This document shows, one piece after another, positions 1-64,000 of a stretch of 64,000 bases of DNA. Source of the DNA: Dokdonia sp. PRO95 (lineage in GTDB: Bacteria > Bacteroidota > Bacteroidia > Flavobacteriales > Flavobacteriaceae); contig NZ_CM001837.1 in the NCBI RefSeq assembly GCF_000355805.1, positions 2,717,868 through 2,781,867 on the forward strand. The letters are read 5' to 3'. Both the position numbers and the translations under genes were made by a program. Every line of letters starts with the position of its first letter. Within the stretch, counting starts at the first letter, position 1. The notes beneath the pieces are model-generated. The model did no database searches, was not told the DNA's origin, and saw only the letters and a list, made by a program, of their open reading frames with translations.

Positions 1-13
1 AACAATATGCTGT

Positions 14-43
14 TTGAATATTAAAAGTAAATCATTACTTTTG
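14..43 (+). promoter_or_regulatory. Promoter of the rpsF-rpsR-rplI operon
   Basis: A TTG at 14-16 is followed after 19 nt by TACTTTTG at 36-43. This matches the Bacteroidota housekeeping promoter (TTG, 17-23 nt, TAnnTTTG). The start codon of rpsF lies 28 nt further on, so a short leader is expected. Confidence 0.75.
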
Positions 44-71
44 CACTCATTTTTAATTTAACTCATATTAT

Positions 72-413
72 ATGAACCATTACGAAACTGTTTTCATCTT
101 GAATCCCGTTTTATCTGATGATCAGATAAAGGAAACAGTAAAGAAGTACGAAGGACTTCTTAAAGAAAAGGGTGCTAAGATGATTAGTAAAGAGGATTGG
201 GGCTTAAAAAAGCTTGCATATCCTATCCAAAACAAGAAAAGTGGTTTTTACCACTTACTTGAATTTACTGTTGATGGACAAGCTATCAATGATTACGAAC
301 TAGCTTTTCGCCGTGACGAACGTGTGATGCGTTACTTAACGGTAGCACTTGATAAGCACGCGATCTCGTGGGCTGAAAGAAGACGTGAAAAACTAAAAAA
401 GCAAAAAGCGTAA
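72..413 (+). CDS. rpsF: 30S ribosomal protein S6
   Basis: This is ribosomal protein S6, which binds 16S rRNA together with S18 on the platform of the small subunit. The 113 residues begin MNHYETVFILNPVLSDDQIK, the typical first strand of S6, and contain the family segment GLKKLAYPIQNKKSGFYHL. The lysine-rich tail is usual for flavobacteria. It is the first gene of a classic rpsF-rpsR-rplI operon and is followed by rpsR after only 3 nt. The ATG is the only sensible start and follows a clear promoter. Confidence 0.97.
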   Translation: MNHYETVFILNPVLSDDQIKETVKKYEGLLKEKGAKMISKEDWGLKKLAYPIQNKKSGFYHLLEFTVDGQAINDYELAFRRDERVMRYLTVALDKHAISWAERRREKLKKQKA

Positions 414-416
414 GTT

Positions 417-713
417 ATGGCATCTTTACAACAACAAGCAAAAGGAAAGAAGGACGGAGATATCAGATATCTTACGCCTCTTAACATTGAAACTAACAAA
501 GCAAAGAAGTACTGTCGCTTTAAGAAGTCTGGTATCAAGTATGTAGATTACAAAGATGCAGACTGGCTAGCAGGTTTTGTAAACGAGCAAGGTAAATTGT
601 TACCACGTCGTCTTACAGGAACTTCTTTAAAGTACCAACGTAAAGTGTCTGTAGCTGTAAAAAGAGCTCGTCACCTTGCATTGATGCCTTATGTAACTGA
701 TTTATACAAATAG
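417..713 (+). CDS. rpsR: 30S ribosomal protein S18
   Basis: Ribosomal protein S18, 98 residues, the partner of S6 in the small subunit. The core [17 protein letters not shown] and the C-terminal stretch [20 protein letters not shown] are diagnostic. An N-terminal extension rich in Q and K makes it slightly longer than the E. coli protein (75 residues), as is common in this phylum. It starts 3 nt after the rpsF stop, which suggests translational coupling, and rplI follows 14 nt later. Confidence 0.97.
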
Positions 714-727
714 AAACTAGATAACAG

Positions 728-1180
728 ATGGAACTTATATTAAAGAAGGACGTTGAGAATCTAGGATTTGCAGACGATCTAGTAGAAGTAAAAAACGGAT
801 ACGGTAGAAACTACCTAATCCCTAACGGTCATGCTGTACTTGCTACGCCTAGCGCAAAGAAAGTACTTGCAGAAAACCTTAAGCAACGCGCTCACAAAGA
901 ACAAAAATTTGTGGACGATGCACAGAAGCAAGCAGATAAACTTAACGGACTTGAAGTTAAGATTAGTGCAAAAACTGGTGATGGAGACAAACTTTTTGGA
1001 TCTATTAACAACGCAGACGTTGCAGAATACCTAGCAAAAGAAGGTATCTCTATCGATAAGAAATTTATTTCTATCGCTGGAAATACTGTAAAGCGCTTAG
1101 GTAACTATGAAGCAAAAGTACGTTTCCACAAGAATGTGGTAGCTACACTTCCTTTTGACGTAGTAGCAGAGGCTAACTAA
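728..1180 (+). CDS. rplI: 50S ribosomal protein L9
   Basis: Ribosomal protein L9, 150 residues. The N-terminal domain shows MELILKKDVENLGFADDLVE and the GYGRNYLIPNGHA motif that contacts 23S rRNA. A long helix (about 45-75) links it to the C-terminal domain with the conserved segment DGDKLFGSI. It is the last gene of the operon, with a strong terminator 20 nt downstream. Confidence 0.97.
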   Translation: MELILKKDVENLGFADDLVEVKNGYGRNYLIPNGHAVLATPSAKKVLAENLKQRAHKEQKFVDDAQKQADKLNGLEVKISAKTGDGDKLFGSINNADVAEYLAKEGISIDKKFISIAGNTVKRLGNYEAKVRFHKNVVATLPFDVVAEAN

Positions 1181-1197
1181 GTCATTAGATAGTATAT

Positions 1198-1234
1198 AAA
1201 AAGCCGTTCTTACAACCGTAAGGACGGCTTTTTT
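1198..1234 (+). terminator. Terminator of the ribosomal operon
   Basis: AAAGCCGTTCTTAC and GTAAGGACGGCTTT pair around a 4-nt loop with one G-U wobble and are followed by a T run. This is a standard intrinsic terminator. Confidence 0.9.
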
Positions 1235-1279
1235 ATGAAATACAATTTTTAATACGCTTACGCGAAAAAGTGATTAACA

Positions 1280-1756
1280 ATGAAATACGCTCGCCTTACA
1301 AAAGAACAACTAGAAGAACTAAAGCCAGAGTTTATAAACTTTCTAGCCACGCAATCTATAACTGGAGAAGAATGGGCAACAATTAAAGAAAAGCAACCTA
1401 AAGTAGCCGAAGAGGAAATTGATGTTTTTTCAGATCTCGTTTGGGAAGGCGTGCTTACTAAAGCACAGTACCTAGAGCACATATCTCCTAACCAGATGCA
1501 TTTATTTTTACTAGGAGAGAATAATATGTCACTTATTGCTGTAAAAATCAATAAGGAAGATATAGACATCACAACTGCTGAGGGCTATGCATGGCTCAAA
1601 GAAAACTTAGGAGATGATGATGTTGTCTTTATGAGTGCAAGCAAAGATTACAGTGCAGATCGTAATGCAGATAAGTTTAAACTTATAAGCGAGGGTGCTG
1701 TGATCACTAGAGGTGATCTTTATAAATGGTTTGCTCGCTTTGTAGAAGTGAAGTAA
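1280..1756 (+). CDS. Conserved flavobacterial protein (DUF6495-like)
   Basis: A 158-residue soluble protein beginning MKYARLTKEQLEELKPEFIN. It has no signal peptide or membrane segment and is acidic. I recognise it as a widespread Bacteroidota family of unknown function, probably DUF6495. The family name is from memory and moderately certain. It sits alone between the ribosomal operon terminator and a convergent helicase gene, and an imperfect copy of the TTTCGCGAAA palindrome (TTACGCGAAA) lies just upstream of its start. Confidence 0.7.
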   Translation: MKYARLTKEQLEELKPEFINFLATQSITGEEWATIKEKQPKVAEEEIDVFSDLVWEGVLTKAQYLEHISPNQMHLFLLGENNMSLIAVKINKEDIDITTAEGYAWLKENLGDDDVVFMSASKDYSADRNADKFKLISEGAVITRGDLYKWFARFVEVK

Positions 1757-1787
1757 TTCTCATAACCTAAGGGTTACAAATAACAAT

Positions 1788-1828
1788 GGATTGTAAAGAC
1801 TAGTTATTAAACGTAGTTTTTACAATCC
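1788..1828. terminator. Hairpin between convergent genes
   Basis: GGATTGTAAA at 1788-1797 pairs with TTTACAATCC at 1819-1828 and is followed by TTTTCTATTTT. It lies between two convergent genes and could terminate both, more clearly the + strand gene. Confidence 0.65.
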
Positions 1829-1850
1829 TTTTCTATTTTAAAATGCTTCT

Positions 1851-3161
1851 CTAGGCGTGTTGTATTCTTAATTTTGCCTTTTTTAGTCGCTTGTTATCAA
1901 GTTTTCTTATCATTTCTTCTGCGATACTTTTGTGTACGGCTACAAATGATTGCAAATTTTTAACCTCTATAGTTCCTAGGTGTGCTCTATCTATATTTCC
2001 TTCTTTAAAAAAGAAACCAGCAATATCACCTTTAGAAATCTTATCCTTACGTCCTCCAGAAAGTTCTAAAGTTCGCCACTGTGATCCATCAGGAATTCCT
2101 TTATCGTGTATGAACTCTTCATCCATTTGTGGCATAAACTCTGGAAGTTTCTCATCTTTCCAGTGTAATACGTATGCTGTACCTTCAGACTGCATACGAG
2201 CTGTACGACCATTACGGTGCGTAAACTCTTCTGCATGAATAGGTAAGTGGTAGTGAAGTATAAATTTTATTTCTGGCACATCAATACCACGGGCTGCAAG
2301 ATCTGTAGCAAGTAGTAATTGGTGTGTACCGTTACGAAACTTAAGTAACGACAGCTCACGCTCTCTTTGTTCCATACCACCATAAAAAGTCCCATGAGCA
2401 ATACCGCGATCACTAAGGTATTCACTTATACGTGCGATAGTTCCTTTAAAATTGCAAAATATAATCCCTGGCTGATCGCCTAGGTGACACAAGGCCTTTA
2501 CAAGCATATCAAGCTTATCCTTTTCTGGCGATACAATTGCTTTTAATTCAAGTTTAGATCCACCTTGATGCAGGTAATCCACTTCTACAGGAGAAGTAAG
2601 ACCTACAAACTTAGGGATGTTTATTCCTTGCGTAGCAGAGGTAAGTACTTTCTTTTCTAAAGCTGGGAGAAAACTAAGTATTTCTGTCATTTCTCCTTCA
2701 AAGCCTACTTCTAGTGATTTGTCAAATTCATCTAAAACTAGCGTTTTAATATGATTTGTAGGAAATGTTTCTCTTCTTAAATGGTCTGCGAGTCTTCCTG
2801 GGGTGCCTATTAAAATGGCTGGGCGATGTTTTATGGCTTGTCTATCTGTATTAAAGCTTTGCCCACCATAAGCTGCATGAATTTTATAACCAGTTCCCAT
2901 ATTGCGAGCTACATTTTCTATTTGGATAGCAAGTTCTCGAGAAGGTACTACTATAAGTAATTGCACTTCTTCACAATTAGGATCAAGAGCCTCTATTACA
3001 GGTAATAAAAAAGCGAGTGTTTTACCAGTACCCGTAGGAGATAGTAATATCACCTCGTTTGCAGATTGTATTGCGAGTTGAGCTGCTTCTTGCATCTCAT
3101 TGAGCGTCTTAATCCCTAGCTTGGCAAGGATTTGTTTTTGCGTTTTTTGGTTACTTGTCAT
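1851..3161 (-). CDS. DEAD-box RNA helicase, DbpA-like, with variant motif II DEFD
   Basis: An ATP-dependent RNA helicase of 436 residues, probably acting on rRNA or mRNA structures. Visible motifs are SPTGTGKT (motif I, about 41-48), PSREL (Ia), TPGR (Ib), DEFD (motif II, about 144-147, in place of DEAD), SAT (III, about 175) and HRNGRTAR (VI, about 315-322). The last 75 residues (KDKISKGDIAGFFFKEGNI onward) resemble the DbpA RNA-binding domain that targets 23S rRNA. An upstream in-frame TTG at 3170 exists, but the ATG at 3161 lies 6 nt after a TATCTTTG box, so 3161 is preferred and the message may be leaderless. Confidence 0.9.
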   Translation of the reverse strand: MTSNQKTQKQILAKLGIKTLNEMQEAAQLAIQSANEVILLSPTGTGKTLAFLLPVIEALDPNCEEVQLLIVVPSRELAIQIENVARNMGTGYKIHAAYGGQSFNTDRQAIKHRPAILIGTPGRLADHLRRETFPTNHIKTLVLDEFDKSLEVGFEGEMTEILSFLPALEKKVLTSATQGINIPKFVGLTSPVEVDYLHQGGSKLELKAIVSPEKDKLDMLVKALCHLGDQPGIIFCNFKGTIARISEYLSDRGIAHGTFYGGMEQRERELSLLKFRNGTHQLLLATDLAARGIDVPEIKFILHYHLPIHAEEFTHRNGRTARMQSEGTAYVLHWKDEKLPEFMPQMDEEFIHDKGIPDGSQWRTLELSGGRKDKISKGDIAGFFFKEGNIDRAHLGTIEVKNLQSFVAVHKSIAEEMIRKLDNKRLKKAKLRIQHA

Positions 3162-3167
3162 AGACTG

Positions 3168-3175
3168 CAAAGATA
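3168..3175 (-). promoter_or_regulatory. TATCTTTG -7 box of the helicase gene
   Basis: TATCTTTG on the minus strand matches TAnnTTTG and ends 6 nt before the ATG at 3161. No clear -33 TTG is visible. This spacing would give a leaderless or nearly leaderless mRNA. Confidence 0.55.
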
Positions 3176-3314
3176 ATTATTCATTCATGAGTTATCATCT
3201 TTTATAGAGTACATGTGTAATTGTTGTTTGTGAATTAAATAAGTTTTTTTAGAATATTTTGGATTGATAACATGTTGGTAATGAGGTTTTATCGATATTG
3301 TTTGTGATGATTTT

Positions 3315-3332
3315 ACGCTTTCGCGAAAGCGC
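3315..3332. repeat. Iterated palindrome, exact copy (intergenic)
   Basis: GCTTTCGCGAAAGC at 3317-3330, extended by one more base pair on each side. It lies about 110 bp upstream of the TonB-dependent receptor gene, in the divergent gap. Confidence 0.9.
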
Positions 3333-3441
3333 ACCTAAAAAGTATTTAACAATTGTTAAGAAAATGCTAAAGAAATGTTACTAAAATGAGCGTCTACCTT
3401 GATTTACTCTAGTATTTTTACGGGAAACAAATTCAAACTTT

Positions 3442-6400
3442 ATGTTCAAAAATTTTTTCTTTTTAATCGTAGTACTTGGCGCTTTTAGTTTGCAGGCACA
3501 AGTAACTACTTCCTCTATTTCGGGAGTAGTAAATGGAGGTAGCGAGACTTTGCCGGGAGCAAACGTTCTTGCAGTACACACTCCTACAGGTACAAGGTAT
3601 GGTGCTATTACAGACTTCGACGGTCGTTTTAGTCTATTAAACTTACGTGTGGGTGGACCATACACAATCACCATGAGTTATGTAGGTTTCCAAAGTCAAG
3701 AGTTTACAGGTGTAAATCTTAACTTAGGTGAAACGTACAACGTTGAAGTAACTCTTAGTGAAGATAGCAATGCGCTAGAAGAAGTAGTAATTACAGGTTC
3801 TCGTAATAACACATTTAGTGATGGCCGTACAGGTGCAGCGACTAATGTAGGTGAGAGACAATTAAAGTCACTTCCTACAATATCGAGATCTGCAGCAGAT
3901 TTTTACCGTCTAGAGCCTAGTGCTTCTAGTAACGGATCTTTTGGAGGTCGTAATGATCAGTATAACAACTTTAGTCTTGATGGGGCGGTTTTTAACAACC
4001 CATTTGGACTTGATGCAGCAACGCCAGGAGGGCAAACAGGTTCTCAACCTATATCTCTTGATGCTATTGAGCAAATTCAAGTAAGTACTGCTCCTTATGA
4101 TGTAACATTATCTGGATTTACAGGAGCTTCTGTAAACGCTGTTACAAAAAGTGGTACTAATGAAGTAAAAGGAACTGTTTACGGTTTTTACAGAAATGAA
4201 GATCTCACAGGAGGTAAAGTTGCTGGAGATGATGTTTTTGTAGCAGATCAGAGCCAGAATACTTACGGTATCTCTATAGGAGGACCAATCATCAAAAACA
4301 AATTATTTTTCTTTGCAAACTTTGAAAAGGAATCTAGATCAGATCTTGGAGCTCCATGGGCACCTAACAGAAATACTGGGGCTATTAATGAGTCACGTGT
4401 ATTACCAGCAGATCTTGATGCTGTTTCTGCGGCACTAGGAAGTATCCAGTATGCAGACGGTTCTTTTTATGAGCCAGGAAGATATGAAGGTTTTAACTTT
4501 GATGCAGGTTCTACAAAAGCACTTTTTAAATTAGATTGGAACGTGAATGACAAGAACCGTGTGGCACTTGTTTACAATTTACTACGTTCTTCTAAGGAAA
4601 ATCCAGCAAACCCAAATGCTATCGCATTACGTGGGCCAAGCCAGTCTACATTGCAGTTTGAAAATGCAGGATATGAAATTAATAACAACATAGATTCTTT
4701 CCAGTTTGAGTGGAACAGCGATATTGCTAGTAACATCTCAAATAAATTACAAGTAGGTTATACGTTCTTTGATGATTTTAGAAAGCCTTTTTCTACTCCA
4801 GGTCCATCTATAAACATTACAAAAGGAGGTCAAAACTATATCATAGCTGGTCATGAGCCATTCTCAATTTCAAATGTACTTGAGCAACAAGTTTTTCAAA
4901 TCACAAACAACTTGAATATTGTTTCTGGAAGTCACACATTTACTTTAGGAACGTCATTTGAGAAGTTTAGCTTTTACAACTCATTTAACCTAACTGGATA
5001 TGGTTTTGATTTATTTGGAAGTGTATCAATTGATCAAGATATGGATTTTGATGGTGATGGAGTACTAGATACAGATTATGTAAATGATACAACTGGAGAA
5101 ACTGATCTTGTAGCTTTTCAAGATTTCTTAGTAAACCAATATCAAGGAACTTTCTTATCTGCAGAGGAAACGTTCAATGATAATAATGGTTTAGCTATTG
5201 GTGATCCACAGGGTTGGGCACTTGCTGAGACTAACGTAGGGCAATTCTCTCTATATGGACAAGATCAATGGAAAGCAACAGAAGATTTAACGCTTACATT
5301 AGGACTACGTCTTGACAAGCCATTATATTTTGACACAGAAGATAAGATTCAAGAGAATATCGAAAGAAAAATACAAGATTATCAACCAGATAACGTTTAT
5401 GTAGATCCATCAACTGGAGAAGATGTTCTTCTAGATAGTACAGTACTTCCAGACAATGGATTCTTATTCTCACCTAGATTAGGTTTTAACTGGGATGTAG
5501 AAGGAGATAAGACTTTCCAAATACGTGGAGGAACAGGGATATTTACAGGTCGTTTTCCTTTTGTATGGTTAGGTAACCAAGTACAAGGAGTTGACTTTTT
5601 CTTTTACCAGACGGTAGATCAAGATTTCAAATGGCCACAAGTATGGAGATCTAACATAGGTGTAGATTACCGCCTAGATAATGGTGTGGTACTTACAGGA
5701 GACTTCTCTTACACAAAAGATCTTAATGCTGCACACGTTCAGAACTGGGCACTTGATAATCCATCTGCGACATTACAAGGTGTAGATAACAGACCTATCT
5801 ATCAAGCTTCAGATTTTTCTACTAATGCTTTTGGAGGACCTACAAATGCGTATGTATTTACAAACTCTGATAATGGTCGTACCATTAATGCTACGTTAAA
5901 AGCAGAAAAATCATTTGGTAACGGACTTTATGCAAGTCTTGCTTACAACTACCTAGATTCTAAAAATGTAAACTCTATTGATGCAGAGATTACAGGTGAT
6001 GCTTTTAATGCAAATGCAATACGTGGTAATGCAAATGACGCGGTGTTATCAAACTCACGTTATGGAGATCAGCACAGAGTTATTGCTGTAGCTTCAAAGA
6101 AGTTCGAGTATGGTGATGGCAAGTTTGCTACGACCATTTCTACATTTGCAGAGTGGGCTAGAGGAGGACGTTTTAACTATACATATGCTGGTGATATCAA
6201 CGGTGACGGAAGTAACTTTAACGATCTTATTTACATCCCAACTGCTGGAGAAGTAGCACAGCAAAATTTTGCTACACCAGAACAAGCAGCAGCATTTAAC
6301 CAGTACATCGAGCAGGATGATTACCTGAGCGAAAACAGAGGTGGATATGCAGAGCGTTATGGAGCACTAGCACCATGGAGAAGCCGTGTTGACTTCCGTT

Positions 6401-6663
6401 TATTACAAGATTTCAATTTTGATGTAAAAGGAAAGAAAAACACAATCCAGTTTAGTGTAGACGTTCTTAACTTAGGAAACTTTATCAATTCTGATTGGGG
6501 ACTTGTTGAGCAACCTAACAGCGTACAGCCAGTAAGTGTAAGTGTTGCAGACGGTGTACCAACATACACGTTCAACGAAGAGCTTACACAAACATTTGGA
6601 ACAGATGCAAGTCTTTTAAACAGATGGCAAGCACAACTAGGACTACGTTATATCTTTAACTAG
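3442..6663 (+). CDS. TonB-dependent receptor, Oar-like outer-membrane protein
   Basis: A 1073-residue outer-membrane receptor expected to import a large substrate using TonB energy. A signal peptide (1-20, cleaved after LQAQ) is followed by a carboxypeptidase regulatory-like beta-sandwich (about 25-110, with ITDFDGRFSLLNLRVGGPYT), the connecting segment EEVVITGSR, a plug domain (about 125-240) and a long beta-barrel ending in the aromatic terminus GLRYIFN. Regulatory domain plus 'GxxSVNAVTKSGTNEVKGTVYGFYR' type plug sequence is typical of Oar-like receptors. No SusD-type lipoprotein gene is adjacent, so a polysaccharide substrate is not indicated. A strong terminator follows. Confidence 0.92.
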   Translation: MFKNFFFLIVVLGAFSLQAQVTTSSISGVVNGGSETLPGANVLAVHTPTGTRYGAITDFDGRFSLLNLRVGGPYTITMSYVGFQSQEFTGVNLNLGETYNVEVTLSEDSNALEEVVITGSRNNTFSDGRTGAATNVGERQLKSLPTISRSAADFYRLEPSASSNGSFGGRNDQYNNFSLDGAVFNNPFGLDAATPGGQTGSQPISLDAIEQIQVSTAPYDVTLSGFTGASVNAVTKSGTNEVKGTVYGFYRNEDLTGGKVAGDDVFVADQSQNTYGISIGGPIIKNKLFFFANFEKESRSDLGAPWAPNRNTGAINESRVLPADLDAVSAALGSIQYADGSFYEPGRYEGFNFDAGSTKALFKLDWNVNDKNRVALVYNLLRSSKENPANPNAIALRGPSQSTLQFENAGYEINNNIDSFQFEWNSDIASNISNKLQVGYTFFDDFRKPFSTPGPSINITKGGQNYIIAGHEPFSISNVLEQQVFQITNNLNIVSGSHTFTLGTSFEKFSFYNSFNLTGYGFDLFGSVSIDQDMDFDGDGVLDTDYVNDTTGETDLVAFQDFLVNQYQGTFLSAEETFNDNNGLAIGDPQGWALAETNVGQFSLYGQDQWKATEDLTLTLGLRLDKPLYFDTEDKIQENIERKIQDYQPDNVYVDPSTGEDVLLDSTVLPDNGFLFSPRLGFNWDVEGDKTFQIRGGTGIFTGRFPFVWLGNQVQGVDFFFYQTVDQDFKWPQVWRSNIGVDYRLDNGVVLTGDFSYTKDLNAAHVQNWALDNPSATLQGVDNRPIYQASDFSTNAFGGPTNAYVFTNSDNGRTINATLKAEKSFGNGLYASLAYNYLDSKNVNSIDAEITGDAFNANAIRGNANDAVLSNSRYGDQHRVIAVASKKFEYGDGKFATTISTFAEWARGGRFNYTYAGDINGDGSNFNDLIYIPTAGEVAQQNFATPEQAAAFNQYIEQDDYLSENRGGYAERYGALAPWRSRVDFRLLQDFNFDVKGKKNTIQFSVDVLNLGNFINSDWGLVEQPNSVQPVSVSVADGVPTYTFNEELTQTFGTDASLLNRWQAQLGLRYIFN

Positions 6664-6693
6664 GCTATTGTAGATCCCTTACTATTAACAATC

Positions 6694-6724
6694 AAAATGC
6701 CCCTCATTGAGGGGCATTTTTTAT
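6694..6724 (+). terminator. Terminator of the TonB receptor gene
   Basis: AAAATGCCCCTC and GAGGGGCATTTT pair around a 3-nt loop and run into TTTTTTATT. It lies 30 nt after the receptor stop. Confidence 0.9.
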
Positions 6725-6742
6725 TATATGATTTTGAAAGGT

Positions 6743-7390
6743 TTAAACTCCTACGTAATTGTACACTGCAATAAAGTGAGAGGCTGTACCTACCAAGACA
6801 AATACATGAAAAATAGCATGGTTATAAGGTATACGAGAAATACTGTAAAGAATAGCACCTATCGTATATAAAATACCTCCTGTAAATAGCCATTGTACAC
6901 CCGCTGGATCAAGGTTTGCTAGTAATGGTTTGTATGCAAAAACAATAAGCCAACCCATCGCTACATAAAGGATTGTAGAAAGGATATCAAATCGACCTGT
7001 AAAGAAGAGTTTTAATATTGTTCCGAATAAAGCAATAGACCAAGCAATCCCAAAAATCCACCATCCAGTACTTCCTTCTAGAGTTACAAGTGTAAATGGT
7101 GTATATGTCCCTGCTATGAGTACGTAGATAGCCGCATGATCAAAAATCTTTAATCTAGCTCTACGTATAGGTTTTACGGCGCTGTGGTAAGCTGTAGAGG
7201 CAAAATATAACACAGACATACTAACTCCAAAAATGATAAGACTAACGGTTGCTGTGGTTGAGACGCTTTCGCGAAAGCATAAAAAACCCAAACCAATAAT
7301 ACTTGCTACAAAACCAAAACCATGCGTCCAAATGTTGAGTTTTTCTTCAAGTGGGGAATAATCTGGAGTTGGTTCTACAGTGTTTTCCAT
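6743..7390 (-). CDS. trhA: Hemolysin III / TrhA family membrane protein
   Basis: A 215-residue integral membrane protein of the PAQR/hemolysin III family with about seven transmembrane helices. Family hallmarks are EEKLNIWTHGFGF near the N-terminus (conserved H and E), YFASTAYHS with the DHAAIYVLIAGTYTPF segment, and the C-terminal YNHAIFHVFVLVGTASHF. These histidines form the proposed metal site. Its start overlaps the upstream TlpA-like gene by 1 nt (TAATG), so the two are probably co-translated. One exact GCTTTCGCGAAAGC palindrome lies in frame and encodes part of CFRESV, residues 38-43. Confidence 0.9.
   Translation of the reverse strand: MENTVEPTPDYSPLEEKLNIWTHGFGFVASIIGLGFLCFRESVSTTATVSLIIFGVSMSVLYFASTAYHSAVKPIRRARLKIFDHAAIYVLIAGTYTPFTLVTLEGSTGWWIFGIAWSIALFGTILKLFFTGRFDILSTILYVAMGWLIVFAYKPLLANLDPAGVQWLFTGGILYTIGAILYSISRIPYNHAIFHVFVLVGTASHFIAVYNYVGV
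7265..7278. repeat. Iterated palindrome, exact copy inside trhA
   Basis: GCTTTCGCGAAAGC in frame with trhA; on the minus strand this copy is read as FRESV. Confidence 0.9.
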
Positions 7391-8124
7391 TAGTTATCTG
7401 CGAGTAAGTAATCTAGGTGTTCCTTAAGGATTTCTGTAACCTCTGCGGCTGGACCTCTTCCTTGAGCCATTACAGCATTTTCTACAAAACGTACGGTACC
7501 ACTACGATCCATAAATACAAGTTTAGGATAGGTATTTGTTTTTAAATCTTGCTTTAAATAGCTGGCACCATCTACTAGGTGCTCAAAATCAAAAGGTTTC
7601 TTAGTTAAAAAAGCGTCGATTTTGCTTTTTGGCTCAAAAGTGATGGCTACAAAATTTACGCGATCCTCATATTGCTTTTTAAGGTCATTGAGATATGGAA
7701 TCTCTGCGATACAAGGAGGGCAGCTTGTAAACCACAAGTTAATGAGTGTGATTTTATCATTATAACTCTCCTTAGACTTAAGCCCGTTTGCAAGATCTTG
7801 CAACTGAAAGTCGGGTAGGGGTTTATTGATTAAACCATTTACTCCTACATTGATATCTAAAGGAGCACTATTAGATTGCGAAAGCATTACCTCGACCTCT
7901 TGTATAATTGAGTCTTGTCGCACACGAGAATGGCGAACTTTAAAGTTGGCTTTAGTGTATTTCCAGCTTCCTTGCGCACCATAAACCTCCTCAATAGATT
8001 TTAGTTTGGCTTGAAAAGCCTCCTCATTATAGGTGTCACCTTGAAAAACGTAGTAGTTGTCTTGCGCGTTAAGCGCTAGCGCAAAGAAGAGTATAAATAA
8101 GCATTGTATTTTTTTCATCATCAT
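7390..8124 (-). CDS. TlpA-like secreted thiol-disulfide oxidoreductase
   Basis: A 244-residue exported thioredoxin-fold protein. A signal peptide (about 1-21, cleaved after LALNAQ) precedes an N-terminal region of about 80 residues without a recognised domain and a TlpA/AhpC-TSA thioredoxin domain (about 100-240) with the redox motif WFTSCPPCIAEIP, C135 and C138. It probably reduces or rearranges disulfides, or supports cytochrome c maturation, in the periplasm. The last step is inferred from the family only. ATG triplets at 8124, 8121 and 8118 could all be starts. It heads a two-gene operon with trhA. Confidence 0.85.
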   Translation of the reverse strand: MMMKKIQCLFILFFALALNAQDNYYVFQGDTYNEEAFQAKLKSIEEVYGAQGSWKYTKANFKVRHSRVRQDSIIQEVEVMLSQSNSAPLDINVGVNGLINKPLPDFQLQDLANGLKSKESYNDKITLINLWFTSCPPCIAEIPYLNDLKKQYEDRVNFVAITFEPKSKIDAFLTKKPFDFEHLVDGASYLKQDLKTNTYPKLVFMDRSGTVRFVENAVMAQGRGPAAEVTEILKEHLDYLLADN

Positions 8125-8136
8125 AGGTATGTGTTA

Positions 8137-8144
8137 CAAAGATA
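8137..8144 (-). promoter_or_regulatory. TATCTTTG -7 box of the tlpA-trhA operon
   Basis: TATCTTTG on the minus strand, 12 nt before the first possible ATG. A well-spaced -33 TTG is not evident. Confidence 0.5.
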
Positions 8145-8252
8145 GCTATTGCTATCAAACACGCACCTATATACATTTATCGTGCCTTAATAGGGGTTAG
8201 GGTTGATTTTAGGTTTTATACCAATAATGAAGTCAGATACTTACATATTAGA

Positions 8253-8666
8253 TTACCAATCTCTAGTTGCAATTAAATCTTCAATATCAGCTTCAAAACC
8301 GTATGATCTAGAGATGAACTGAAAATCTATAGCGATACATTCTCTTGCAGCAGTTTCTATTTCACTATCATTTTCGTAAAACTCTTCTTGTAATTCGTTA
8401 AATCTATCCGTTGCCTTATGAGTCAAAGCATATAGTTCTTCAAGAGTTTGTGGTTTTTTAATTTCGATCTCCTTACATAAATCAATCAGAATATCTTTTC
8501 CTTTATCAACAAGGTAATTTGGAAAATATTCATCCTCATACATTTCTTTCAAAAATGAATATTCAGCCATTTGTTTATTCACTAATTTCATTTGTTTAAT
8601 GTTTTTAGAATGACAAGAAAGCAGAGTTAGAATCAAAATTAATTGATATTTTAATATTTTCTTCAT
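8253..8666 (-). CDS. DUF5713 family protein, possibly lipoprotein
   Basis: A 137-residue protein. From MKLVNKQMAEYSFLKEMYED to the end ADIEDLIATRDW it matches the DUF5713 family as I remember it; the function is unknown. The N-terminus MKKILKYQLILILTLLSCHS looks like a lipoprotein signal with C18 as lipid acceptor, which is unusual because members are normally cytosolic, so an internal start near residue 26 (MKLVN) is possible. The gene opens the accessory island. Its ATG overlaps, as ATGA, the end of a degenerate reading frame inside the upstream repeat (8690-8765). Confidence 0.75.
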   Translation of the reverse strand: MKKILKYQLILILTLLSCHSKNIKQMKLVNKQMAEYSFLKEMYEDEYFPNYLVDKGKDILIDLCKEIEIKKPQTLEELYALTHKATDRFNELQEEFYENDSEIETAARECIAIDFQFISRSYGFEADIEDLIATRDW

Positions 8667-8689
8667 ATTACTTCCAACAGACCACTACA

Positions 8690-8765
8690 TAAAGCAAATG
8701 CAACTCCAGTAATTATCGGAACTGCTAGTAAGCCTGTTTTTATTTTTAATTAATTTAAACTTATT
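8690..8765 (-). repeat. Cassette-flanking repeat, copy A
   Basis: About 75 bp that align clearly with copy B (9517-9600): both contain TACATAAAGCAA, then TTATCGGAACT about 20 bp on, then a T-rich tract. On the minus strand a frame without a normal start reads KTGLLAVPIITGV followed by AFALCSGLLEVI and a stop. That stop overlaps the ATG of the DUF5713 gene. Confidence 0.7.
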
Positions 8766-8921
8766 TGTGTAAGTGTGCATCATACAGTTTTCAATTTTCG
8801 GTGTAATCGGGACGCTTCATCCATTGTTCTGTCGGTTGCAACCAATATTAAACTCTCTATAATTGAGACGTGCGCTTTTTGGCGATTAGCCGCAGCAGTT
8901 CGATGTATGGTGAGTTGTTTT

Positions 8922-9224
8922 TTAAATATCCTTTCTTAGTTTGTCAGGATTTTGTCTTGTATCAACAATTGTAATGATTTCAATTTCGTCTAGTCCTGTC
9001 GAAATTCTATAATAAAAGGTAGTTTGTTTTGTTACAACACACTTATACAAGCCTTTGAGTTCTGAGGATTGAGGGCAGCTTTCTGGTTGAAAAGATATCT
9101 GTTTAATTTTTTCAGTTAGCTTTTCAATAAACTGATCACGTGTTTTTGAATTCCAATTTTCTAAAAGATATTCGGATAGTATCAGGAGTTTTCTTTCTGC
9201 TAATTCAGATAAGAATACCTTCAT
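8922..9224 (-). CDS. ParE/RelE-type toxin
   Basis: A 100-residue toxin of the ParE/RelE superfamily. The start MKVFLSELAERKLLILSEYL and the segment FIEKLTEKIKQISFQPESCP, followed by YYRISTGLDEIEIITIVDTRQNP, follow the superfamily layout: two helices, then three or four strands. The final DTRQNP is typical of ParE-like members. By family it either blocks gyrase or cuts mRNA, and the sequence alone does not decide which. It overlaps its antitoxin gene by 1 nt (TAATG), the usual antitoxin-first order. Confidence 0.88.
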   Translation of the reverse strand: MKVFLSELAERKLLILSEYLLENWNSKTRDQFIEKLTEKIKQISFQPESCPQSSELKGLYKCVVTKQTTFYYRISTGLDEIEIITIVDTRQNPDKLRKDI

Positions 9225-9442
9225 TAAGAAATCCTTTTCAAGAATGAATCAAAAGAAACTCGTTTTCCACTATCAAGCTGATTAATTCCTTCTTTAATTT
9301 CACTTTGTTCAGAAGTAGTTAATTCATTCCAAAAATCAACTTTTTCAGCATTTACAAAGTCAGCTACTTTTTGAATAAAATCACTATTTTCTATCGCTAA
9401 GATAGTTTTTACTAATTCTATTTTTGTTGATTGAATATCCAT
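9224..9442 (-). CDS. Antitoxin of the ParE/RelE-type pair
   Basis: A 72-residue antitoxin. The N-terminal part (MDIQSTKIELVKTILAIENS) is helical. The C-terminal part (QSEIKEGINQLDSGKRVSFDSF) has the 'EIxxGixqldxGxxvs' pattern common in short antitoxins paired with RelE/ParE toxins in Bacteroidota. It probably neutralises the downstream toxin through its C-terminal tail. A -7 box (9462-9469) and a perfect palindrome GAGTTAACTC (9450-9459) lie just upstream and would suit autoregulation. Confidence 0.85.
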   Translation of the reverse strand: MDIQSTKIELVKTILAIENSDFIQKVADFVNAEKVDFWNELTTSEQSEIKEGINQLDSGKRVSFDSFLKRIS

Positions 9443-9449
9443 ATTAATT

Positions 9450-9459
9450 GAGTTAACTC
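9450..9459. promoter_or_regulatory. Candidate autoregulatory operator of the toxin-antitoxin operon
   Basis: GAGTTAACTC is a perfect 10-bp palindrome between the TATATTTG box and the antitoxin ATG, covering the expected transcription start. Confidence 0.4.
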
Positions 9460-9461
9460 AT

Positions 9462-9469
9462 CAAATATA
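9462..9469 (-). promoter_or_regulatory. TATATTTG -7 box of the toxin-antitoxin operon
   Basis: TATATTTG on the minus strand matches TAnnTTTG and ends 19 nt before the antitoxin ATG. Confidence 0.5.
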
Positions 9470-9516
9470 CAAAAAGAGTTTTTATCAGTTTGCTGAGTGA
9501 TTATGCATCCCAACAT

Positions 9517-9600
9517 GATACTACATAAAGCAAGGGCATCTCCCGATAGTTATCGGAACTTCTAATATTCCTATTTTATTATTTTTTAATTGATTGTTTA
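9517..9600 (-). repeat. Cassette-flanking repeat, copy B
   Basis: Homologous to copy A. On the minus strand it starts AATCAATTAAAAAATAATAAAATAGG and reads KIGILEVPITIG. After a 1-nt frameshift relative to copy A it continues as ALALCSIMLGCI. The shift suggests a decaying coding remnant. It fills much of the 315-bp gap between the toxin-antitoxin pair and the HNH operon, together with a palindrome copy at 9626. Confidence 0.65.
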
Positions 9601-9625
9601 TTTACAAGTATTTAAGAAAGATGAC

Positions 9626-9639
9626 GCTTTCGCGAAAGG
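9626..9639. repeat. Iterated palindrome, one mismatch (intergenic)
   Basis: GCTTTCGCGAAAGG; the TTTCGCGAAA core is intact. It lies between the toxin-antitoxin pair and the nucleotidyltransferase gene. Confidence 0.8.
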
Positions 9640-9756
9640 GTAATTTGGAGAGGACTCTGCGATGTGAATTATAAATCAAAATTAGCTTAAAAGCTTGTGC
9701 TAAGCGTAGCCGAAGTAGACTTGTTTTTTAACTCAGAACTTTGTTGGTGGTAGTTT

Positions 9757-10023
9757 TTATAATTTTTTATGTTTTGCGTTTGACAGGAATTCTGTCTCTA
9801 TTTCCTCTTCTTTTGAAAGAAGAATAGTGTCAATTTTTATTTCTAATTCAGTATTTAAATAAATTAATATTTCAGAACGATAGTTTAATGCCTGTTTAAT
9901 ATCTATAAATTTTTTATCGTAAATGATAGCTATGTCAATATCAGATGGTGTATCTGAATATAATGATGAACCAAAAAGGTATAAATCAAAATGTTCTTTG
10001 CGCTTTATGTTTAAATCAATCAT
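9757..10023 (-). CDS. Minimal nucleotidyltransferase (MNT-like)
   Basis: An 88-residue protein of the DNA polymerase beta-like nucleotidyltransferase fold. It has the motif LFGSSLYSDTPSDIDIAII with G18-S19 and two metal-binding aspartates D28 and D30; D65 in IKIDTILL is a good third carboxylate, so the active site looks complete. Such minimal domains often transfer AMP to a partner, most often a HEPN toxin, but no HEPN gene is nearby. Instead it is the last gene of a coupled three-gene operon and overlaps the preceding gene by 8 nt. A link to that gene or to the HNH nuclease is inferred. Confidence 0.82.
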   Translation of the reverse strand: MIDLNIKRKEHFDLYLFGSSLYSDTPSDIDIAIIYDKKFIDIKQALNYRSEILIYLNTELEIKIDTILLSKEEEIETEFLSNAKHKKL

Positions 10024-10405
10024 CTTTTTTCTTCTTTTTCTCGTAATTGACTAAAGCTTTTCCTGTAAAATTAACTGCTCCAAAAAAATCTCTATTGTCA
10101 AAAAGTCCAACATTCATAGATTTAGCTAAATCTTTTGCAGCTAATGAATATCGGTTGTAGAATCCTACTAATACAATACAATCAATTTCTTGTAAGTTTG
10201 GGTTTATTCCGTGAACTTCTGCCTCACCAGCTATATAAATGTCAGCAACTATAATTTTTAAATCAGACCTATTTCCAGTTCGTTTAATTATGTATAAATC
10301 ACTTCCTAAATCAGTTAAACTAGCTACTGCATTATGACCTTTCATTCCATTTTCAAAGAATATTTTACTTGAAGTAGCAACTGCCTGTTTATTTTTATCT
10401 CTCAT
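10016..10405 (-). CDS. Unknown protein, middle gene of the HNH/nucleotidyltransferase operon
   Basis: A 129-residue protein I do not recognise. It begins MRDKNKQAVATSSKIFFENG and ends in a very lysine-rich tail. A central part alternates strands and acidic residues (DLKIIVADIYIAGEAEVHG, EIDCIVLVGFYNRYSLAAKDLA) and then has NVGLFDNRDFFGAVN. The strand-helix-strand order and the 'AakdlA...NVglfd' ending recall restriction-endonuclease-like folds, but I cannot identify a sure PD-(D/E)xK site. It overlaps the HNH gene by 4 nt (ATGA) and the nucleotidyltransferase gene by 8 nt, so the three products are probably made together and act together. Confidence 0.75.
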   Translation of the reverse strand: MRDKNKQAVATSSKIFFENGMKGHNAVASLTDLGSDLYIIKRTGNRSDLKIIVADIYIAGEAEVHGINPNLQEIDCIVLVGFYNRYSLAAKDLAKSMNVGLFDNRDFFGAVNFTGKALVNYEKKKKKDD

Positions 10406-11079
10406 CTAAATATGTTTTCAAATCCATTAGGAAAAGTAGGAACAGTTGAATTCACATCTCCTGAAATTTTATTGTACTCAAACCCATCTCTATGTAGTTT
10501 ATATTCTATGAATAACCCGAACTCGTTACCTTCTAGTAAATCTTGATTTAGTTCAATAAATGCTTCGATTTTTCTGTTATTCGGCAATATTTTTTGGATG
10601 GCAAGCTTTTCCCACATTATTTCGGTTGCCATCTGGTTTATTATTGCATTTTCAGAATGTGGTCCAAACTTATCAAAAATTGCTTTATTTTCAGCTTGTA
10701 ATGGTTTTAAGTACCTATTTGCTTCATCTCGTGAGTTTAGTTTTGGAACTTTAAAAATATTAGCAATACTTTTTTCGTGATTAGATTTCCATTGCTTGAT
10801 AGTATCATTTGGGAATAACATTGGATTTTTATCAACGATTGTATGACAGGTTGGACATAACAATATTATATTATCAAATTCATCACGTTCATCAAGTGGT
10901 AGAGAATTATCTCCTCTTGGACCTTTTTCTTTTTGTCCAATGATGTGAGCTAATTCTTCTATGTTGGTTATTTTACCACTTTCAAAAAATGGAAATAAAT
11001 CAGAATGACAGTCAGGTTTTCCGCAGAAGCCTCCTGAAGATGCCCAAAGTTTTCGTTTAACTATTGTTCTTATTGACAT
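10402..11079 (-). CDS. HNH endonuclease, first gene of a three-gene accessory operon
   Basis: A 225-residue nuclease. The HNH fold covers about 5-90: zinc pairs C19/C24 and C75/C78, the AHI motif with H45, GPRGDNSLPLD, N70 and the closing LLCPTCHTIVD with H79. Residues 90-225 form an unrecognised C-terminal domain. HNH proteins of this kind cut DNA and are frequent in restriction and other phage-defence systems; the defence role here is inferred from the island setting. The gene leads the operon, overlaps the next gene by 4 nt and has repeat copy C directly upstream. Confidence 0.82.
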   Translation of the reverse strand: MSIRTIVKRKLWASSGGFCGKPDCHSDLFPFFESGKITNIEELAHIIGQKEKGPRGDNSLPLDERDEFDNIILLCPTCHTIVDKNPMLFPNDTIKQWKSNHEKSIANIFKVPKLNSRDEANRYLKPLQAENKAIFDKFGPHSENAIINQMATEIMWEKLAIQKILPNNRKIEAFIELNQDLLEGNEFGLFIEYKLHRDGFEYNKISGDVNSTVPTFPNGFENIFR

Positions 11080-11104
11080 TCTGTTTTCTCAAATTATGGC
11101 CAAA

Positions 11105-11190
11105 AGGTCACCACACAAAGCGAGTGCTCTATTTTATGATGTGCCTATTTTGATTGTTTTTTAATTGATTGTTTAAATATACACTTATTA
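11105..11190 (-). repeat. Cassette-flanking repeat, copy C
   Basis: A diverged, shorter relative of copies A and B, just upstream of the HNH gene. On the minus strand it carries AATCAATTAAAAAACAATCA (shared with copy B and with 16162-16184), then a frame reading KIGTS, a stop, and NRALALCGDLLAII. The ALALC..LL..I tail matches copies A and B. Confidence 0.5.
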
Positions 11191-11240
11191 GTGTATTCGT
11201 CACCGCACAAACAACCTTAAAAACTTATCACTCAGGCCAC

Positions 11241-11278
11241 AAAAAAAAAGTGGATACCTATTGCTAGATATCCACTTT
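11241..11278 (-). terminator. Terminator of clpB
   Basis: AAAGTGGATA and TATCCACTTT pair, and the minus strand continues into a run of nine T. It lies 25 nt after the clpB stop. Confidence 0.85.
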
Positions 11279-11302
11279 ATATAATCATCAATCAATCAAT
11301 CT

Positions 11303-13909
11303 TTATTCTTCTTCTCCTGTGCGTTCTCCTTCGTTTCTAAAGACGAGTTTGTCGTCAAAGGAATCTACGAGTATCACACTGTCTGATGCTACTTTACCGC
11401 TCAAAATTTCTTTTGATAACTGGTTAAGCACCTCGCGCTGCATTGCTCGTTTTACAGGTCTTGCACCATATTCTGGCTGGAAACCTGCTTCGGCAAGGAA
11501 GTCTATAGCTTGCTTTGTTGCGTCTAGCGTGATATTCTGCTGTGAGAGCATCTTTCTAATGCCCTTGAACTGCAGTTTTACAATATCACGTATATCTTTT
11601 CGCGTAAGCGGACTAAACATTACAATGTCATCTATTCTATTTAAGAACTCTGGACGTATGTTTTGTTTTAATAATCCTAGCACATCTACCTTTGCAGACT
11701 CCATTGCAGCATCTACATCTGGAATAGCCTCAAAACGCTCTTTTATAATATGACTACCCATATTTGAAGTCATAATGATAATGGCATTTCTAAAGTCGGC
11801 AGTGCGGCCTTTGTTATCTGTAAGTCTACCTTCATCAAGCACCTGTAATAATACGTTAAACGTATCTGGGTGTGCCTTCTCAATCTCATCTAGCAATACC
11901 ACAGAGTAGGGGCGACGTCGCACGGCCTCCGTAAGCTGGCCACCTTCATCATAGCCCACATATCCTGGAGGCGCTCCCACCAGACGGCTCACACTGTGAC
12001 GCTCTTGATACTCACTCATATCTATGCGCGTCATCGCATTCTCATCATCAAAAAGATACTCTGCCAGTGCCTTTGCAAGTTCTGTTTTACCTACACCGGT
12101 TGTTCCTAAAAATAAGAACGAACCAATTGGCTTCTTTTGATCTTGTAAACCTGCACGGCTGCGTCGTACGGCATCACTTACGGCAACAATAGCCTCACGT
12201 TGTCCCACCACACGTTTGTGCAACTCGTCTTCTAGCTTGAGTAGCTTCTCACGTTCACCCTGTAGCATTTTTTGTACTGGGATTCCCGTCCATTTTGCAA
12301 CCACCTCTGCAATGTCTTCGCTGGTTACTTCTTCCTTAATAAGCGAAGTATCTGCTTGACTTGCAAGATCCTTTTGTAGCTCCTCAAGATGCTCTTGAGC
12401 TTCTTTTATTTTACCATAGCGTAGCTCTGCTACCAGGCCATAGTTTCCTTCGCGCTCTGCTTTTTCGGCTTCTAGCTTGTAGTTTTCTATGTCTTGTTTT
12501 GCATTTTGTACTCTCTCTACAATATCCTTTTCAGATTGCCACTGCGCGTTAAGATCGTTGCGCTCCTCTTTGAGGTTTGCTAGATCTGCACGTAGGCTTT
12601 TGAGCTTATCTTCATCTTTCTCACGTTTTATCGCCTCAATCTCAATCTCTAGTTGCATCACACGACGGTCTAACACATCGAGTTCTTCTGGCTTAGAGTT
12701 AATTTCCATTCGCATTTTTGCGGCAGCTTCATCCATTAAGTCAATCGCCTTGTCTGGTAAAAATCTGCTCGTGATATAGCGCTGTGATAACTTTACAGCA
12801 GCAATGATAGCATCATCCTTAATACGCACCTTGTGGTGTGTCTCATACTTGTCTTTGATACCACGTAAGATAGAAATCGCACTCTCTGTATCTGGCTCAT
12901 CTACGGTTACCTTCTGGAATCTACGCTCGAGGGCCTTATCTGCTTCAAAGTATTTTTGATACTCATCAAGCGTGGTAGCACCTATGGCGCGCAGCTCCCC
13001 ACGAGCAAGGGCAGGTTTTAAGATGTTTGCCGCATCCATCGCTCCTTGTCCGCCACCAGCACCTACCAGTGTGTGTATCTCATCTATAAAGAGTACGATA
13101 TCGCCATCACTTTCTGTTACTTCTTTAATAACCGCTTTAAGACGTTCTTCAAATTCTCCTTTAAATTTTGCTCCAGCAATAAGAGCTCCCATATCCAGGG
13201 CAAATATTTGCTTGTTCTGTAAGTTTTCTGGGATATCACCATCTACAATTCTATGCGCAAGACCTTCGGCAATGGCGGTTTTACCAGTACCTGGCTCTCC
13301 TACAAGTATAGGATTGTTCTTCGTACGACGCGTTAAGATTTGTAATATGCGTCGTATCTCTTCATCTCTACCTATTACTGGATCTAGCTTGCCTGTGCGT
13401 GCTAGTTCGTTAAGGTTTTTTGCATACTTGCTTAGTGAGTTATATGTCTCTTCTGCACTTTGTGAGGTCACACGGTTACCTTTGCGCACTTCTGTAATAG
13501 CAGCTTGTAGGTGCTTCTCAGTCACTCCTTGATCCTTTAAGATCTGGGCTACTTTACTTTTTGTCCCGAAAATAGCGAGTATGAGATGCTCGATAGAGAC
13601 ATACTCATCATTCATATTTTTGGCAATAATATTAGCCTGAGTGATTGCTTTATTTGCTTCTCTCCCTAACATTATATCACCACCAGACACCTTAGGATAA
13701 CTCTCAAGGGTGCTGTCTAAAATTTGCTGTAATAAAGGCACATTTACATCAAGTTTTTGAAGCAAGAAAGGCGTTACGTGCTCATCTACTTCAAAAATTG
13801 CTTTGAAAATATGCTCATTTTCTATTTGCTGGTGGCCTAGCTCTTGAGCAATTTGCTGTGCTCGCTGTATGGCCTCCTGCGACTTTATCGTAAAATTGTT
13901 AATATTCAT
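11303..13909 (-). CDS. clpB: ATP-dependent chaperone ClpB
   Basis: The cytosolic protein disaggregase ClpB, a hexameric AAA+ machine that works with DnaK to rescue heat-damaged proteins. At 868 residues it has the normal length. Order: Clp N-domain (1-145), first AAA+ module with GEPGTGKT (about 205) and [12 protein letters not shown], the coiled-coil M domain (about 410-520), second AAA+ module with GTTGVGKT (about 605) and [11 protein letters not shown], and the C-terminal D2-small domain. No substrate-directing truncation is seen. It stands alone, with its own terminator. I see no CIRCE-like inverted repeat upstream. Confidence 0.97.
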
Positions 13910-14077
13910 TTCATATGTTTTAAGAGACCATTACTTGCTGTTAAGAGCTTGTATATGGTTTCTGGTTGTACTTTTTTTGAGAGACAATAGTCAAGTATTG
14001 TTCCAAGACGGTATTGCGACATAATGTCCTGTGAAGGCTTGAATTAACTGACTTTATGACTTATTTAAGAACTATTT

Positions 14078-14097
14078 TACGCTTTCGCGAAAGCGTA
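14078..14097. repeat. Iterated palindrome, full 20-bp form (intergenic)
   Basis: TACGCTTTCGCGAAAGCGTA with a perfect 20-bp dyad, apart from further AT-rich flanks. It lies between the divergent genes clpB and ytxJ, 44 bp before ytxJ. Confidence 0.9.
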
Positions 14098-14140
14098 ACA
14101 CAGACACAACGACTACCTTTGTATAAAAGCATATTGAAGA

Positions 14141-14533
14141 ATGGGAATATTTAATTCGATTTTTGGAGGAGATAAAGAACCTCAAGAGGAAAAAACACCA
14201 ATGCCGTGGAAGCAACTTACCACACTCGAGCAACTGGATCAAATTGCAAAAGATTCTGAAACGAAGCCACAGGCGATATTTAAGCACTCTACAACTTGCG
14301 GTATAAGCCGTATGGCAATACGCCAGCTAGAGGCACAATATGATATAGACCCAAACCAGCTAGATATCTATTACTTAGATCTTAAGGCGTACAGAGAAGT
14401 GTCTAATGAAGTGGGATATAAATTTCAGGTAATGCACCAAAGCCCGCAGATTATATTGATTAAGAATGGAACCGCTGTGTATTCTGACAGCCACGGAGCG
14501 ATAAGCGCACAAGCACTTGCCGAAAAGATTTAA
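14141..14533 (+). CDS. ytxJ: Bacillithiol-system redox protein YtxJ (monothiol bacilliredoxin)
   Basis: A 130-residue thioredoxin-fold protein of the YtxJ family. The signature KHSTTCGISRMA carries the single redox cysteine C53 (TCGIS). The family is thought to remove bacillithiol from proteins as a monothiol bacilliredoxin, which implies that this organism makes bacillithiol; the biosynthetic genes are not in the window. The protein is cytosolic. The gene is divergent from clpB and converges with a 49-residue gene whose stop overlaps its own by 4 nt. Confidence 0.88.
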   Translation: MGIFNSIFGGDKEPQEEKTPMPWKQLTTLEQLDQIAKDSETKPQAIFKHSTTCGISRMAIRQLEAQYDIDPNQLDIYYLDLKAYREVSNEVGYKFQVMHQSPQIILIKNGTAVYSDSHGAISAQALAEKI

Positions 14534-14679
14534 TCTAACGCTCTCTTTGTAACCCAGATTCTATACCCGATAATCGCAAGCTGAAACTTTGTAGCTTGTG
14601 TAAGGTCAAGACCACGTTTTGAATAGGAGGGAAGTACTGCCTTATTAACTTTGGCAAGAAATTTATAGAGTGTTTGCAT
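14530..14679 (-). CDS. Small conserved flavobacterial protein (49 residues)
   Basis: A 49-residue basic protein: MQTLYKFLAKVNKAVLPSYS, then KRGLDLTQATKFQLAIIGYR and IWVTKRALD. I recall very similar short proteins in many Flavobacteriaceae, often mislabelled as SsrA-binding protein. It is far too short for SmpB and its function is unknown. ATG start at 14679. It converges with ytxJ and overlaps its stop codon by 4 nt. The next gene on the same strand is separated by a strong terminator. Confidence 0.72.
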   Translation of the reverse strand: MQTLYKFLAKVNKAVLPSYSKRGLDLTQATKFQLAIIGYRIWVTKRALD

Positions 14680-14702
14680 ACCGTCAAAAGTAGCTAAAAA
14701 AC

Positions 14703-14731
14703 AAAGCCGTAACGCATTGCGTTACGGCTTT
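14703..14731. terminator. Strong hairpin terminator
   Basis: AAAGCCGTAACGC and GCGTTACGGCTTT pair perfectly around a 3-nt loop. It lies between the lipoprotein gene and the 49-residue gene and probably ends the lipoprotein transcript. Confidence 0.85.
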
Positions 14732-14747
14732 TATCTGTTTATAAAGA

Positions 14748-15932
14748 CTAGTTGTTATTTCTTAAAATAATATCCTTAATGCGATTTTTAATGTCTTCAC
14801 CAGCGTCGTACACCATTTGCTCATTAGTAGGAAACGGGACTGCTCTATTACGAGTACGATCATAAAGCTCATCTTCCAGTGCTCTTCTATCACCTCTGTA
14901 GGTCGCATATCTGTGATCAAAAATAAACTCAGATGCTAGCGGAAGCGATTGTAGAACCTGATTTGTATTACTATCAGAATAGCGCACGCGGCCTACTACA
15001 TTTACAGCTTTGTTCTGGATAAACTCAAAGTACGTGCAACGTACCGTAATCATATTATCTACCAGTACTTTCTCTCCATCCTCATCATAAACCACATTAC
15101 CATCTTCATCCTTTAGAACGATGGTACCGTCTTTAATGAGTTTTTCTTGTTGCACCTCTCTTTCTTTGATGCGCTCTGGAGAAATATTAATCTCTGTAAA
15201 AGCAACTTCCATATTGTAGTCGTAGGATACCTCATTAAGCGGATTGCTATGATACACGGTCCAGAAATCGTTAAGGCCATAAGTAGAAAAGTCTAACAGC
15301 TCGTTTTCTAATTGTACTGGTAACGCTATATTACTATCATTAAATAACGTCACGGCAACAAAGTCTGTCCCTTTAAGATGTACAGATTCCATCATATTTT
15401 TGATGTCCTTATAACCTGGCTTAAGCGTATTTAAGTAGGCGAGATCCTCATAGATAGTACGATAATCCTCTTTTGAAGATGCTGTAGTGATAGCGTCAAG
15501 GCTACTGTTATATAAGGAAGCAGCTAGCTTTTCCTTAGAAGATATAAGTTTATCGGTGTAGTTTACAAAGTCAAAACGAGCAGTTCTGTTTTCGTCAATT
15601 ACTTGCAAAGGTAAGATAGGTCTTATGCGATCTTGACGTCTTTGTAACGACACATAGGTCTCATAAATTTCCTCAAGATTTGTTTCCTGATTTTCTTTTA
15701 CGAGAAATGAAATACGATCTGCATCGCGCGCAGATGCTTTTGCAAACGCATCTTCAAGAAGCAGCACAAAGTCTTGCTTATTTTTTTTATCTGGATTGCG
15801 TTGCAACTTTTTAAGAGTAATCGCGATGGCATCATCATAATTACCGCTGTTAAGCGTTGCAGTAGTCTTTTTTACCGAATTGCAGCTTACTACAAATACG
15901 GTAGTAAGGATTGCGAGAAATAAATTTTTCAT
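14748..15932 (-). CDS. Lipoprotein of unknown function (394 residues)
   Basis: A lipoprotein with signal MKNLFLAILTTVFVVSC (lipid acceptor C17), then a mostly helical N-terminal half (NSGNYDDAIAITLKKLQRNP, TPR-like in appearance) and a C-terminal part rich in strands and acidic turns (DEDGNVVYDEDGEKVLVDN). It occurs in related flavobacteria as far as I recall, and I know no function. The start chosen is the ATG at 15932; the longer in-frame extension to 15980 would hide the lipoprotein signal. It is monocistronic. Confidence 0.78.
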   Translation of the reverse strand: MKNLFLAILTTVFVVSCNSVKKTTATLNSGNYDDAIAITLKKLQRNPDKKNKQDFVLLLEDAFAKASARDADRISFLVKENQETNLEEIYETYVSLQRRQDRIRPILPLQVIDENRTARFDFVNYTDKLISSKEKLAASLYNSSLDAITTASSKEDYRTIYEDLAYLNTLKPGYKDIKNMMESVHLKGTDFVAVTLFNDSNIALPVQLENELLDFSTYGLNDFWTVYHSNPLNEVSYDYNMEVAFTEINISPERIKEREVQQEKLIKDGTIVLKDEDGNVVYDEDGEKVLVDNMITVRCTYFEFIQNKAVNVVGRVRYSDSNTNQVLQSLPLASEFIFDHRYATYRGDRRALEDELYDRTRNRAVPFPTNEQMVYDAGEDIKNRIKDIILRNNN

Positions 15933-16047
15933 CGTACAATGGGTATTGATTGGTGATGACAACTCCAACGAGCGTGCCAAAATTATAAAAGCCCAAATGT
16001 AGCTGAAAATATACTATTGAAATGAATGGAAGGGATGTGATTAATAC

Positions 16048-16061
16048 GCTTTCGCGAAAAC
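16048..16061. repeat. Iterated palindrome, one mismatch (intergenic)
   Basis: GCTTTCGCGAAAAC with the TTTCGCGAAA core intact, about 115 bp upstream of the lipoprotein gene. Confidence 0.8.
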
Positions 16062-16139
16062 GTGCTATATCTAAAGTAAGTTTTTTAAAAAACACACACA
16101 GAGCAGGCCTTAACTCGGCGGTGTGAAGAGGTCAATTAT

Positions 16140-16184
16140 TTATCCGAAGATAAGTTCTAATGCAGTGATGATAATTTGGATCAT
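16140..16184 (-). CDS. Possible 14-residue hydrophobic peptide
   Basis: ATG at 16184 opens MIQIIITALELIFG and a stop. It is preceded by CAATCAATTAAAAACAATCA, the same tract found in repeat copies B and C. It may be a real micropeptide or only a repeat end; no clear ribosome binding site is seen. Confidence 0.25.
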   Translation of the reverse strand: MIQIIITALELIFG

Positions 16185-16255
16185 TTTTGATTGTTTTTAA
16201 TTGATTGATAAAGATTGATGAATGTTGATTGATGAATGTCGGAGTGATTAATTCC

Positions 16256-16375
16256 CTAATTGTAAAAAAGGGTAGTAACTATATAAGAGATGCTAAGGCT
16301 TACCATAAATACGGTATAGATTCCTAATACTTTGTTCGTTTTTACTTGCGGCTTGTTGTTTGCTTGCGTTTTCAT
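16256..16375 (-). CDS. Small membrane peptide, copy 1 (39 residues)
   Basis: A 39-residue peptide. A hydrophilic basic head (MKTQANNKPQVKTNK) precedes one predicted membrane helix (VLGIYTVFMVSLSISYIVTT) and the end LFYN. No family is known to me. It is the downstream of two tandem paralogues. The nucleotide identity between the copies is very high through the head and helix; the ends differ because copy 2 lacks two bases in the A-tract near the stop. Confidence 0.6.
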   Translation of the reverse strand: MKTQANNKPQVKTNKVLGIYTVFMVSLSISYIVTTLFYN

Positions 16376-16466
16376 AATGGATGGTTTTTGATGGATTAGT
16401 AATGATTAATGATTGATGATTGATGAATGATGATTGATAAATGATGATTGATGAATGTCGGAGTGA

Positions 16467-16592
16467 TTAATTCCCTAATTGTAAAAAAGTAGTAACTATA
16501 TAAGAGATGCTAAGGCTTACCATAAATACGGTATAGATTCCTAAAACTTTGTTTGTTTTTACTTGCGGCTTGTTGTTTGCTTGCGTTTTCAT
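16467..16592 (-). CDS. Small membrane peptide, copy 2 (41 residues)
   Basis: A 41-residue paralogue of the gene at 16256-16375. The head and membrane helix are the same at the protein level (MKTQANNKPQVKTNK, then VLGIYTVFMVSLSISYIVTT). A 2-nt deletion then changes the tail to FLQLGN. The lack of synonymous-only divergence means the duplication is recent and does not by itself prove selection. The ATG is at 16592. Confidence 0.58.
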   Translation of the reverse strand: MKTQANNKPQVKTNKVLGIYTVFMVSLSISYIVTTFLQLGN

Positions 16593-16941
16593 AATAGATT
16601 TTTTTGATTGTTACTAGATGCGTTGTTTGTTATTGATGAAGCAAAGAAGTCATCTTGAACGCAGTAAAACAAATCGAAAAGAAGTTTTTAATGAAATTAG
16701 CGTGAATGTTATAACTAAATTAATGACATAGGTTAAAATGTGTAATCCTTATGTCTTAAAAGTGGTTAATATATGTTAGCCTACATACTATTAACCATTC
16801 ATTGTGTTAGTTCTGTAGAGACATTTTGAGCTATTTAGAATTTTTGTAGGCAAATTATGGCTCATTTTAACCATATTAATCCGATTTCATCATTTTGTAG
16901 CGAATTATCACAAGTGGAAGTTGAAAAAAACAGCGCATAAA
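16593..16941. other. Gap with no recognised gene
   Basis: About 350 bp between the upstream peptide gene and the terminator of the blaR1-type gene. I see no open frame of useful length, no palindrome copy and no convincing promoter with both elements. Confidence 0.5.
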
Positions 16942-16974
16942 AAAAGTCCGCTTTCTGATGGAAAGCGGACTTTT
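16942..16974. terminator. Terminator of the blaR1-blaI operon
   Basis: AAAAGTCCGCTTTC and GAAAGCGGACTTTT pair around a 5-nt loop with T runs on both strands. It lies 19 nt after the metallopeptidase stop. Confidence 0.9.
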
Positions 16975-16992
16975 AAAATTATGTGATTGTAG

Positions 16993-19392
16993 TTAATCTT
17001 TGGTTTTAACAAGTATTACTCCGTTTTTTCCTGCCTGCCCATAGAGTTCAATTGCTTTTTCCTCTTTTACAATAGAAATGCTTTCGATATCATTTGGATT
17101 TAAGTTTTTCATTTGTCCAGAGGTATGCAATTTACCATTGATATAGATAATAGGTTTATCGGAGGAGTCAGATTTCAAAATATCTTCTTCAGGTAATTGT
17201 TCCATTAACTTATTCTGTGATAAACTAGATACAGTCGAGGAAGCTTCATCCAATAGCTTTTGATAAAGAGGAGTATCTTCTTTAATTTGTTTTCCCCATC
17301 TATTATAGAAACTCTTAGACCCTTCAGGGCTAACAACAGAGTAGTAAGTTTCTTCATCGAGTGTTACGTAGCGCATGTCTCTTTGTTGCCTGCTATTTTT
17401 ATAGTTTTCTCTATCGCTTTTTAAATTCTCACGTCGCTCCTTCATTTGCATTTTCATGCTGTCACGGCGTGATAGCATATCTTGTCTCATAGAGTCTACC
17501 TGAGCTCTTCCTTGTAGGCTTCTGCGTTCTTCCATACGAGCTCGCATATCCTGCTTGCGAGCTTCCATGTTTGTACGCATACTGTCTCTGCTATTTATCA
17601 TTGATTTGCGACGTTTTTCCAAGCTGGCTCTCCTGTTGTCATAAGCTTTTCTCTGATCATTCTCCATATTAACATTCCCCATGCCTGTACTGCCGTCAGC
17701 ATTGCGATATATGTAAATGTCGTTGATAGGATTAGAGCTCTTTAAGGTGTAATTCTTGTTATTCCCATTATCATCTTTAAGATTGACTGAAATTTTTTCT
17801 ATTTCTAGATTTCTATTTCTCTTAATGCCACTTACCTTCAGAGTAGCGTTGTGCTTATCTTTCATTACTTTAATAAGTGCATCAATCTCGTTATCCGTTG
17901 TGTTTTTAGTAATGATATAGCTATAAGTTTCTTGAGAATTTAAAACCTTAGGCGCTCTTAGAGTATCTTTTATCTGGATTTTAGGACTTTGGCTTAAAAG
18001 TGTTGTGTCTTTAACCACAACGGGTGGGTTATATGATGCTCTTGGATAATTTCCTTTATTTTCTTCCTCATAGCTGTCCCCATTTTTAATAAGTGCTCTG
18101 TCATATACGGTGCCAAGCAAGTTTAAGAACTCAAGTTTATCTACATCAATGCGAAATGAAGTTCCTTTTTCTCCATTTTCTATAACATTAATACCTTTTT
18201 CATTAAAACTAATTTGATACCCTTCCCAAGTTTTAGAGATATCTTTGGCGCGTTTAAAACGTGTATGGAAAACACGGTCTCCAGCAAACTTAGTTTGAAA
18301 GTCAAAACGTTTTATAATTCCATTTTCGGCTATTCTTCGATTTGAAAAGCGTATTAAGCTCTGCGGAAATCTTTCGGCAACTTCTTTTTCAATATTATCT
18401 AAATCTAGGGCTGTGCTATTTCTTGTAATTGTAAATTCATTGTTGCGTACTGGCTTAATAGAAGGTGTTTCCGCTTTCGCGAAAGCGATATTATCCTCCT
18501 CCACATAATTAGTCACTTCTTTTACATTAAAAGAGTACATAAAGAGCGCAAGCACGGGAATGATAAGTGATAACCTCCAAAGATTGTTTTTGTGGGATTG
18601 TGGTGTATTGATCATAACGATTCGTTTTTTGATAAATGATTGATAAAATTGATTAGTAAGTGCTGGGGCAAATGAGGGGGATGAGACCTGTACCAGCGTG
18701 CGTTGATATTGTTTTGGATTCTTAATTTCTTGTATAGCTTGGTGATCTGCTAGGTATTCTAGATTTTGCTCAAGACTGTTTTTATACATCCAGGCAAAGG
18801 GGTTACACCATTGTATCACAAGCGTTATTTGAGATAAGAGCATATCTAGAGAGTGCCTTTGCTGTGCGTGTACTTTTTCGTGAGCGATAATCATCTCAAG
18901 TTCTTCTGGCGTGTGAAACGCAGGATTGTAAACAATTTTTGAAAAGAAAGAAAACGGACTTATCGCTTTTGTAACTGCTACAAATGTATAGCGCCCTTTT
19001 GTACTGCGACTGCCAGATGCAATGAGCTGTCTTAAGGATATATATTGCGCACAAAGCCTACAGAGCATTATACAGATACCTATTATATATATTATGAAAA
19101 GTACCTGCCACCAGTTTACAGCTTGTTCTACAGGTTGCGATGTTACAGCGATGGGTGCAGTTTTTACGGAGCTTATATCCAGAGAGGTCATCACAAGCGG
19201 TTGCGAGGGTATAATCACCTCAATCTCACGTGTAAATTCTATAAAAGGAAGGGTAATAGCAGCAATGATACCGGCTATAAAGTAATGCCTTTTTGCGGTA
19301 AACAAGGTGTTTTTATAAAGTACGGTTAGGTAGATTACATAGAAGAGCCCGAGTATGGAGGCGCTTTTTGTAAGGAGTATGAGCGTTTCCAT
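16993..19392 (-). CDS. BlaR1-family M56 metallopeptidase with plug-like C-terminus
   Basis: A 799-residue membrane sensor-protease. Three N-terminal helices (about 5-25, 36-52, 95-113), the zinc motif HEKVH (H171-E172-H175) in the cytosolic M56 domain, and a fourth helix (about 288-306, PVLALFMYSF) give the BlaR1 layout. The periplasmic part has two unidentified regions, a charged helical stretch rich in R, M, S and D (about 580-680) and a C-terminal TonB plug-like segment (DIESISIVKEEKAIELYG). In this family the protease inactivates the BlaI repressor; the signal sensed here is unknown. It lies 4 nt after blaI. An exact palindrome encodes AFAKA near residue 304. Confidence 0.88.
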   Translation of the reverse strand: METLILLTKSASILGLFYVIYLTVLYKNTLFTAKRHYFIAGIIAAITLPFIEFTREIEVIIPSQPLVMTSLDISSVKTAPIAVTSQPVEQAVNWWQVLFIIYIIGICIMLCRLCAQYISLRQLIASGSRSTKGRYTFVAVTKAISPFSFFSKIVYNPAFHTPEELEMIIAHEKVHAQQRHSLDMLLSQITLVIQWCNPFAWMYKNSLEQNLEYLADHQAIQEIKNPKQYQRTLVQVSSPSFAPALTNQFYQSFIKKRIVMINTPQSHKNNLWRLSLIIPVLALFMYSFNVKEVTNYVEEDNIAFAKAETPSIKPVRNNEFTITRNSTALDLDNIEKEVAERFPQSLIRFSNRRIAENGIIKRFDFQTKFAGDRVFHTRFKRAKDISKTWEGYQISFNEKGINVIENGEKGTSFRIDVDKLEFLNLLGTVYDRALIKNGDSYEEENKGNYPRASYNPPVVVKDTTLLSQSPKIQIKDTLRAPKVLNSQETYSYIITKNTTDNEIDALIKVMKDKHNATLKVSGIKRNRNLEIEKISVNLKDDNGNNKNYTLKSSNPINDIYIYRNADGSTGMGNVNMENDQRKAYDNRRASLEKRRKSMINSRDSMRTNMEARKQDMRARMEERRSLQGRAQVDSMRQDMLSRRDSMKMQMKERRENLKSDRENYKNSRQQRDMRYVTLDEETYYSVVSPEGSKSFYNRWGKQIKEDTPLYQKLLDEASSTVSSLSQNKLMEQLPEEDILKSDSSDKPIIYINGKLHTSGQMKNLNPNDIESISIVKEEKAIELYGQAGKNGVILVKTKD
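18473..18486. repeat. Iterated palindrome, exact copy inside the blaR1-type gene
   Basis: GCTTTCGCGAAAGC read in frame as AFAKA just after the fourth membrane helix. Confidence 0.9.
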
Positions 19393-19396
19393 AAGC

Positions 19397-19750
19397 TTAT
19401 TTTTTTTCTATGATTGCTAGTATTTCTCTAAGCTCATCTGCAGAGATCTTTTCTTCTTTGGCAAAAAAGGAAACCATATTCTTATACGAGTTACCAAAAT
19501 ACTTTTGAGTAGTCGTCTCCATAAACTCCTTACGATAGGATTCTAAAGATACGGTAGGGAAGTACTGGTGTGTTTTTCCAAAGGCTTGATGCCCTACATA
19601 TCCTTTATCTGCCAGATTTCTTATAATGGTAGAAACTGTATTGTAATGATTGCCTTCTGGTAATGCGGCTACGACCTCTTTTACAAAGGCGCGCTCAAGC
19701 TTCCATAGAGAGTGCATAACCTGTTCTTCTTTATTTGTGAGTTTATCCAT
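19397..19750 (-). CDS. BlaI/MecI/CopY-family repressor
   Basis: A 117-residue winged-helix repressor. MDKLTNKEEQVMHSLWKLER and the recognition region NTVSTIIRNLADKGYVGHQA are typical of BlaI, and the helical C-terminal part (KNMVSFFAKEEKISADELRE) would serve for dimerisation. The likely start is the ATG at 19750; an in-frame extension to 19843 would run through the operator array and the -7 box. It lies 4 nt upstream of its BlaR1-type partner and is probably autoregulated through the three repeats at 19819-19877. Confidence 0.92.
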   Translation of the reverse strand: MDKLTNKEEQVMHSLWKLERAFVKEVVAALPEGNHYNTVSTIIRNLADKGYVGHQAFGKTHQYFPTVSLESYRKEFMETTTQKYFGNSYKNMVSFFAKEEKISADELREILAIIEKK

Positions 19751-19812
19751 AAGAAACAATTTTATAGTATCGCTTTGCAAGCGATTGTATACGAGTGATT
19801 TGATTGATGATT

Positions 19813-19843
19813 CAAACATACAACGAAAAATATAGTTAAACAA
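19813..19843 (-). promoter_or_regulatory. Promoter of the blaI-blaR1 operon
   Basis: On the minus strand TTG (19841-19843), a 20-nt spacer and TATGTTTG (19813-19820) match the Bacteroidota consensus. The promoter overlaps two of the three operator-like repeats. Confidence 0.75.
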
Positions 19844-19877
19844 CTATTTTTGTAGTTATACAACGAATTTTATAGTT
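19819..19877. promoter_or_regulatory. Three operator-like repeats at exactly 20-bp spacing
   Basis: Three units of the form ACAAC, 8 nt, TAGTT begin at 19820, 19840 and 19860. The middle unit contains the dyad AACTA, 6 nt, TAGTT. The 20-bp period equals about two helical turns, so BlaI dimers would bind one face of the DNA, over the promoter. Confidence 0.65.
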
Positions 19878-19894
19878 TACGAGGGATTTGGGTT

Positions 19895-19930
19895 TAAAAA
19901 AACCGTAAATAACTTATAGCTATTTACGGT
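19895..19930 (-). terminator. Terminator of the peptidase operon
   Basis: ACCGTAAATA (19902-19911) pairs with TATTTACGGT (19921-19930), followed on the minus strand by a T run. It lies 36 nt after the stop of the first M20 gene. Confidence 0.85.
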
Positions 19931-19965
19931 CTAATGTATAACGATCTATTATGCTAGAGTAGGGG

Positions 19966-21243
19966 TTATTGCCCTAGATAGTCTTGTGTCATTTGTACAA
20001 ACGTTTTTACACCTAGAAGCATCCCACTTTCATCTATATAAAAGTCTGGTGTGTGGTGCGGGAACGCCTCTGTGGTGCCTGGAGTTTTACCCCCTAAGAA
20101 AAAATAAAGCCCAGGAACTTCTTTCTGAAAGAATGAAAAGTCTTCTGCACCAGTAATTGCTTTTATCACGTGTACGTTTTCTTTACCAGCTGCCTTCTCT
20201 AGTGAAGGTACCATCTGGCTCGTAAGATTTTCATCATTATATGTAATAGGATACCCTTCAGGTATTGTAATGGTCGCTTCTGTGCGGTAAGCCGCAGCAA
20301 TAGCCGGTACCATTTCCTTCATACGGTTATTAATATAAGTTTGCATATCATAATCTAGTGTACGTAATGTACCTACTATATGTGTTTCTTCTGGTATAAT
20401 ATTACTACGTACGCCCGCATTAATTTTACCTATAGATAATACTGCAGCCTCGTCTGTGAGGGGAATCTCACGAGATATGATGGTTTGTAAGCCATCTATA
20501 ATCTTTACGGCTGCCATAATAGGGTCACGACTTGTCCACGGGGTTGAGCCGTGGCTTTGTTTTCCTTTTATATGTATCTCAAAGCTCTGTGAAGCGGCCA
20601 TAATTCCGCCTGGCTTATAGGCAATAGTATTTACATCTTGCCCAGACCCTATGTGAAGGCCAAAAATGGCATCTACATCTGGGTTTTTAAGCACATTTTC
20701 TTTTACCATAAGTTCTGCACCACCTTCTTCGCCAGGAGGCGCACCTTCCTCGGCTGGTTGAAAGATAAATTTTACGGTTCCTGCAAAGTCATTATTTTTT
20801 GCAAGTATCTCTGCCACGCCCATAAGAATTGCGATGTGTGTATCGTGACCACAAGCGTGCATTACAGGCACGGCCTCACCACGATATTCTCCCATTGCTT
20901 CAGATTTAAACGGTAAGTCTGCACGTTCTTTTACGGGTAATCCATCTATATCTGCTCGTAGTGCGAGTACTTTTCCTTTACGCTTTCCTTCTAGTATGCC
21001 TACAACTCCAGTTTTGGCAACAACGGTTTGTACCTTCATACCTAGGGATTTGAGGTGTGTAGCTATTTTTTCGGCAGTTTTAAACTCTCTGTTTCCTAGT
21101 TCTGGATTTTGATGAAAGTCACGACGCCATTCTATGACCTTAGATTCTATATCATTAATTTGTTGCTCTAGATTGTTTTGCGCTTTCGCGAAAGCGGTAA
21201 AAAGTAACACACTAGAAAATAATAAGGTTGTTGTATACTTCAT
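19966..21243 (-). CDS. Secreted M20D amidohydrolase/carboxypeptidase, paralogue 1
   Basis: A 425-residue zinc amidohydrolase of the M20D group (aminoacylase, hippurate hydrolase, IAA-amino-acid hydrolase type). A signal peptide (1-22, ending AFAKAQ) precedes WRRDFHQNPELGNREFKTAE, the metal motif HACGHDTH, QPAEEGAPPGEEGG with the catalytic glutamate, and the C-terminal AEDFSFF and PHHTPDF. It should release amino acids from N-acyl or dipeptide substrates in the periplasm or outside. It is the last of four tandem peptidase genes. The exact palindrome supplies the end of the signal peptide. Confidence 0.9.
   Translation of the reverse strand: MKYTTTLLFSSVLLFTAFAKAQNNLEQQINDIESKVIEWRRDFHQNPELGNREFKTAEKIATHLKSLGMKVQTVVAKTGVVGILEGKRKGKVLALRADIDGLPVKERADLPFKSEAMGEYRGEAVPVMHACGHDTHIAILMGVAEILAKNNDFAGTVKFIFQPAEEGAPPGEEGGAELMVKENVLKNPDVDAIFGLHIGSGQDVNTIAYKPGGIMAASQSFEIHIKGKQSHGSTPWTSRDPIMAAVKIIDGLQTIISREIPLTDEAAVLSIGKINAGVRSNIIPEETHIVGTLRTLDYDMQTYINNRMKEMVPAIAAAYRTEATITIPEGYPITYNDENLTSQMVPSLEKAAGKENVHVIKAITGAEDFSFFQKEVPGLYFFLGGKTPGTTEAFPHHTPDFYIDESGMLLGVKTFVQMTQDYLGQ
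21182..21195. repeat. Iterated palindrome, exact copy in an M20 signal peptide
   Basis: GCTTTCGCGAAAGC read in frame as AFAKA, ending at the predicted cleavage site of paralogue 1. Confidence 0.9.
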
Positions 21244-21259
21244 TTATGTAATGATATTT

Positions 21260-23089
21260 TTAATTAATCGTATTGCTGAATGCCGTTTCGCCACCTACAA
21301 TTGGTAGGGTAAGTTTAGTTTTTGATAGATCTACTGTTAGCTCTGTTCCAGGATTAGGAAGTACTGTAAACTCGCTATCACTAGAGAAAATCATTAAGCC
21401 AATTTGCTGTCCTTTTCTTATAATTTGATCATCTGGCATTAGGTCAAATGTCACTTCATAAAACTCACCTTTCTTAAGAGGTTCACTTTTACGTATGGAG
21501 GCATAATTTTGAGGATCTGCCCATCCACGAGTGATAAGATTATCTGTTATTTTAATCTCTTTCCCTTCTTCATAAGGTAATGAAACAAGGTAGACGCTCA
21601 AGTTTGCTGCTTCCTTACTACTAGAGACACTAATAGTTACATTAGGTGTTCCAGAAATATGTAACTCATCCTTAAGAGTAGGAGTGAGGTACAACAATCT
21701 GTTTTGAGATGCAGAAGCCTTCATCATATCTTTAGCACTCACAGTAGCGTCATCTACTAGTGTTTCCTTAGCTAGTTTCTTTGCTTTTTGAGTAGATAAC
21801 GTTCCTGCTCCATTAGTACTTTTTCCTAAGTATAATGTAATATCCTTTGCTTGTGGGTTTGGATAGTTTTCATAAGCTGTAGGCTGATCTCTAGCGTCGT
21901 TTTCTCTTACAATTTGTGCTTTGGGATCATTTTCAACGCCATTATCTATTCCGTGTAAATACTTTGTAAACCATCGGTTCATCATCTTCATAGGTGGAGG
22001 ACCTCCATGACCATTCTGATGATAAAAAATCTGACTAGGGATACCCATTTCTTGGGCTCGCTTGTAGATGCGGTAGCTATGTTCTGGCATTACATTCCAG
22101 TCATTAAAACCATGGGACATTAATAATGCTGCTTTCATAGGCTTCATATCATTAAGATAATCTCTACCTGCCCAGAAATCATTGTAATCCCCTGTTGCAC
22201 GATCCATCCCGTTTTTAAGCTCAATATCTCTCACAAGACTATCTGCATACGCTCTTTTTGATTCGTCTCCACTATGTATAAAGTTGTACAATACATCGAT
22301 ATCTTCACCTAGATACCCTCCAGGAGAACGCACTAGTCCGTTAGATCTGTAGTAATGATAATATGAAGTATTAGGAGCTATAGGAATAATAGCCTCAAGA
22401 CCATCAACTCCAGTTGTTGCAGCAGCTAGTGGTAGGGTGCCATTGTAAGATGTTCCGGTCATCCCAACTTTACCTGTAGACCAGAATGCTTTTACCTCTT
22501 CATTACTGTCAATTTCTTTATAACCTTTTGCTCTACCGTTGAGCCAGTCTACAACAGCTTTAGGTGCAAGTGATTCATTATCACCACCTACCGTAGGAGA
22601 ACCTTCTGATAGTCCAGTTCCTGGAGAAGATGAGTGTACCACAATATAACCCCTAGGAATCCAAGTCTTAATGAGCGAATTTGAAATTACGGGACGTTTT
22701 CCTCTACGTACGACAACTCCGTTTGCTATTGGTTTTTCTTGAGCTCCTATTTCATGTTTTACATCATAAAATAAATTGGGATCATTTGCTGCAACGCCTG
22801 CATAATAAGGGCTTGTCTCATAAATAACGGGCAGTTTTAGTCCGCTTTCGGTTTGTAGGGGTCTTGTTACATCTACGTGCATACGATCTAGCTTGCCATC
22901 ACCATCTGTGTCAAATTCTGTCTCAACCCATAAATCCTCTCGAATCCAACTAGACGGTATATCAAATGCAGGAACTATTTGCGCTTCTCCATCTTTAAAT
23001 ATTGGTTGGTCAATCTGTTGTGAATGTAAGGTGGTAGCCGCCATTGCAGTAACTGCAAACGGCATTAATGTTTTAAAAAATATCTTCAT
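21260..23089 (-). CDS. Secreted S15/CocE-family X-Pro dipeptidyl-peptidase-like hydrolase
   Basis: A 609-residue serine hydrolase. A signal peptide (about 1-23, MKIFFKTLMPFAVTAMAATT) is followed by an alpha/beta-hydrolase domain with the S15 nucleophile motif GTSYNG, SSPGTGLSEG, DWNV and the histidine-bearing GHGG segment, and a C-terminal jelly-roll (about 420-600). Members remove X-Pro dipeptides or hydrolyse esters and amides. Its place between two M20 and one M28 genes favours a peptidase role. Distances of 13-17 nt to both neighbours support one transcript. Confidence 0.88.
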   Translation of the reverse strand: MKIFFKTLMPFAVTAMAATTLHSQQIDQPIFKDGEAQIVPAFDIPSSWIREDLWVETEFDTDGDGKLDRMHVDVTRPLQTESGLKLPVIYETSPYYAGVAANDPNLFYDVKHEIGAQEKPIANGVVVRRGKRPVISNSLIKTWIPRGYIVVHSSSPGTGLSEGSPTVGGDNESLAPKAVVDWLNGRAKGYKEIDSNEEVKAFWSTGKVGMTGTSYNGTLPLAAATTGVDGLEAIIPIAPNTSYYHYYRSNGLVRSPGGYLGEDIDVLYNFIHSGDESKRAYADSLVRDIELKNGMDRATGDYNDFWAGRDYLNDMKPMKAALLMSHGFNDWNVMPEHSYRIYKRAQEMGIPSQIFYHQNGHGGPPPMKMMNRWFTKYLHGIDNGVENDPKAQIVRENDARDQPTAYENYPNPQAKDITLYLGKSTNGAGTLSTQKAKKLAKETLVDDATVSAKDMMKASASQNRLLYLTPTLKDELHISGTPNVTISVSSSKEAANLSVYLVSLPYEEGKEIKITDNLITRGWADPQNYASIRKSEPLKKGEFYEVTFDLMPDDQIIRKGQQIGLMIFSSDSEFTVLPNPGTELTVDLSKTKLTLPIVGGETAFSNTIN

Positions 23090-23102
23090 AGGGATCTAAT
23101 TT

Positions 23103-24380
23103 TTATTTACCGTTTAAGTAATCAATACTCATTTGGCTTAGTGCTTTAACGCCTAGTTGAAATCCAGCTTCATCAATCACAAAATCAGGTGTGTGATGAG
23201 GAAAAGCTTCAGTACTGCCAGCGGTCATACCGCCTAAAAAGAAATAGAAGCCAGGTACTTTCTCTTGGAAGAAAGAAAAGTCTTCTCCACCAGTTACCGC
23301 TTTCTGTAGCGACACATTTTCTATACCACCTACTTTTTGTAAGGTAGGGAGCATTTGTGCAGTAAGATCAAGATCATTGTAAGTTACGACAGTCATGTTT
23401 TGCCAGTCTATCGTAGCCTCACCGCCATAAGCCTTTGCAATACCAGCAGCCATTTCATCCATACGGCGTATGATTTTCTCACGCATATCTGGATCCAGTG
23501 TACGTACTGTACCTATCATTTCGGCACTTTCTGGGATGATGTTAAAGCGTGTTCCAGATGTAATCTTACCTACGGTAATTACTGCAGCTTCCTCGGTTAA
23601 TTCACTTTCACGAGAGATAATACTCTGGAAACCGTTGATAATCTGTGCAGATATTAAAATAGGGTCCACTCCAGACCAAGGCTGACTGCCATGAGATTGC
23701 TTTCCTTTTACATTTACTACAAAACGCTCTGTAGCTGCCATTGTTCCACCTGGTTTATATTTTATAGTATTTACAGGAGTAGCACTATTAATGTGTAAAC
23801 CAAAAATAGCATCCACTTTAGGATTATCAAGTACACCTTCTTTTACCATAAGTTTTGCACCGCCTTCTTCACCTGGAGGAGGTCCTTCTTCTGATGGTTG
23901 AAAAATGAATTTTACAGAACCTTTGATTTTGTCTTTGTTTTTTGACAGTACTTCTGCCACACCCATAAGGATAGCAGTGTGTGTATCATGACCACAAGCA
24001 TGCATCACACCAGTTTCTGTTCCTAAAAATGAAGTAACTACCTCAGATTTGAAAGGAAGGTCATTACGTTCTGTAACGGGAAGGGCGTCTATATCTGCTC
24101 TTAAAGCAACCACTTTACCTGGCATGTCTCCTTTAAGTAAGCCTACGACTCCAGTTTTGGCAACTCCTGTTTGTACTTCAATCCCCAAAGATTCGAGGTG
24201 TTTTGCTATTTTTTCGGCAGTTTTGAATTCGCGATTTCCTAGTTCTGGATTTTGATGAAAATCTCTGCGCCATTCTATGACCTTTTCTTCTACAGCGGCA
24301 ATGTCTTTGTCAAAAGAGGTTTGCGCTTTCGCGAAAGCGGTACCAGCAATAAGGGCACTTAGTATTAATACTTTTTTCAT
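23103..24380 (-). CDS. Secreted M20D amidohydrolase/carboxypeptidase, paralogue 2
   Basis: A 425-residue paralogue of the gene at 19966-21243, with the same signal-peptide ending (AFAKAQ), WRRDFHQNPELGNREFKTAE, HACGHDTH, QPSEEGPPPGEEGG, GGEDFSFF and PHHTPDF. The proteins are similar along the whole length but clearly diverged, so this is an old duplication and the two probably differ in substrate. The ATG at 24380 gives a proper signal peptide; the upstream in-frame ATG at 24410 does not. Confidence 0.9.
   Translation of the reverse strand: MKKVLILSALIAGTAFAKAQTSFDKDIAAVEEKVIEWRRDFHQNPELGNREFKTAEKIAKHLESLGIEVQTGVAKTGVVGLLKGDMPGKVVALRADIDALPVTERNDLPFKSEVVTSFLGTETGVMHACGHDTHTAILMGVAEVLSKNKDKIKGSVKFIFQPSEEGPPPGEEGGAKLMVKEGVLDNPKVDAIFGLHINSATPVNTIKYKPGGTMAATERFVVNVKGKQSHGSQPWSGVDPILISAQIINGFQSIISRESELTEEAAVITVGKITSGTRFNIIPESAEMIGTVRTLDPDMREKIIRRMDEMAAGIAKAYGGEATIDWQNMTVVTYNDLDLTAQMLPTLQKVGGIENVSLQKAVTGGEDFSFFQEKVPGFYFFLGGMTAGSTEAFPHHTPDFVIDEAGFQLGVKALSQMSIDYLNGK
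24325..24338. repeat. Iterated palindrome, exact copy in the second M20 signal peptide
   Basis: GCTTTCGCGAAAGC read in frame as AFAKA at the same position as in paralogue 1, so it predates or was copied with the duplication. Confidence 0.9.
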
Positions 24381-24419
24381 AAGGTATATGTTGTGATGAT
24401 TTAAAATCAATATGTATTG

Positions 24420-25805
24420 TTATCTAATAATCTGGCTAGGGAAAGCAACAGGACTTTCATGACCATCTTTACCTACAGCAGCAACGCCAAAGAAAAAGTT
24501 GTCAATCACAATCCCTTTTAATGTCGCCGAAGTTCCATCTGTAATAAGACGTGCATTGTCCCAAGTAGGTGAAGTAGTATCTCTCCAGTACACTTTATAA
24601 GCAACAGCACCATCTACGGCATCCCATTGTAATCTTGCGTTTGCCTCAACGATACCGCCTATTCCTACATTCTTAGGAGTAGGAGGAGCCCAAGCAATAC
24701 TAGCAAGGTTAATTGCATTTACTGCAGTAAGCTTTGCGTTATATGGGAAGTTTACATGCTCAAATGTATCTCCGTAATTAATGCCATTTTCTGTACGGAT
24801 ATCTTGATGTTGTTGTGTGTAGTTCTCATGAGCTTCCATGATACGTATACCAGCAAAACCAGCGTCATTAAAAGGTCTGTGGTGACCACCACGACCAAAA
24901 CGATCTAAACGATACACCATCATAGGGTTCATTTCTGGCATGTAGTCTTGGGTAGTTTTGTATATAAATCTTGCTAGCTGGCGAGAGATTCCATCCACTT
25001 CACCACCATAAAAACGGCGTGCTCTACGCTGCTGCTCAGTTTCTGTAGGCGGTACAGGCTCAGAAAATATTCTAAACGTACGGTTATCAATAACACCATC
25101 TACACCTTCAATGTTACCTATCATATCATTATTCATAATCCCAATGATTTCCCATCCTTTTTCTTTAGCATGAGCAGCAAGTCCTTTTCCACCATAAAGG
25201 CCCTGTTCTTCACCAGAAAGACCTACGTAGATAATACTGTTTTCAAAAGAATATTTAGAAAGTACTCTTGCAGCTTCCATCGTTCCAGCCATTCCGCTCG
25301 CATTGTCATTTGCTCCTGGCGCGTCATCTGTATAATTATTAGGATCAGATATACGGCTGTCTATATCACCACTCATAATTACATAGCGATTAGGATATTT
25401 AGTTCCTTTTTGAATAGCGACCACATTAACAACCATGACATCCTTTGTGATACGGTTATTATCTCCTTTTTTTACAAGATTACTTTGATAAAATACATCG
25501 AGACAGTTATTACAGTTTTGTGAAGTCTTTTCAAATTCGCTTTTTATCCATCTTCTCGCAGCTCCTATTCCTCTTGTATTTGAAACCGTGTCGCTTAGTG
25601 TATGACGTGTCCCAAAATCTGCTAGTTTTTTAACATCTGCCCGTAGTCGATCTTCAGATACTGCATCTATGATTTCGTAGATTCTCTCATCGGTTTGTGC
25701 ATTTACTGTTGCTACAGAAAAAAGCAGGATAACCACCATAAAACCTAAGGTTGCGGTTAGTCTTTTAGTAGCTCTAAATAGGGTAGGAGTATGCGTGTTT
25801 AACAT
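24420..25805 (-). CDS. Secreted M28-family aminopeptidase
   Basis: A 461-residue zinc peptidase. A signal segment (about 15-37, TLGFMVVILLFSVATVNAQ) leads to an M28 catalytic domain with SGDIDSR, PGANDNASGMAGTMEAARVL, SGEEQGLYG and the late HRPFND metal ligand. The last 90 residues (ARLQWDAVDGAVAYKVYWRD) look like a fibronectin type III or similar beta-sandwich. It is expected to take N-terminal residues off peptides outside the cytoplasm. It is the first gene of the M28, M20, S15, M20 run, 39 nt before paralogue 2. Confidence 0.87.
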   Translation of the reverse strand: MLNTHTPTLFRATKRLTATLGFMVVILLFSVATVNAQTDERIYEIIDAVSEDRLRADVKKLADFGTRHTLSDTVSNTRGIGAARRWIKSEFEKTSQNCNNCLDVFYQSNLVKKGDNNRITKDVMVVNVVAIQKGTKYPNRYVIMSGDIDSRISDPNNYTDDAPGANDNASGMAGTMEAARVLSKYSFENSIIYVGLSGEEQGLYGGKGLAAHAKEKGWEIIGIMNNDMIGNIEGVDGVIDNRTFRIFSEPVPPTETEQQRRARRFYGGEVDGISRQLARFIYKTTQDYMPEMNPMMVYRLDRFGRGGHHRPFNDAGFAGIRIMEAHENYTQQHQDIRTENGINYGDTFEHVNFPYNAKLTAVNAINLASIAWAPPTPKNVGIGGIVEANARLQWDAVDGAVAYKVYWRDTTSPTWDNARLITDGTSATLKGIVIDNFFFGVAAVGKDGHESPVAFPSQIIR

Positions 25806-25869
25806 TATAAAGTGTTTAATAAATTGTTATGTTTTAAAGATACTAAAACAATGTATGTGCTAGAAGTAC

Positions 25870-25883
25870 GCTTTCGCGAAAGC
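25870..25883. repeat. Iterated palindrome, exact copy (intergenic)
   Basis: GCTTTCGCGAAAGC directly beside the terminator at 25884 and 65 bp upstream of the M28 gene. Confidence 0.9.
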
Positions 25884-25914
25884 AAAAAAAAATCCCAAAC
25901 CTATGTTTGGGATT
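25884..25914 (-). terminator. Terminator of the CBM9/propeller genes
   Basis: AATCCCAAAC pairs with GTTTGGGATT around a 4-nt loop; on the minus strand a T run follows. It lies 18 nt after the CBM9-like gene. Confidence 0.88.
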
Positions 25915-25931
25915 TTCATTGTCTCATTTTA

Positions 25932-26726
25932 TTACTCAACTAGCTCTATGGTGCCAAAGATTCCAGCGTCTATCCAGCCTCTATTTTTGTCTTCACCAGG
26001 CACAGCTACAGAACCTATGAAGTTTTCTCGTTCTGCACTTGTGTCGTTATCACAATAAGCAAGCGCAAAACCTAGTTTCTGATTTACATCCAGAATTTTT
26101 GGTTCATTAACACCACCATCTTTGTAGGTATCATTATAAATGGTCATCTTACATTCCCAAATCATTGTGTTTTCTCCTGTTTTTACAATTTTAGACTCCA
26201 CGTGATTATTATATAGCGTAGGGACTTGACCAGGAGCAACGTCTACCACATTTCCATCTAGGGCAACGTGGTAAGCAAAAGCATTGTGTGTAAACTGGTG
26301 CCCACCACCAGAATTATCTGCATCTATAAAGATCTCAAGACAATCATCATCCCACCATAATGTAAGCGGATCTTTTTCCTTGTCATAAATAACATCATCT
26401 GTAATCTCAGCAATGATATATAGAGCTTCTGGTGTCCAAGTGAGCTTGTATTTACCAGAAAAATCCTCTGCTGTATAGTCTTCTCCTAACCATTTTTGAT
26501 CAAGGGGTTGCCATGCTATATCTTGCCAAGCAGGATCTGTCGCTAGTCCGTCTAATTCTGGTGTGATGGTCGCCTTTGTCACTTGGCGTAACTGGTGATC
26601 TGTTTTTGAGTTAGGTATTTCTGAGGTGTCCTCAATGAGATTTGATGATTTTTGTTGTTGGTGTGAGTTGTTTTTGCAGCTAGTAAAAACGAGTAATAAT
26701 AGGCTTAATGACCAAAAATATTTCAT
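25932..26726 (-). CDS. CBM9-like lipoprotein
   Basis: A 264-residue lipoprotein (MKYFWSLSLLLLVFTSC, acceptor C17) with a family 9 carbohydrate-binding-like fold from about 55 to 264: ITPELDGLATDPAWQ, WTPEALYIIAEITDD, DDDCLEIFIDADNSGG and a late FALAYCDND. Such domains bind sugars in xylanases, but free-standing versions in Bacteroidota have no assigned ligand. It follows the propeller gene by 34 nt and may share its transcript. Confidence 0.8.
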   Translation of the reverse strand: MKYFWSLSLLLLVFTSCKNNSHQQQKSSNLIEDTSEIPNSKTDHQLRQVTKATITPELDGLATDPAWQDIAWQPLDQKWLGEDYTAEDFSGKYKLTWTPEALYIIAEITDDVIYDKEKDPLTLWWDDDCLEIFIDADNSGGGHQFTHNAFAYHVALDGNVVDVAPGQVPTLYNNHVESKIVKTGENTMIWECKMTIYNDTYKDGGVNEPKILDVNQKLGFALAYCDNDTSAERENFIGSVAVPGEDKNRGWIDAGIFGTIELVE

Positions 26727-26760
26727 TGATATGTGTTGGTTTAGTTGATTAGTGAGATTG

Positions 26761-27621
26761 TTATTTCTTATCCTTTCTGGCAGCGACTATGGCTATTTGC
26801 GTACCATTAGGGGAGATGGCAAATCTTGAAATATCTTGAAGCTCCTCGTCTTCAAAAGTTTGATAGACTTCCCATGCTGATTTTTTAGTTTTACTGAGCA
26901 GTGTATTTCCTTTTGCAGCTAGTAGCGTACCATCTGGTAACCAGTTAATATCTTCAACACCTTCTGGAAGCTCTGTAATACTCTTTATTTTTTTAGTGTC
27001 TGGGTTGATAGATTTTACAATCCATTGATCTGTAGATTTGTCAATAAAACTAATGAGATTTGTATCTGGTATGTTGTGAAATGATCTACCAACAGGGATT
27101 TTCAAGTCATCAGATGTTTGATTCTTTACATTATGAATCACGAGGTGTAAATTACTCTCAACAATATCGGCTCCCACGATATAGTCTTCATTTGCCCATG
27201 TATAGTATGCAACCACAGCATCTTTAATTAACACGGGTGCTTTGTCTTGTCTAGGTAAGTAGGAGTAAAGACGTTGTAGTCCATCAGGATCTAGTCTTAC
27301 GGCCGATATTCCTCGTTTTCCTTTCATAAACTGTGGTGAATACTCTCCACCAGATGTAGCTTTGTTAAACTGTCTTGTAGTGCCACGTGTGTATTGAATA
27401 ATTTCTGTTTGACCATCACGAGCTCCTGCATAAATAATAATGTCATTAGCTAAAAATTGCGGCTGACTATCATATCCGGGATTATTACTTATGTTTCGCT
27501 TGTTTGTGAGCGTATCTCCGTTATCGGCTTTATTAATGTCAAGTAGAAAAATTTCTGTTTCTGTTTGGGCTGTTGCAAACTGTGTCGTAATCATAAGTAG
27601 TATTAGCAGTAGTTTTTTCAT
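26761..27621 (-). CDS. Secreted TolB-like beta-propeller protein
   Basis: A 286-residue exported protein with a signal peptide (1-18, ending FATAQ) and repeats of the PD40/TolB type: DSQPQFLANDIIIYAGARDG, GGEYSPQFMKGKRGISAVR, WLPDGTLLAA and ISRFAISPNGTQIAIVAARK. At 286 residues it would form most of a six-bladed propeller. A role in binding a protein or peptide partner is inferred from the fold. It lies upstream of the CBM9-like gene, and a full palindrome copy sits in its upstream gap. Confidence 0.75.
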   Translation of the reverse strand: MKKLLLILLMITTQFATAQTETEIFLLDINKADNGDTLTNKRNISNNPGYDSQPQFLANDIIIYAGARDGQTEIIQYTRGTTRQFNKATSGGEYSPQFMKGKRGISAVRLDPDGLQRLYSYLPRQDKAPVLIKDAVVAYYTWANEDYIVGADIVESNLHLVIHNVKNQTSDDLKIPVGRSFHNIPDTNLISFIDKSTDQWIVKSINPDTKKIKSITELPEGVEDINWLPDGTLLAAKGNTLLSKTKKSAWEVYQTFEDEELQDISRFAISPNGTQIAIVAARKDKK

Positions 27622-27646
27622 AAAATTGTGGATGAGTTATTTTTGT

Positions 27647-27666
27647 TACGCTTTCGCGAAAGCGTA
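27647..27666. repeat. Iterated palindrome, full 20-bp form (intergenic)
   Basis: TACGCTTTCGCGAAAGCGTA between the propeller gene (26 bp away) and the membrane-protein gene (5 bp away). Confidence 0.9.
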
Positions 27667-27671
27667 CTTAA

Positions 27672-28511
27672 TTACATTTTTCTTGGTTTTGTTGAGTCGT
27701 AATCTTCATTAAGATCCTCAACTATTACTTCTTTCCTAGCATAAGTCGTTGAATTACTGTCATAACTTCCTTGTAGCTCGTCGTTACCAACATTGTCTCG
27801 TTCAAGGCTGTCATAGGCTCTTGTAGTATCAATATTCTTAGAAAAATAAGTAGTAGCAGTCATCTTATTCCAAACAGGAACACCAAGAAAATCACCAAGA
27901 GCAACGGCATCTTCTTCTATGCTCTTACGATGGCCATGGTCTACCACGTTGTAACGCGCGCCATCTTCAAAAACGAGATTAATCTCGTAGCTAGTGTACG
28001 AACTTTTATCGCCGCGAACTCTTTCAGGCAAGATTTGGAGTGCCTTTATGGTGTCTAGTTTAAAGGTATTTGCATCTTCTGTGATAGTAAGGCTTTTGAT
28101 TTGTTGCTTTTTGCCTTTGTGAAAATATCCTGTAGACTTATTAAAAGTAATTATCGTGTGTAATTTTTTTAATAAGAATATGCCTACACCGATAAATACT
28201 AAAGGAAACAGCGCAAAAAGTATAGATTCTATGCTAAAACCGTCACTAATAGTGGTTGTGATGCCTACTCCAACAAATATGAGTGGAAATAAAATAAATA
28301 TCCCGCTAAAAATTTTACCGAAGGATGAGGCTTTATAGCGCAACTCATTATCTGAAACTACTTCTAGTGTTTTGGTTTTAAAATTTGCACCACCACCTGC
28401 CTTTGGAGACCAGCTTGTTTTTGAGGCAAGCTCATGGTTAAACACCGATGGATCAAATGCCGGAGTACTCGTAGATTGTACAAGTTTTTTAAAAAATGAA
28501 GAAAGTCCCAT
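27672..28511 (-). CDS. Membrane protein of unknown function (279 residues)
   Basis: A 279-residue protein with two adjacent membrane helices (about 65-87, IFSGIFILFPLIFVGVGITT, and 95-113, ILFALFPLVFIGVGIFLL) and a C-terminal soluble domain of about 110 residues with alternating strands (YEINLVFEDGARYNVVDHGH). The tail is rich in D, N, S and Y. I do not recognise a function. It lies 45 nt downstream of uvrA on the same strand and may be transcribed with it. Confidence 0.7.
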   Translation of the reverse strand: MGLSSFFKKLVQSTSTPAFDPSVFNHELASKTSWSPKAGGGANFKTKTLEVVSDNELRYKASSFGKIFSGIFILFPLIFVGVGITTTISDGFSIESILFALFPLVFIGVGIFLLKKLHTIITFNKSTGYFHKGKKQQIKSLTITEDANTFKLDTIKALQILPERVRGDKSSYTSYEINLVFEDGARYNVVDHGHRKSIEEDAVALGDFLGVPVWNKMTATTYFSKNIDTTRAYDSLERDNVGNDELQGSYDSNSTTYARKEVIVEDLNEDYDSTKPRKM

Positions 28512-28556
28512 TGTACTAAAATAGGACTTTCGAGAGAATTATATGTTTGAGAATGA

Positions 28557-31352
28557 CTAGAGTTTTTCTTTCAAGTATTTTCCTGTAAAGGACTTCTTGT
28601 TTTTTGCTACCTCTTCCGGAGTTCCAGAAGCGACTAGAATACCACCGTGTTTACCACCCTCTGGCCCCATGTCGATAACATGGTCTGCACATTTTACAAG
28701 ATCCATATTGTGTTCTACCACAATAATAGAATGACCCTTTGCAATAAGTGCCTCAAAGGAAGCCAAAAGCTTTTTAATATCATGAAAATGTAAACCTGTC
28801 GTAGGCTCATCAAAAATGAATAAGGTCTTATCTTTTGTTGTTCCCTTTACTAAGAAACTTGCAAGTTTAATACGCTGCGCTTCACCTCCAGATAGGGTAG
28901 AGGAGCTTTGACCTAGTGTTACATACCCTAGACCTACGTCTTGTAATGGTTTAAGTTTACGAGTGATTTTTGCTTCATTATGTGCTGTAAAAAATGCCAC
29001 GGCATCATCAATAGTCATCGTAAGAATATCATCAATATTCTTATCGTTGAAATGCACTTCGAGTACCTCTTTCTTAAAACGCTTACCCTTACAAGTTTCA
29101 CATTCTAAGTGTACGTCTGCCATGAATTGCATCTCAATTGTTACTTCACCTTCACCTTTACAAGTCTCACATCTCCCGCCATCTACGTTAAAAGAAAAGT
29201 GTTTTGCTTTATAGTTTCTTATTTTACTAAGCTTCTGACTTTCAAATAATTTACGAATGTCATCGTAAGCTTTAATATAAGTCACAGGATTAGATCTAGA
29301 AGATCTCCCAATTGGGTTTTGATCTACAAATTCTATGGTTTTAATGTTCTCATAGTTGCCTTTAAGTTCTGTAAACTGGCCTGCTTTTTCCCCATATCCG
29401 CCTATTGCTTTAAGCATGGCAGGATATAATATTTTTCTAACTAATGTAGATTTTCCACTTCCAGAAACACCGGTTACAGCGGTAAATACACCAAGTGGAA
29501 AACGGACGTTTACGTTCTGTAAGTTGTTTTCTCGAGCGCCAATAACTTCGGCATAATATTTTGAAGTTCTACGCTTCTTAGGAACTTCAATTTCTAGATT
29601 TCCATTAAGGTATCCTGCAGTTAACGAATCACTTTTTAAAATCTCATCATAATCACCTACGGCCACCACATCTCCTCCAAAGGTTCCTGCTTCTGGGCCT
29701 ATATCAATGATAAAATCTGCTTTTTTCATGATGTCCTCATCATGTTCAACAACGATAACGGTATTACCAAGGTCACGGAGAGATTGTAGTACCTCTATAA
29801 GTTTTTCTGTGTCTTTAGGGTGCAATCCTATACTTGGTTCGTCAAGTATATACATTGATCCCACGAGACTACTACCAAGAGAAGTTGCAAGATTGATGCG
29901 CTGTGACTCACCACCAGAGAGAGTATTAGACTTTCTGTTGAGCGTAAGGTAGTTGAGTCCTACTTTGTCTAGAAAGCTAAGCCTACTTGTGATCTCTGTA
30001 AGTAATCTTTTTGCTACCGTAGTATCATACTCATTAAGCGTTAAACTGTTGAAGAAAGCTGCTACTTCGTCTAGTGGTAACTCTACTAGATCTACAATGT
30101 TTTTGCCGCCTATTTTTACATAGGTTGCTTCTGGACGTAGGCGTTTACCCTTACAAGTGTTACACTTTGTTTTACCACGGTAACGCGATAGCATTACTCT
30201 GTTTTGAATTTTATATGCCTTAGATTCTAAGAATTTAAAGAACTTATTGAGCCCATCAAATTCTTTATTACCATCCCAAACAAGCTGTTGTTGCTCTGGA
30301 GTTAACTCAAACCAAGGTTTGTGTATAGGAAAATCAAATTTATAGGCACGATTAACTAGCTGATCGCGGTAATGGCTCATACTATCACCACGCCATGGGA
30401 ACACGGCATTCTCGTAGATTGATAGTCCAGTATTAGGTATTACAAGATCTTCATCTATTCCTATTACATCACCATAACCTTCACAAGTAGGGCATGCACC
30501 GTATGGATTATTAAAAGAAAATAAATGAACATTAGGCTCTAAAAAAGTCATTCCATCAAGCTCAAACTTATTTGAAAACTGACGGCGAGAATTATCTACT
30601 AGCTTTTCTATAAAAAGTTCGCCCTTTCCTTCAAAGAATGCCGTCTGTACAGCATCTGAAAGTCGGTTTATAAAATCTTCATCTTCTGGATTGTTTATAA
30701 TTCTATCTACAACGAGGAGTATGTCTTTGGCTTTGAGTTTGCTTCCTATTTCGGCAACTTCATCAAGACGTTTTACTTCCCCTTTTACTTGTATACGTGC
30801 ATAGCCTTGTTGTAATAAGGCCTGCAGTTTGGATTCTATTTTTCTGCCTTTTTCTAAATGAATAGGTGCGAGTAGGAGTAGTTTTTCTCTTTTCGCGAAA
30901 GCGGAAACATAAGCAACCACATCTGTTACGGTATCCTTTTTAACTTCGTTTCCAGAAATAGGGGAGTAGGTCTTACCGATACGGGCAAAAAGTAGCTTTA
31001 AATAATCGTAAATCTCGGTTGTTGTTCCTACTGTAGATCTTGGGTTTGTGCTATTTACCTTTTGCTCAATGGCAATGGCAGGAGCAATTCCTTTTATGTA
31101 ATCTACCTTAGGTTTATCAAGTCTGCCTAAGAACTGGCGTGCGTAGGAGGAAAGACTCTCAACGTACCTGCGCTGTCCCTCTGCATAAAGGGTGTCAAAT
31201 GCAAGAGAAGATTTACCAGATCCAGAAAGTCCCGTGATAACAACGAGCTTGTTACGAGGGATTACTGCATTAATATTTTTAAGATTGTGCAGTTTGGCAC
31301 CCTTAATGATAATATTCTTCTTAGGATTTACATCCTTAACGTCTATAAGCAT
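28557..31352 (-). CDS. uvrA: Excinuclease ABC subunit A
   Basis: UvrA, the damage-recognition ATPase of nucleotide excision repair, 931 residues. It has two ABC modules: the first with GLSGSGKSS (about 42) and [17 protein letters not shown], the second with GVSGSGKST and [15 protein letters not shown]. Zinc modules show [29 protein letters not shown] and CETCKGKRF. The length is normal. A palindrome with intact core encodes AFAKREK near residue 150. A TATCTTTG box lies upstream. Confidence 0.96.
30891..30904. repeat. Iterated palindrome, half-degenerate copy inside uvrA
   Basis: TTTCGCGAAAGCGG; the core is intact and it is read in frame as AFAKR, in a variable surface region of UvrA. Confidence 0.8.
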
Positions 31353-31373
31353 CGCAATTCTTTAGTTCTATTA

Positions 31374-31381
31374 CAAAGATA
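31374..31381 (-). promoter_or_regulatory. TATCTTTG -7 box of uvrA
   Basis: TATCTTTG on the minus strand, 21 nt before the ATG. A TTG lies 24 nt upstream of it, slightly beyond the usual spacing. Confidence 0.55.
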
Positions 31382-31601
31382 CCGAAAGTGCAGTGCTATT
31401 GAAACCAAGTGCTGGCAGCATTTTGAACGTTATTTTTGATTTATTGTGCAAAATGAATGTTTTTTTGCAAATGTTAACAGATTTATTATATATTTACCAA
31501 AATATCCACAAACAAATACACTGCGTATAGTATAGAACTACTTTATAAAATTTTGGGCTAAGGGAATTCCTCTAGCAATTTTAACCTACAAAGTAGTACT
31601 T

Positions 31602-32186
31602 ATGAAAAGTGTATTAATAGACGATGCTACACTCGTTAGCAATTACATCAAAGGAGACGAAAAATCACTAGCTATGCTCATTGCGAGACATAAGCAACGT
31701 ATATATAGTTTTATATACTCGAAGGTATATGATCGCGATATTTCTGAAGATATTTTTCAAGACACGTTTATTAAGGTCATCAAAACACTCAAGAAGGGCA
31801 AGTATAATGAAGAAGGTAAATTTTTACCATGGACGATGCGTATTGCGCATAACCTAGTTATTGACCACTTCCGTCGTAATAATAGGATGCCTAAGTTTGA
31901 TAATGCAGGTGAGTTTTCTATTTTTTCTGTGTTAAGTGATAATAGCCTTAATGCTGAAAAGCAAATGGTGCGAGATCAAGTAAACAGAGACGTTAAGCGT
32001 ATCATTGAAGAGCTGCCAGATGACCAGAAAGAGGTGCTCAAAATGCGTATTTATCAAGAGATGAGCTTTAAAGAAATCTCTGAGCGTACTGGTGTAAGTA
32101 TCAATACAGCGCTGGGTAGAATGCGTTATGCGCTTATCAATTTGAGAAAAGTAATTGACACCAATAATATAATTCTAACAGATTGA
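31602..32186 (+). CDS. ECF-type RNA polymerase sigma factor
   Basis: A 194-residue sigma-70 family factor. Region 2 covers about 15-90 (DEKSLAMLIARHKQRIYSFI, DISEDIFQDTFIKVIKTL, WTMRIAHNLVIDHFRRNNR) and region 4 about 135-185 (LPDDQKEVLKMRIYQEMSFK, EISERTGVSINTALGRMRYA). Region 3 is absent, as in ECF factors. No anti-sigma gene with a membrane helix is adjacent; instead a conserved 50-residue protein gene follows 52 nt later. Its target promoters are unknown. Confidence 0.92.
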   Translation: MKSVLIDDATLVSNYIKGDEKSLAMLIARHKQRIYSFIYSKVYDRDISEDIFQDTFIKVIKTLKKGKYNEEGKFLPWTMRIAHNLVIDHFRRNNRMPKFDNAGEFSIFSVLSDNSLNAEKQMVRDQVNRDVKRIIEELPDDQKEVLKMRIYQEMSFKEISERTGVSINTALGRMRYALINLRKVIDTNNIILTD

Positions 32187-32238
32187 TATAATATGCTGTG
32201 CATTTTTGCGTTCTTGATAAGAATCAAACAAAAACCGC

Positions 32239-32391
32239 ATGGCAAAACTTTACACTACACCCTCGTCAGGTCACAATAAGACGAACCAATTTGAACCTAA
32301 ACAAGAGACTGTAGATTTTCTCTTGAATTTTTCTAAGGCTTTAAGTGTTATGCATTATAAATCGATGAAATTTGAAGCATTCATCAACTAA
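32239..32391 (+). CDS. Small conserved protein next to the sigma factor (50 residues)
   Basis: ATG at 32239 opens a 50-residue frame: MAKLYTTPSSGHNKTNQFEP, KQETVDFLLNFSKALSVMHY, KSMKFEAFIN. It is soluble, with one amphipathic helix around 24-40. I recall near-identical short proteins in other Flavobacteriaceae, but no function. It follows the sigma gene and ends at a strong terminator, so co-transcription with the sigma gene is likely. Confidence 0.7.
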   Translation: MAKLYTTPSSGHNKTNQFEPKQETVDFLLNFSKALSVMHYKSMKFEAFIN

Positions 32392-32399
32392 ACTTTGAT

Positions 32400-32426
32400 A
32401 AAACCTCGACCAGTCATCGAGGTTTT
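32400..32426. terminator. Terminator after the sigma-factor genes
   Basis: AAAACCTCGA and TCGAGGTTTT pair around a 7-nt loop, then ATTTTTTCTT. It touches the 3' end of the convergent nth gene and probably serves the + strand. Confidence 0.85.
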
Positions 32427-33096
32427 ATTTTTTCTTCCTTTTTGCCATCATTTTCTCATAGTCGGCTATGACTGTTTTACGTCCTATGGTCTTTGTGATA
32501 ATATCTTTCTCTAGGTCCCATCCTCTGGCTGGTGAGTAATCTCTTCCATACCATATAATTTGAAGATGTAAATCATTCCAAATATGTTCTGGAAAAAGGC
32601 GCTTTGCATCCTTTTCTGTTTGTACGACATTCTTTCCATTTGTAAAGCCCCAGCGGTACATTAACCTATGTATGTGAGTGTCTACAGGAAATGCAGGAAT
32701 ACCAAAAGCTTGCGCCACAACCACACTAGCTGTTTTATGGCCCACTGCTGGAAACTCCGTAAGCTTCTCTATGCTAGCAGGTACCACGCCATCATACTTA
32801 TCTATAAGCATATGTGACAAGCCATGAATACCTTTTGCTTTCATAGGCGATAGTCCTACAGGCTTTATGATATCTCGTATATCTTCTACTGTGAGCTTGA
32901 TCATATCATACGGATTATCTGCCACCTCAAATAGGAGTGGAGTGATTTGATTAACCTTCACATCTGTACTTTGAGCACTCATTAATACTGCAATAAGAAG
33001 CGTGTATGGGTCTTTATGATCTAGAGGAATTGGTATCTGAGGATATAGTTCTTGTAATGTTTTTATAGTAAAGTCTACCTTTTCTTGTTTATTCAT
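32425..33096 (-). CDS. nth: Endonuclease III without iron-sulphur cysteines
   Basis: A DNA glycosylase/AP lyase that removes oxidised pyrimidines. The helix-hairpin-helix segment EFPAVGHKTASVVVAQAFGI contains the catalytic lysine, and FPVDTHIHRL the catalytic aspartate, so activity is expected. The C-terminal loop that in E. coli holds four cysteines for the 4Fe-4S cluster reads YGRDYSPARGWDLEKDIITK with no cysteine. I recall this form in other flavobacteria. The ATG at 33096 (MNKQEKVDFTIK, 223 residues) fits the family; 33132 is an alternative. It is convergent with the sigma-factor pair. Confidence 0.88.
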   Translation of the reverse strand: MNKQEKVDFTIKTLQELYPQIPIPLDHKDPYTLLIAVLMSAQSTDVKVNQITPLLFEVADNPYDMIKLTVEDIRDIIKPVGLSPMKAKGIHGLSHMLIDKYDGVVPASIEKLTEFPAVGHKTASVVVAQAFGIPAFPVDTHIHRLMYRWGFTNGKNVVQTEKDAKRLFPEHIWNDLHLQIIWYGRDYSPARGWDLEKDIITKTIGRKTVIADYEKMMAKRKKK

Positions 33097-33215
33097 AGGG
33101 TAAGCATAATTATTCTTTATGGTGTAATCCATAAACCTTAAACGTATTTCTTTATAGTAATACGGAGAACTCGTAACTTTATAATATTATGTTTTTGCTA
33201 GGTGTAATAATTTAC

Positions 33216-33229
33216 GCTTTCGCGAAAGC
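33216..33229. repeat. Iterated palindrome, exact copy (intergenic)
   Basis: GCTTTCGCGAAAGC in the divergent gap between nth and bcp, 78 bp before bcp. Confidence 0.9.
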
Positions 33230-33306
33230 ATAACATTGCTATGTAAAGATAATTAACTACAATCAATGATGGATGAGATTTCCGGCATTGCCAAAACTAA
33301 AAAAGG

Positions 33307-33762
33307 ATGAACACATTAAAAGTGGGCGATAAAGTCCCAGATTTTACAACAGTCGATCAGGATGGAAATGAGGTGAAGCTTGCGGATTTTAAAGGTAAGA
33401 AGCTCATCGTATTTTTTTACCCAAAAGCAAGCACGCCAGGCTGTACCGCAGAGGCGTGTAATCTAAGAGATAACTACAAGGAATTACAGGCGCAAGGATA
33501 TCACTTACTAGGGGTGAGCGCAGATTCTCAAAAACGCCAAAAGAATTTTGCAACCAAATATGAGTTCCCTTTCCAGCTGCTTGCAGATGAGGATAAAACA
33601 GTAATCAACGCCTTTGGTGTTTGGGGTCTGAAAAAGTTTATGGGTAAGGAATACGATGGTATTCACCGTATGACTTTTAAAGTAGACGAAGAAGGCGTGG
33701 TGAGCGATGTGATACAAAAGGTTAAGACTAAAGATCACGCTGCCCAGTTACTAGACGCGTAG
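33307..33762 (+). CDS. bcp: Thioredoxin-dependent peroxiredoxin (BCP/PrxQ)
   Basis: A 151-residue cytosolic peroxiredoxin of the BCP/PrxQ type that reduces hydrogen peroxide and organic hydroperoxides. FFYPKASTPGCTAEACNLRD carries the peroxidatic C46 and a resolving C51 five residues later, the usual PrxQ arrangement. The other conserved parts are LLGVSADSQKRQKNFATKY and FGVWG. It is monocistronic with a very strong terminator. Confidence 0.94.
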   Translation: MNTLKVGDKVPDFTTVDQDGNEVKLADFKGKKLIVFFYPKASTPGCTAEACNLRDNYKELQAQGYHLLGVSADSQKRQKNFATKYEFPFQLLADEDKTVINAFGVWGLKKFMGKEYDGIHRMTFKVDEEGVVSDVIQKVKTKDHAAQLLDA

Positions 33763-33782
33763 TTCTCGAAGCTTATATAAAG

Positions 33783-33819
33783 TACAAAGGGCGATACATT
33801 TAATGTATCGCCCTTTGTA
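33783..33819. terminator. Bidirectional terminator between bcp and a convergent lipoprotein gene
   Basis: A 17-bp perfect stem (TACAAAGGGCGATACAT and its complement) with a 3-nt loop. Confidence 0.9.
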
Positions 33820-33837
33820 TTATAAGTACTTATGTGA

Positions 33838-34263
33838 TTATTGCTTTTCATAAACCAGTAGAGGCCCATCGCACATCATCCAGCTATTCTGTAGCTTTCC
33901 ATCCTTGCGTACTAACAACTCTTCATTGTCATTTCCAGTGCAACTACCCACTATCTGTAAACCTTCTGTGTATTTTAAAGTATAAAAAACACCTTCGCTA
34001 GTTTTCTTTGTAGTGTAAGTTCCAGAGGCTTCTATGGTAAACGCATCTTTAGTTTGATTCTTAGTAAATTTCATCTCTGGAGTAAAAACATAGGACTGAC
34101 TCATAGGAAGCTCTTCTTCTTCACTAGATGGCGATACCATACCGCTTTTCATCTCAATAAGTTGCCACGTTTCTCCTTGTGGTTTACTTGTAGCATTCTT
34201 CTCTGCGCAAGCAAATACCATAAAGAGTATAGCGGCGATAGCTATGTAATTAAGAGAATTCAT
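33838..34263 (-). CDS. Small lipoprotein of unknown function (141 residues)
   Basis: A 141-residue lipoprotein: MNSLNYIAIAAILFMVFAC (acceptor C19), then a beta-rich domain (ETWQLIEMKSGMVSPSSEEE, FTIEASGTYTTKK, VFYTLKYTEGLQIVGSC) of lipocalin-like or immunoglobulin-like size. I know no function. Its start overlaps the stop of the 485-residue gene by 1 nt (TAATG), so the two are coupled. Confidence 0.72.
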   Translation of the reverse strand: MNSLNYIAIAAILFMVFACAEKNATSKPQGETWQLIEMKSGMVSPSSEEEELPMSQSYVFTPEMKFTKNQTKDAFTIEASGTYTTKKTSEGVFYTLKYTEGLQIVGSCTGNDNEELLVRKDGKLQNSWMMCDGPLLVYEKQ

Positions 34264-35720
34264 TATTTATCTGCCTCTAAAAGTGCTTGAGACTGGTAAC
34301 CAAAAAGATTGCGAGACTTTATAAGCTCTGCAACACCTTCTGGAAGCATACCTTCCCAGCCCTTTTCGCCATCATTAATCATTCTTAATACTTCTCTTGA
34401 GAAAATATCTGTAATTGCTGGGTCATAGTTTTCAATATCAAGTACTTTACCATTAAGTTTAAAGAACTTATAAAGCTCTTTCATACGTGGGTGTACTTTT
34501 AAGTTATCACTATTTGTGTATTCTCCAGTTTTTGGATCCTTCATAGGGTATAAGAATACCTTGAGATCTTTAAAGAATAATTTTCCAAATGCTTCTAGAA
34601 TACCTCCACTTAAGTGACGGTAGTAGCTAGTATCAAAGATGTCAATAAGGTTATTTACACCCATAACAAGCCCCATGCGCTCCTTGGTATAGTTTGAGAA
34701 ATACTCAACAACGCGGTAATACTCCTTAAAGTTTGAGATCATTACAGTTTGTCCAAGAGAACCTAGTAATCGAGCTCTTGCCATGAAATCTTCTTCATCA
34801 ATATCACCTTCGGCGCGAAGGTTAGATAGTGTGATTTCAAATATAGCTTCTGTCTTTTTCTCGTTTACACGATTTGCCTCTACAAACATTTTATATGCTT
34901 TTTCAAACATATCCATGTTCACTTTAGTTACAGGGCGAAAACTACCACGAAGCGCTAAAACGTTTTTCTTGTATAGTAATGCTGCTGGGAGGATGTTATT
35001 TCCTTTTGCGTCAAACATTACGGCCTCTGTCATTCCGTTTTTAACAAGTTGTAAACTCATTAAACGGTTATCTACGTGCTCAAATTGAGGTCCAGAGAAG
35101 TTTATAGTATCAATCTCTATCTGATCTTGATCGATGTGATCGTATAGATAGCGAAGTAAGTTTTTAGGATTGTCATGCTTATAGAAAGCACCATAAATAA
35201 GGTTTACACCAAGTGTTCCTAGGGTTAATTGTTGTAAACGAGCGTCGTTTTCATGAAAACGAACATGTAGTATAATCTCGTTAAACTCTCCTTCTGGAGT
35301 AATCTGGAATCTAATTCCAACCCATCCGTGACCTTTATATTTTTTTGCAAAATCTATGGTAGCTACCGTATTTGCATAGGTGAAGAAGATTTTATCTGGC
35401 TGCTTGTAACGTGAGATACGATCTTCAATAAGTTTCATCTCATGAGAAAGCATTTTCTTGAGACGTTTTTCTGTCACATATCGTCCATCATCTTCAACGC
35501 CATAAATAGCGTCAGAAAAATCTTTATCATATGCACTCATTGCCTTTGCTATGGTACCACTTGCGCCGCCAGCTCTAAAAAAATGACGAACCGTTTCTTG
35601 TCCAGCACCTATTTCGGCAAAAGTTCCATATATGTTTGCGTTTAGATTTACGCGAAGTACCTTGTTCTTGAGAGGAGGTACTTTTTCAAAGTCTTTATCT
35701 CCTAAAATTGTAACAGCCAT
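34263..35720 (-). CDS. Conserved Bacteroidota protein of unknown function (485 residues)
   Basis: A 485-residue soluble protein that is very well conserved in Bacteroidota from memory (LRVNLNANIYGTFAEIGAGQ, VRHFFRAGGASGTIAKAMSA, LSNLRAEGDIDEEDFMARA, HLSGGILEAFGKLFFKD). Databases have often named it nicotinate-nucleotide adenylyltransferase, but I see no HxGH or comparable nucleotidyltransferase motif, so that name is doubtful. No signal peptide or membrane helix. It has a good promoter (35753-35781) and is translationally coupled to the lipoprotein gene. Confidence 0.75.
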   Translation of the reverse strand: MAVTILGDKDFEKVPPLKNKVLRVNLNANIYGTFAEIGAGQETVRHFFRAGGASGTIAKAMSAYDKDFSDAIYGVEDDGRYVTEKRLKKMLSHEMKLIEDRISRYKQPDKIFFTYANTVATIDFAKKYKGHGWVGIRFQITPEGEFNEIILHVRFHENDARLQQLTLGTLGVNLIYGAFYKHDNPKNLLRYLYDHIDQDQIEIDTINFSGPQFEHVDNRLMSLQLVKNGMTEAVMFDAKGNNILPAALLYKKNVLALRGSFRPVTKVNMDMFEKAYKMFVEANRVNEKKTEAIFEITLSNLRAEGDIDEEDFMARARLLGSLGQTVMISNFKEYYRVVEYFSNYTKERMGLVMGVNNLIDIFDTSYYRHLSGGILEAFGKLFFKDLKVFLYPMKDPKTGEYTNSDNLKVHPRMKELYKFFKLNGKVLDIENYDPAITDIFSREVLRMINDGEKGWEGMLPEGVAELIKSRNLFGYQSQALLEADK

Positions 35721-35752
35721 AGTATGTATTTTTCCATCAATTAATGGTTAAC

Positions 35753-35781
35753 CAAAGATACTAAAAGGTTGTAGTAGCCAA
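35753..35781 (-). promoter_or_regulatory. Promoter of the 485-residue protein gene
   Basis: On the minus strand TTG (35779-35781), an 18-nt spacer and TATCTTTG (35753-35760). It overlaps the promoter of the divergent MBL-fold gene. Confidence 0.75.
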
Positions 35782-35800
35782 AAAAATAACTGTATTTTTG
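35769..35800 (+). promoter_or_regulatory. Promoter of the MBL-fold hydrolase gene
   Basis: TTG at 35769-35771, a 21-nt spacer and TATTTTTG at 35793-35800. The ATG is 46 nt downstream. Confidence 0.72.
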
Positions 35801-35846
35801 TTAGACAATTAATGGCGTAATTAACGCACTTTCATCTTACTCATTA

Positions 35847-36638
35847 ATGAAAATCACCTTTCTCGGTACTGGCACATCTCAAGGAATTCCTGTAATAGGA
35901 AGTACACATCCCGTGTGCTTAAGTACAGATGCTAGAGATAAAAGATTAAGAGTTTCTGTTCTAATTGAGTGGGAAGGCTATAATTATGTGATAGATTGCG
36001 GTCCAGATTTTAGACAACAAATGCTTAATACGCTTTCGCGAAAGCGTACCACCGCAGGAGATCCTGCACCTTTGCATGGTATATTATTAACGCATGAACA
36101 TGCAGATCACGTTGCTGGACTAGATGATATAAGACCTTTTGTTTTTAGACAAGGTGATATGCCTATTTATGCTCATAAGCGAGTATTGAAAACTCTCGCC
36201 GAACGTTTTGATTATATCTTTACAACAGAAAATAGATACCCAGGAGCTCCAAGCGTTGCTTCAAAAGAGGTAGTAAATGGTGTTCCTATCAAATTAGGAA
36301 ACATCGAAGTGCAGCCTATCGAGGCCTACCACGGATCATTGCAAGTCTTTGGATATCGTTTTCAAAATATAGCGTATCTAACAGATGTAAAAACTATCGC
36401 AGATGAGGAGATTGAAAAATTGCAAGGATTAGATATTCTTGTGTTGAATTGCTTAAGGGAAGAAGCTCATTATACACATTTAAACGTAGAGGAAGCGCTT
36501 GCTCTGGTTGCCAAAATTAAACCTAAACGCACATATCTAACACACATAAGCCATCACCTTGGTTTTCATGCAGAAGCCGAACAAAAATTACCAAAAAATG
36601 TCTTTCTCGCTTACGACGGACTTACTTTAACTACATAA
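35847..36638 (+). CDS. MBL-fold metal-dependent phosphodiesterase, PhnP-like
   Basis: A 263-residue metallo-beta-lactamase-fold hydrolase. MKITFLGTGTSQGIPVIGS and the metal motif THEHADH (H83, H85, D87, H88) followed by GLDDIRPF are typical of the PhnP/phosphodiesterase branch, which cleaves cyclic phosphates; the true substrate here is unknown and no phosphonate genes are near. Further ligands are in EAYHG, YLTDV and THISHHLG. A full 20-bp palindrome lies in frame and encodes NTLSRKRT (residues 61-68), forming a short insertion before the HxHxDH motif. A small membrane-protein gene follows after 3 nt. Confidence 0.88.
   Translation: MKITFLGTGTSQGIPVIGSTHPVCLSTDARDKRLRVSVLIEWEGYNYVIDCGPDFRQQMLNTLSRKRTTAGDPAPLHGILLTHEHADHVAGLDDIRPFVFRQGDMPIYAHKRVLKTLAERFDYIFTTENRYPGAPSVASKEVVNGVPIKLGNIEVQPIEAYHGSLQVFGYRFQNIAYLTDVKTIADEEIEKLQGLDILVLNCLREEAHYTHLNVEEALALVAKIKPKRTYLTHISHHLGFHAEAEQKLPKNVFLAYDGLTLTT
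36029..36048. repeat. Iterated palindrome, full 20-bp form inside the MBL gene
   Basis: TACGCTTTCGCGAAAGCGTA read in frame as TLSRKR, a reading frame different from the AFAKA copies. Confidence 0.92.
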
Positions 36639-36641
36639 TTT

Positions 36642-37133
36642 ATGAGACGTAATATTTTTTTATACTTATTCCTTTTTGCTGCATTATATATCATTTTTCA
36701 GTACATCAATAGCAGTAAGGGTCTAGAATACCAAGGGAAGCAGATTGAAAAGCTAGAAAGAAAACTAGCAGACAAAGATTCTATTGCAGGAATGTATCAA
36801 GAACGCCTTGCAAATGTGGAATACTTTACGCTGTTAGGTAATGACAATGCAAAGGAGTATTTTGACAATGATGATCTAGACTTAGCTATAATTAAACCAG
36901 CTATAGAAGATGGATTATATGCAAAAAATACAGCTCAAGGTAACGAGCTTATCACTTTTGTAGGTGATGGAAGACCTTTTCAAATTAATAAAGTACAGAT
37001 CTTAAACCATCGCTGGATCATCGCTGACTTTTCTGACGGCAAGAAATGGGGAGAAATGCTGGTTGAGTATTTTGTAAATGAGGATGGAACGGTAGATTAT
37101 AAAACTGTGGAGAGTTTAGTGTATCCTAATTAA
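36642..37133 (+). CDS. Membrane-anchored protein of unknown function (163 residues)
   Basis: A 163-residue protein with an N-terminal membrane helix (5-21, IFLYLFLFAALYIIFQY), a short coiled coil (about 28-55, GKQIEKLERKLADKDSIAGM) and a soluble C-terminal domain (60-163, with KVQILNHRWIIADFSDGKKW). Related proteins are common in flavobacteria as far as I recall, with no assigned role. It starts 3 nt after the MBL-fold gene, so the two form an operon. Confidence 0.75.
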   Translation: MRRNIFLYLFLFAALYIIFQYINSSKGLEYQGKQIEKLERKLADKDSIAGMYQERLANVEYFTLLGNDNAKEYFDNDDLDLAIIKPAIEDGLYAKNTAQGNELITFVGDGRPFQINKVQILNHRWIIADFSDGKKWGEMLVEYFVNEDGTVDYKTVESLVYPN

Positions 37134-37168
37134 GAAATAATATTTAGGTGATTTTATATAACGATTAG

Positions 37169-37205
37169 ACATAAAAAAACAGGCGTAAAGCCTGTTTTTT
37201 TATGT
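37169..37205. terminator. Bidirectional terminator
   Basis: ACATAAAAAAACAGGC and GCCTGTTTTTTTATGT pair around a 5-nt loop, with T runs in both directions, between two convergent genes. Confidence 0.9.
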
Positions 37206-37207
37206 CT

Positions 37208-37849
37208 CTATCTACTTTGTAACCACTCTTTGAACTCATAGAAGTTGGTCGGGTGAACTCCATGGCCTACAGGAAACTCACTTAGTGTGGATTCAATCCC
37301 TATATTTTTGAGATAGCCAGGTGTTTTGCGAGCAGCATCTATAGGTATCACTTGGTCTACAGTTCCATGTGAGTTATAAATATTAAGATGCGCATATGAC
37401 GGATTACTTTTTAAATCAATAATCTCTTCATTGATATAACCACTCAAGCCTATTACATTCTTAACCTTTTCTGGGTAGGTGAGTGCTACTGCATAGCTTA
37501 AAATGGTTCCTTGACTAAAACCTAGTAAGGTTACATTATGCTTGTCCACATCATACTCCGCTACAATCTCATCGATAAATTTTGCAATGATATCTCTAGA
37601 TTTACGAGCACCTTCATTATCTGAGGTTTTTACACCATCTCCATCTATAGTAATATGATACCAAGCATTACCATAAGGCTGCATTGCGATAGGGGCCTTT
37701 GCAGACACTATAAAGTATTCTTCAGGAATTTCTTCTGCAAAGCTAAAAAGGTCTTCCTCATTACTTCCATAACCATGAAGGAGAATTATTAATGGAGCTT
37801 TACCCGTAGAAGGTTGTGATGGTTTACGTGTGATATATTCTAATAACAT
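37208..37849 (-). CDS. Carboxylesterase/phospholipase-like alpha/beta hydrolase
   Basis: A 213-residue serine hydrolase of the phospholipase/carboxylesterase (YpfH/dienelactone hydrolase-like) group. Motifs are IILLHGYGSNEEDLFSFAE (oxyanion region), LGFSQGTILSY (nucleophile serine), GTVDQVIP (aspartate) and VGHGVHPTNF (histidine). There is no signal peptide. The ATG at 37849 is preferred; the longer frame to 38017 only runs back through the neighbouring gene. It lies 71 nt after the DUF4870-like gene. Confidence 0.87.
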   Translation of the reverse strand: MLLEYITRKPSQPSTGKAPLIILLHGYGSNEEDLFSFAEEIPEEYFIVSAKAPIAMQPYGNAWYHITIDGDGVKTSDNEGARKSRDIIAKFIDEIVAEYDVDKHNVTLLGFSQGTILSYAVALTYPEKVKNVIGLSGYINEEIIDLKSNPSYAHLNIYNSHGTVDQVIPIDAARKTPGYLKNIGIESTLSEFPVGHGVHPTNFYEFKEWLQSR

Positions 37850-37920
37850 ATAATTGAAATAGTAGACATTACATGGCAAGTAAAGTCCTGATGTATAATT
37901 GTTGCTTGCTCTTAGGGAGA

Positions 37921-38250
37921 CTAGTTGTTTCCTCCGAAAACGTTTTGATAAAACGCACCTACTAAAGGGACAAGTTGGCGTTTTCCTTGAAAAGCCGAAA
38001 TAATTCCAAAAAGCCAAAGCGCAAAGAATAGTACTAAAAATCCCATTGATGCCATAGGTATGTCAAGATAGCTAAGCGGCATCATTATTAGGAAGTAGCT
38101 CAAGGTTAAACCTAATGACTGTCTTAGGTGAAAAGCGGCAAACTCATTTTTTGACTCACTATTCATAAAATAGGCTATTATTAATCCTACGAAGGTAATG
38201 TAGCTTAAGACTGCGGCTGTTTTTCCTTCAAAAACGGTATTTTCATCCAT
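37921..38250 (-). CDS. DUF4870-like membrane protein
   Basis: A 109-residue integral membrane protein with three helices (about 12-30, 48-65, 68-88). The conserved part NEFAAFHLRQSLGLTLSYF matches the DUF4870/Tic20-like pattern, in which a charged H-x-x-Q segment follows the first helix. The function is unknown. Its start overlaps the stop of the dihydroorotase-like gene by 1 nt. Confidence 0.78.
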   Translation of the reverse strand: MDENTVFEGKTAAVLSYITFVGLIIAYFMNSESKNEFAAFHLRQSLGLTLSYFLIMMPLSYLDIPMASMGFLVLFFALWLFGIISAFQGKRQLVPLVGAFYQNVFGGNN

Positions 38251-39503
38251 TAGTTAAGTACTATTTGGTTATTTGCAATAACTCCATAAACTTCCCCTTT
38301 CATTTTTTGATTAAGGAATATGGCGTTATTTGATGTTGATTTGATGTGTTCTTGAGTAAATGTAGCCGTGCCTTTTGTTGTAAATAAGGTAATATCTGCA
38401 GGGCTATTTTCTTGTATTGTGCTACTGGTGCCTATAAATCTACGTCTCCCAGCAGTAAGTAGCGTAACTGCGCGCTTCTCACTCACAATGGTAAGTAACG
38501 CTTTAAATGTAGCTTCTTGGGATATCGCGCCATACATGGCATTATCAAACTCGACGTGCTTGCGCTCAACATCTAGGGGATTATGATCACTGGTCACCAT
38601 ATCGATAGTACCATCTTTTACACCCTCTATCAAGGCATCTACGTGCTCTTGGTTTCTTAGTGGTGGTAAGACTTTATAACGCGTGTCAAAATCATCTATA
38701 ATAGTATCTAGTAGGTACAAGTTATGTATTGCTACACTACAAGTAACGTCTAATCCTTTCGTTTTAGCTTGTTTTATAAGTTCCACACTTGCCTTTGTGG
38801 AAATTGTAGGTATATGAAGGCTTCCTCCAGCATATTCTAAAATGTGTAAGTCTCTTGCTACTTGAAGACTTTCGGCTATAGCGGGAATTCCTTTGAGTCC
38901 TACTCGGGTGCTTATTTCTCCTTCATTTACCATTCCTTTTCCAGCAATTTTCTGCTCTTGAGGAAATGATAAAACAAGTCCGTTGAATCCTTGAGTGTAT
39001 TGCAGTGCAATTTTAAGCAAATTAGGATTTGCGATAGGCTGTTGATAATCACCAAAAGCCACAGCTCCAGCTTGCTGCATATCGTATAATTCTGCTAGGT
39101 CTACGCTTTCACTATTTCGCGTAAGCGCACCTATAGGAAAAAGAGAAGTTGCATGTCCTTCTGCCATTTTTTTTACAAAGGTAACATCAGAGCTTGTGTC
39201 AATAATAGGGTAGGTGTTTGGATTGAGTGCTACTGCTGTAAAGCCACTTGAGGCTGCCACTTGTAATCCGTGATCTATAGTTTCTCGTTCCTCAAATCCG
39301 GGTTGCCCCATACTCACGCTACTATCAAACCAACCTTGTGATATATGGAGATTATCGCGCTCTATAAGCGTCTCTCCTTTTGTATTTTCTAGATGTTCTC
39401 CTATTTCTATAATGAGGCCATCCTTAATTCTAACATCTTTTGTACTACCGTGATGTGGGCTATCACTGTCTACAATTATGGCGTTCTTTATGAGTGCTTT
39501 CAT
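38250..39503 (-). CDS. Dihydroorotase homologue lacking metal ligands
   Basis: A 417-residue amidohydrolase-fold protein closest to dihydroorotase (PGFEERETIDHG, LHIPTISTKASVELI, TSDHNPLDVERK). The HxH that binds zinc in active enzymes (DxHvHlR) is replaced here: GWFDSSVSMGQPG. The CHVST histidine is also lost (IPTIST). Only the late SDH aspartate and one histidine (AIHNL) remain. It is therefore probably a non-catalytic PyrC-like protein, such as a partner of aspartate carbamoyltransferase; that role is inferred. It overlaps the BatA/vWA gene by 4 nt. Confidence 0.82.
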   Translation of the reverse strand: MKALIKNAIIVDSDSPHHGSTKDVRIKDGLIIEIGEHLENTKGETLIERDNLHISQGWFDSSVSMGQPGFEERETIDHGLQVAASSGFTAVALNPNTYPIIDTSSDVTFVKKMAEGHATSLFPIGALTRNSESVDLAELYDMQQAGAVAFGDYQQPIANPNLLKIALQYTQGFNGLVLSFPQEQKIAGKGMVNEGEISTRVGLKGIPAIAESLQVARDLHILEYAGGSLHIPTISTKASVELIKQAKTKGLDVTCSVAIHNLYLLDTIIDDFDTRYKVLPPLRNQEHVDALIEGVKDGTIDMVTSDHNPLDVERKHVEFDNAMYGAISQEATFKALLTIVSEKRAVTLLTAGRRRFIGTSSTIQENSPADITLFTTKGTATFTQEHIKSTSNNAIFLNQKMKGEVYGVIANNQIVLN

Positions 39504-41431
39504 TTATAGAATTTTAAAATCAAGATTTCTAGTACTAGGAATAACAGGGCAAAAATAACAAACCATTTCCAAAGCGATTGGACACTATCTGCTGTTTTGA
39601 ATTCGTCAAAAAGGTCTTCTACAGAGGTGTTATAGTGATCTGTAGCACCGTTGTTTAATGCTGCATACCGCAAAGTGCTTTCACTACGACTGTAATTATA
39701 ACTAACTTGCTGTATTGTGTTATCTGCTAGCTTAATATTATAGATACTTGCTCTAGATGGCGAGTCACTTGTAGTAATTTGCACTTTATTCCCTTTAGAT
39801 TGTTGCAAAGGAATAAGTGTATTTGAGGGATCTGACATGTCTTCTAGACTCAAAATATCATCTTCTTGAAGGGCGACAGATATGTCGTATGTTACGTTCT
39901 TCCCAATAGGCATATATAATCGTGGCAACTGCAAGCTCTGTCGCGACATATTGTAAAATGTAGGGACTATGAGCGGCGAACTTTGGAGATTCGAATTTGC
40001 CACGTCTATACCTCCAGAGATTACAAAGAAATTTGAAGCATAAGAGAGAAAAGGACTTCCATCTTCAAAACGAAGTAATGCATCTCCACCTTGTAATGCA
40101 AAGGATTTTGAAACTGACGGGTATTGAAAATTCTTTATCCTTGCATCAAACACATCTTTATAAACGGGATGGTCATAGTTTATGGTGGTTACTAATCGTT
40201 TGGTAGTTTCACTCTTTGAAATCTCAAAGTTCCCTAAATTTCTTAAAGCACCGTTATAACTAGCGGCATCTGCATTTGAATCTAAAATAATGGTGGTGAT
40301 TCCTCCCGCTTTCGCGAAAGCGTTCAAAGCACCACTAAGAGCTACGCCTATTTCTGAAACTTGATTTACAACAATATAATTAAACTCTGGTATGCTGCTA
40401 TAATCAAGGTTCTTAATGTTTGTACTTTCATACTCAAACTCTGGAGCCGTAAAAATACGTGACAAATAATCTGAGTTTGCACCATTTATTGCAAGCACTT
40501 TAATGGGCTGACTTTTATTAATGTTAAAAAACATGGTGTTATCAAAAGCGAGTAGGGGATCTTCAATTACGATACGCCCTGCGATTTCTTCTTTTGCGTC
40601 TATATCAAAAACAACGGTAGTTCCTAGTTCGCTATCAAAAGACGCCGTACCCTTAGCTAGCAATTGTTCGCCGTTGTATAGAGAAACGGCAGTATTTATA
40701 TCTTTCTTTTCACCTGCTGAAAGTGCTACAGTAAGTACAATACTTCCTGCTTTTCTTTTTGATATGAAAACAGAATCTATACTTACATTGTTTTTTATCA
40801 CTGGCTGGAGCTGCACGTAGTGTTTTTCTACACCATCAGTTTGTAGCTGATACGTCTCACCATTATCCTGAAAATCCGAAATCATAATGAGCCTCTTATC
40901 CTTTGATTGGTCTCTAGAAAATTCTTTCTGTGCTCTGAGTGTTACGGCAGTTTCAGATAACTGTGTTGCTGCATACGGTAGTTGTAGCAGCTCGTTACGC
41001 ATGTTTTTAACAGTGGTGTTTCTATACGTATCCGTATTTGTAATTAAAGTGAAGGTTTGATCCTCGGGAATATGAGTAATGATATCTTGAGTTGCCGTGC
41101 GTAGCAATTGTCCAGAAGGACCTTTTGCTTGCATACTGAACGAGTTATCCAAGTAAATAATAGTTTCCTTTTCTCGCGTGGCACTATCTGATTGTGTAAT
41201 AAATGGTTGAGCAAATGCTAGCACAATTGCAGCAATTGCTGCCATACGAGATAGTAATACGAGCCATTTTTTTATAGAATTACTCTTACGCGTTTGGATA
41301 TTAAGCTTTTGAAGAAAGGCAACGTTTGTAAACGCTTCTGTTTTAAACTTACGCAGTTGGAATAAGTGAACGAGAATAGGGATAAGCAGTAAGAACAGTG
41401 CGTAAAGTAGTTCTGGATGTCTAAACTGCAT
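39500..41431 (-). CDS. BatA-domain/von Willebrand factor A membrane protein
   Basis: A 643-residue membrane protein. The N-terminus MQFRHPELLYALFLLLIPIL and the second helix (about 57-75) make up the BatA (aerotolerance regulator N-terminal) domain, followed by a vWA domain with an intact MIDAS start YLDNSFSMQAKG (DxSxS), a beta-rich middle and a C-terminal helix (about 622-640). Members form the Bat-type complexes with AAA ATPases, but no MoxR ATPase is adjacent here. An exact palindrome encodes AFAKAG near residue 372. Confidence 0.85.
   Translation of the reverse strand: MQFRHPELLYALFLLLIPILVHLFQLRKFKTEAFTNVAFLQKLNIQTRKSNSIKKWLVLLSRMAAIAAIVLAFAQPFITQSDSATREKETIIYLDNSFSMQAKGPSGQLLRTATQDIITHIPEDQTFTLITNTDTYRNTTVKNMRNELLQLPYAATQLSETAVTLRAQKEFSRDQSKDKRLIMISDFQDNGETYQLQTDGVEKHYVQLQPVIKNNVSIDSVFISKRKAGSIVLTVALSAGEKKDINTAVSLYNGEQLLAKGTASFDSELGTTVVFDIDAKEEIAGRIVIEDPLLAFDNTMFFNINKSQPIKVLAINGANSDYLSRIFTAPEFEYESTNIKNLDYSSIPEFNYIVVNQVSEIGVALSGALNAFAKAGGITTIILDSNADAASYNGALRNLGNFEISKSETTKRLVTTINYDHPVYKDVFDARIKNFQYPSVSKSFALQGGDALLRFEDGSPFLSYASNFFVISGGIDVANSNLQSSPLIVPTFYNMSRQSLQLPRLYMPIGKNVTYDISVALQEDDILSLEDMSDPSNTLIPLQQSKGNKVQITTSDSPSRASIYNIKLADNTIQQVSYNYSRSESTLRYAALNNGATDHYNTSVEDLFDEFKTADSVQSLWKWFVIFALLFLVLEILILKFYK
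40308..40321. repeat. Iterated palindrome, exact copy inside the BatA/vWA gene
   Basis: GCTTTCGCGAAAGC read in frame as AFAKA within LNAFAKAGGI. Confidence 0.9.
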
Positions 41432-41471
41432 GTGTGTTTTTGAGTTTGTTCAAAAATACTTAAAACGGACT

Positions 41472-42665
41472 TTATCGCCTAATGGTAAAAGTGAAAATAC
41501 TCCCTTCACCTACCACAGAAGAAACACTAATAGTACCACCCAACCCTTCCACAAGTTTGCGCACGGTTGCAAGACCCATTCCAGACCCTTGTCTACCATT
41601 GCGATCCTTTGTACCTGTAGTTTTAAAGAGGTCAAAAATGATTTCTTGTTTATCTTCAGGAATCCCAGTACCGTTATCTTTTAAGGAGATAGTGTAGTAT
41701 TCTATTGATTCCTTGCCGCTTATTTGGATTGTTGGTTTTTCTTTATCGTTGTACTTGGTGGCATTGTCTACTAGATTTGATAATATCTGGTCTATAGCAA
41801 TTGCAGAAACAGCTACTAGTTTTAAATCTTCTTCAATCTTAATAGCTACGTTACTAGATTTATGTAAATCTGCGACATCCTTAACAAGTGTAAAAAGAGT
41901 AGTGTCTTCCTTTGTTGCAAGTAGTGTATCTGCTTTATAATATTCCAAGAGCCCATCTATGTAATCTCTCATAGACTTAGCCGAAGTATCTAAATGCTTG
42001 ATATATGTACCAAATTCTTCATCATTATCTTCTAGATAGTCTTCCTTTAAAAGGTTAAGTAACCCTTCAATACTTGCCAATGGTGACTTAAGATCATGTG
42101 CAACTAATCGAGCAAAATCTTCTAAACGGTCATTGCGCTGTGTTGTTTCATTTTGTGCTTCTTTAAGCTCAATATTACGCTTGCGAGCTTCAAATAGCAA
42201 TACTGTTTGCTTTGCAAGACCACGTAGTGCATCTTGTTCTTCTAATGATAACGTTCTTGGTTTATGATCATATACACATAAGGTACCTAAGGCATAACCA
42301 TCACTTGTACGTAATGGAACACCGGCGTAAAAAATTGCTTTAAAATCTTTTACAAGTGGGTTGTCTTGAAATCGTTCATCCAGGCGTGCATCTTCTACGA
42401 TAAATACAGGTTCTTCTGTAAGGATAGCGTGACCACAAAAAGAAATATCTCTAGGTGACTCAGCGATATCTATCCCACGTCTTGATTTTAAAAAATTACG
42501 ATCTGCATCTAGTAAAGTCACCAGTGATATAGGTGTGTTGCAGATGTGAGAAGCGAGCTCTGTGATAGTATCATAAGCATCTTCTGGGAGTGTGTCCAGA
42601 AGGTTGTACGACTTTAAAACTTCGAGGCGTTTTTTTTCGTTAGTAGGCTTTTGAGGTGCTATCAC
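41472..42665 (-). CDS. GAF-domain sensor histidine kinase
   Basis: A 397-residue soluble sensor kinase. A GAF domain (about 25-165, with the segment SFCGHAILTEEPVFIVEDAR) is joined by a coiled coil to HisKA (phosphoacceptor H190 in LVAHDLKSPLASIEG) and a HATPase domain with NLVDNATKYN, DNGTGIPED and GSGMGLATVRKL. It has no membrane helices, so it senses a cytosolic signal. There is no response-regulator gene nearby, and its partner is unknown. It ends 40 nt before the BatA gene. Confidence 0.92.
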   Translation of the reverse strand: MIAPQKPTNEKKRLEVLKSYNLLDTLPEDAYDTITELASHICNTPISLVTLLDADRNFLKSRRGIDIAESPRDISFCGHAILTEEPVFIVEDARLDERFQDNPLVKDFKAIFYAGVPLRTSDGYALGTLCVYDHKPRTLSLEEQDALRGLAKQTVLLFEARKRNIELKEAQNETTQRNDRLEDFARLVAHDLKSPLASIEGLLNLLKEDYLEDNDEEFGTYIKHLDTSAKSMRDYIDGLLEYYKADTLLATKEDTTLFTLVKDVADLHKSSNVAIKIEEDLKLVAVSAIAIDQILSNLVDNATKYNDKEKPTIQISGKESIEYYTISLKDNGTGIPEDKQEIIFDLFKTTGTKDRNGRQGSGMGLATVRKLVEGLGGTISVSSVVGEGSIFTFTIRR

Positions 42666-42750
42666 AATTTAATTTTAATCAAAAATAGTCTTTCTAAAAT
42701 ACAGCTTATCATATTCTATATAAATAATGCTTATAGTGCATAGAGAATAA

Positions 42751-43515
42751 TTAAAACTTCTCAAAGGCACCTAATCCAAATAAAGCAAAATCATATTTAA
42801 CAGGATCATTTGGATCCATCTTTCGTAGTGCTTTGTCAAGCTCTAATAATGTTTTTGCATCGTTTTGCTTTCTCTTAAGCAGCTTAAGTTTTCTAGCTAC
42901 ATTGCTTGTATGTACATCGAGAGGACAAGAAAGTAAACTAGGGGAAATTGTTTTCCAGATCCCAAAATCTACTCCCGCATTTGCATCACGTACCATCCAT
43001 CTCAGGAACATATTGATACGTTTTGCAGCAGAGTTCTTGAGTGGGTCACTCACGTGTTTTTGTGTTCTTGGTAAATGTTCAACCTCAAAAAATAATTTTT
43101 TAAAATTAGAAATAGCAGGCTGTAGGCCTTCACTTGTGATGCCTTTCTTAAAAGCATTTTCTAGTCCGCCATGGTTGAGATAAATGTGCTGTAATGCCCT
43201 TATGAAAGTCTCTAAATCTCCGCTATTAAAGGTGCGGTGTACAAATCCATCAAAAAGGTGCGCTTGTTCCGAATCGTAGTTGATGATAAAATCATAAGGT
43301 GCATTCCCCATGATATCCATCATTTTTGTTGCATTAGATATAATACTCTTACGATTTCCCCAAGCAATGGTTGCTGTTAAAAAAGCGGCAATCTCTATAT
43401 CTTTTTTTAGTTCAAATCGATGAGGGATTTGAATAGGATCATGTGGAATAAAATCGCCATTCTCATATTGAATCGCTTTTTCATCCAAGAAGATTTTAAG
43501 ATCCTTTTTATTCAT
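42751..43515 (-). CDS. TIGR02757 family protein
   Basis: A 254-residue protein of the TIGR02757 family, common in Bacteroidota and of unknown function. Conserved parts visible are AFLTATIAWGNRKSIISNA, RINMFLRWMVRDANAGVDFG and PLDVHTSNVARKLKLLKR, with the 'PLDxHxxxvaR' arrangement reminiscent of helix-hairpin-helix DNA glycosylases. A DNA repair role is only inferred. It is monocistronic as far as can be seen. Confidence 0.85.
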   Translation of the reverse strand: MNKKDLKIFLDEKAIQYENGDFIPHDPIQIPHRFELKKDIEIAAFLTATIAWGNRKSIISNATKMMDIMGNAPYDFIINYDSEQAHLFDGFVHRTFNSGDLETFIRALQHIYLNHGGLENAFKKGITSEGLQPAISNFKKLFFEVEHLPRTQKHVSDPLKNSAAKRINMFLRWMVRDANAGVDFGIWKTISPSLLSCPLDVHTSNVARKLKLLKRKQNDAKTLLELDKALRKMDPNDPVKYDFALFGLGAFEKF

Positions 43516-43550
43516 GCAATACTTTGTTTTATGTAGTAGGGGTGTGGTGC

Positions 43551-43564
43551 GCTTTCGCGAAAGC
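43551..43564. repeat. Iterated palindrome, exact copy (intergenic)
   Basis: GCTTTCGCGAAAGC just 9 bp after the ABC ATPase stop region and 36 bp before the TIGR02757 start. Confidence 0.9.
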
Positions 43565-43573
43565 GTACCTAAA

Positions 43574-44239
43574 TTAACTGTTTACAAACTCGCCGTCTTT
43601 CATAACAAGTTTGCGGTCTGCCATGTCTGCTAGCTCTTCATTGTGGGTCACAATAATAAGCGTTTGATTAAATTCATCTCGCAGCCTGAAAAACAGTTTA
43701 TGAAGATGATCTGCACTTTCTGTATCTAGATTACCAGAAGGCTCATCTGCTAGTATGAGCGCAGGATTATTAATAAGTGCTCTCGCTACTGCGACACGCT
43801 GTTGCTCACCTCCTGAAAGTTCGTTAGGTTTATGGTTATAGCGATGGGATAGGCCTAAAAAGTCAAGAAGCTCTTTTGCTCGAGCCTCTGTAGGTGCTTT
43901 ATCTTTTTTGGCGATAAATGCAGGAATGCACACATTTTCCATAGCTGTAAACTCTGGAAGAAGTTGGTGAAACTGAAATATAAAGCCAATATGCTCATTA
44001 CGAAAGGCACTTAGCAGTTTAGATTTGAGTCCGGTTAGTGATTTTCCGTTTATGGTAAGTTGCGTTTGGGCATTATGATCAGGCATATCTAGTGTGCCTA
44101 GAATTTGTAATAGTGTAGTTTTACCAGCACCACTTTGCCCTACAATAGAAACTACTTCTCCTTTTTTTACTTCTAAAGCAACGTCTTTAAGGACTTGTAA
44201 GTTTCCAAAAGTTTTTGATATGTGTTCTGCCTTTACCAT
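43574..44239 (-). CDS. LolD-like ABC transporter ATPase
   Basis: A 221-residue ATPase with Walker [10 protein letters not shown] (about 34-42), signature [15 protein letters not shown], Walker [11 protein letters not shown] and the H-loop IVTHNEE. Among ABC ATPases it is closest to the LolD/MacB/FtsE group that drives release of lipoproteins or other membrane substrates. The permease is not adjacent, which is common for LolD in Bacteroidota. Confidence 0.9.
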
Positions 44240-44290
44240 AATACATTATTAACTGTGAAAGTACTATAATGCCTGCTTTTTACCAACGTA

Positions 44291-46756
44291 CTAAGCGGTC
44301 TTTTTAAAGATGCCTTTTACATTATTGTAGTCTATAAAATAGGTAACTCTAAGGGATAGTGTGTGGTTGAGAGGCTCATTAAACAAGTTGCCTAGGCTCT
44401 CGCCATAACCTAAGGTGGATTGCTCGTCAAAGTTAGAAATCTGATGGCGGTAGAGTAGGGATGCTTCGCTTCCTGGAGCAAAACGCCAGCGATAACTCAC
44501 ATCTAGGTTCCAGATATTAAAGTTTGCATTAGGGTCACGCTGTACTGTTGTGTCATAATTATCTATTTGAGTTCTTGAGCCGTCATTGTTAAGAATGTAA
44601 TAGATATTACTGCTGTGATCTGATACTGCCCAAAAGTTACGTAGGCTTAGATTGAGTGCCTTGTACGGGTCAAAATTGAAATTTACGTTAACTCTGTTTT
44701 CTAGAGAGACTACATCTCTTAGGCCTAAAAACACCTCTGTATCTGTGTTATCAACCCAACCAAAGTTGTCTTTTCGGCTAGAGTAATTTGATGATAAAAT
44801 AACTAGCAATTTATCTGAAAATCTATAGCGAGGAGAGAAATTAATACTGTGATTAAATTGTTCTTGATTTCCAAACCAAGAGCGCACAGAACCTCTTAAA
44901 TCAAAAGCAAATTTCTTTCTAAAATCTGTTGAGATAAAGGCGCTACTACCTAAGTTAGACTCAAATGTTACAAATCTTCCTTCTACTCTGGGCTCAAAAT
45001 AATCCTGATCCTTACCGTTAAGACTCATGTCAAGCCCAAATGCGAGGCGTTCTGTTGTTGAGAAAAAAGAATCAAAACGTATACTGTTTCTTGTTTTTAT
45101 ACTAGGTTCATATAAACGTCTATGTCGTACAGTTACATTAAAACGATACCTGTTGAATTTGCCTTTGGGTTGTATTAACTCATATGAACCACCTACTGCA
45201 AAGTTGTTGAAATTATTTCTAAAGTTTAAACCGAGATCATTAATATTGAGCTTAGTGTCTGCAAAGTCATGCCCGAAGCGGTAACGCCAGTTTCCTTGAA
45301 TTTTTCTAAAGTCAAATTCTGATAAAAATCCGCTAGTAGTCTCTCCAGCTTCTCTGACATTACTAAAAATAGCACGTCCAGAGGCTCTAAAGTTATTTCC
45401 TTTATCTGCTATATCAAATACACCACCAGTAACATTTGCATTTCTAAATTTACTGCCGCTTCTTGTTACATTCGTATTGATAAGCGATACAGAAGAGTTT
45501 TGATTAAACTGTTGGTCTAGTACAAATACATTGTAGTTTGTAAGAGGTTCTATCACTTCTTCTCGTCTGCTTTTTTCAATGACTTCAAAACCATTAACTT
45601 CTATAGTTGTCGTATTTTCAATAGTAGCAAAGGTTTTTTGTCCTACAGAATTTAAAAATCCTATACCTAAGCCTCCTTTTGTACGTCCAGATATTTTTAC
45701 AGAATTTGCAAGCTTTACGGTAGAAGGTGAAGTTATTACTTCTTCAGTATCTAATAGCTCAAGACTTCCAGATGGAGTACCACCTATTCGTCTTGAGAAG
45801 AAAATTCTACCTTTATTAAATAAATCTATTCCTTCTGTAAAGAATGCTCTATTCTCACCAAATGTTTGCTCAAAAGGCCCCAAGTTAAGCTCTACGTTAT
45901 CAAAAGCTACCTGACCAAAGTCAGGAATTAGCTGGGCATCAAGTGTAAAACTATCTGTAAGACCGTATTTTATGTCTAGACCTCCCGCAAAGTTGGTTTC
46001 ACTATTTCCATCAAAGAAATTAGTGGAGGTTTGTGCAAAAGGAAAAAAAGTAAGCCTTACCGGAGGATTTATGTCGCGCACACCTGTTACGGTGCCATTG
46101 TATTGGGTATCTCTACCAACACCACGTTCAATAAAATTCCACGTATGTGTTTCATTCTTTTTTACCAGTCTTCTATAAAAGTTTACGCTCCAGTCTTGAA
46201 CAGCTACTTCTGGAAAACGCAATGCGTTATAAGGAATGCGGTACTCGGCGTACCAGCCTTTATCATCTCTTGAAACTTTACATTCAAACACTACGTTAAA
46301 TCCAAAATCTCGGTTATTCTGTGTAATACGTTGATCACCTATTGTTCCAGCGCTAGTTACATAAAAACGTGTTTCATTGATACCATCGTTATAAGTGTTT
46401 AGTGCGACTACAAAGTGATCTGCTTGTGAAAAAACCTGATCGCGCTGACTGAATTGACTAGGGATATTTTCTGGGTCTGGATCAAACAAGTAGGCTGCTA
46501 TGTATACGGCCTTATCATCATATGCCATTTTAATTTCTGTGCGCTGGTTTTCTTCAATTGTTCCAACGTTACCAGGTTCAAACATGTGAAAATCATCGTA
46601 GGTAGCAAGGGATTTCCATACAGCATCATCAAGTACACCGTCTATTTTAGGTGGCGTAGTGATACGCTCTGCATTAAGCGTTTTAGTTTGCTGAGCTTGA
46701 AGTAAATGGGGTAATAGTAAAAACAGGGAGAATATCCCAAATAGAAAAATGCGCAT
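44291..46756 (-). CDS. DUF5916 outer-membrane protein with CBM9-like domain
   Basis: An 821-residue exported protein: signal peptide (1-21, ending LLQAQ), a CBM9-like domain (about 25-230: ITTPPKIDGVLDDAVWKSLA, YDDKAVYIAAYLFDPD) and a long beta-rich DUF5916 region (about 230-821) with alternating aromatic strands that suggests an outer-membrane barrel. The end LRVTYFIDYNNVKGIFKKTA is conserved. A role in binding or uptake is inferred. Its 5' gap shares a promoter region with the divergent folE. Confidence 0.85.
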   Translation of the reverse strand: MRIFLFGIFSLFLLLPHLLQAQQTKTLNAERITTPPKIDGVLDDAVWKSLATYDDFHMFEPGNVGTIEENQRTEIKMAYDDKAVYIAAYLFDPDPENIPSQFSQRDQVFSQADHFVVALNTYNDGINETRFYVTSAGTIGDQRITQNNRDFGFNVVFECKVSRDDKGWYAEYRIPYNALRFPEVAVQDWSVNFYRRLVKKNETHTWNFIERGVGRDTQYNGTVTGVRDINPPVRLTFFPFAQTSTNFFDGNSETNFAGGLDIKYGLTDSFTLDAQLIPDFGQVAFDNVELNLGPFEQTFGENRAFFTEGIDLFNKGRIFFSRRIGGTPSGSLELLDTEEVITSPSTVKLANSVKISGRTKGGLGIGFLNSVGQKTFATIENTTTIEVNGFEVIEKSRREEVIEPLTNYNVFVLDQQFNQNSSVSLINTNVTRSGSKFRNANVTGGVFDIADKGNNFRASGRAIFSNVREAGETTSGFLSEFDFRKIQGNWRYRFGHDFADTKLNINDLGLNFRNNFNNFAVGGSYELIQPKGKFNRYRFNVTVRHRRLYEPSIKTRNSIRFDSFFSTTERLAFGLDMSLNGKDQDYFEPRVEGRFVTFESNLGSSAFISTDFRKKFAFDLRGSVRSWFGNQEQFNHSINFSPRYRFSDKLLVILSSNYSSRKDNFGWVDNTDTEVFLGLRDVVSLENRVNVNFNFDPYKALNLSLRNFWAVSDHSSNIYYILNNDGSRTQIDNYDTTVQRDPNANFNIWNLDVSYRWRFAPGSEASLLYRHQISNFDEQSTLGYGESLGNLFNEPLNHTLSLRVTYFIDYNNVKGIFKKTA

Positions 46757-46853
46757 AGCATGTGTTTGATTGGCTTGACAAATCTAACCGTGACATTCTA
46801 AGAAAACTCTAAATAAAAAGTTAAATAGAGAAATAATAATGTTTAATAAATAG

Positions 46854-46861
46854 TATCTTTG
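46854..46861 (+). promoter_or_regulatory. TATCTTTG -7 box of folE
   Basis: TATCTTTG lies 25 nt before the folE ATG; no TTG at the expected -33 distance. Confidence 0.55.
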
Positions 46862-46886
46862 ATTAAACAAAAATAAAATATCTCCT

Positions 46887-47483
46887 ATGCCTTATAGAAG
46901 TTTTGAAGAATACAATATTGAAGTTACTGACGAAATAAAAGATAATTTTACGTCAATCATTAAAAACTTAGGAGAAGATACCGACAGAGAAGGAATCGTT
47001 AAGACACCGGAAAGAGCAGCAAAAGCTATGCAGTTCCTTACTTCTGGATATGAAATGGATCCTAGTGCTATCTTGAAAGGTGCTATGTTTAAAGAGGATT
47101 ATGATGACATGGTTATCGTAAAGAATATAGAATTGTATTCATTATGTGAGCATCATATGTTGCCTTTCTTTGGAAAAGCTCATATCGCTTACATCCCTAA
47201 TGGACACATTGTAGGTCTCAGTAAATTGCCTCGTATAGTAGATGTTTTTTCAAGAAGACTGCAGGTACAAGAAAGACTTACACATGATATTCTAGAGTGC
47301 ATTAACTCAACCTTAAATCCCAAAGGTGTTGCTGTGGTAATTGAGGCATCTCATATGTGTATGATGATGAGAGGTGTGCAAAAGCAAAACTCAACAACAA
47401 CGACGTCTGGTTTTAGAGGGCAATTTGAAAAGCAAGAAACGCGTAATGAATTTCTTAAATTAATTTCATCTAGTTTAGATTAA
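46887..47483 (+). CDS. folE: GTP cyclohydrolase I
   Basis: GTP cyclohydrolase I, 198 residues, makes 7,8-dihydroneopterin triphosphate from GTP for folate synthesis. Zinc ligands are C87 and H90 in [13 protein letters not shown] and C158 in [13 protein letters not shown]. The segments [20 protein letters not shown] and TTTTSGFRG complete the active site. The length is typical. A small membrane-protein gene follows 51 nt downstream. Confidence 0.96.
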
Positions 47484-47534
47484 TAATTTTGGAATGTTAT
47501 TTGATTAACTAAAAGTATTACTTTTAATACACTT

Positions 47535-47846
47535 ATGGATAATCAAACTAACAAATACAAATTATTAATCTTCGGTCTAATTATAGACGTTTTAGGCATT
47601 GTAACCTCAAGTTGGGTATTACCAGTTTTAGGAGACATGTCTGATGTGGTCTGGGCACCACTATCTGCTTATCTTATGACACGTATGTACAAGGGCACGG
47701 CAGGAAAAGTAGGGGGTGTTATTACGTTTATAGAAGAGGTGGTGCCTGGGCTAGACATTATACCTTCATTTACGTTAATGTGGCTGTATACTTTCATATT
47801 TAAAGACTCGGCAATTGGAAAAACCATCGAAAAGAAATTAGACTAG
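47535..47846 (+). CDS. Small membrane protein of unknown function (103 residues)
   Basis: A 103-residue protein with two to three membrane helices (about 10-32, LLIFGLIIDVLGIVTSSWVL, and 58-88). The central segment TRMYKGTAGKVGGVITFIEE with EEVVPGLDIIPSFTLMWLYT is conserved in relatives I recall, but no function is known. It has its own terminator 37 nt later. Confidence 0.75.
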   Translation: MDNQTNKYKLLIFGLIIDVLGIVTSSWVLPVLGDMSDVVWAPLSAYLMTRMYKGTAGKVGGVITFIEEVVPGLDIIPSFTLMWLYTFIFKDSAIGKTIEKKLD

Positions 47847-47882
47847 TCCAATTTTAATTTTACACATAAAATTAGATTACAT

Positions 47883-47912
47883 AAAAAAGCCACTCGATTG
47901 AGTGGCTTTTTT
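47883..47912 (+). terminator. Terminator
   Basis: AAAAAAGCCACTC and GAGTGGCTTTTTT pair around GATT; the gene downstream on the other strand is convergent, so it may serve both. Confidence 0.9.
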
Positions 47913-47940
47913 ATATGAAATTTACTAGAAGTCTTAATAT

Positions 47941-48324
47941 CTAGTACTCTCTTAATGCTTTTACGTATTCACGTAATTCATCTTCATTAGTTTTTTTATC
48001 TACATCTCTAATTAGGCAAAAGAAGTAGTGTAAGCTTTCTTCAGGAGTGCTTTCGGCAGGATCTGCAGCTGCAATAATCTCCTCGTTTTCATCTTCAATG
48101 TCATCATCTGCAGGAATAGGTATTGCAAAAGTTCCTGTTTCCTCTATATGTTCAGCAGCAAGGCGTGTAGCTTTGGCTAATAATGGTAGCTGCTCAGTAA
48201 TAGTATGAGGGCGAAGTGCTTTAAGGTCTTCAACCACTGTATTTGTTATAATTCCGTTTTGAGCAACATCTCCTATGAGTTTTTTGATCAAGTTTACGGC
48301 TTTACTATCTTGAAGTGTATTCAT
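47941..48324 (-). CDS. Acidic hypothetical protein (127 residues)
   Basis: A 127-residue acidic protein. The N-terminal half is helical (SKAVNLIKKLIGDVAQNG, LPLLAKATRLAAEHIEET), then a very acidic linker (about 75-92, DDDIEDENEEIIAAADP) and a helical tail with ESLHYFFCLIRDVD. I know no function. No neighbour is on the same strand. Confidence 0.65.
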   Translation of the reverse strand: MNTLQDSKAVNLIKKLIGDVAQNGIITNTVVEDLKALRPHTITEQLPLLAKATRLAAEHIEETGTFAIPIPADDDIEDENEEIIAAADPAESTPEESLHYFFCLIRDVDKKTNEDELREYVKALREY

Positions 48325-48434
48325 TGTAAAATGATGATTTATATATGAAGTTGGTATTGTTGCAAAAATAGGTTTTTGATTCGCTTTTTACGACTATTTT
48401 TTATTATAAATTCGCAATAACTTATCAATTAGCA

Positions 48435-48944
48435 ATGAGTAAACGGGCATTAAAAAAGCAAATTTCCACACTGAGTAATGTAGAGCTTCAAGAGCAAATT
48501 ATGGAGCTTTACGAGCGTATACCTGAGGTGAAGACCTATTATGACTTTGTTTTTAACCCCAAAGAAGATAAACTCGTAGACGAGGCAAAAATTAAAATAA
48601 GTAACGAGTATTTCCCTACCCGACGTAAACGCCCTAGAAAAAGACGTTCTATTGCTCAGAAGTATATTAAACACTTTAAAACACTGGGCATGAACCCGCT
48701 ATTACTTTCTGATGTGATGATTTTTAATATTGAAATCGCTCAGACGTTTGAACAGTCTAGTCCGGGACAACCAGAAGCATTTTATAAAAGTATGCTCAAC
48801 TCATTTAAGGAACTCATGCAGTATGCTACTTATCATCATTTATTAGAAGAACTAGGAGAGAGAATAGAGCGCATCGTTTCTCTAGCAGAAGAAAGTAAAT
48901 GGCCTAATGCCGATATGTTTGACGAGGCAGCAGACCCATCTTAA
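48435..48944 (+). CDS. DUF6155 family protein
   Basis: A 169-residue helical protein of the DUF6155 family, common in flavobacteria, function unknown. Typical parts are KRALKKQISTLSNVELQEQI, YFPTRRKRPRKRRSIAQKYI (strongly basic, possible nucleic acid contact) and SMLNSFKELMQYATYHHLLE. The family assignment is from memory. It is divergent from the acidic 127-residue gene. Confidence 0.8.
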   Translation: MSKRALKKQISTLSNVELQEQIMELYERIPEVKTYYDFVFNPKEDKLVDEAKIKISNEYFPTRRKRPRKRRSIAQKYIKHFKTLGMNPLLLSDVMIFNIEIAQTFEQSSPGQPEAFYKSMLNSFKELMQYATYHHLLEELGERIERIVSLAEESKWPNADMFDEAADPS

Positions 48945-49016
48945 AGCATACTCTTTTACCTATTTTAATTAAATATGACATAATTTTTAAAATTGTGTTA
49001 AGAATTCTTGCAGTAC

Positions 49017-49030
49017 GCTTTCGCGAAAGC
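49017..49030. repeat. Iterated palindrome, exact copy at the helicase promoter
   Basis: GCTTTCGCGAAAGC occupies the place where a -33 element would be for the -7 box at 49043. Confidence 0.9.
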
Positions 49031-49042
49031 ATAAAAATCCCT

Positions 49043-49050
49043 TAGTTTTG
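49043..49050 (+). promoter_or_regulatory. TAGTTTTG -7 box of the SF2 helicase gene
   Basis: TAGTTTTG matches TAnnTTTG and lies 34 nt before the TTG start. Confidence 0.5.
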
Positions 49051-49084
49051 CAAGATTCACTTTTAACCGAAGAAACCTACACTT

Positions 49085-50608
49085 TTGAGCGACGCTATTC
49101 AAGAAAAAGAAACTCCAGAAAAAGAATTATACGACTACCAACTCAAGGATCTTGAGGCTGTTTTTAGCGTAATGGATCGTACATCAGAAGATTATAACTT
49201 GTTATATCAACTACCTACTGGTGGTGGAAAAACGGTTATTTTCTCTGAGATAGTGCGTAATTATATAAAAAGAGCAAATAAAAAAGTAGTAATCCTCACG
49301 CACCGTATTGAGCTTTCTAACCAAACATCAAGAATGCTTAACGAGTTTATGGTCCCTAACATGATCATAAGCAGTGATGTAAAGACGCTAGATGATAGCG
49401 AGGACTACATGTGTTATGTGGCGATGGTAGAAACGCTTACAAACAGATTGCAAGAGGAACAGATGAACATGGAAGATGTGGGTCTTGTCATAATTGATGA
49501 GGCGCACTATAACTCTTTTAGAAAACTTTTTAGCTACTTTGAAAAGGCTTTTATTTTAGGGGTAACCGCAACTCCACTAAGTTCTAATATTAAGTTGCCT
49601 ATGAAAGACAACTATAGCGAACTGTTAATAGGGGAGAGTATACCTGCTTTGATAAAGAGAGGCTTTTTATCTAAAGCAAAAACTATAAGCTATAACGTAG
49701 GTTTGAGTTCGCTTAAACTTGGTATTAATGGTGATTATACAGTAAAGTCTTCAGACATACTGTACACAGATACCGCCATGCAGCAAAAGCTGTTAAGTGC
49801 CTATGAAGAGGAATCTAAAGGAAAGAAAACATTAATATTTAATAACGGGATTAATACCTCGCGCTATGTCTATGAGACTTTTAAAATGGCAGGGTATGAT
49901 ATACGTCACTTAGATAACACAAACAGCGCAAAGGAAAGAACAGAAATACTTGACTGGTTTAAAAATACGCCAGATGCAATTCTTACATCAGTAAGTATTC
50001 TTACTACTGGTTTTGATGAACCTACGGTAGATACTATTATCTTAAATAGAGCCACAAAATCACTTACGCTATATTTCCAGATGATAGGTCGTGGATCGCG
50101 TATTGCACCAGGTAAAACTACATTCAAGGTTCTTGATTTAGGAAATAATGCTGCACGTTTTGGACTTTGGGAAGCACCAATAGACTGGAAAGAGATTTTT
50201 GCATACCCAGATTTCTATCTTGAAAACCTAATTGCAGATGAGGAGATTGAGCGTAACTTTACTTACGTGATGCCTCCAGATTTACGTAAGGAATTTGCAA
50301 ATACTGAGAATGTTTATTTTGATATCAAGAAGGAATATAAGCGTGTAATCAAAGAAGGGCTCAAGGCAAAAACAGCCTTAGAAAATGCTATCGAGCAACA
50401 TGCAGAAATGGTGATTGAAAATAGTGAGGATGTTTTTGATGCGAGAATCCTTGCACGTAAGTTAAAAGATGATATCGCTTACCGTGTACGTTTATATTCA
50501 TACAGTATTATGAATAACACTAAAAACTATAGAGACTGGTTACAAGAGGATTACGAGCGTAAGTTAAAGCTTAGAGTTAATCAGATTTGTAGAGAGCGAG
50601 ATATGTAA
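49085..50608 (+). CDS. SF2 DEAH-box helicase with TTG start
   Basis: A 507-residue superfamily 2 helicase. Motif I LPTGGGKT (about 44-51), motif II IIDEAH, motif III TATP and the motif VI segment QMIGRGSRIAPGK are present, in the type I/III restriction-helicase-like layout (RecQ/SSL2-like, no methylase nearby). The last 110 residues are helical and unrecognised. The first in-frame start is TTG at 49085, followed by S-D-A-I-Q; the first ATG (residue 31) would cut the N-terminus before motif I. DNA or RNA repair is inferred only. Confidence 0.87.
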   Translation: MSDAIQEKETPEKELYDYQLKDLEAVFSVMDRTSEDYNLLYQLPTGGGKTVIFSEIVRNYIKRANKKVVILTHRIELSNQTSRMLNEFMVPNMIISSDVKTLDDSEDYMCYVAMVETLTNRLQEEQMNMEDVGLVIIDEAHYNSFRKLFSYFEKAFILGVTATPLSSNIKLPMKDNYSELLIGESIPALIKRGFLSKAKTISYNVGLSSLKLGINGDYTVKSSDILYTDTAMQQKLLSAYEEESKGKKTLIFNNGINTSRYVYETFKMAGYDIRHLDNTNSAKERTEILDWFKNTPDAILTSVSILTTGFDEPTVDTIILNRATKSLTLYFQMIGRGSRIAPGKTTFKVLDLGNNAARFGLWEAPIDWKEIFAYPDFYLENLIADEEIERNFTYVMPPDLRKEFANTENVYFDIKKEYKRVIKEGLKAKTALENAIEQHAEMVIENSEDVFDARILARKLKDDIAYRVRLYSYSIMNNTKNYRDWLQEDYERKLKLRVNQICRERDM

Positions 50609-50640
50609 TCTCTTGAAGAAATTATAACTATTTACCTATA

Positions 50641-50676
50641 AAAAGAGCCCAGAAGTTTAAACTTCTGGGCTCTTTT
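50641..50676. terminator. Perfect 36-nt palindromic terminator
   Basis: AAAAGAGCCCAGAAGTTT is followed directly by its exact complement, then ATTTTT. It lies between convergent genes and can end both. Confidence 0.92.
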
Positions 50677-50710
50677 ATTTTTGAGAATGATTAATTTCTA
50701 TAATTAGAAC

Positions 50711-52027
50711 TTAGCTTTTCTGCTCTGCGGCATATGCTTGTACTTCATCAAGAACACGTAGTAAATTACCACTCCACAGTTGTTCGATTTCTTGTTGTGT
50801 ATAACCACGGCGCACAAGCTCTATAGTTACATTCATAGTTTCTGATGCGTCACTCCATCCTTCAACGCCGCCGCCGCCATCAAAGTCTGATGAGATACCT
50901 ACGTGATCAATACCTATCTTTTCTACGAGGTAATCGATGTGATCTATAAAGTCTGTGACATCTACGGCAGGAGGAAGATCTGTGCGTTGTGCTAGTTTCT
51001 TCTTCTGTGCTGGAAGTAATACGTTTGTATAGGTCTCATAGTAAGCCTTTCTTTCAGCTTCAGGTAGTGCTCTCGCTTCTTTGCGATCGAGCCACGTTAC
51101 ACCTAGAGAATCTGCGATATTTTTTATTATTTGATTTGCTTCGGCTTGGTAGGCGTCATTTTTTTCTGTGTTTAAGTAGCTTTTAAATGCAACTGTTTGC
51201 ACAACACCACCGTTATCCTGCATCCATTGCAATTGCTCATCATCAAGATTACGGCTATGGTTACATAATGCCCTGGCAGAAGAGTGAGAAGCTATAATAG
51301 GAGTCTCACTTAGCTCAATCATCTGGCGCATGGCTTCCTTGCTAGGGTGTGATACATCTATCATCATGCCTACACGGTTCATCTCTGCAATAACTTCTTT
51401 TCCTAAGTCACTTAGTCCATTGTGCAGCCATACATCGTCGGCTTCACCGGTGTTACTATCACTTAGCTGACTGTGTCCATTATGGGCTAGAGACATGTAA
51501 CGACCTCCTAGGTTATAAAACTTCTCTACATTAGAAACATCTGTTCCTACTGGATATCCATTTTCTATACCTATCATGGCTACTTTTTTACCAGATTTCC
51601 AGATATCTCTTGCTTCTTGAGAAGTCGTAGCTAGTTGGATTTGCTCTGGAGCAATCTCTTCACATAGTTTATGAATGGCGTCAAACTTTGACATCGCATT
51701 CTCATAAGCGGCTTTATAACCTTCTTCGTTAAGTTCTCCTTGACCAGTATAGACTACAAACCACGGCACGTCTAGACCACCTTCTTTCATTTTAGGTAAG
51801 TTTACCTGTGATGCCAGATTTTGTGTATAGTTTACGGTGTCTGTAAAGTTATCTACGTTTATATCACAATGCGTGTCTAGCGTCATCACGTTGCTGTGTA
51901 TTTCTTTGGCTTTTGCTAGTACTTCGGCCTCCGTCATTTCTTTGGGTGGTGCTACTACTTTTTTCTTTGATTCTTGACAAGAAAACATCGCTAGTATACA
52001 AGCGGTAATGGTAAGGGATCTAATCAT
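50711..52027 (-). CDS. Membrane dipeptidase (M19) lipoprotein
   Basis: A 438-residue M19 zinc dipeptidase lipoprotein (acceptor C17 in MIRSLTITACILAMFSC). The zinc site is seen in TLDTHCDINVD, VSHPSKEAM, SHSSARALCNHSRNLDD and the late ISSDFDGGGG. Members cleave dipeptides, in some cases with D-amino acids or beta-lactams. It would act on the periplasmic side of a membrane and adds to the peptide-degrading capacity seen at 20-26 kb. Confidence 0.92.
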   Translation of the reverse strand: MIRSLTITACILAMFSCQESKKKVVAPPKEMTEAEVLAKAKEIHSNVMTLDTHCDINVDNFTDTVNYTQNLASQVNLPKMKEGGLDVPWFVVYTGQGELNEEGYKAAYENAMSKFDAIHKLCEEIAPEQIQLATTSQEARDIWKSGKKVAMIGIENGYPVGTDVSNVEKFYNLGGRYMSLAHNGHSQLSDSNTGEADDVWLHNGLSDLGKEVIAEMNRVGMMIDVSHPSKEAMRQMIELSETPIIASHSSARALCNHSRNLDDEQLQWMQDNGGVVQTVAFKSYLNTEKNDAYQAEANQIIKNIADSLGVTWLDRKEARALPEAERKAYYETYTNVLLPAQKKKLAQRTDLPPAVDVTDFIDHIDYLVEKIGIDHVGISSDFDGGGGVEGWSDASETMNVTIELVRRGYTQQEIEQLWSGNLLRVLDEVQAYAAEQKS

Positions 52028-52079
52028 TGGTTATTATGGTTTTTGAAGTTCCTAAGATACTGAAATTGAGTGTTCACAT

Positions 52080-52092
52080 TTTCGCGAAAGCG
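52080..52092. repeat. Iterated palindrome, half-degenerate copy
   Basis: TTTCGCGAAAGCG with intact core, in the gap between the CAP lipoprotein gene and the dipeptidase gene. Confidence 0.8.
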
Positions 52093-52100
52093 CAATTATA

Positions 52101-52589
52101 TCAAAAGTCTATAAAAAGCTGCGTGTCGTACCATATACCGTTTGCATCTTGTATGGACGCAATGCTGGTATGTGTGGCATCACTTTCTATAGCTGCTTTG
52201 TGCTTGGGGCTATTGAGCCATCCTCTTACAACTCCTTGTGCTGTTCGGTAACCTTTACCTACGTTTTCACTCACATACTTGGCGCCTTTATTCTTTAAGT
52301 AATCACTTCGCTTAAAGAAGTTATCGTGACTCATAAGCCGCTTGTCTACCATATAATTAGTATGATCACGGGCTTGGGCTTGAGATAGGGTAGTGGTTCT
52401 CAAGGTACTGATACCAAGAGAGTCTCGGTAGTCATTTACGAGCTGTAAGATGGCAGCTTCTCTAGCGCTATCACTAGGTCTGTTGCTTGTAGAAGTAATG
52501 GGTGGACTAGTGGTGGTGTTAGATTTCTTTTTCTTTTTACAACTGGCAGTAAGCACTACCAGAACAAGTAATACGTTTAAAATTCTCAT
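52101..52589 (-). CDS. CAP/SCP-domain lipoprotein
   Basis: A 162-residue lipoprotein (acceptor C17 in MRILNVLLVLVVLTASC, then a run of five lysines) with a CAP (SCP/PR1) domain from about 45: ILQLVNDYRDSLGISTLRTT, AQARDHTNYMVDKRLMSHDN, ENVGKG and GWLNSPKHKAAIES. Family hallmarks HDN and ENVG are intact. Bacterial CAP proteins are secreted and have unclear function. Confidence 0.9.
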   Translation of the reverse strand: MRILNVLLVLVVLTASCKKKKKSNTTTSPPITSTSNRPSDSAREAAILQLVNDYRDSLGISTLRTTTLSQAQARDHTNYMVDKRLMSHDNFFKRSDYLKNKGAKYVSENVGKGYRTAQGVVRGWLNSPKHKAAIESDATHTSIASIQDANGIWYDTQLFIDF

Positions 52590-52634
52590 ATTTAGACACT
52601 TATGGTTAATAGTAGCTAAGTTATAAAAAAAAGA

Positions 52635-52664
52635 AGACCCTAGCGCTTATAGCAACTAGGGTCT
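52635..52664 (-). terminator. Terminator of the basic secreted protein gene
   Basis: AGACCCTAG pairs with CTAGGGTCT around a 12-nt loop and the minus strand continues as a T run, 30 nt after the stop. Confidence 0.8.
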
Positions 52665-52693
52665 ACCAAACTAACCAACCAAAAATCTAATTC

Positions 52694-53974
52694 TTATCCT
52701 CTTCTAGATCTCGTAGATGTGCTTCTACTTGACTTGCTATTTGAGCTTCTGCTCGTGCGCTGCGGTGCAGCTTTACGAGATGAAGATCGCTGAGTGTTTA
52801 CTTTACTTGAGCTTCTACTCTTAGTAGATACCGCTCTTTTTTGTGAGGTACGAGGTGCAGCTTTAGACTGTGTACGTGATCCTCTATTTGTTGCTACAGA
52901 CTTAGTACTTCTGTTTGTAGTACGCGTTGTAGGTCTTATTGTTCTAGGAGTACTTTTACGTACGCTATTACCAGATCTAGAAGATGCCGTAGGGCGTTGT
53001 CTAGGTGTAGTAGCTACTGTAGGTCTTCCTCGTTGTGTTTCATTACGATTAGAGATTACAGCACGCTTGTTTGTACTTCTTCTTGACGTTGTAGTAGCAG
53101 TACCTCTCTGTGCACCATTACGGCTAGTAGATTGTGCTACACGACCATTTCTACTTGATGTATTTGCGCTAGATGTTCTACGTGCAGAAGTATTATTCCT
53201 TCTTGTAGTAGTAGTGTTAGCACGACTTGCAACGCGTCCTGTGTTTGCTCTTGTAAAGCGAGCGTTATTACGGTCTACATTATCGCGTCTACCATTATTG
53301 TGAGCTACACGACCTCTATCTGGACGTCTAAAGTCACGGCGAGCATTTGCATACCCACGGTTGTAACCTCTACTATAATTGTTTCTATGGAATGCATAGT
53401 TATAACGTACTGGTGAATAGAATCTTCTATAAGGAGTAGTAAATACTAGACATCTGTTAAAAACTGGTCTGTAATAAAAGTTGTGGTATGGGTGGAATAC
53501 ATAGTTTCTATTATACACGTTGATGAAGCCTGTATAGTGAGAAAATAATCCGCGGTTGTTGTAATAAATCTGTAGTCCTCCTACGCGAGATATTCTGTTG
53601 TTTCTATAGTTGATACGTACGTCACCTGCTTGTGCTAGGCGTCCATAGTGATCATAATATAGGGGAGTGTTTTCTATTTGTATCACAGCTCCATACTCAT
53701 CATATTGTACGTATGGATCGTAGTCAAAACCTGTGTTAAAGCTTATTCCTACTGGGCCAGCATTTACAGAAAGACTTACGCCTTCTACATACTCTGGTAT
53801 GTAAAAATCAAATTCTCCATCTGGAAATACTGAAAACTCGATACCGTTTTCTACAAAAATATACTTGCTACCGTCATATACGGTACCGCGTCGTATCGAT
53901 GTATCTTCTACTGCTGCATAGGTACTTGCCGAGAAGGTAAGTAGTCCTATAAATAATAATGCAAGATGTTTCAT
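52694..53974 (-). CDS. Secreted protein with long basic low-complexity tail
   Basis: A 426-residue exported protein: signal peptide (1-20, cleaved after STYA), a tyrosine-rich beta region (about 30-200: YIPEYVEGVSLSVNAGPVGI, RFYSPVRYNYAFHRNNYSRG), then about 210 residues made mostly of R, S, T, N, A and K with almost no acidic or hydrophobic residues (216-426). The tail is likely disordered and strongly positive, suited to binding nucleic acid or acidic polysaccharide. This is inferred. The codon and base make-up of the tail is uniform with the head, so it is not a frameshift. Confidence 0.75.
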   Translation of the reverse strand: MKHLALLFIGLLTFSASTYAAVEDTSIRRGTVYDGSKYIFVENGIEFSVFPDGEFDFYIPEYVEGVSLSVNAGPVGISFNTGFDYDPYVQYDEYGAVIQIENTPLYYDHYGRLAQAGDVRINYRNNRISRVGGLQIYYNNRGLFSHYTGFINVYNRNYVFHPYHNFYYRPVFNRCLVFTTPYRRFYSPVRYNYAFHRNNYSRGYNRGYANARRDFRRPDRGRVAHNNGRRDNVDRNNARFTRANTGRVASRANTTTTRRNNTSARRTSSANTSSRNGRVAQSTSRNGAQRGTATTTSRRSTNKRAVISNRNETQRGRPTVATTPRQRPTASSRSGNSVRKSTPRTIRPTTRTTNRSTKSVATNRGSRTQSKAAPRTSQKRAVSTKSRSSSKVNTQRSSSRKAAPQRTSRSSNSKSSRSTSTRSRRG

Positions 53975-54081
53975 AATGTTCGTTTTTAATTAATTGTGTG
54001 GATTGACATTCACGATTAGGTAATTACAAGTAGCGTGCCAAAGTCTAAAAAGTACATTATGCTAGGTAAGAGGGAAGTACC

Positions 54082-54093
54082 GCTTTCGCGAAA
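54082..54093. repeat. Iterated palindrome, half-degenerate copy (intergenic)
   Basis: GCTTTCGCGAAA between the basic protein gene and the DUF1223 gene, core intact. Confidence 0.8.
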
Positions 54094-54249
54094 ATTTTAA
54101 ATCTACAAAACACTTAATCTGTTGAATAACAGTTTTGTAAATTGGCGAAAGCTGATTACATCAACGTTGTTGCTATTGTTTCGTTTTAATTCTAATAATG
54201 TCTATGTAATGGAAACTATCTACTCTCGACCCATTATAAAATGGTTCCT

Positions 54250-54969
54250 ATGAAATCAATACTGCTCACTTCGTTTTTATTATTAAGCACAATATTTACA
54301 GCAATCGGTCAATCTCCTACGGTGATTGAATTATTTACATCACAAGGATGTAGTAGTTGTCCACCTGCAGATAGATTGATAGCTCATCTATCTAAAGAAC
54401 TTAAGGAGGACGTTATTATTCTTTCTTATCATGTAGACTATTGGGATTATATAGGCTGGAAAGATCCTTACGCATCTGCTAGTAATACAAATCACCAGTA
54501 TGAATATGGTCGTACTTTTAATATAAGGAGCGTTTATACTCCTCAAGCAGTTATTAATGGTCGTAATCATGTGGTAGGATCTAATGAAAGAGAGCTAAAG
54601 GGAGCAGTAGCTAGTGAAACTAGTCGTATTGATAAGTCAGCAGTTACTATTGCTTCAGTAGCGCGTATGGCGGAAGGTGTTACTATTCAAGCAAGTTTTA
54701 AAGAGCTTCCAGATGATGCTATAATTATGTATGCTCTCACTGTAAAGGAAAAAACGACCATTGTAAATAGAGGAGAAAACAGAAACAAAACCTTAAAAAA
54801 TACGCACATCGTTGCAAATTTTAAAAAGGATCAAACTTCTTATAATCAGCAAGATGTTATTCTAAGTATTCCTTCGTGGGTAGCAAAGGATGACGACATT
54901 ACAGTAGTTATTTATGTTTCAGAACCAGAGAACGGGATTGTAGCATCGGCAGCTCAAAACGTTAAATAA
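54250..54969 (+). CDS. DUF1223 secreted thioredoxin-like protein
   Basis: A 239-residue exported protein. Signal peptide MKSILLTSFLLLSTIFTAIG, then the DUF1223 core TVIELFTSQGCSSCPPADRL with a CxxC motif, HVDYWDYIGWKDPYA and YTPQAVINGRNHVVGSN. This is a thioredoxin-like fold of unknown substrate; the CxxC pair suggests redox activity. Two ATGs, 54241 and 54250, are possible; the second gives the cleaner signal peptide. Confidence 0.88.
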   Translation: MKSILLTSFLLLSTIFTAIGQSPTVIELFTSQGCSSCPPADRLIAHLSKELKEDVIILSYHVDYWDYIGWKDPYASASNTNHQYEYGRTFNIRSVYTPQAVINGRNHVVGSNERELKGAVASETSRIDKSAVTIASVARMAEGVTIQASFKELPDDAIIMYALTVKEKTTIVNRGENRNKTLKNTHIVANFKKDQTSYNQQDVILSIPSWVAKDDDITVVIYVSEPENGIVASAAQNVK

Positions 54970-55041
54970 CTCTGAATTAGCATTTTGATTAACAATAAGG
55001 TAGAAAGCTTTAAAATACCTTTACTCAAAAAAAATTGAGCT

Positions 55042-55176
55042 ATGAATACTACACAGAACAAAAAGCATGCAGACTTTCAAGATGCACACAGAAGATCATC
55101 AAACTTTAATCGTACCATCCCAAAAGAAGAATTTGAGATTAAAGGAAACGGAGATGTTTTATTAGAAAACGAGTAA
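55042..55176 (+). CDS. Small hypothetical protein (44 residues)
   Basis: ATG at 55042 opens a 44-residue frame (MNTTQNKKHADFQDAHRRSS, NFNRTIPKEEFEIKGNGDVL, LENE). It is charged, has no hydrophobic segment and is followed by a good terminator at 55224. The coding case rests on its clean start, stop and terminator; no family is known to me. Confidence 0.5.
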   Translation: MNTTQNKKHADFQDAHRRSSNFNRTIPKEEFEIKGNGDVLLENE

Positions 55177-55223
55177 AATCCATACAATTACTTGTTTATT
55201 TAATTAAGCCAAACCAATTACAA

Positions 55224-55255
55224 AGAGCCACTACCATATATATGTTAGTGGCTCT
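55224..55255 (+). terminator. Terminator of the 44-residue protein gene
   Basis: AGAGCCACTA pairs with TAGTGGCTCT around a 12-nt loop, then ATCTTTTT. Confidence 0.8.
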
Positions 55256-55383
55256 ATCTTTTTACAGCGAGAAGATACCGTACTCGTTAAACTTCTCTAA
55301 AGACAACTCTTAAATACTATTAAAGTACATCTTAAGCATATGATCTCCCTCTAATTTTACAACAACAAAAAAAATTATTACCA

Positions 55384-56781
55384 ATGGAAAGAGAAATAAA
55401 AGGAGGATTTAGAACCATAAATCCTCATACCGAACAATCAATTAAGGAGTATACATATTTTACAGATGATCAGGTTACTGAAGCGATAGACAACTGTCAC
55501 GAGGCTTTTAATGACTGGAAAATGCAATCGCTTGACGATAGAGCCACTGTAATAAAGAATATAGGAGAGCAACTAAAAAATTATAAAGATCAACTTGTAC
55601 AACTCATGACCGATGAGATGGGTAAAACCATTGAGCAAGGTAAAAGTGAGATTGATCTTTGTATTGCTATCACAGAATACACTGCAAAAAATGGTGTAAA
55701 AGAATTACAACCCATAGAACGAACACTAATGGATGGCGGAAAAGGTATTATATCATATGCTCCAGAAGGAGTTATATATAGTATCCAGCCGTGGAATTTC
55801 CCTACATACCAACCACTTAGAGTTGCCATTGCCAACTTACTAGCGGGTAACGGGATATTACTAAAACACGCTCAGAATGTAACGGGAAGCGCATTATTAA
55901 TAGAAGAGCTCTTACTTAAGGCCGGTGTGCCAGAAGGACTTTTTAAGGTGCTTGTGATAGATCACGCACAGTCAGATAAGGTGATAAGCAATGATAAAGT
56001 ACGCGGAGTGACATTTACAGGAAGTTCTGCTGGAGGAAAAATCATAGCAAAAACTGCGGGAGCATCTATTAAGAAGACAGTGTTAGAGCTGGGAAGTAAT
56101 GATGCATACATCGTACTTGATGATGCAGATGTAGAAGAAGCCGTAAAAGCTTGTGTACAAGGTAGAATCATAAACAATGGTGAGACTTGTATTGCTGCAA
56201 AACGTTTTATCGTAGTAGATAAAGTATATGATGCATTTAAGGAAGGCTTTGTACAAGGAATGAAAGATGTAGTCATGGGAGATCCTAATAAGGATGGAAC
56301 ACAACTAGGACCAATTGCTCGTAAAGATTTACAGGAGTTGCTAAGCGACCAAGTAAAAGAAAGTGTAGAAAAAGGAGCAAAGATTGAAACTGGTGGAGAG
56401 ATACTAGATGGTAGCGGTTATTACTACCCATCTACGGTACTAAGTAACGTAGAGCCTGGACAACCAGCTTATGATGACGAACTCTTTGGCCCAGTGGCTT
56501 CTTTAATTAGGGCAAAGGATAATGAAGATGCAATGCGCATAGCAAATGATAGCCGTTTTGGACTAGGAGGTGGAATTTTCTCTAAGGATGAAGAAGGAGC
56601 TATCAAACTTGCACAAGAGCACTTTGATACGGGAATGATATTCATTAATTCGTACGGACTTGCACAACCTATGATGCCTTTTGGAGGAGTAAAAGACTCT
56701 GGATATGGTAGAGAGCACGGAGGATTCGGGATTAAGGAATTTGTAAATGCTAAGTCAGTACTTTTAGTAGAATCTGAATAA
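55384..56781 (+). CDS. NAD(P)-dependent aldehyde dehydrogenase, succinate-semialdehyde type
   Basis: A 465-residue aldehyde dehydrogenase. The NAD-binding part has QPWNFPTYQPLRVAIANLLA, GVTFTGSSAGGK and the general base E235 in VLELGSND; the nucleophile is C269 in INNGETCIAAKRF. LFGPVAS, FGGVKDSGYGREHG and the end GIKEFVNAKSVL are the family tail. The shorter length and QPWNFP align best with the succinate-semialdehyde/GABA-type branch; the exact aldehyde is inferred. The next gene begins 1 nt after its stop. Confidence 0.9.
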   Translation: MEREIKGGFRTINPHTEQSIKEYTYFTDDQVTEAIDNCHEAFNDWKMQSLDDRATVIKNIGEQLKNYKDQLVQLMTDEMGKTIEQGKSEIDLCIAITEYTAKNGVKELQPIERTLMDGGKGIISYAPEGVIYSIQPWNFPTYQPLRVAIANLLAGNGILLKHAQNVTGSALLIEELLLKAGVPEGLFKVLVIDHAQSDKVISNDKVRGVTFTGSSAGGKIIAKTAGASIKKTVLELGSNDAYIVLDDADVEEAVKACVQGRIINNGETCIAAKRFIVVDKVYDAFKEGFVQGMKDVVMGDPNKDGTQLGPIARKDLQELLSDQVKESVEKGAKIETGGEILDGSGYYYPSTVLSNVEPGQPAYDDELFGPVASLIRAKDNEDAMRIANDSRFGLGGGIFSKDEEGAIKLAQEHFDTGMIFINSYGLAQPMMPFGGVKDSGYGREHGGFGIKEFVNAKSVLLVESE

Positions 56782-56782
56782 T

Positions 56783-57226
56783 ATGAGTTATCAGTCATCT
56801 TTCATGAAGCAGGCCATTGCGCTAGCTCGAGAAGGTAAAGATACAGACGGTGGCGGCGTTTTTGGCGCCGTCATTGTTCGTTCTGGGCAGGTCATTGCGG
56901 CTTGTCATAATCTCGTGGGAGGTTCGCAAGACCCTACGCAGCACGCAGAGTTACGTTGTATTCAGCTAGCATGTAAAGCGCTGGGTACAAAAGATTTTTC
57001 AGATTGCGATTTGTATACGAGTTGTGTGCCTTGCATAATGTGTTTAGGCGCAGCGAGATGGGCTCGATTTCAGCATATCTATTACGGAGCTTCTGCTGCC
57101 ATGGCAAAAGATGCTGGCTTTATCTATAGCGATATGTTTTATGCTAGAGATATAGAGGCACGTAATCAAGAGTTTAACATGCAACAGTTTCTTGGAGAAG
57201 AGGCAGCTGCGGTGTGGAACGAGTGA
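56783..57226 (+). CDS. Nucleoside/guanine deaminase
   Basis: A 147-residue zinc deaminase of the CDA fold. H54 and E56 in the HAEL motif and C84 and C87 in SCVPCIMC are the zinc-site residues, with GGVFGAVIVRSGQVIA upstream. It resembles guanine deaminase (GuaD) and is shorter than TadA. It is coupled to the aldehyde dehydrogenase gene by a 1-nt gap. Confidence 0.88.
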   Translation: MSYQSSFMKQAIALAREGKDTDGGGVFGAVIVRSGQVIAACHNLVGGSQDPTQHAELRCIQLACKALGTKDFSDCDLYTSCVPCIMCLGAARWARFQHIYYGASAAMAKDAGFIYSDMFYARDIEARNQEFNMQQFLGEEAAAVWNE

Positions 57227-57240
57227 TTATGGAGTTACGA

Positions 57241-57256
57241 TTTCGCGAAAGCGTAC
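57241..57256. repeat. Iterated palindrome, half-degenerate copy
   Basis: TTTCGCGAAAGCGTAC with intact core, 15 bp after the deaminase stop. Confidence 0.8.
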
Positions 57257-57276
57257 TAAAAACCACTACTATTATA

Positions 57277-58491
57277 CTAAGGCTTCAAGACAACCGTTCT
57301 TGGAGCCTTTTTCTTTATCCAAAACAGAATGCAGAGTGATATTGCGGCACACGAAGAAAAACCAATGAAGAGTGGGAGCGTGGTCTCCTCAACAAACCGA
57401 CCTATAAACGTACTGATGGGAACAGCCATAAGTGTAGAAATAAGACCTGTTATTGCCGCTCCTATACCAGCAATGTGACCTACAGGCTCCATCGCTAGCG
57501 CTCTAAGGTTACCAAACATAAAACCTATACAGAAAAACTGCATCGCAAAGAATCCTATGAGTACATACACCGAAGGATGCAGCACATCATTAAATAAAAT
57601 CACATATAATATGGACACGATAAAGAAGCCTATGAGGGCACCGGTGACTATTTTTTCCATCCCAAAACGCACGACAAAGTTGGCATTGAGTAAGATGGCA
57701 GCGCCTATAGCCGAGGCAAGCCCAGCAAAAATGTAAGGAAACTCATCTACGAGTCCGTATTGATTTTGGAAAATTTGCTGACTAGCACTTATGTACACAA
57801 TAAACGAACCAACAATAAAACCTTGTATAATCGTGAATCCCATGGTGCGCTTATATTTTATAGTCTCGCGGAAACCCCTCGTTATGCGCTCTATAGAAAA
57901 AGGAATTCTGTTTACTGGTTTGAGTGTTTCCTCTTGGCGCCTCCAGAACCATAGCATTACAAAGAGGCTTATTATTACCTGTACTAAGAAAATCGCTTGC
58001 CAGTTCCAGATGTCTAGAATCACTTTACCCATAGCGGGAGCGATAATAGGAACAAGTAAAAAAACTACTGTGACAAAAGACATAATGCGCGCCATATAAT
58101 CACCTTCATAAAGGTCTCTTATGATGGCAACACAGATCGTACGCGGCGCCGAAAGTCCGATTCCCTGTAATATCCTACCTAATATCATTACTTCAAAACT
58201 ACGTGTGTACATACATATAAATGAAGCGATTATAAAGACGGTAAACCCAAAGTAAACAGAAGATTTTCTACCTTTAGCATCGGCTAGTGGTCCAAAGACG
58301 AGTGGTCCCAGGCCTAGACCTAAGAAAATCATGCTTATAAGTAACTGATTATCGGCGGGAGTTTTGGTTTGTATCGCAACACCTATAATATCAAGTGCTG
58401 GAAGTAGGGCATCAATAGATAGTGCGGTGACAGACATTAAAGCCGCCATAAGTGCGATAAATTCTATTTGCGATCCTTTCGTTTTTTGCAT
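57277..58491 (-). CDS. Bcr/CflA-type MFS multidrug exporter
   Basis: A 404-residue major facilitator with 12 helices, starting MQKTKGSQIEFIALMAALMS. The DHA1-type motifs are GPLADAKGRKSSVYFGF (motif A) and GLSAPRTICVAIIRDLYEG. It should export drugs or small metabolites by proton exchange. The upstream in-frame ATG at 58506 overlaps the TACTTTTG box, so the ATG at 58491 is the start and the message is likely leaderless. The 3' end overlaps the terminator of the convergent deaminase. Confidence 0.9.
   Translation of the reverse strand: MQKTKGSQIEFIALMAALMSVTALSIDALLPALDIIGVAIQTKTPADNQLLISMIFLGLGLGPLVFGPLADAKGRKSSVYFGFTVFIIASFICMYTRSFEVMILGRILQGIGLSAPRTICVAIIRDLYEGDYMARIMSFVTVVFLLVPIIAPAMGKVILDIWNWQAIFLVQVIISLFVMLWFWRRQEETLKPVNRIPFSIERITRGFRETIKYKRTMGFTIIQGFIVGSFIVYISASQQIFQNQYGLVDEFPYIFAGLASAIGAAILLNANFVVRFGMEKIVTGALIGFFIVSILYVILFNDVLHPSVYVLIGFFAMQFFCIGFMFGNLRALAMEPVGHIAGIGAAITGLISTLMAVPISTFIGRFVEETTLPLFIGFSSCAAISLCILFWIKKKAPRTVVLKP
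57279..57309 (+). terminator. Terminator of the aldehyde dehydrogenase-deaminase operon
   Basis: AAGGCTTCAAGA pairs with TCTTGGAGCCTT (one G-U) and is followed by TTTTCTTT. It lies inside the last codons of the convergent MFS gene. Confidence 0.75.
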
Positions 58492-58495
58492 TCGG

Positions 58496-58503
58496 CAAAA
58501 GTA
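58496..58503 (-). promoter_or_regulatory. TACTTTTG -7 box of the MFS gene
   Basis: TACTTTTG on the minus strand ends only 4 nt before the ATG at 58491; a leaderless transcript is expected. Confidence 0.55.
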
Positions 58504-58607
58504 CAAGAATGCCTTACGAGCGATGGTCGTTTTATGTAAAATCTAACACCCTGTTAACACCCCACAAAGGAATAGTTTTTGCTACCTATCTAATAAAACT
58601 GCATCTT

Positions 58608-59156
58608 ATGAAGAAATACATCATCATCATCCCGTTTCTTATCCTCGCAATTGCGTGTAAAACTAAGCAACCCATGACGCAGCAAGAGCTGGCAACAGCA
58701 AGCCGTGTGCAAGAATTAATAGACAATCGCAAGATTGATATTACAGCAACCTGGGCATACCCGCTGGCAAGTAATGTGCTCAACCAACTAGCAGTAAATA
58801 ATGGGCTAGGGGCTGGTAATAGCGGTAGCCGCATCAATTTACTAGGTAACGGCAACTTTCTCAAAATACATAATGATAGCGTGAGCGCTTATTTACCGTA
58901 TTATGGTGAGCGCAGGATGGGTGGTGGTTACAACTCATCAAATGGTGTGGAATTTGCTGGAATTCCTAAATCCTTTGAAATTACTAAAGACAAGAAAACA
59001 GATCCCACAGAAATGAAATTTTCTATATCTCAAGATGCTGAAACCTATGAGGTGTTTATAGAATTTTTTAATACCAAGAAAGTGCAGATCTCCGTAAATA
59101 GCGTCCAACGCACGAGCATTCGCTATGATGGATTTATGGATTTAGATGCAGAATAA
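58608..59156 (+). CDS. DUF4251 lipoprotein
   Basis: A 182-residue lipoprotein: MKKYIIIIPFLILAIAC (acceptor C17), then a DUF4251 domain (about 50-182) with YLPYYGERRMGGGYNSSNGV, FAGIPKSFEITKDKK and RYDGFMDL. The domain is beta-rich and has no known function. The ATG at 58608 is preferred over a longer frame that starts at 58509. Confidence 0.85.
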   Translation: MKKYIIIIPFLILAIACKTKQPMTQQELATASRVQELIDNRKIDITATWAYPLASNVLNQLAVNNGLGAGNSGSRINLLGNGNFLKIHNDSVSAYLPYYGERRMGGGYNSSNGVEFAGIPKSFEITKDKKTDPTEMKFSISQDAETYEVFIEFFNTKKVQISVNSVQRTSIRYDGFMDLDAE

Positions 59157-59773
59157 TGTTTTATAACGCTTTCGCCAAAATTTGAACAGATGATACTTAG
59201 TCTGTTTGATTTCAAATAAACGCACAGAGATTACATACGTAGCATTGCCATTACTCCAAAAACTTAAGAACCTTTGAGTATATGCTTTTATGATTTCGCT
59301 TTGTGAACTAGAAGTAGTACGAAGAGAGACTGTATAGATTGTTATTTGTTTTAGGAATTGTAAAGAGTTCAAACGGTTAATCAAATATTCTATTTGACAT
59401 AATATAAATTATAGTACAAATTGATATATGAGTAAAATGGCGAATAGAACCTTTTGGGTTCTATTTTACATAAATGCAGATATAGCGCCTTTAGGTCTAT
59501 ATCGTCAGCATTTATGTAACAGCCGTTTTACGGTCTTATTGCTATAGTTGACTTTAAGAGATTCACGGAATCCTATATCTACAATATAAACCTGTGAGTA
59601 TTTTTGTAAGAGCTCTTTACTGGATTCATTAATACTAGCAGCTGTAAAATGCTTCGTAATTCTTTTGGTTATAATTCGCTTATATGGGAAAATGTGCGGG
59701 ATGATTTTGTTTGAGCGATTGTCAAGGGTTGTTGATTCTATTTGACATAACAATACCTAAGTATTCAATCCTT
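59157..59773. other. Poorly coding gap with hairpins and direct repeats
   Basis: About 615 bp without a gene I can support. It holds three copies of TTCTATTTGACATAA-like sequence (59387, 59459 with one mismatch, 59735), a hairpin AATAGAACC/GGTTCTATT (59443-59465) and a longer imperfect hairpin ACATAAATGC/GCATTTATGT (59468-59517). Weak frames of 80-82 codons on the minus strand lack any recognisable domain. A degenerate palindrome (CGCTTTCGCCAAAA) lies at 59166. Confidence 0.6.
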
Positions 59774-60412
59774 CTATTTTACTTTTTTAATAACTCCAAA
59801 TATTAACTTATCACTTTTTGACGAAGACGAACGATATAAGTAAGAATTGTCATCTAAAATTTCTATAATTTCTACATCAATAACATTCCCTATTTTTTCC
59901 TTGTCTTTATGCAACGGCAGTTTGAGAGTTGTTAAAACATATTTATTTTCATCTGTCCAATCTATCTTGTATACTTGGCGTTCATCTTTGTAGCCACTCT
60001 TTTCAATTTGTCGTTTTCTTCTTCTGAGTATAATTGTCTGATTGTAAGCTGCGGCCATATATTTAAATTCACCTTTCTTAAATTGCCCACATTTTTGCAA
60101 ATCTTCTTTTCTAAGGGAACTTGTTTTGTATTTAGGATTTACGAAATAATATACTGATCTCCATTCTTCATTAAGCATTCTCATTGGATATTTGAGCTCA
60201 CCATTCGTAAAATGTTCTAGACAGCCTTTTTGCCAACCTACATTGTGATAAGTTGTTAAATCACTATCTATTTTGACATCATATCGTTTACCGATACTGT
60301 CAACTTTATAAGTGATAACAACATTTTCTACTTTTTCAACATCATCCACAAATGTTTGGCAAAATGAAAATTGGCAGAAAAAAAAGAATAAAATTAGGGT
60401 GTATTTAATCAT
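59774..60412 (-). CDS. Secreted protein of unknown function (212 residues)
   Basis: A 212-residue exported protein: signal peptide (1-19, MIKYTLILFFFFCQFSFCQ), then a basic, strand-rich domain (DLTTYHNVGWQKGCLEHFTN, RQVYKIDWTDENKYVLTTLK). Tyrosine and lysine are frequent. I know no function. It lies in the AT-rich end region next to the large repeat protein but 270 bp away. Confidence 0.6.
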   Translation of the reverse strand: MIKYTLILFFFFCQFSFCQTFVDDVEKVENVVITYKVDSIGKRYDVKIDSDLTTYHNVGWQKGCLEHFTNGELKYPMRMLNEEWRSVYYFVNPKYKTSSLRKEDLQKCGQFKKGEFKYMAAAYNQTIILRRRKRQIEKSGYKDERQVYKIDWTDENKYVLTTLKLPLHKDKEKIGNVIDVEIIEILDDNSYLYRSSSSKSDKLIFGVIKKVK

Positions 60413-60581
60413 ATAAAAAATTTGATAAAGACGAATTTAATACCAAGAATAATTTAAGAATAACCATAACTCACCTATAAAACTTTGAGATTAATCTAGA
60501 GTATCTTAGTCTAAGAATATAAAGCGCTTAATATACTACTCCCCTATTGTTATACTAAAATTTTCTGAGGTCAAGTTTAAA

Positions 60582-60607
60582 ATCGAGATTCTATATCGAG
60601 ATTCTAT
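60582..60607 (+). repeat. Tandem duplication of 13 bp
   Basis: ATCGAGATTCTAT occurs twice in direct succession, 75 bp after the end of the large repeat protein gene. Confidence 0.85.
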
Positions 60608-60681
60608 TATGCTTAATAATTAATGGGCAACAAGATCGATTTCCATAGATAGAACTATACTGTATTTAAGCGAAACATATT

Positions 60682-63615
60682 TTAAATTACTATAAACTTA
60701 CTAGTAATCTGTTCTTTATTGTTGATATTAATTTTAATCAAATAGATACCTGGAGGTAACATTTCTACATTTAAATTTATTTCTTTTTTGAACTCTTCAT
60801 ATATCTTATCTATAACTTTTTTTCCAGATAAATTATATATCTCAAAAGCGCTAATAAGATTATTATGGTTGGATACTTTAATATTTAACTCATCATTTGC
60901 TGGGTTTGGGTAAACTAAAGCAGTCAATTTGTCTTTTTCATTTAAAACTAAATTGTTTTCTATGCTCAGATTATTTTCAGATGGATAAGCAACATAAATT
61001 TCTGAGCCACTTTCTTCTGTTTGGCCATAAAAAAATAATTTATCTTCAGCTTGAGTAAAACTATAGATTGATTGAAGTGGTCCATTTGTAATATTTAAAT
61101 TGAAACCTACTGCATCACTGGATTCACTATCGGTAATCCAAAAATCAAATTCACCAGAATATTGTTTGAAAAACAAAATATCTTGAAAACAACTTAATTC
61201 ACTAATAATATTAAATGCACCATTAACTTCATTAACTATAGCAATTGTTCCAGATTCAGTGCCGTCAGTCCTATAAAGCTCACTAATTACCGATCCTGAA
61301 GACCTTTTCACCCCAAAATAAAGGTAATTACCGCAAGTAATTAAATTCTTACTCGTTGGATATGTTGTAACAGGCAAGTTACTGTTAGTAAAGACAGGAA
61401 CCGTTCCTTCTATCGTACCGTCAGATTTATATAATGCTTTATTAGCACTATCGTCAATACGTGCTATAAAATAAAATTCATCATTAAAAATTGAAACATG
61501 ATCGATCCTGTCATCTGCAAAATCTAAAAGATATGAAGTCCCTTCTGTAGTCCCGTCTGTAACCCACAACTCTCTTGCTGCATGAGGATAGTTTGTTTCT
61601 CCATTATCTTGAATAATGAAAAGTTTGTTGTTAGCAACATACATATGCTCTATTTGCACAAATGGATGTATAAATGTATTTTCTTCTGTATTCGTATCTA
61701 TTTTATAAACGCCATAAACTCCATTGCTAAATCCAAAATAATAAATGCCATCACCAAAAATTGTAAAAGGTGTTGATCCATTATGACCAATTAAAACTTG
61801 AACCTCAGGGATTGATAATTTATATGTACCATCACCAGTTCCATCAGAAACCCACATCCCTAAGCCACTTCCATCATCTGCATGGAAATAAAGTTTGTCA
61901 TTGGCTACCACAAAAGACCTAAATGTATCAGAATTCATCATACTGCTGGCATTACCAGGATTTATATCTTTAATCATAGACGTGCCTTCTTGAGTGCCAT
62001 CACTGATCCATAATTCATAACCATGTACACCATCATCTGCACTAATAATAAGATTTCCATTAAAATCAATGAATTCGGATTCATCATCAATGCCTCCCGC
62101 ATTTGAACCTATATTTAGATGTTTTGTACCCTCTAAATTTCCATCTGATGTATAAAGTCCATAATAACCATATTTATTTCCTCTGAAAAATAGTTTATCA
62201 CTTACAGCAGTTAATAATGATGGAATAACTCCGTATTGATGATTTACATCAAAAAATATTTCAGTCCCTTCAGTGGTACCATCAGTTACCCAAAGTTCGT
62301 TACCATTGACTTCATTTTTCCCGTTAAAAAAAATCTGATTTCCATATGAAAGAAATCCCTGCTCAGATACAGATATATTTGTAACTTCAACATCTTCTGA
62401 TAAAATGACTGTTCCGTTTGGAGTGCCATCACTTTTCCATAATACGGTCATGTTATTTTCATTTTGCGCAAAGTAAACTACATAATCTTGAGTACTACTA
62501 CCCGCTAATAATTGAGGTGAAGAATTAGCCAAAAAAATAGTTCCAGAATTTGTACCATCACTTACCCAAAGACCTGATTGTTCTGCACCGTCAGAACCAA
62601 TAAAATAAATTAAATCACCCTCTAATTGTAAGATTGCATCATAATTAATTCCTGATAAATTACCAGGATTGAGATCTAAAAATAAAGTTGTACCAACGGT
62701 ACTCCCATCTGTCTCCCATAGTTCATTACCGCTTATTCCATTATTGGCTAAAAATATCAACTTATCGTTTAAAACTACACCAAGCATACTATTGCTACTA
62801 CTGGAATTTCCTGAGCGAATATCTTTCAACAATTCTGTACCTTCAGGTGTTCCATCACTTTTCCAAAGTTCTGTTCCGTTGCTACCATCATTAGCAAAAA
62901 AATAGAAACTTCCATTAAAGACAATAGCTCCTTGGGCAACTGCGCCCGATTGGTTGCCACTTCGAATATCCTTTAATAGAACGGTCCCCTCTTCCGTTCC
63001 ATCTGTAGTCCATAATTCAGTACCATATTGATTCACTGAAGCCTTAAAAATTAGCTGATCATTAAAAACAAAAAAATCGTTAGGAAAACTATCACCACTT
63101 TCTTCAATATCTTTTAAAACAAATGTGCCCTCAACAGTACCATCACTTACCCAAAGCTCATTTCCATATATTTCACTATATGCTCCAAAGTATACTTTTC
63201 CATTATACTCTATAATTTGATAAATTGATTGTGTGCTATAACTTACATTTCTATCTGTCAATTGAATTGTGCTTTCTTCTGTTCCTTCAGACACCCATAG
63301 TTCTCTATTGTCTGAGCCGTTTTCAGCAACAAAAAAGACTTTGTTACCTATAGGAGTTAAAGACGTAATATCATCATATAAACCAGAAGCAAAATCTTTT
63401 ACCATGAATGTATTAGTACTCAAACCATCAGAAAACCATAATTGATCATCTTCTGAACTGAAGAAAAAACCATTATCTACCCTCGTAAGTCTTTCAGGAT
63501 ATCCATCATTGGAAAATTCTAGTTCTAAGAGTGTGGCATCTAAAGTCTGACTTAATGCTAAATTAGATGATATTAAGAATATAGAAACCAAGAGGAATAC
63601 GTATTTTTCTTTCAT
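60682..63615 (-). CDS. ELWxxDGT-repeat protein with type IX secretion domain
   Basis: A 977-residue secreted protein. The ATG at 63615 gives the signal peptide MKEKYVFLLVSIFLISSNLA; the longer frame to 63684 is unlikely. The main part (about 30-880) contains about 15 copies of the ELWxxDGTxxGT repeat (ELWVSDGTVEGT, ELWTTDGTEEGT, ELWKSDGTPEGT and others), which probably fold as beta-propeller blades. The last 80 residues are a type A T9SS sorting domain (LVYPNPANDELNIKVSNHNN, LPPGIYLIKININNKEQITS), so it is exported and perhaps anchored to the cell surface. Ligand unknown. Confidence 0.88.
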   Translation of the reverse strand: MKEKYVFLLVSIFLISSNLALSQTLDATLLELEFSNDGYPERLTRVDNGFFFSSEDDQLWFSDGLSTNTFMVKDFASGLYDDITSLTPIGNKVFFVAENGSDNRELWVSEGTEESTIQLTDRNVSYSTQSIYQIIEYNGKVYFGAYSEIYGNELWVSDGTVEGTFVLKDIEESGDSFPNDFFVFNDQLIFKASVNQYGTELWTTDGTEEGTVLLKDIRSGNQSGAVAQGAIVFNGSFYFFANDGSNGTELWKSDGTPEGTELLKDIRSGNSSSSNSMLGVVLNDKLIFLANNGISGNELWETDGSTVGTTLFLDLNPGNLSGINYDAILQLEGDLIYFIGSDGAEQSGLWVSDGTNSGTIFLANSSPQLLAGSSTQDYVVYFAQNENNMTVLWKSDGTPNGTVILSEDVEVTNISVSEQGFLSYGNQIFFNGKNEVNGNELWVTDGTTEGTEIFFDVNHQYGVIPSLLTAVSDKLFFRGNKYGYYGLYTSDGNLEGTKHLNIGSNAGGIDDESEFIDFNGNLIISADDGVHGYELWISDGTQEGTSMIKDINPGNASSMMNSDTFRSFVVANDKLYFHADDGSGLGMWVSDGTGDGTYKLSIPEVQVLIGHNGSTPFTIFGDGIYYFGFSNGVYGVYKIDTNTEENTFIHPFVQIEHMYVANNKLFIIQDNGETNYPHAARELWVTDGTTEGTSYLLDFADDRIDHVSIFNDEFYFIARIDDSANKALYKSDGTIEGTVPVFTNSNLPVTTYPTSKNLITCGNYLYFGVKRSSGSVISELYRTDGTESGTIAIVNEVNGAFNIISELSCFQDILFFKQYSGEFDFWITDSESSDAVGFNLNITNGPLQSIYSFTQAEDKLFFYGQTEESGSEIYVAYPSENNLSIENNLVLNEKDKLTALVYPNPANDELNIKVSNHNNLISAFEIYNLSGKKVIDKIYEEFKKEINLNVEMLPPGIYLIKININNKEQITSKFIVI

Positions 63616-64000
63616 AACTATTTGTCGATTATTGATAGTGGATGAATATAGAAAATACCGTAAGAATTTACATAAGTAAGCCATAAAAATTTTTGAAATT
63701 TAATTAGTTCAAGTCCATTCCACACACATTACACTTCACTCCTACGTCGTCGCATAAAAGTGTTCTAGACACACTCTAAAAGTAACCTATTGATTTGAAA
63801 TACAATTACGAGAAACCGTAAACACCCAATATTTTCTCCTAATGCCAAGCAAATCTCTTAAAACAAGGATCATCCATAACCCAGCGATTCTCTTTCTGTA
63901 ATGTACCCACCACAAATGCGATTAACTACCCACATAAAAGTCTAAGGCTTATTACTCCTCACTTACAGTTTTTATTTACCTTAGAAGTTCCAGAAAAATC
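63616..64000. other. Gap with no recognised gene
   Basis: About 385 bp after the large repeat protein start. I see no open frame, no -33/-7 promoter that is convincing, and no palindrome copy. Confidence 0.5.

What the first reader, a model, noticed from the sequence alone, without database searches (positions are those of the whole stretch)
1258..57256. A highly iterated palindrome, GCTTTCGCGAAAGC, spread through the whole region
I count 13 exact copies (starting at 3317, 7265, 14081, 18473, 21182, 24325, 25870, 27650, 33216, 36032, 40308, 43551, 49017) and six more with the core TTTCGCGAAA intact (9626, 16048, 30891, 52080, 54082, 57241). Three copies reach the full 20-bp form TACGCTTTCGCGAAAGCGTA. 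A given 14-mer would not be expected even once in 64 kb by chance. The spacing is irregular and the copies occur between genes and inside them, so it is not a promoter or terminator element of one operon. It resembles REP-like or HIP1-like iterated palindromes and could be a recognition site for a DNA-binding, segregation, restriction or repeat-spreading (RAYT) protein.
Basis: partly seen in the sequence, partly recalled or inferred. Interest (0 to 1): 0.78.

Follow-up and report, generated by a model that had tools for sequence, protein, structure and literature searches.

The report
Evenly spaced palindrome across Dokdonia chromosomes
Two groups of marine bacteria carry the same exact palindromic DNA word hundreds of times, roughly every three to four thousand letters and even inside genes, and it looks like a maintained chromosome-wide landmark whose reader protein is still unknown.

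Summary
In detail: 13 exact GCTTTCGCGAAAGC and 19 TTTCGCGAAA lie in the window. The genome (size of Dokdonia sp. PRO95) has 794 copies. All 18 Dokdonia genomes searched, and all 23 of a second genus (Nonlabens by a contig match), have 288-905; the other genomes searched have 0-6, except 17 on three contigs of one.

It is neither REP-like nor chance. Sites are evenly spaced (mean 3.1 kb, CV 0.47, below all 3 x 2000 null draws), enriched between genes without promoter or terminator bias, and conserved where orthologues align while flanks diverge. Missing sites often have a substitute nearby (34 of 56 within 1 kb, few independent events). UvrA carries the peptide that the word spells. C-poor shoulders reach 26 bp from the centre, so the element is about 52 bp. 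No cytosine-5 or PF01555 methyltransferase is obligatory. Some viral contigs carry it; three named flavobacterial phages do not.

Best reading: a landmark read by an unknown dimeric protein, probably for chromosome organisation.

The parts
3317..3330 (.). exact 14-mer, intergenic (divergent)
7265..7278 (.). exact 14-mer inside a called minus-strand gene (6743-7390); site also present in the three congeners that align there
9628..9637 (.). 10-bp core, right arm altered (GG), intergenic; core kept in G395, mutated in G400 and G410
14081..14094 (.). exact 14-mer, full 20-bp form, intergenic divergent; present in all four congeners that align there
16050..16059 (.). 10-bp core with one altered arm, intergenic; mutated in G400
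18473..18486 (.). exact 14-mer inside the M56-peptidase gene 16993-19392
21182..21195 (.). exact 14-mer near the 5' end of an M20-peptidase gene (19966-21243)
24325..24338 (.). exact 14-mer near the 5' end of an M20-peptidase gene (23103-24380 as called); present in all six congeners aligned
25870..25883 (.). exact 14-mer, intergenic (tandem); present in all six congeners aligned
27650..27663 (.). exact 14-mer, full 20-bp form, intergenic (tandem); present in the five congeners that align there
30891..30900 (.). core inside uvrA (28557-31352), encodes Ala-Phe-Ala-Lys; one arm altered; three relatives keep the peptide without the DNA site
33216..33229 (.). exact 14-mer, intergenic divergent; absent in G395/G410
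36032..36045 (.). exact 14-mer, full 20-bp form, inside gene 35847-36638; core kept in all 11 congeners that align there
40308..40321 (.). exact 14-mer inside the BatA-domain gene 39500-41431; present in the five congeners that align there
43551..43564 (.). exact 14-mer, intergenic (tandem); mutated in G398; in G395/G410 a site 684 bp away instead
49017..49030 (.). exact 14-mer, intergenic (tandem); mutated in G398
52080..52089 (.). one-sided composite core (left arm CAT), intergenic; one-sided form kept in G398 and G400
54084..54093 (.). one-sided core (right arm ATTT), intergenic divergent; kept in G400
57241..57250 (.). core with one arm altered by one base (ACGA), intergenic convergent; full 14-mer in G398 and G400

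Best explanation
The element is a chromosome-wide DNA landmark, not a mobile repeat. One unit is a 10-bp nearly invariant core (TTTCGCGAAA) extended by symmetrical arms (consensus TTACGC...GCGTAA) and by a C-poor, G/T-rich shoulder of about 16 nt on the 5' side of each strand: about 52 bp with dyad symmetry (shown). Inference: a dedicated homodimeric DNA-binding protein reads it, and function needs one site within a few kilobases of most points. So sites are kept about every 3 kb, put between genes where possible, tolerated inside genes mostly in the frame that spells Ala-Phe-Ala-Lys-Ala, and often replaced by a nearby site when lost. Most likely role (inferred, not shown): chromosome organisation, for example a nucleoid-structuring or loop-anchoring protein. 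The reader protein is not identified.
For: Copies in 18 of 18 Dokdonia and 23 of 23 genomes of the second genus, almost none in the others searched. In 464 kb sampled: 135 cores, 112 exact 14-mers, only 5 one-mismatch relatives of the 14-mer. Even spacing: CV 0.47 against null minima 0.63-0.76; variance/mean of counts per 20 kb 0.23 and no trend with distance from a putative origin. 73 intergenic sites against 15.8 expected, shared among tandem, convergent and divergent gaps in proportion to their length. Genic frame bias 38 of 60, p 3e-6. In pairs of congeners at 72-79% identity, positions 1-7 from the centre are 87-93% identical and positions 9-30 57-75%. Turnover with substitution: a missing site has another at a median of 795 bp, against 2543 bp to the nearest own neighbour, with alternative sites in the map. 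UvrA peptide and 'ghosts'. Shoulders in genic, intergenic and second-genus sites, without cross-pairing beyond position 9.
Against: No reader protein was found and no binding was tested. Even spacing follows from any function that needs coverage (repair, recombination, uptake), so it does not single out architecture. Strand-asymmetric shoulders are not what a simple nucleoid dimer needs. Gaps of 12-30 kb without an exact 14-mer exist, so coverage is not absolute. 22 of 56 missing positions have no substitute within 1.5 kb, the 56 are ordered pairs from few events, and G401 has two sites about 530-545 bp apart. In the second genus the CV of 14-mer intervals alone is not below the null (0.92; 1224 of 5000 draws as low), although intervals under 1 kb are rare (5 against 18.6).
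Confidence: 0.42

Rival explanations
1. Two-way recombination/repair landmark that works like Chi: a DSB-processing helicase-nuclease (or another repair machine) recognises the palindrome from either side, and the G/T-rich 5' shoulder becomes the 3' single strand on which RecA loads.
For: Density (1 core per 3.4 kb in the sample, one 14-mer per 4.2 kb genome-wide) resembles E. coli Chi (1008 in about 4.64 Mb, table passage of PMC1939737). The G/T-rich strand runs 5' into the site on both sides. Coverage-type spacing.
Against: Known Chi sites are 5-8 nt and not palindromic (recalled); a recognition word of 14 bp or more would be unprecedented. RecBCD/AddAB were not examined here.
Confidence: 0.2
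2. Self-recognition tag for DNA uptake (works like DUS/USS), kept by biased uptake.
For: Genus-limited dialect, even spacing, genic and intergenic copies, few copies in other genomes. Even spacing was claimed for uptake sequences (Karlin, cited in a passage of PMC1939737).
Against: Known uptake words are not palindromes (PMC1939737). One-mismatch relatives are very rare here (5 to 112). Viral contigs carry it, which uptake does not explain simply.
Confidence: 0.12
3. HIP1-like word made or kept by a DNA methyltransferase or methyl-directed mismatch repair.
For: Highly iterated palindrome with CGCG core; in cyanobacteria every HIP genome has a methyltransferase predicted to fit (PMC4390886, first part of the Discussion).
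Against: G401, G410, G411 and G513 carry 563-905 copies and have no match to PF00145 or PF01555 at E 0.001 (G401 and G513 are single contigs). The word is about twice as long as HIP1 and has shoulders. Dam-type PF02086 and others not tested.
Confidence: 0.11
4. Transcription terminator or RNA hairpin.
For: The palindrome could fold in RNA; several intergenic sites lie within 20 bp of a called stop codon (not tested against a null).
Against: Convergent, tandem and divergent gaps are used in proportion to their length; 60 of 133 sites are inside genes. The 3' side is A-rich and G-poor, not U-rich, and the flanks show no pairing beyond composition from position 10 outward.
Confidence: 0.03
5. REP-like mobile palindrome spread by a RAYT transposase.
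For: High copy number and intergenic preference.
Against: Positions largely conserved among congeners, no homology beyond the arms, about 45% of sites in genes, loss often by point changes. RAYT gene not searched.
Confidence: 0.02

Closest known systems
HIP1 and alternate HIPs of cyanobacteria (Elhai 2015, PMC4390886)
   Same: Short palindrome iterated genome-wide, clade-limited
   Different: Here 14-22 bp plus C-poor shoulders (HIP1 8 bp), 1 per 3-4 kb (HIPs 1000-2000 per Mb), no obligatory PF00145/PF01555 methyltransferase, Bacteroidota
DNA uptake sequences (DUS/USS)
   Same: Hundreds of copies, even spacing, genic and intergenic, genus-specific dialect
   Different: Palindromic; few near-miss copies; carried by some viral contigs; uptake not tested
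Chi recombination sites
   Same: Comparable density; G/T-rich strand entering the site
   Different: Palindromic, at least 14 bp against 5-8 nt (recalled), so no orientation
parS / Noc box / matS type nucleoid sites (motifs recalled)
   Same: Palindrome of 13-16 bp suited to a dimeric protein
   Different: About 800 copies spread evenly over the whole chromosome, not a domain; reader unknown; TTTC offset by one base per half from parS
REP/BIME with RAYT (features recalled)
   Same: Abundant palindromes
   Different: No longer repeat unit, not extragenic only, positions largely conserved

Membership tests
HIP (highly iterated palindrome) | Palindrome far over-represented genome-wide | tested here: met
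   794 copies, reversed control 0
HIP (highly iterated palindrome) | Cognate methyltransferase present in every genome with the word | tested here: inconclusive
   PF00145 and PF01555 both without a match in 4 of 13 motif genomes; other families not tested
HIP (highly iterated palindrome) | Word of up to about 8 nt at roughly one per kb | tested here: not met
   14-22 bp, one per 3.1-4.2 kb
DUS/USS | Even spacing, genic and intergenic | tested here: met
DUS/USS | Non-palindromic word | tested here: not met
   perfect palindrome
DUS/USS | Promotes uptake of DNA | not testable with these tools
   needs a transformation assay
Chi | Short oriented (non-palindromic) word | tested here: not met
   palindrome of at least 14 bp
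Chi | Acts on RecBCD/AddAB | not testable with these tools
   biochemistry
parS/Noc/matS | Domain-limited distribution (origin, terminus) | tested here: not met
   flat density in 21 own stretches (Spearman 0.12, p 0.62, origin placed by eye)
parS/Noc/matS | Cognate ParB/Noc/MatP-type protein | not tested
REP/RAYT | Extragenic copies of a repeat longer than the palindrome | tested here: not met
   60 of 133 in genes; conservation ends at about 8 bp from the centre
REP/RAYT | RAYT (PF01797) gene | not tested
   no search spent on it
Intrinsic terminator | Hairpin plus U-run after genes | tested here: not met
   3' side A-rich and G-poor, no context bias

The most novel reading that the evidence does not exclude
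A previously unrecognised kind of bacterial chromosomal element: a quasi-regular ruler of 52-bp symmetrical sites (palindrome plus strand-asymmetric C-poor shoulders), one about every 3 kb, kept by selection on spacing strong enough to rewrite protein sequences, shared by Dokdonia and Nonlabens and carried by transposable phages that presumably live in their chromosomes, read by an undiscovered dedicated protein that organises or surveys the whole chromosome.
Probability: 0.35. Interest if true: 0.9.

Novelty: new variant of a known kind. Interest (0 to 1): 0.74.

Why it matters
Genome-wide iterated words such as HIP1 remain poorly understood. This one is long and exact, with measurable even spacing, visible turnover and a clean phyletic boundary, and it occurs in cultured marine bacteria with complete genomes and public PacBio reads. 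Finding its reader would make the question of why a bacterial chromosome needs a site every few kilobases directly testable.

Tried and rejected
Chance and composition: rejected by shuffles and by the reversed control. Promoter or terminator element: no context bias. Hairpin or cruciform: no flank co-pairing beyond composition from position 10 outward in 176 Dokdonia sites (some of them orthologues of one another) and 22 second-genus sites; positions 8 and 9 show a weak excess in Dokdonia (z 2.0 and 2.4). Obligatory C5 or PF01555 methyltransferase: no match in 4 of 13 motif genomes. G459 as a third motif genus: its 17 copies lie on three contigs, 12 of them within 38 kb of C6, probably contaminant contigs (inference). 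Clusters in G130 and G422: the seven sites in the three stretches whose genes were scanned (L275, L276, L279) lie in or beside efflux genes, probably transferred DNA; no candidate reader among the ten proteins scanned. Origin-terminus trend: none. Literature: the listings show no title or abstract that reports this motif in flavobacteria; most listed papers were not opened, and only openly licensed papers are held, so it may be in print elsewhere. Seen: PMC4390886 abstract, outline, first of three parts of the Discussion, and passages; PMC1939737 passages; PMC13151707 part 1 of 2 of the text with its table; PMC8565304 passages (LexA-like motifs GGA-N5-TCC and CTAA-N5-TTAG, not this word); PMC8034619 passages (words around TTTCGCGAAA listed as absent from the human genome; unrelated). 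All other papers: search listing only.
Full report
WHAT IS THERE. The window holds 13 exact GCTTTCGCGAAAGC and 19 TTTCGCGAAA; dinucleotide shuffles give on average 0 and 0.06. The window lies in a single-contig genome of 3,305,093 bases with 794 copies of the 14-mer and 0 of the reversed control. The size equals that listed for Dokdonia sp. PRO95, and two relatives equal Dokdonia sp. 4H-3-7-5 and Dokd-P16 (table in PMC13151707; sizes). A rhodopsin nearly identical to solved chains named sodium pumping rhodopsin fits this (that this protein, KR2, comes from Dokdonia eikasta is recalled).

WHERE IT OCCURS. 18 of 18 genomes of the genus, the own included, carry 369-905 copies. A second genus in the family carries 288-857 in 23 of 23 genomes; I take it to be Nonlabens, because contig 30 of G420 has the number and length (44,101) of the named contig NZ_CANLXZ010000030.1, uncultured Nonlabens. 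Of 395 genomes drawn from the phylum, 22 including the own have any copy, at most 6 apart from the own; the reversed control has a single hit in 14 of the 395, so single copies are near chance (the 14 counted by hand). Of 118 relatives, 27 have a match: 18 Dokdonia, G420, G459 with 17, and seven with 1-6. The 17 copies of G459 lie on three contigs, 12 of them within 38 kb, probably contamination. One Leeuwenhoekiella locus of 22.8 kb has none. UvrA of the window is 82% identical to that of Leeuwenhoekiella and 74-76% to the 22 full-length Nonlabens matches, which suggests that the two motif genera are not each other's nearest relatives; no tree was built.

ANATOMY. In 464 kb of own DNA (window plus 20 stretches) there are 135 cores and 112 exact 14-mers, but only 5 one-mismatch relatives of the 14-mer. 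The symmetrised consensus is TTACGCTTTCG|CGAAAGCGTAA. Outside the arms the 5' side of each strand is depleted of C: positions 11-26 have C 123 and G 560 of 2336 bases at intergenic sites, and C 162 and G 516 of 1920 at genic sites, against 16% and 19% C in the background. Nonlabens shows the same shoulders with a different preference at positions 9 and 10 (22 sites). From position 10 outward the flanks do not pair with each other more than composition predicts; positions 8 and 9 show a weak excess. So the shoulders are a per-side requirement, not a stem. 23 of the 135 cores have at least one altered arm, often AT(N)TGA. The form GCTTTCGCGAAAATNTGA is frequent only in G000 and G398 of eight genomes searched (36 and 35; G395 1, G401 5, four others 0).

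PLACEMENT. Of 135 cores, two at stretch ends were set aside; of the other 133, 73 are intergenic (15.8 expected) and 60 genic (118.3 expected). Intergenic sites fall 45 tandem, 8 convergent, 20 divergent, in proportion to the length of such gaps. In genes the frame GCT TTC GCG AAA GC (Ala-Phe-Ala-Lys-Ala) holds 38 of 60. Genes were called with my own simple ORF caller, so starts are approximate.

SPACING. 114 intervals have mean 3110 and CV 0.47; three nulls (uniform; matched for the numbers of genic and intergenic sites; at most one site per intergenic gap) gave minima 0.71, 0.76 and 0.63 in 2000 draws each. Counts per 20 kb have variance/mean 0.23 and do not follow distance from a putative origin (the origin was placed at about 1.1 Mb by eye from the GC skew of the stretches). 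For exact 14-mers alone, in the first 94-100 listed copies of three genomes, intervals under 1 kb are rare (G000 2, G395 4, G504 5, against 21, 23 and 19 expected); the CV is 0.67, 0.74 and 0.92, and in the Nonlabens genome G504 it is not below the null (1224 of 5000 draws as low) because of four gaps over 12 kb. The four gaps that I opened, two in G504 and two in G395, each contain ORFs of about 1500-5000 residues; one of them has two cores that are not exact 14-mers.

EVOLUTION. I aligned the window with 61-71 kb from five congeners and 17 kb of a sixth. In ordered pairs among the own genome and the five (not independent, and counted only where an alignment spans the site), 203 comparisons in genome pairs at 72-79% identity show 87-93% identity at positions 1-7, 81% at 8 and 57-75% at 9-30; 109 comparisons in pairs at 88-91% show 96-100% at 1-8 and 82-96% at 9-30. 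In the distant pairs 150 of 184 exact 14-mers stay exact (summed by hand). Missing sites are often substituted: for 56 missing positions, counted over ordered pairs and coming from few independent events, the nearest site in the other genome is at a median of 795 bp, about the same as for random positions (858), against 2543 bp to the nearest own neighbour; 34 of 56 are within 1 kb and 22 are beyond 1.5 kb. The map shows alternatives, such as 42873 in G395/G410 instead of 43557, and 32425 in place of 30895 and 33222; it also shows an extra site in G401 about 530 bp from a shared one, against the rule. In UvrA, 11 of 15 Dokdonia genomes have the core at one codon position; three of the four without it (G395, G410, G401) still encode Ala-Phe-Ala-Lys, the fourth (G403) does not; seven Nonlabens and seven other flavobacteria have no Ala-Phe-Ala-Lys there (Leeuwenhoekiella has Ala-Phe-Glu-Asp). 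I read this as the DNA word having changed the protein, with peptide ghosts after the word was lost.

MOBILE DNA. I looked at 12 of the 30, chosen mostly because they had several copies: 47 cores in about 237 kb held, 35 distinct contexts, 76 of 94 flanks with at most 2 C in 16. Because of that choice the density is biased upward, and several contigs share sites. Phage proteins were checked in three contigs: 3300039191_000362 gave terminase, portal, baseplate hub and a transposase, 3300036669_000050 a tape-measure protein, and 2617271332_000001 no named function. Hosts are inferred from the motif only; that the first is Mu-like is inferred from its relative. The nearest named relative by terminase, Winogradskyella phage Peternella_1 (56% identity), has 0 copies, and two isolated Nonlabens phages have 0 in about 35 kb each. 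So the word is not needed by every phage of a motif-bearing host.

MECHANISM. Shown: a sequence-specific, symmetrical, evenly spaced, conserved and partly replaceable DNA element. Inferred: a dimeric protein reads it and the cell needs coverage, not particular positions. Architecture is my first choice. A two-way Chi-like role is second, because the G/T-rich strand enters the site 5' to 3' on both sides. Uptake and methylation models are weaker. Neither a cytosine-5 (PF00145) nor a PF01555 methyltransferase is shared by all: of 13 motif genomes, PF00145 has no match in 6, and G401, G410, G411 and G513 have a match to neither; 13 motif-free genomes of the family served as comparison and also vary. 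The reader protein remains unknown, and this is the main gap.

NOVELTY. It works most like a highly iterated palindrome with the spacing of an uptake sequence, but fails defining features of each (see the membership test). I call it a new variant of a known kind, with a real chance that it is a new kind of element.

Noticed in passing
own genome and G398, 36 and 35 places: The one-sided composite GCTTTCGCGAAAATNTGA is numerous only in this subclade and seems to keep one orientation over long runs (9 of 10 on + from 0 to 0.72 Mb in G000; 9 of 9 on + from 0.1 to 0.85 Mb in G398), without a simple match to GC skew.
   Followed up: partly
IMGVR 3300040781_000495 and 3300040769_000041 (L254, L352, L355, L197, L236): Viral contigs of 45-47% G+C carry the palindrome too, with less C-poor flanks: perhaps a further host group that uses the word.
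   Followed up: no
G130:C1:306000-338000 (L279, L280) and G422:C18:75000-182000 (L275-L278): In genomes with few copies, the sites cluster; where genes were scanned (L275, L276, L279) they lie in or beside efflux genes (RND pump, outer-membrane efflux; in L279 also multicopper oxidase and heavy-metal P-type ATPase), probably transferred from a motif-bearing relative.
   Followed up: partly
L356, L357 (Nonlabens phages P12024S and P12024L): Not only the motif but every TCGCGA is absent from both phage records (35.7 and 35.0 kb read).
   Followed up: no
L288, L289 (G395:C1:287000-321000): Two neighbouring called ORFs of about 4400 and 5050 residues, each in a 16.7-kb stretch without a core; the two cores bounding the first stretch have identical 48-bp surroundings.
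   Followed up: no
window 19966-25805: Four adjacent genes for M20, S15, M20 and M28 peptidases.
   Followed up: no
genus g2 (same family, unnamed): Six of its genomes hold 2-4 scattered copies of the 14-mer, while the reversed control never exceeds 1 in any of the 395 genomes; possibly an ancestral small use of the word.
   Followed up: no
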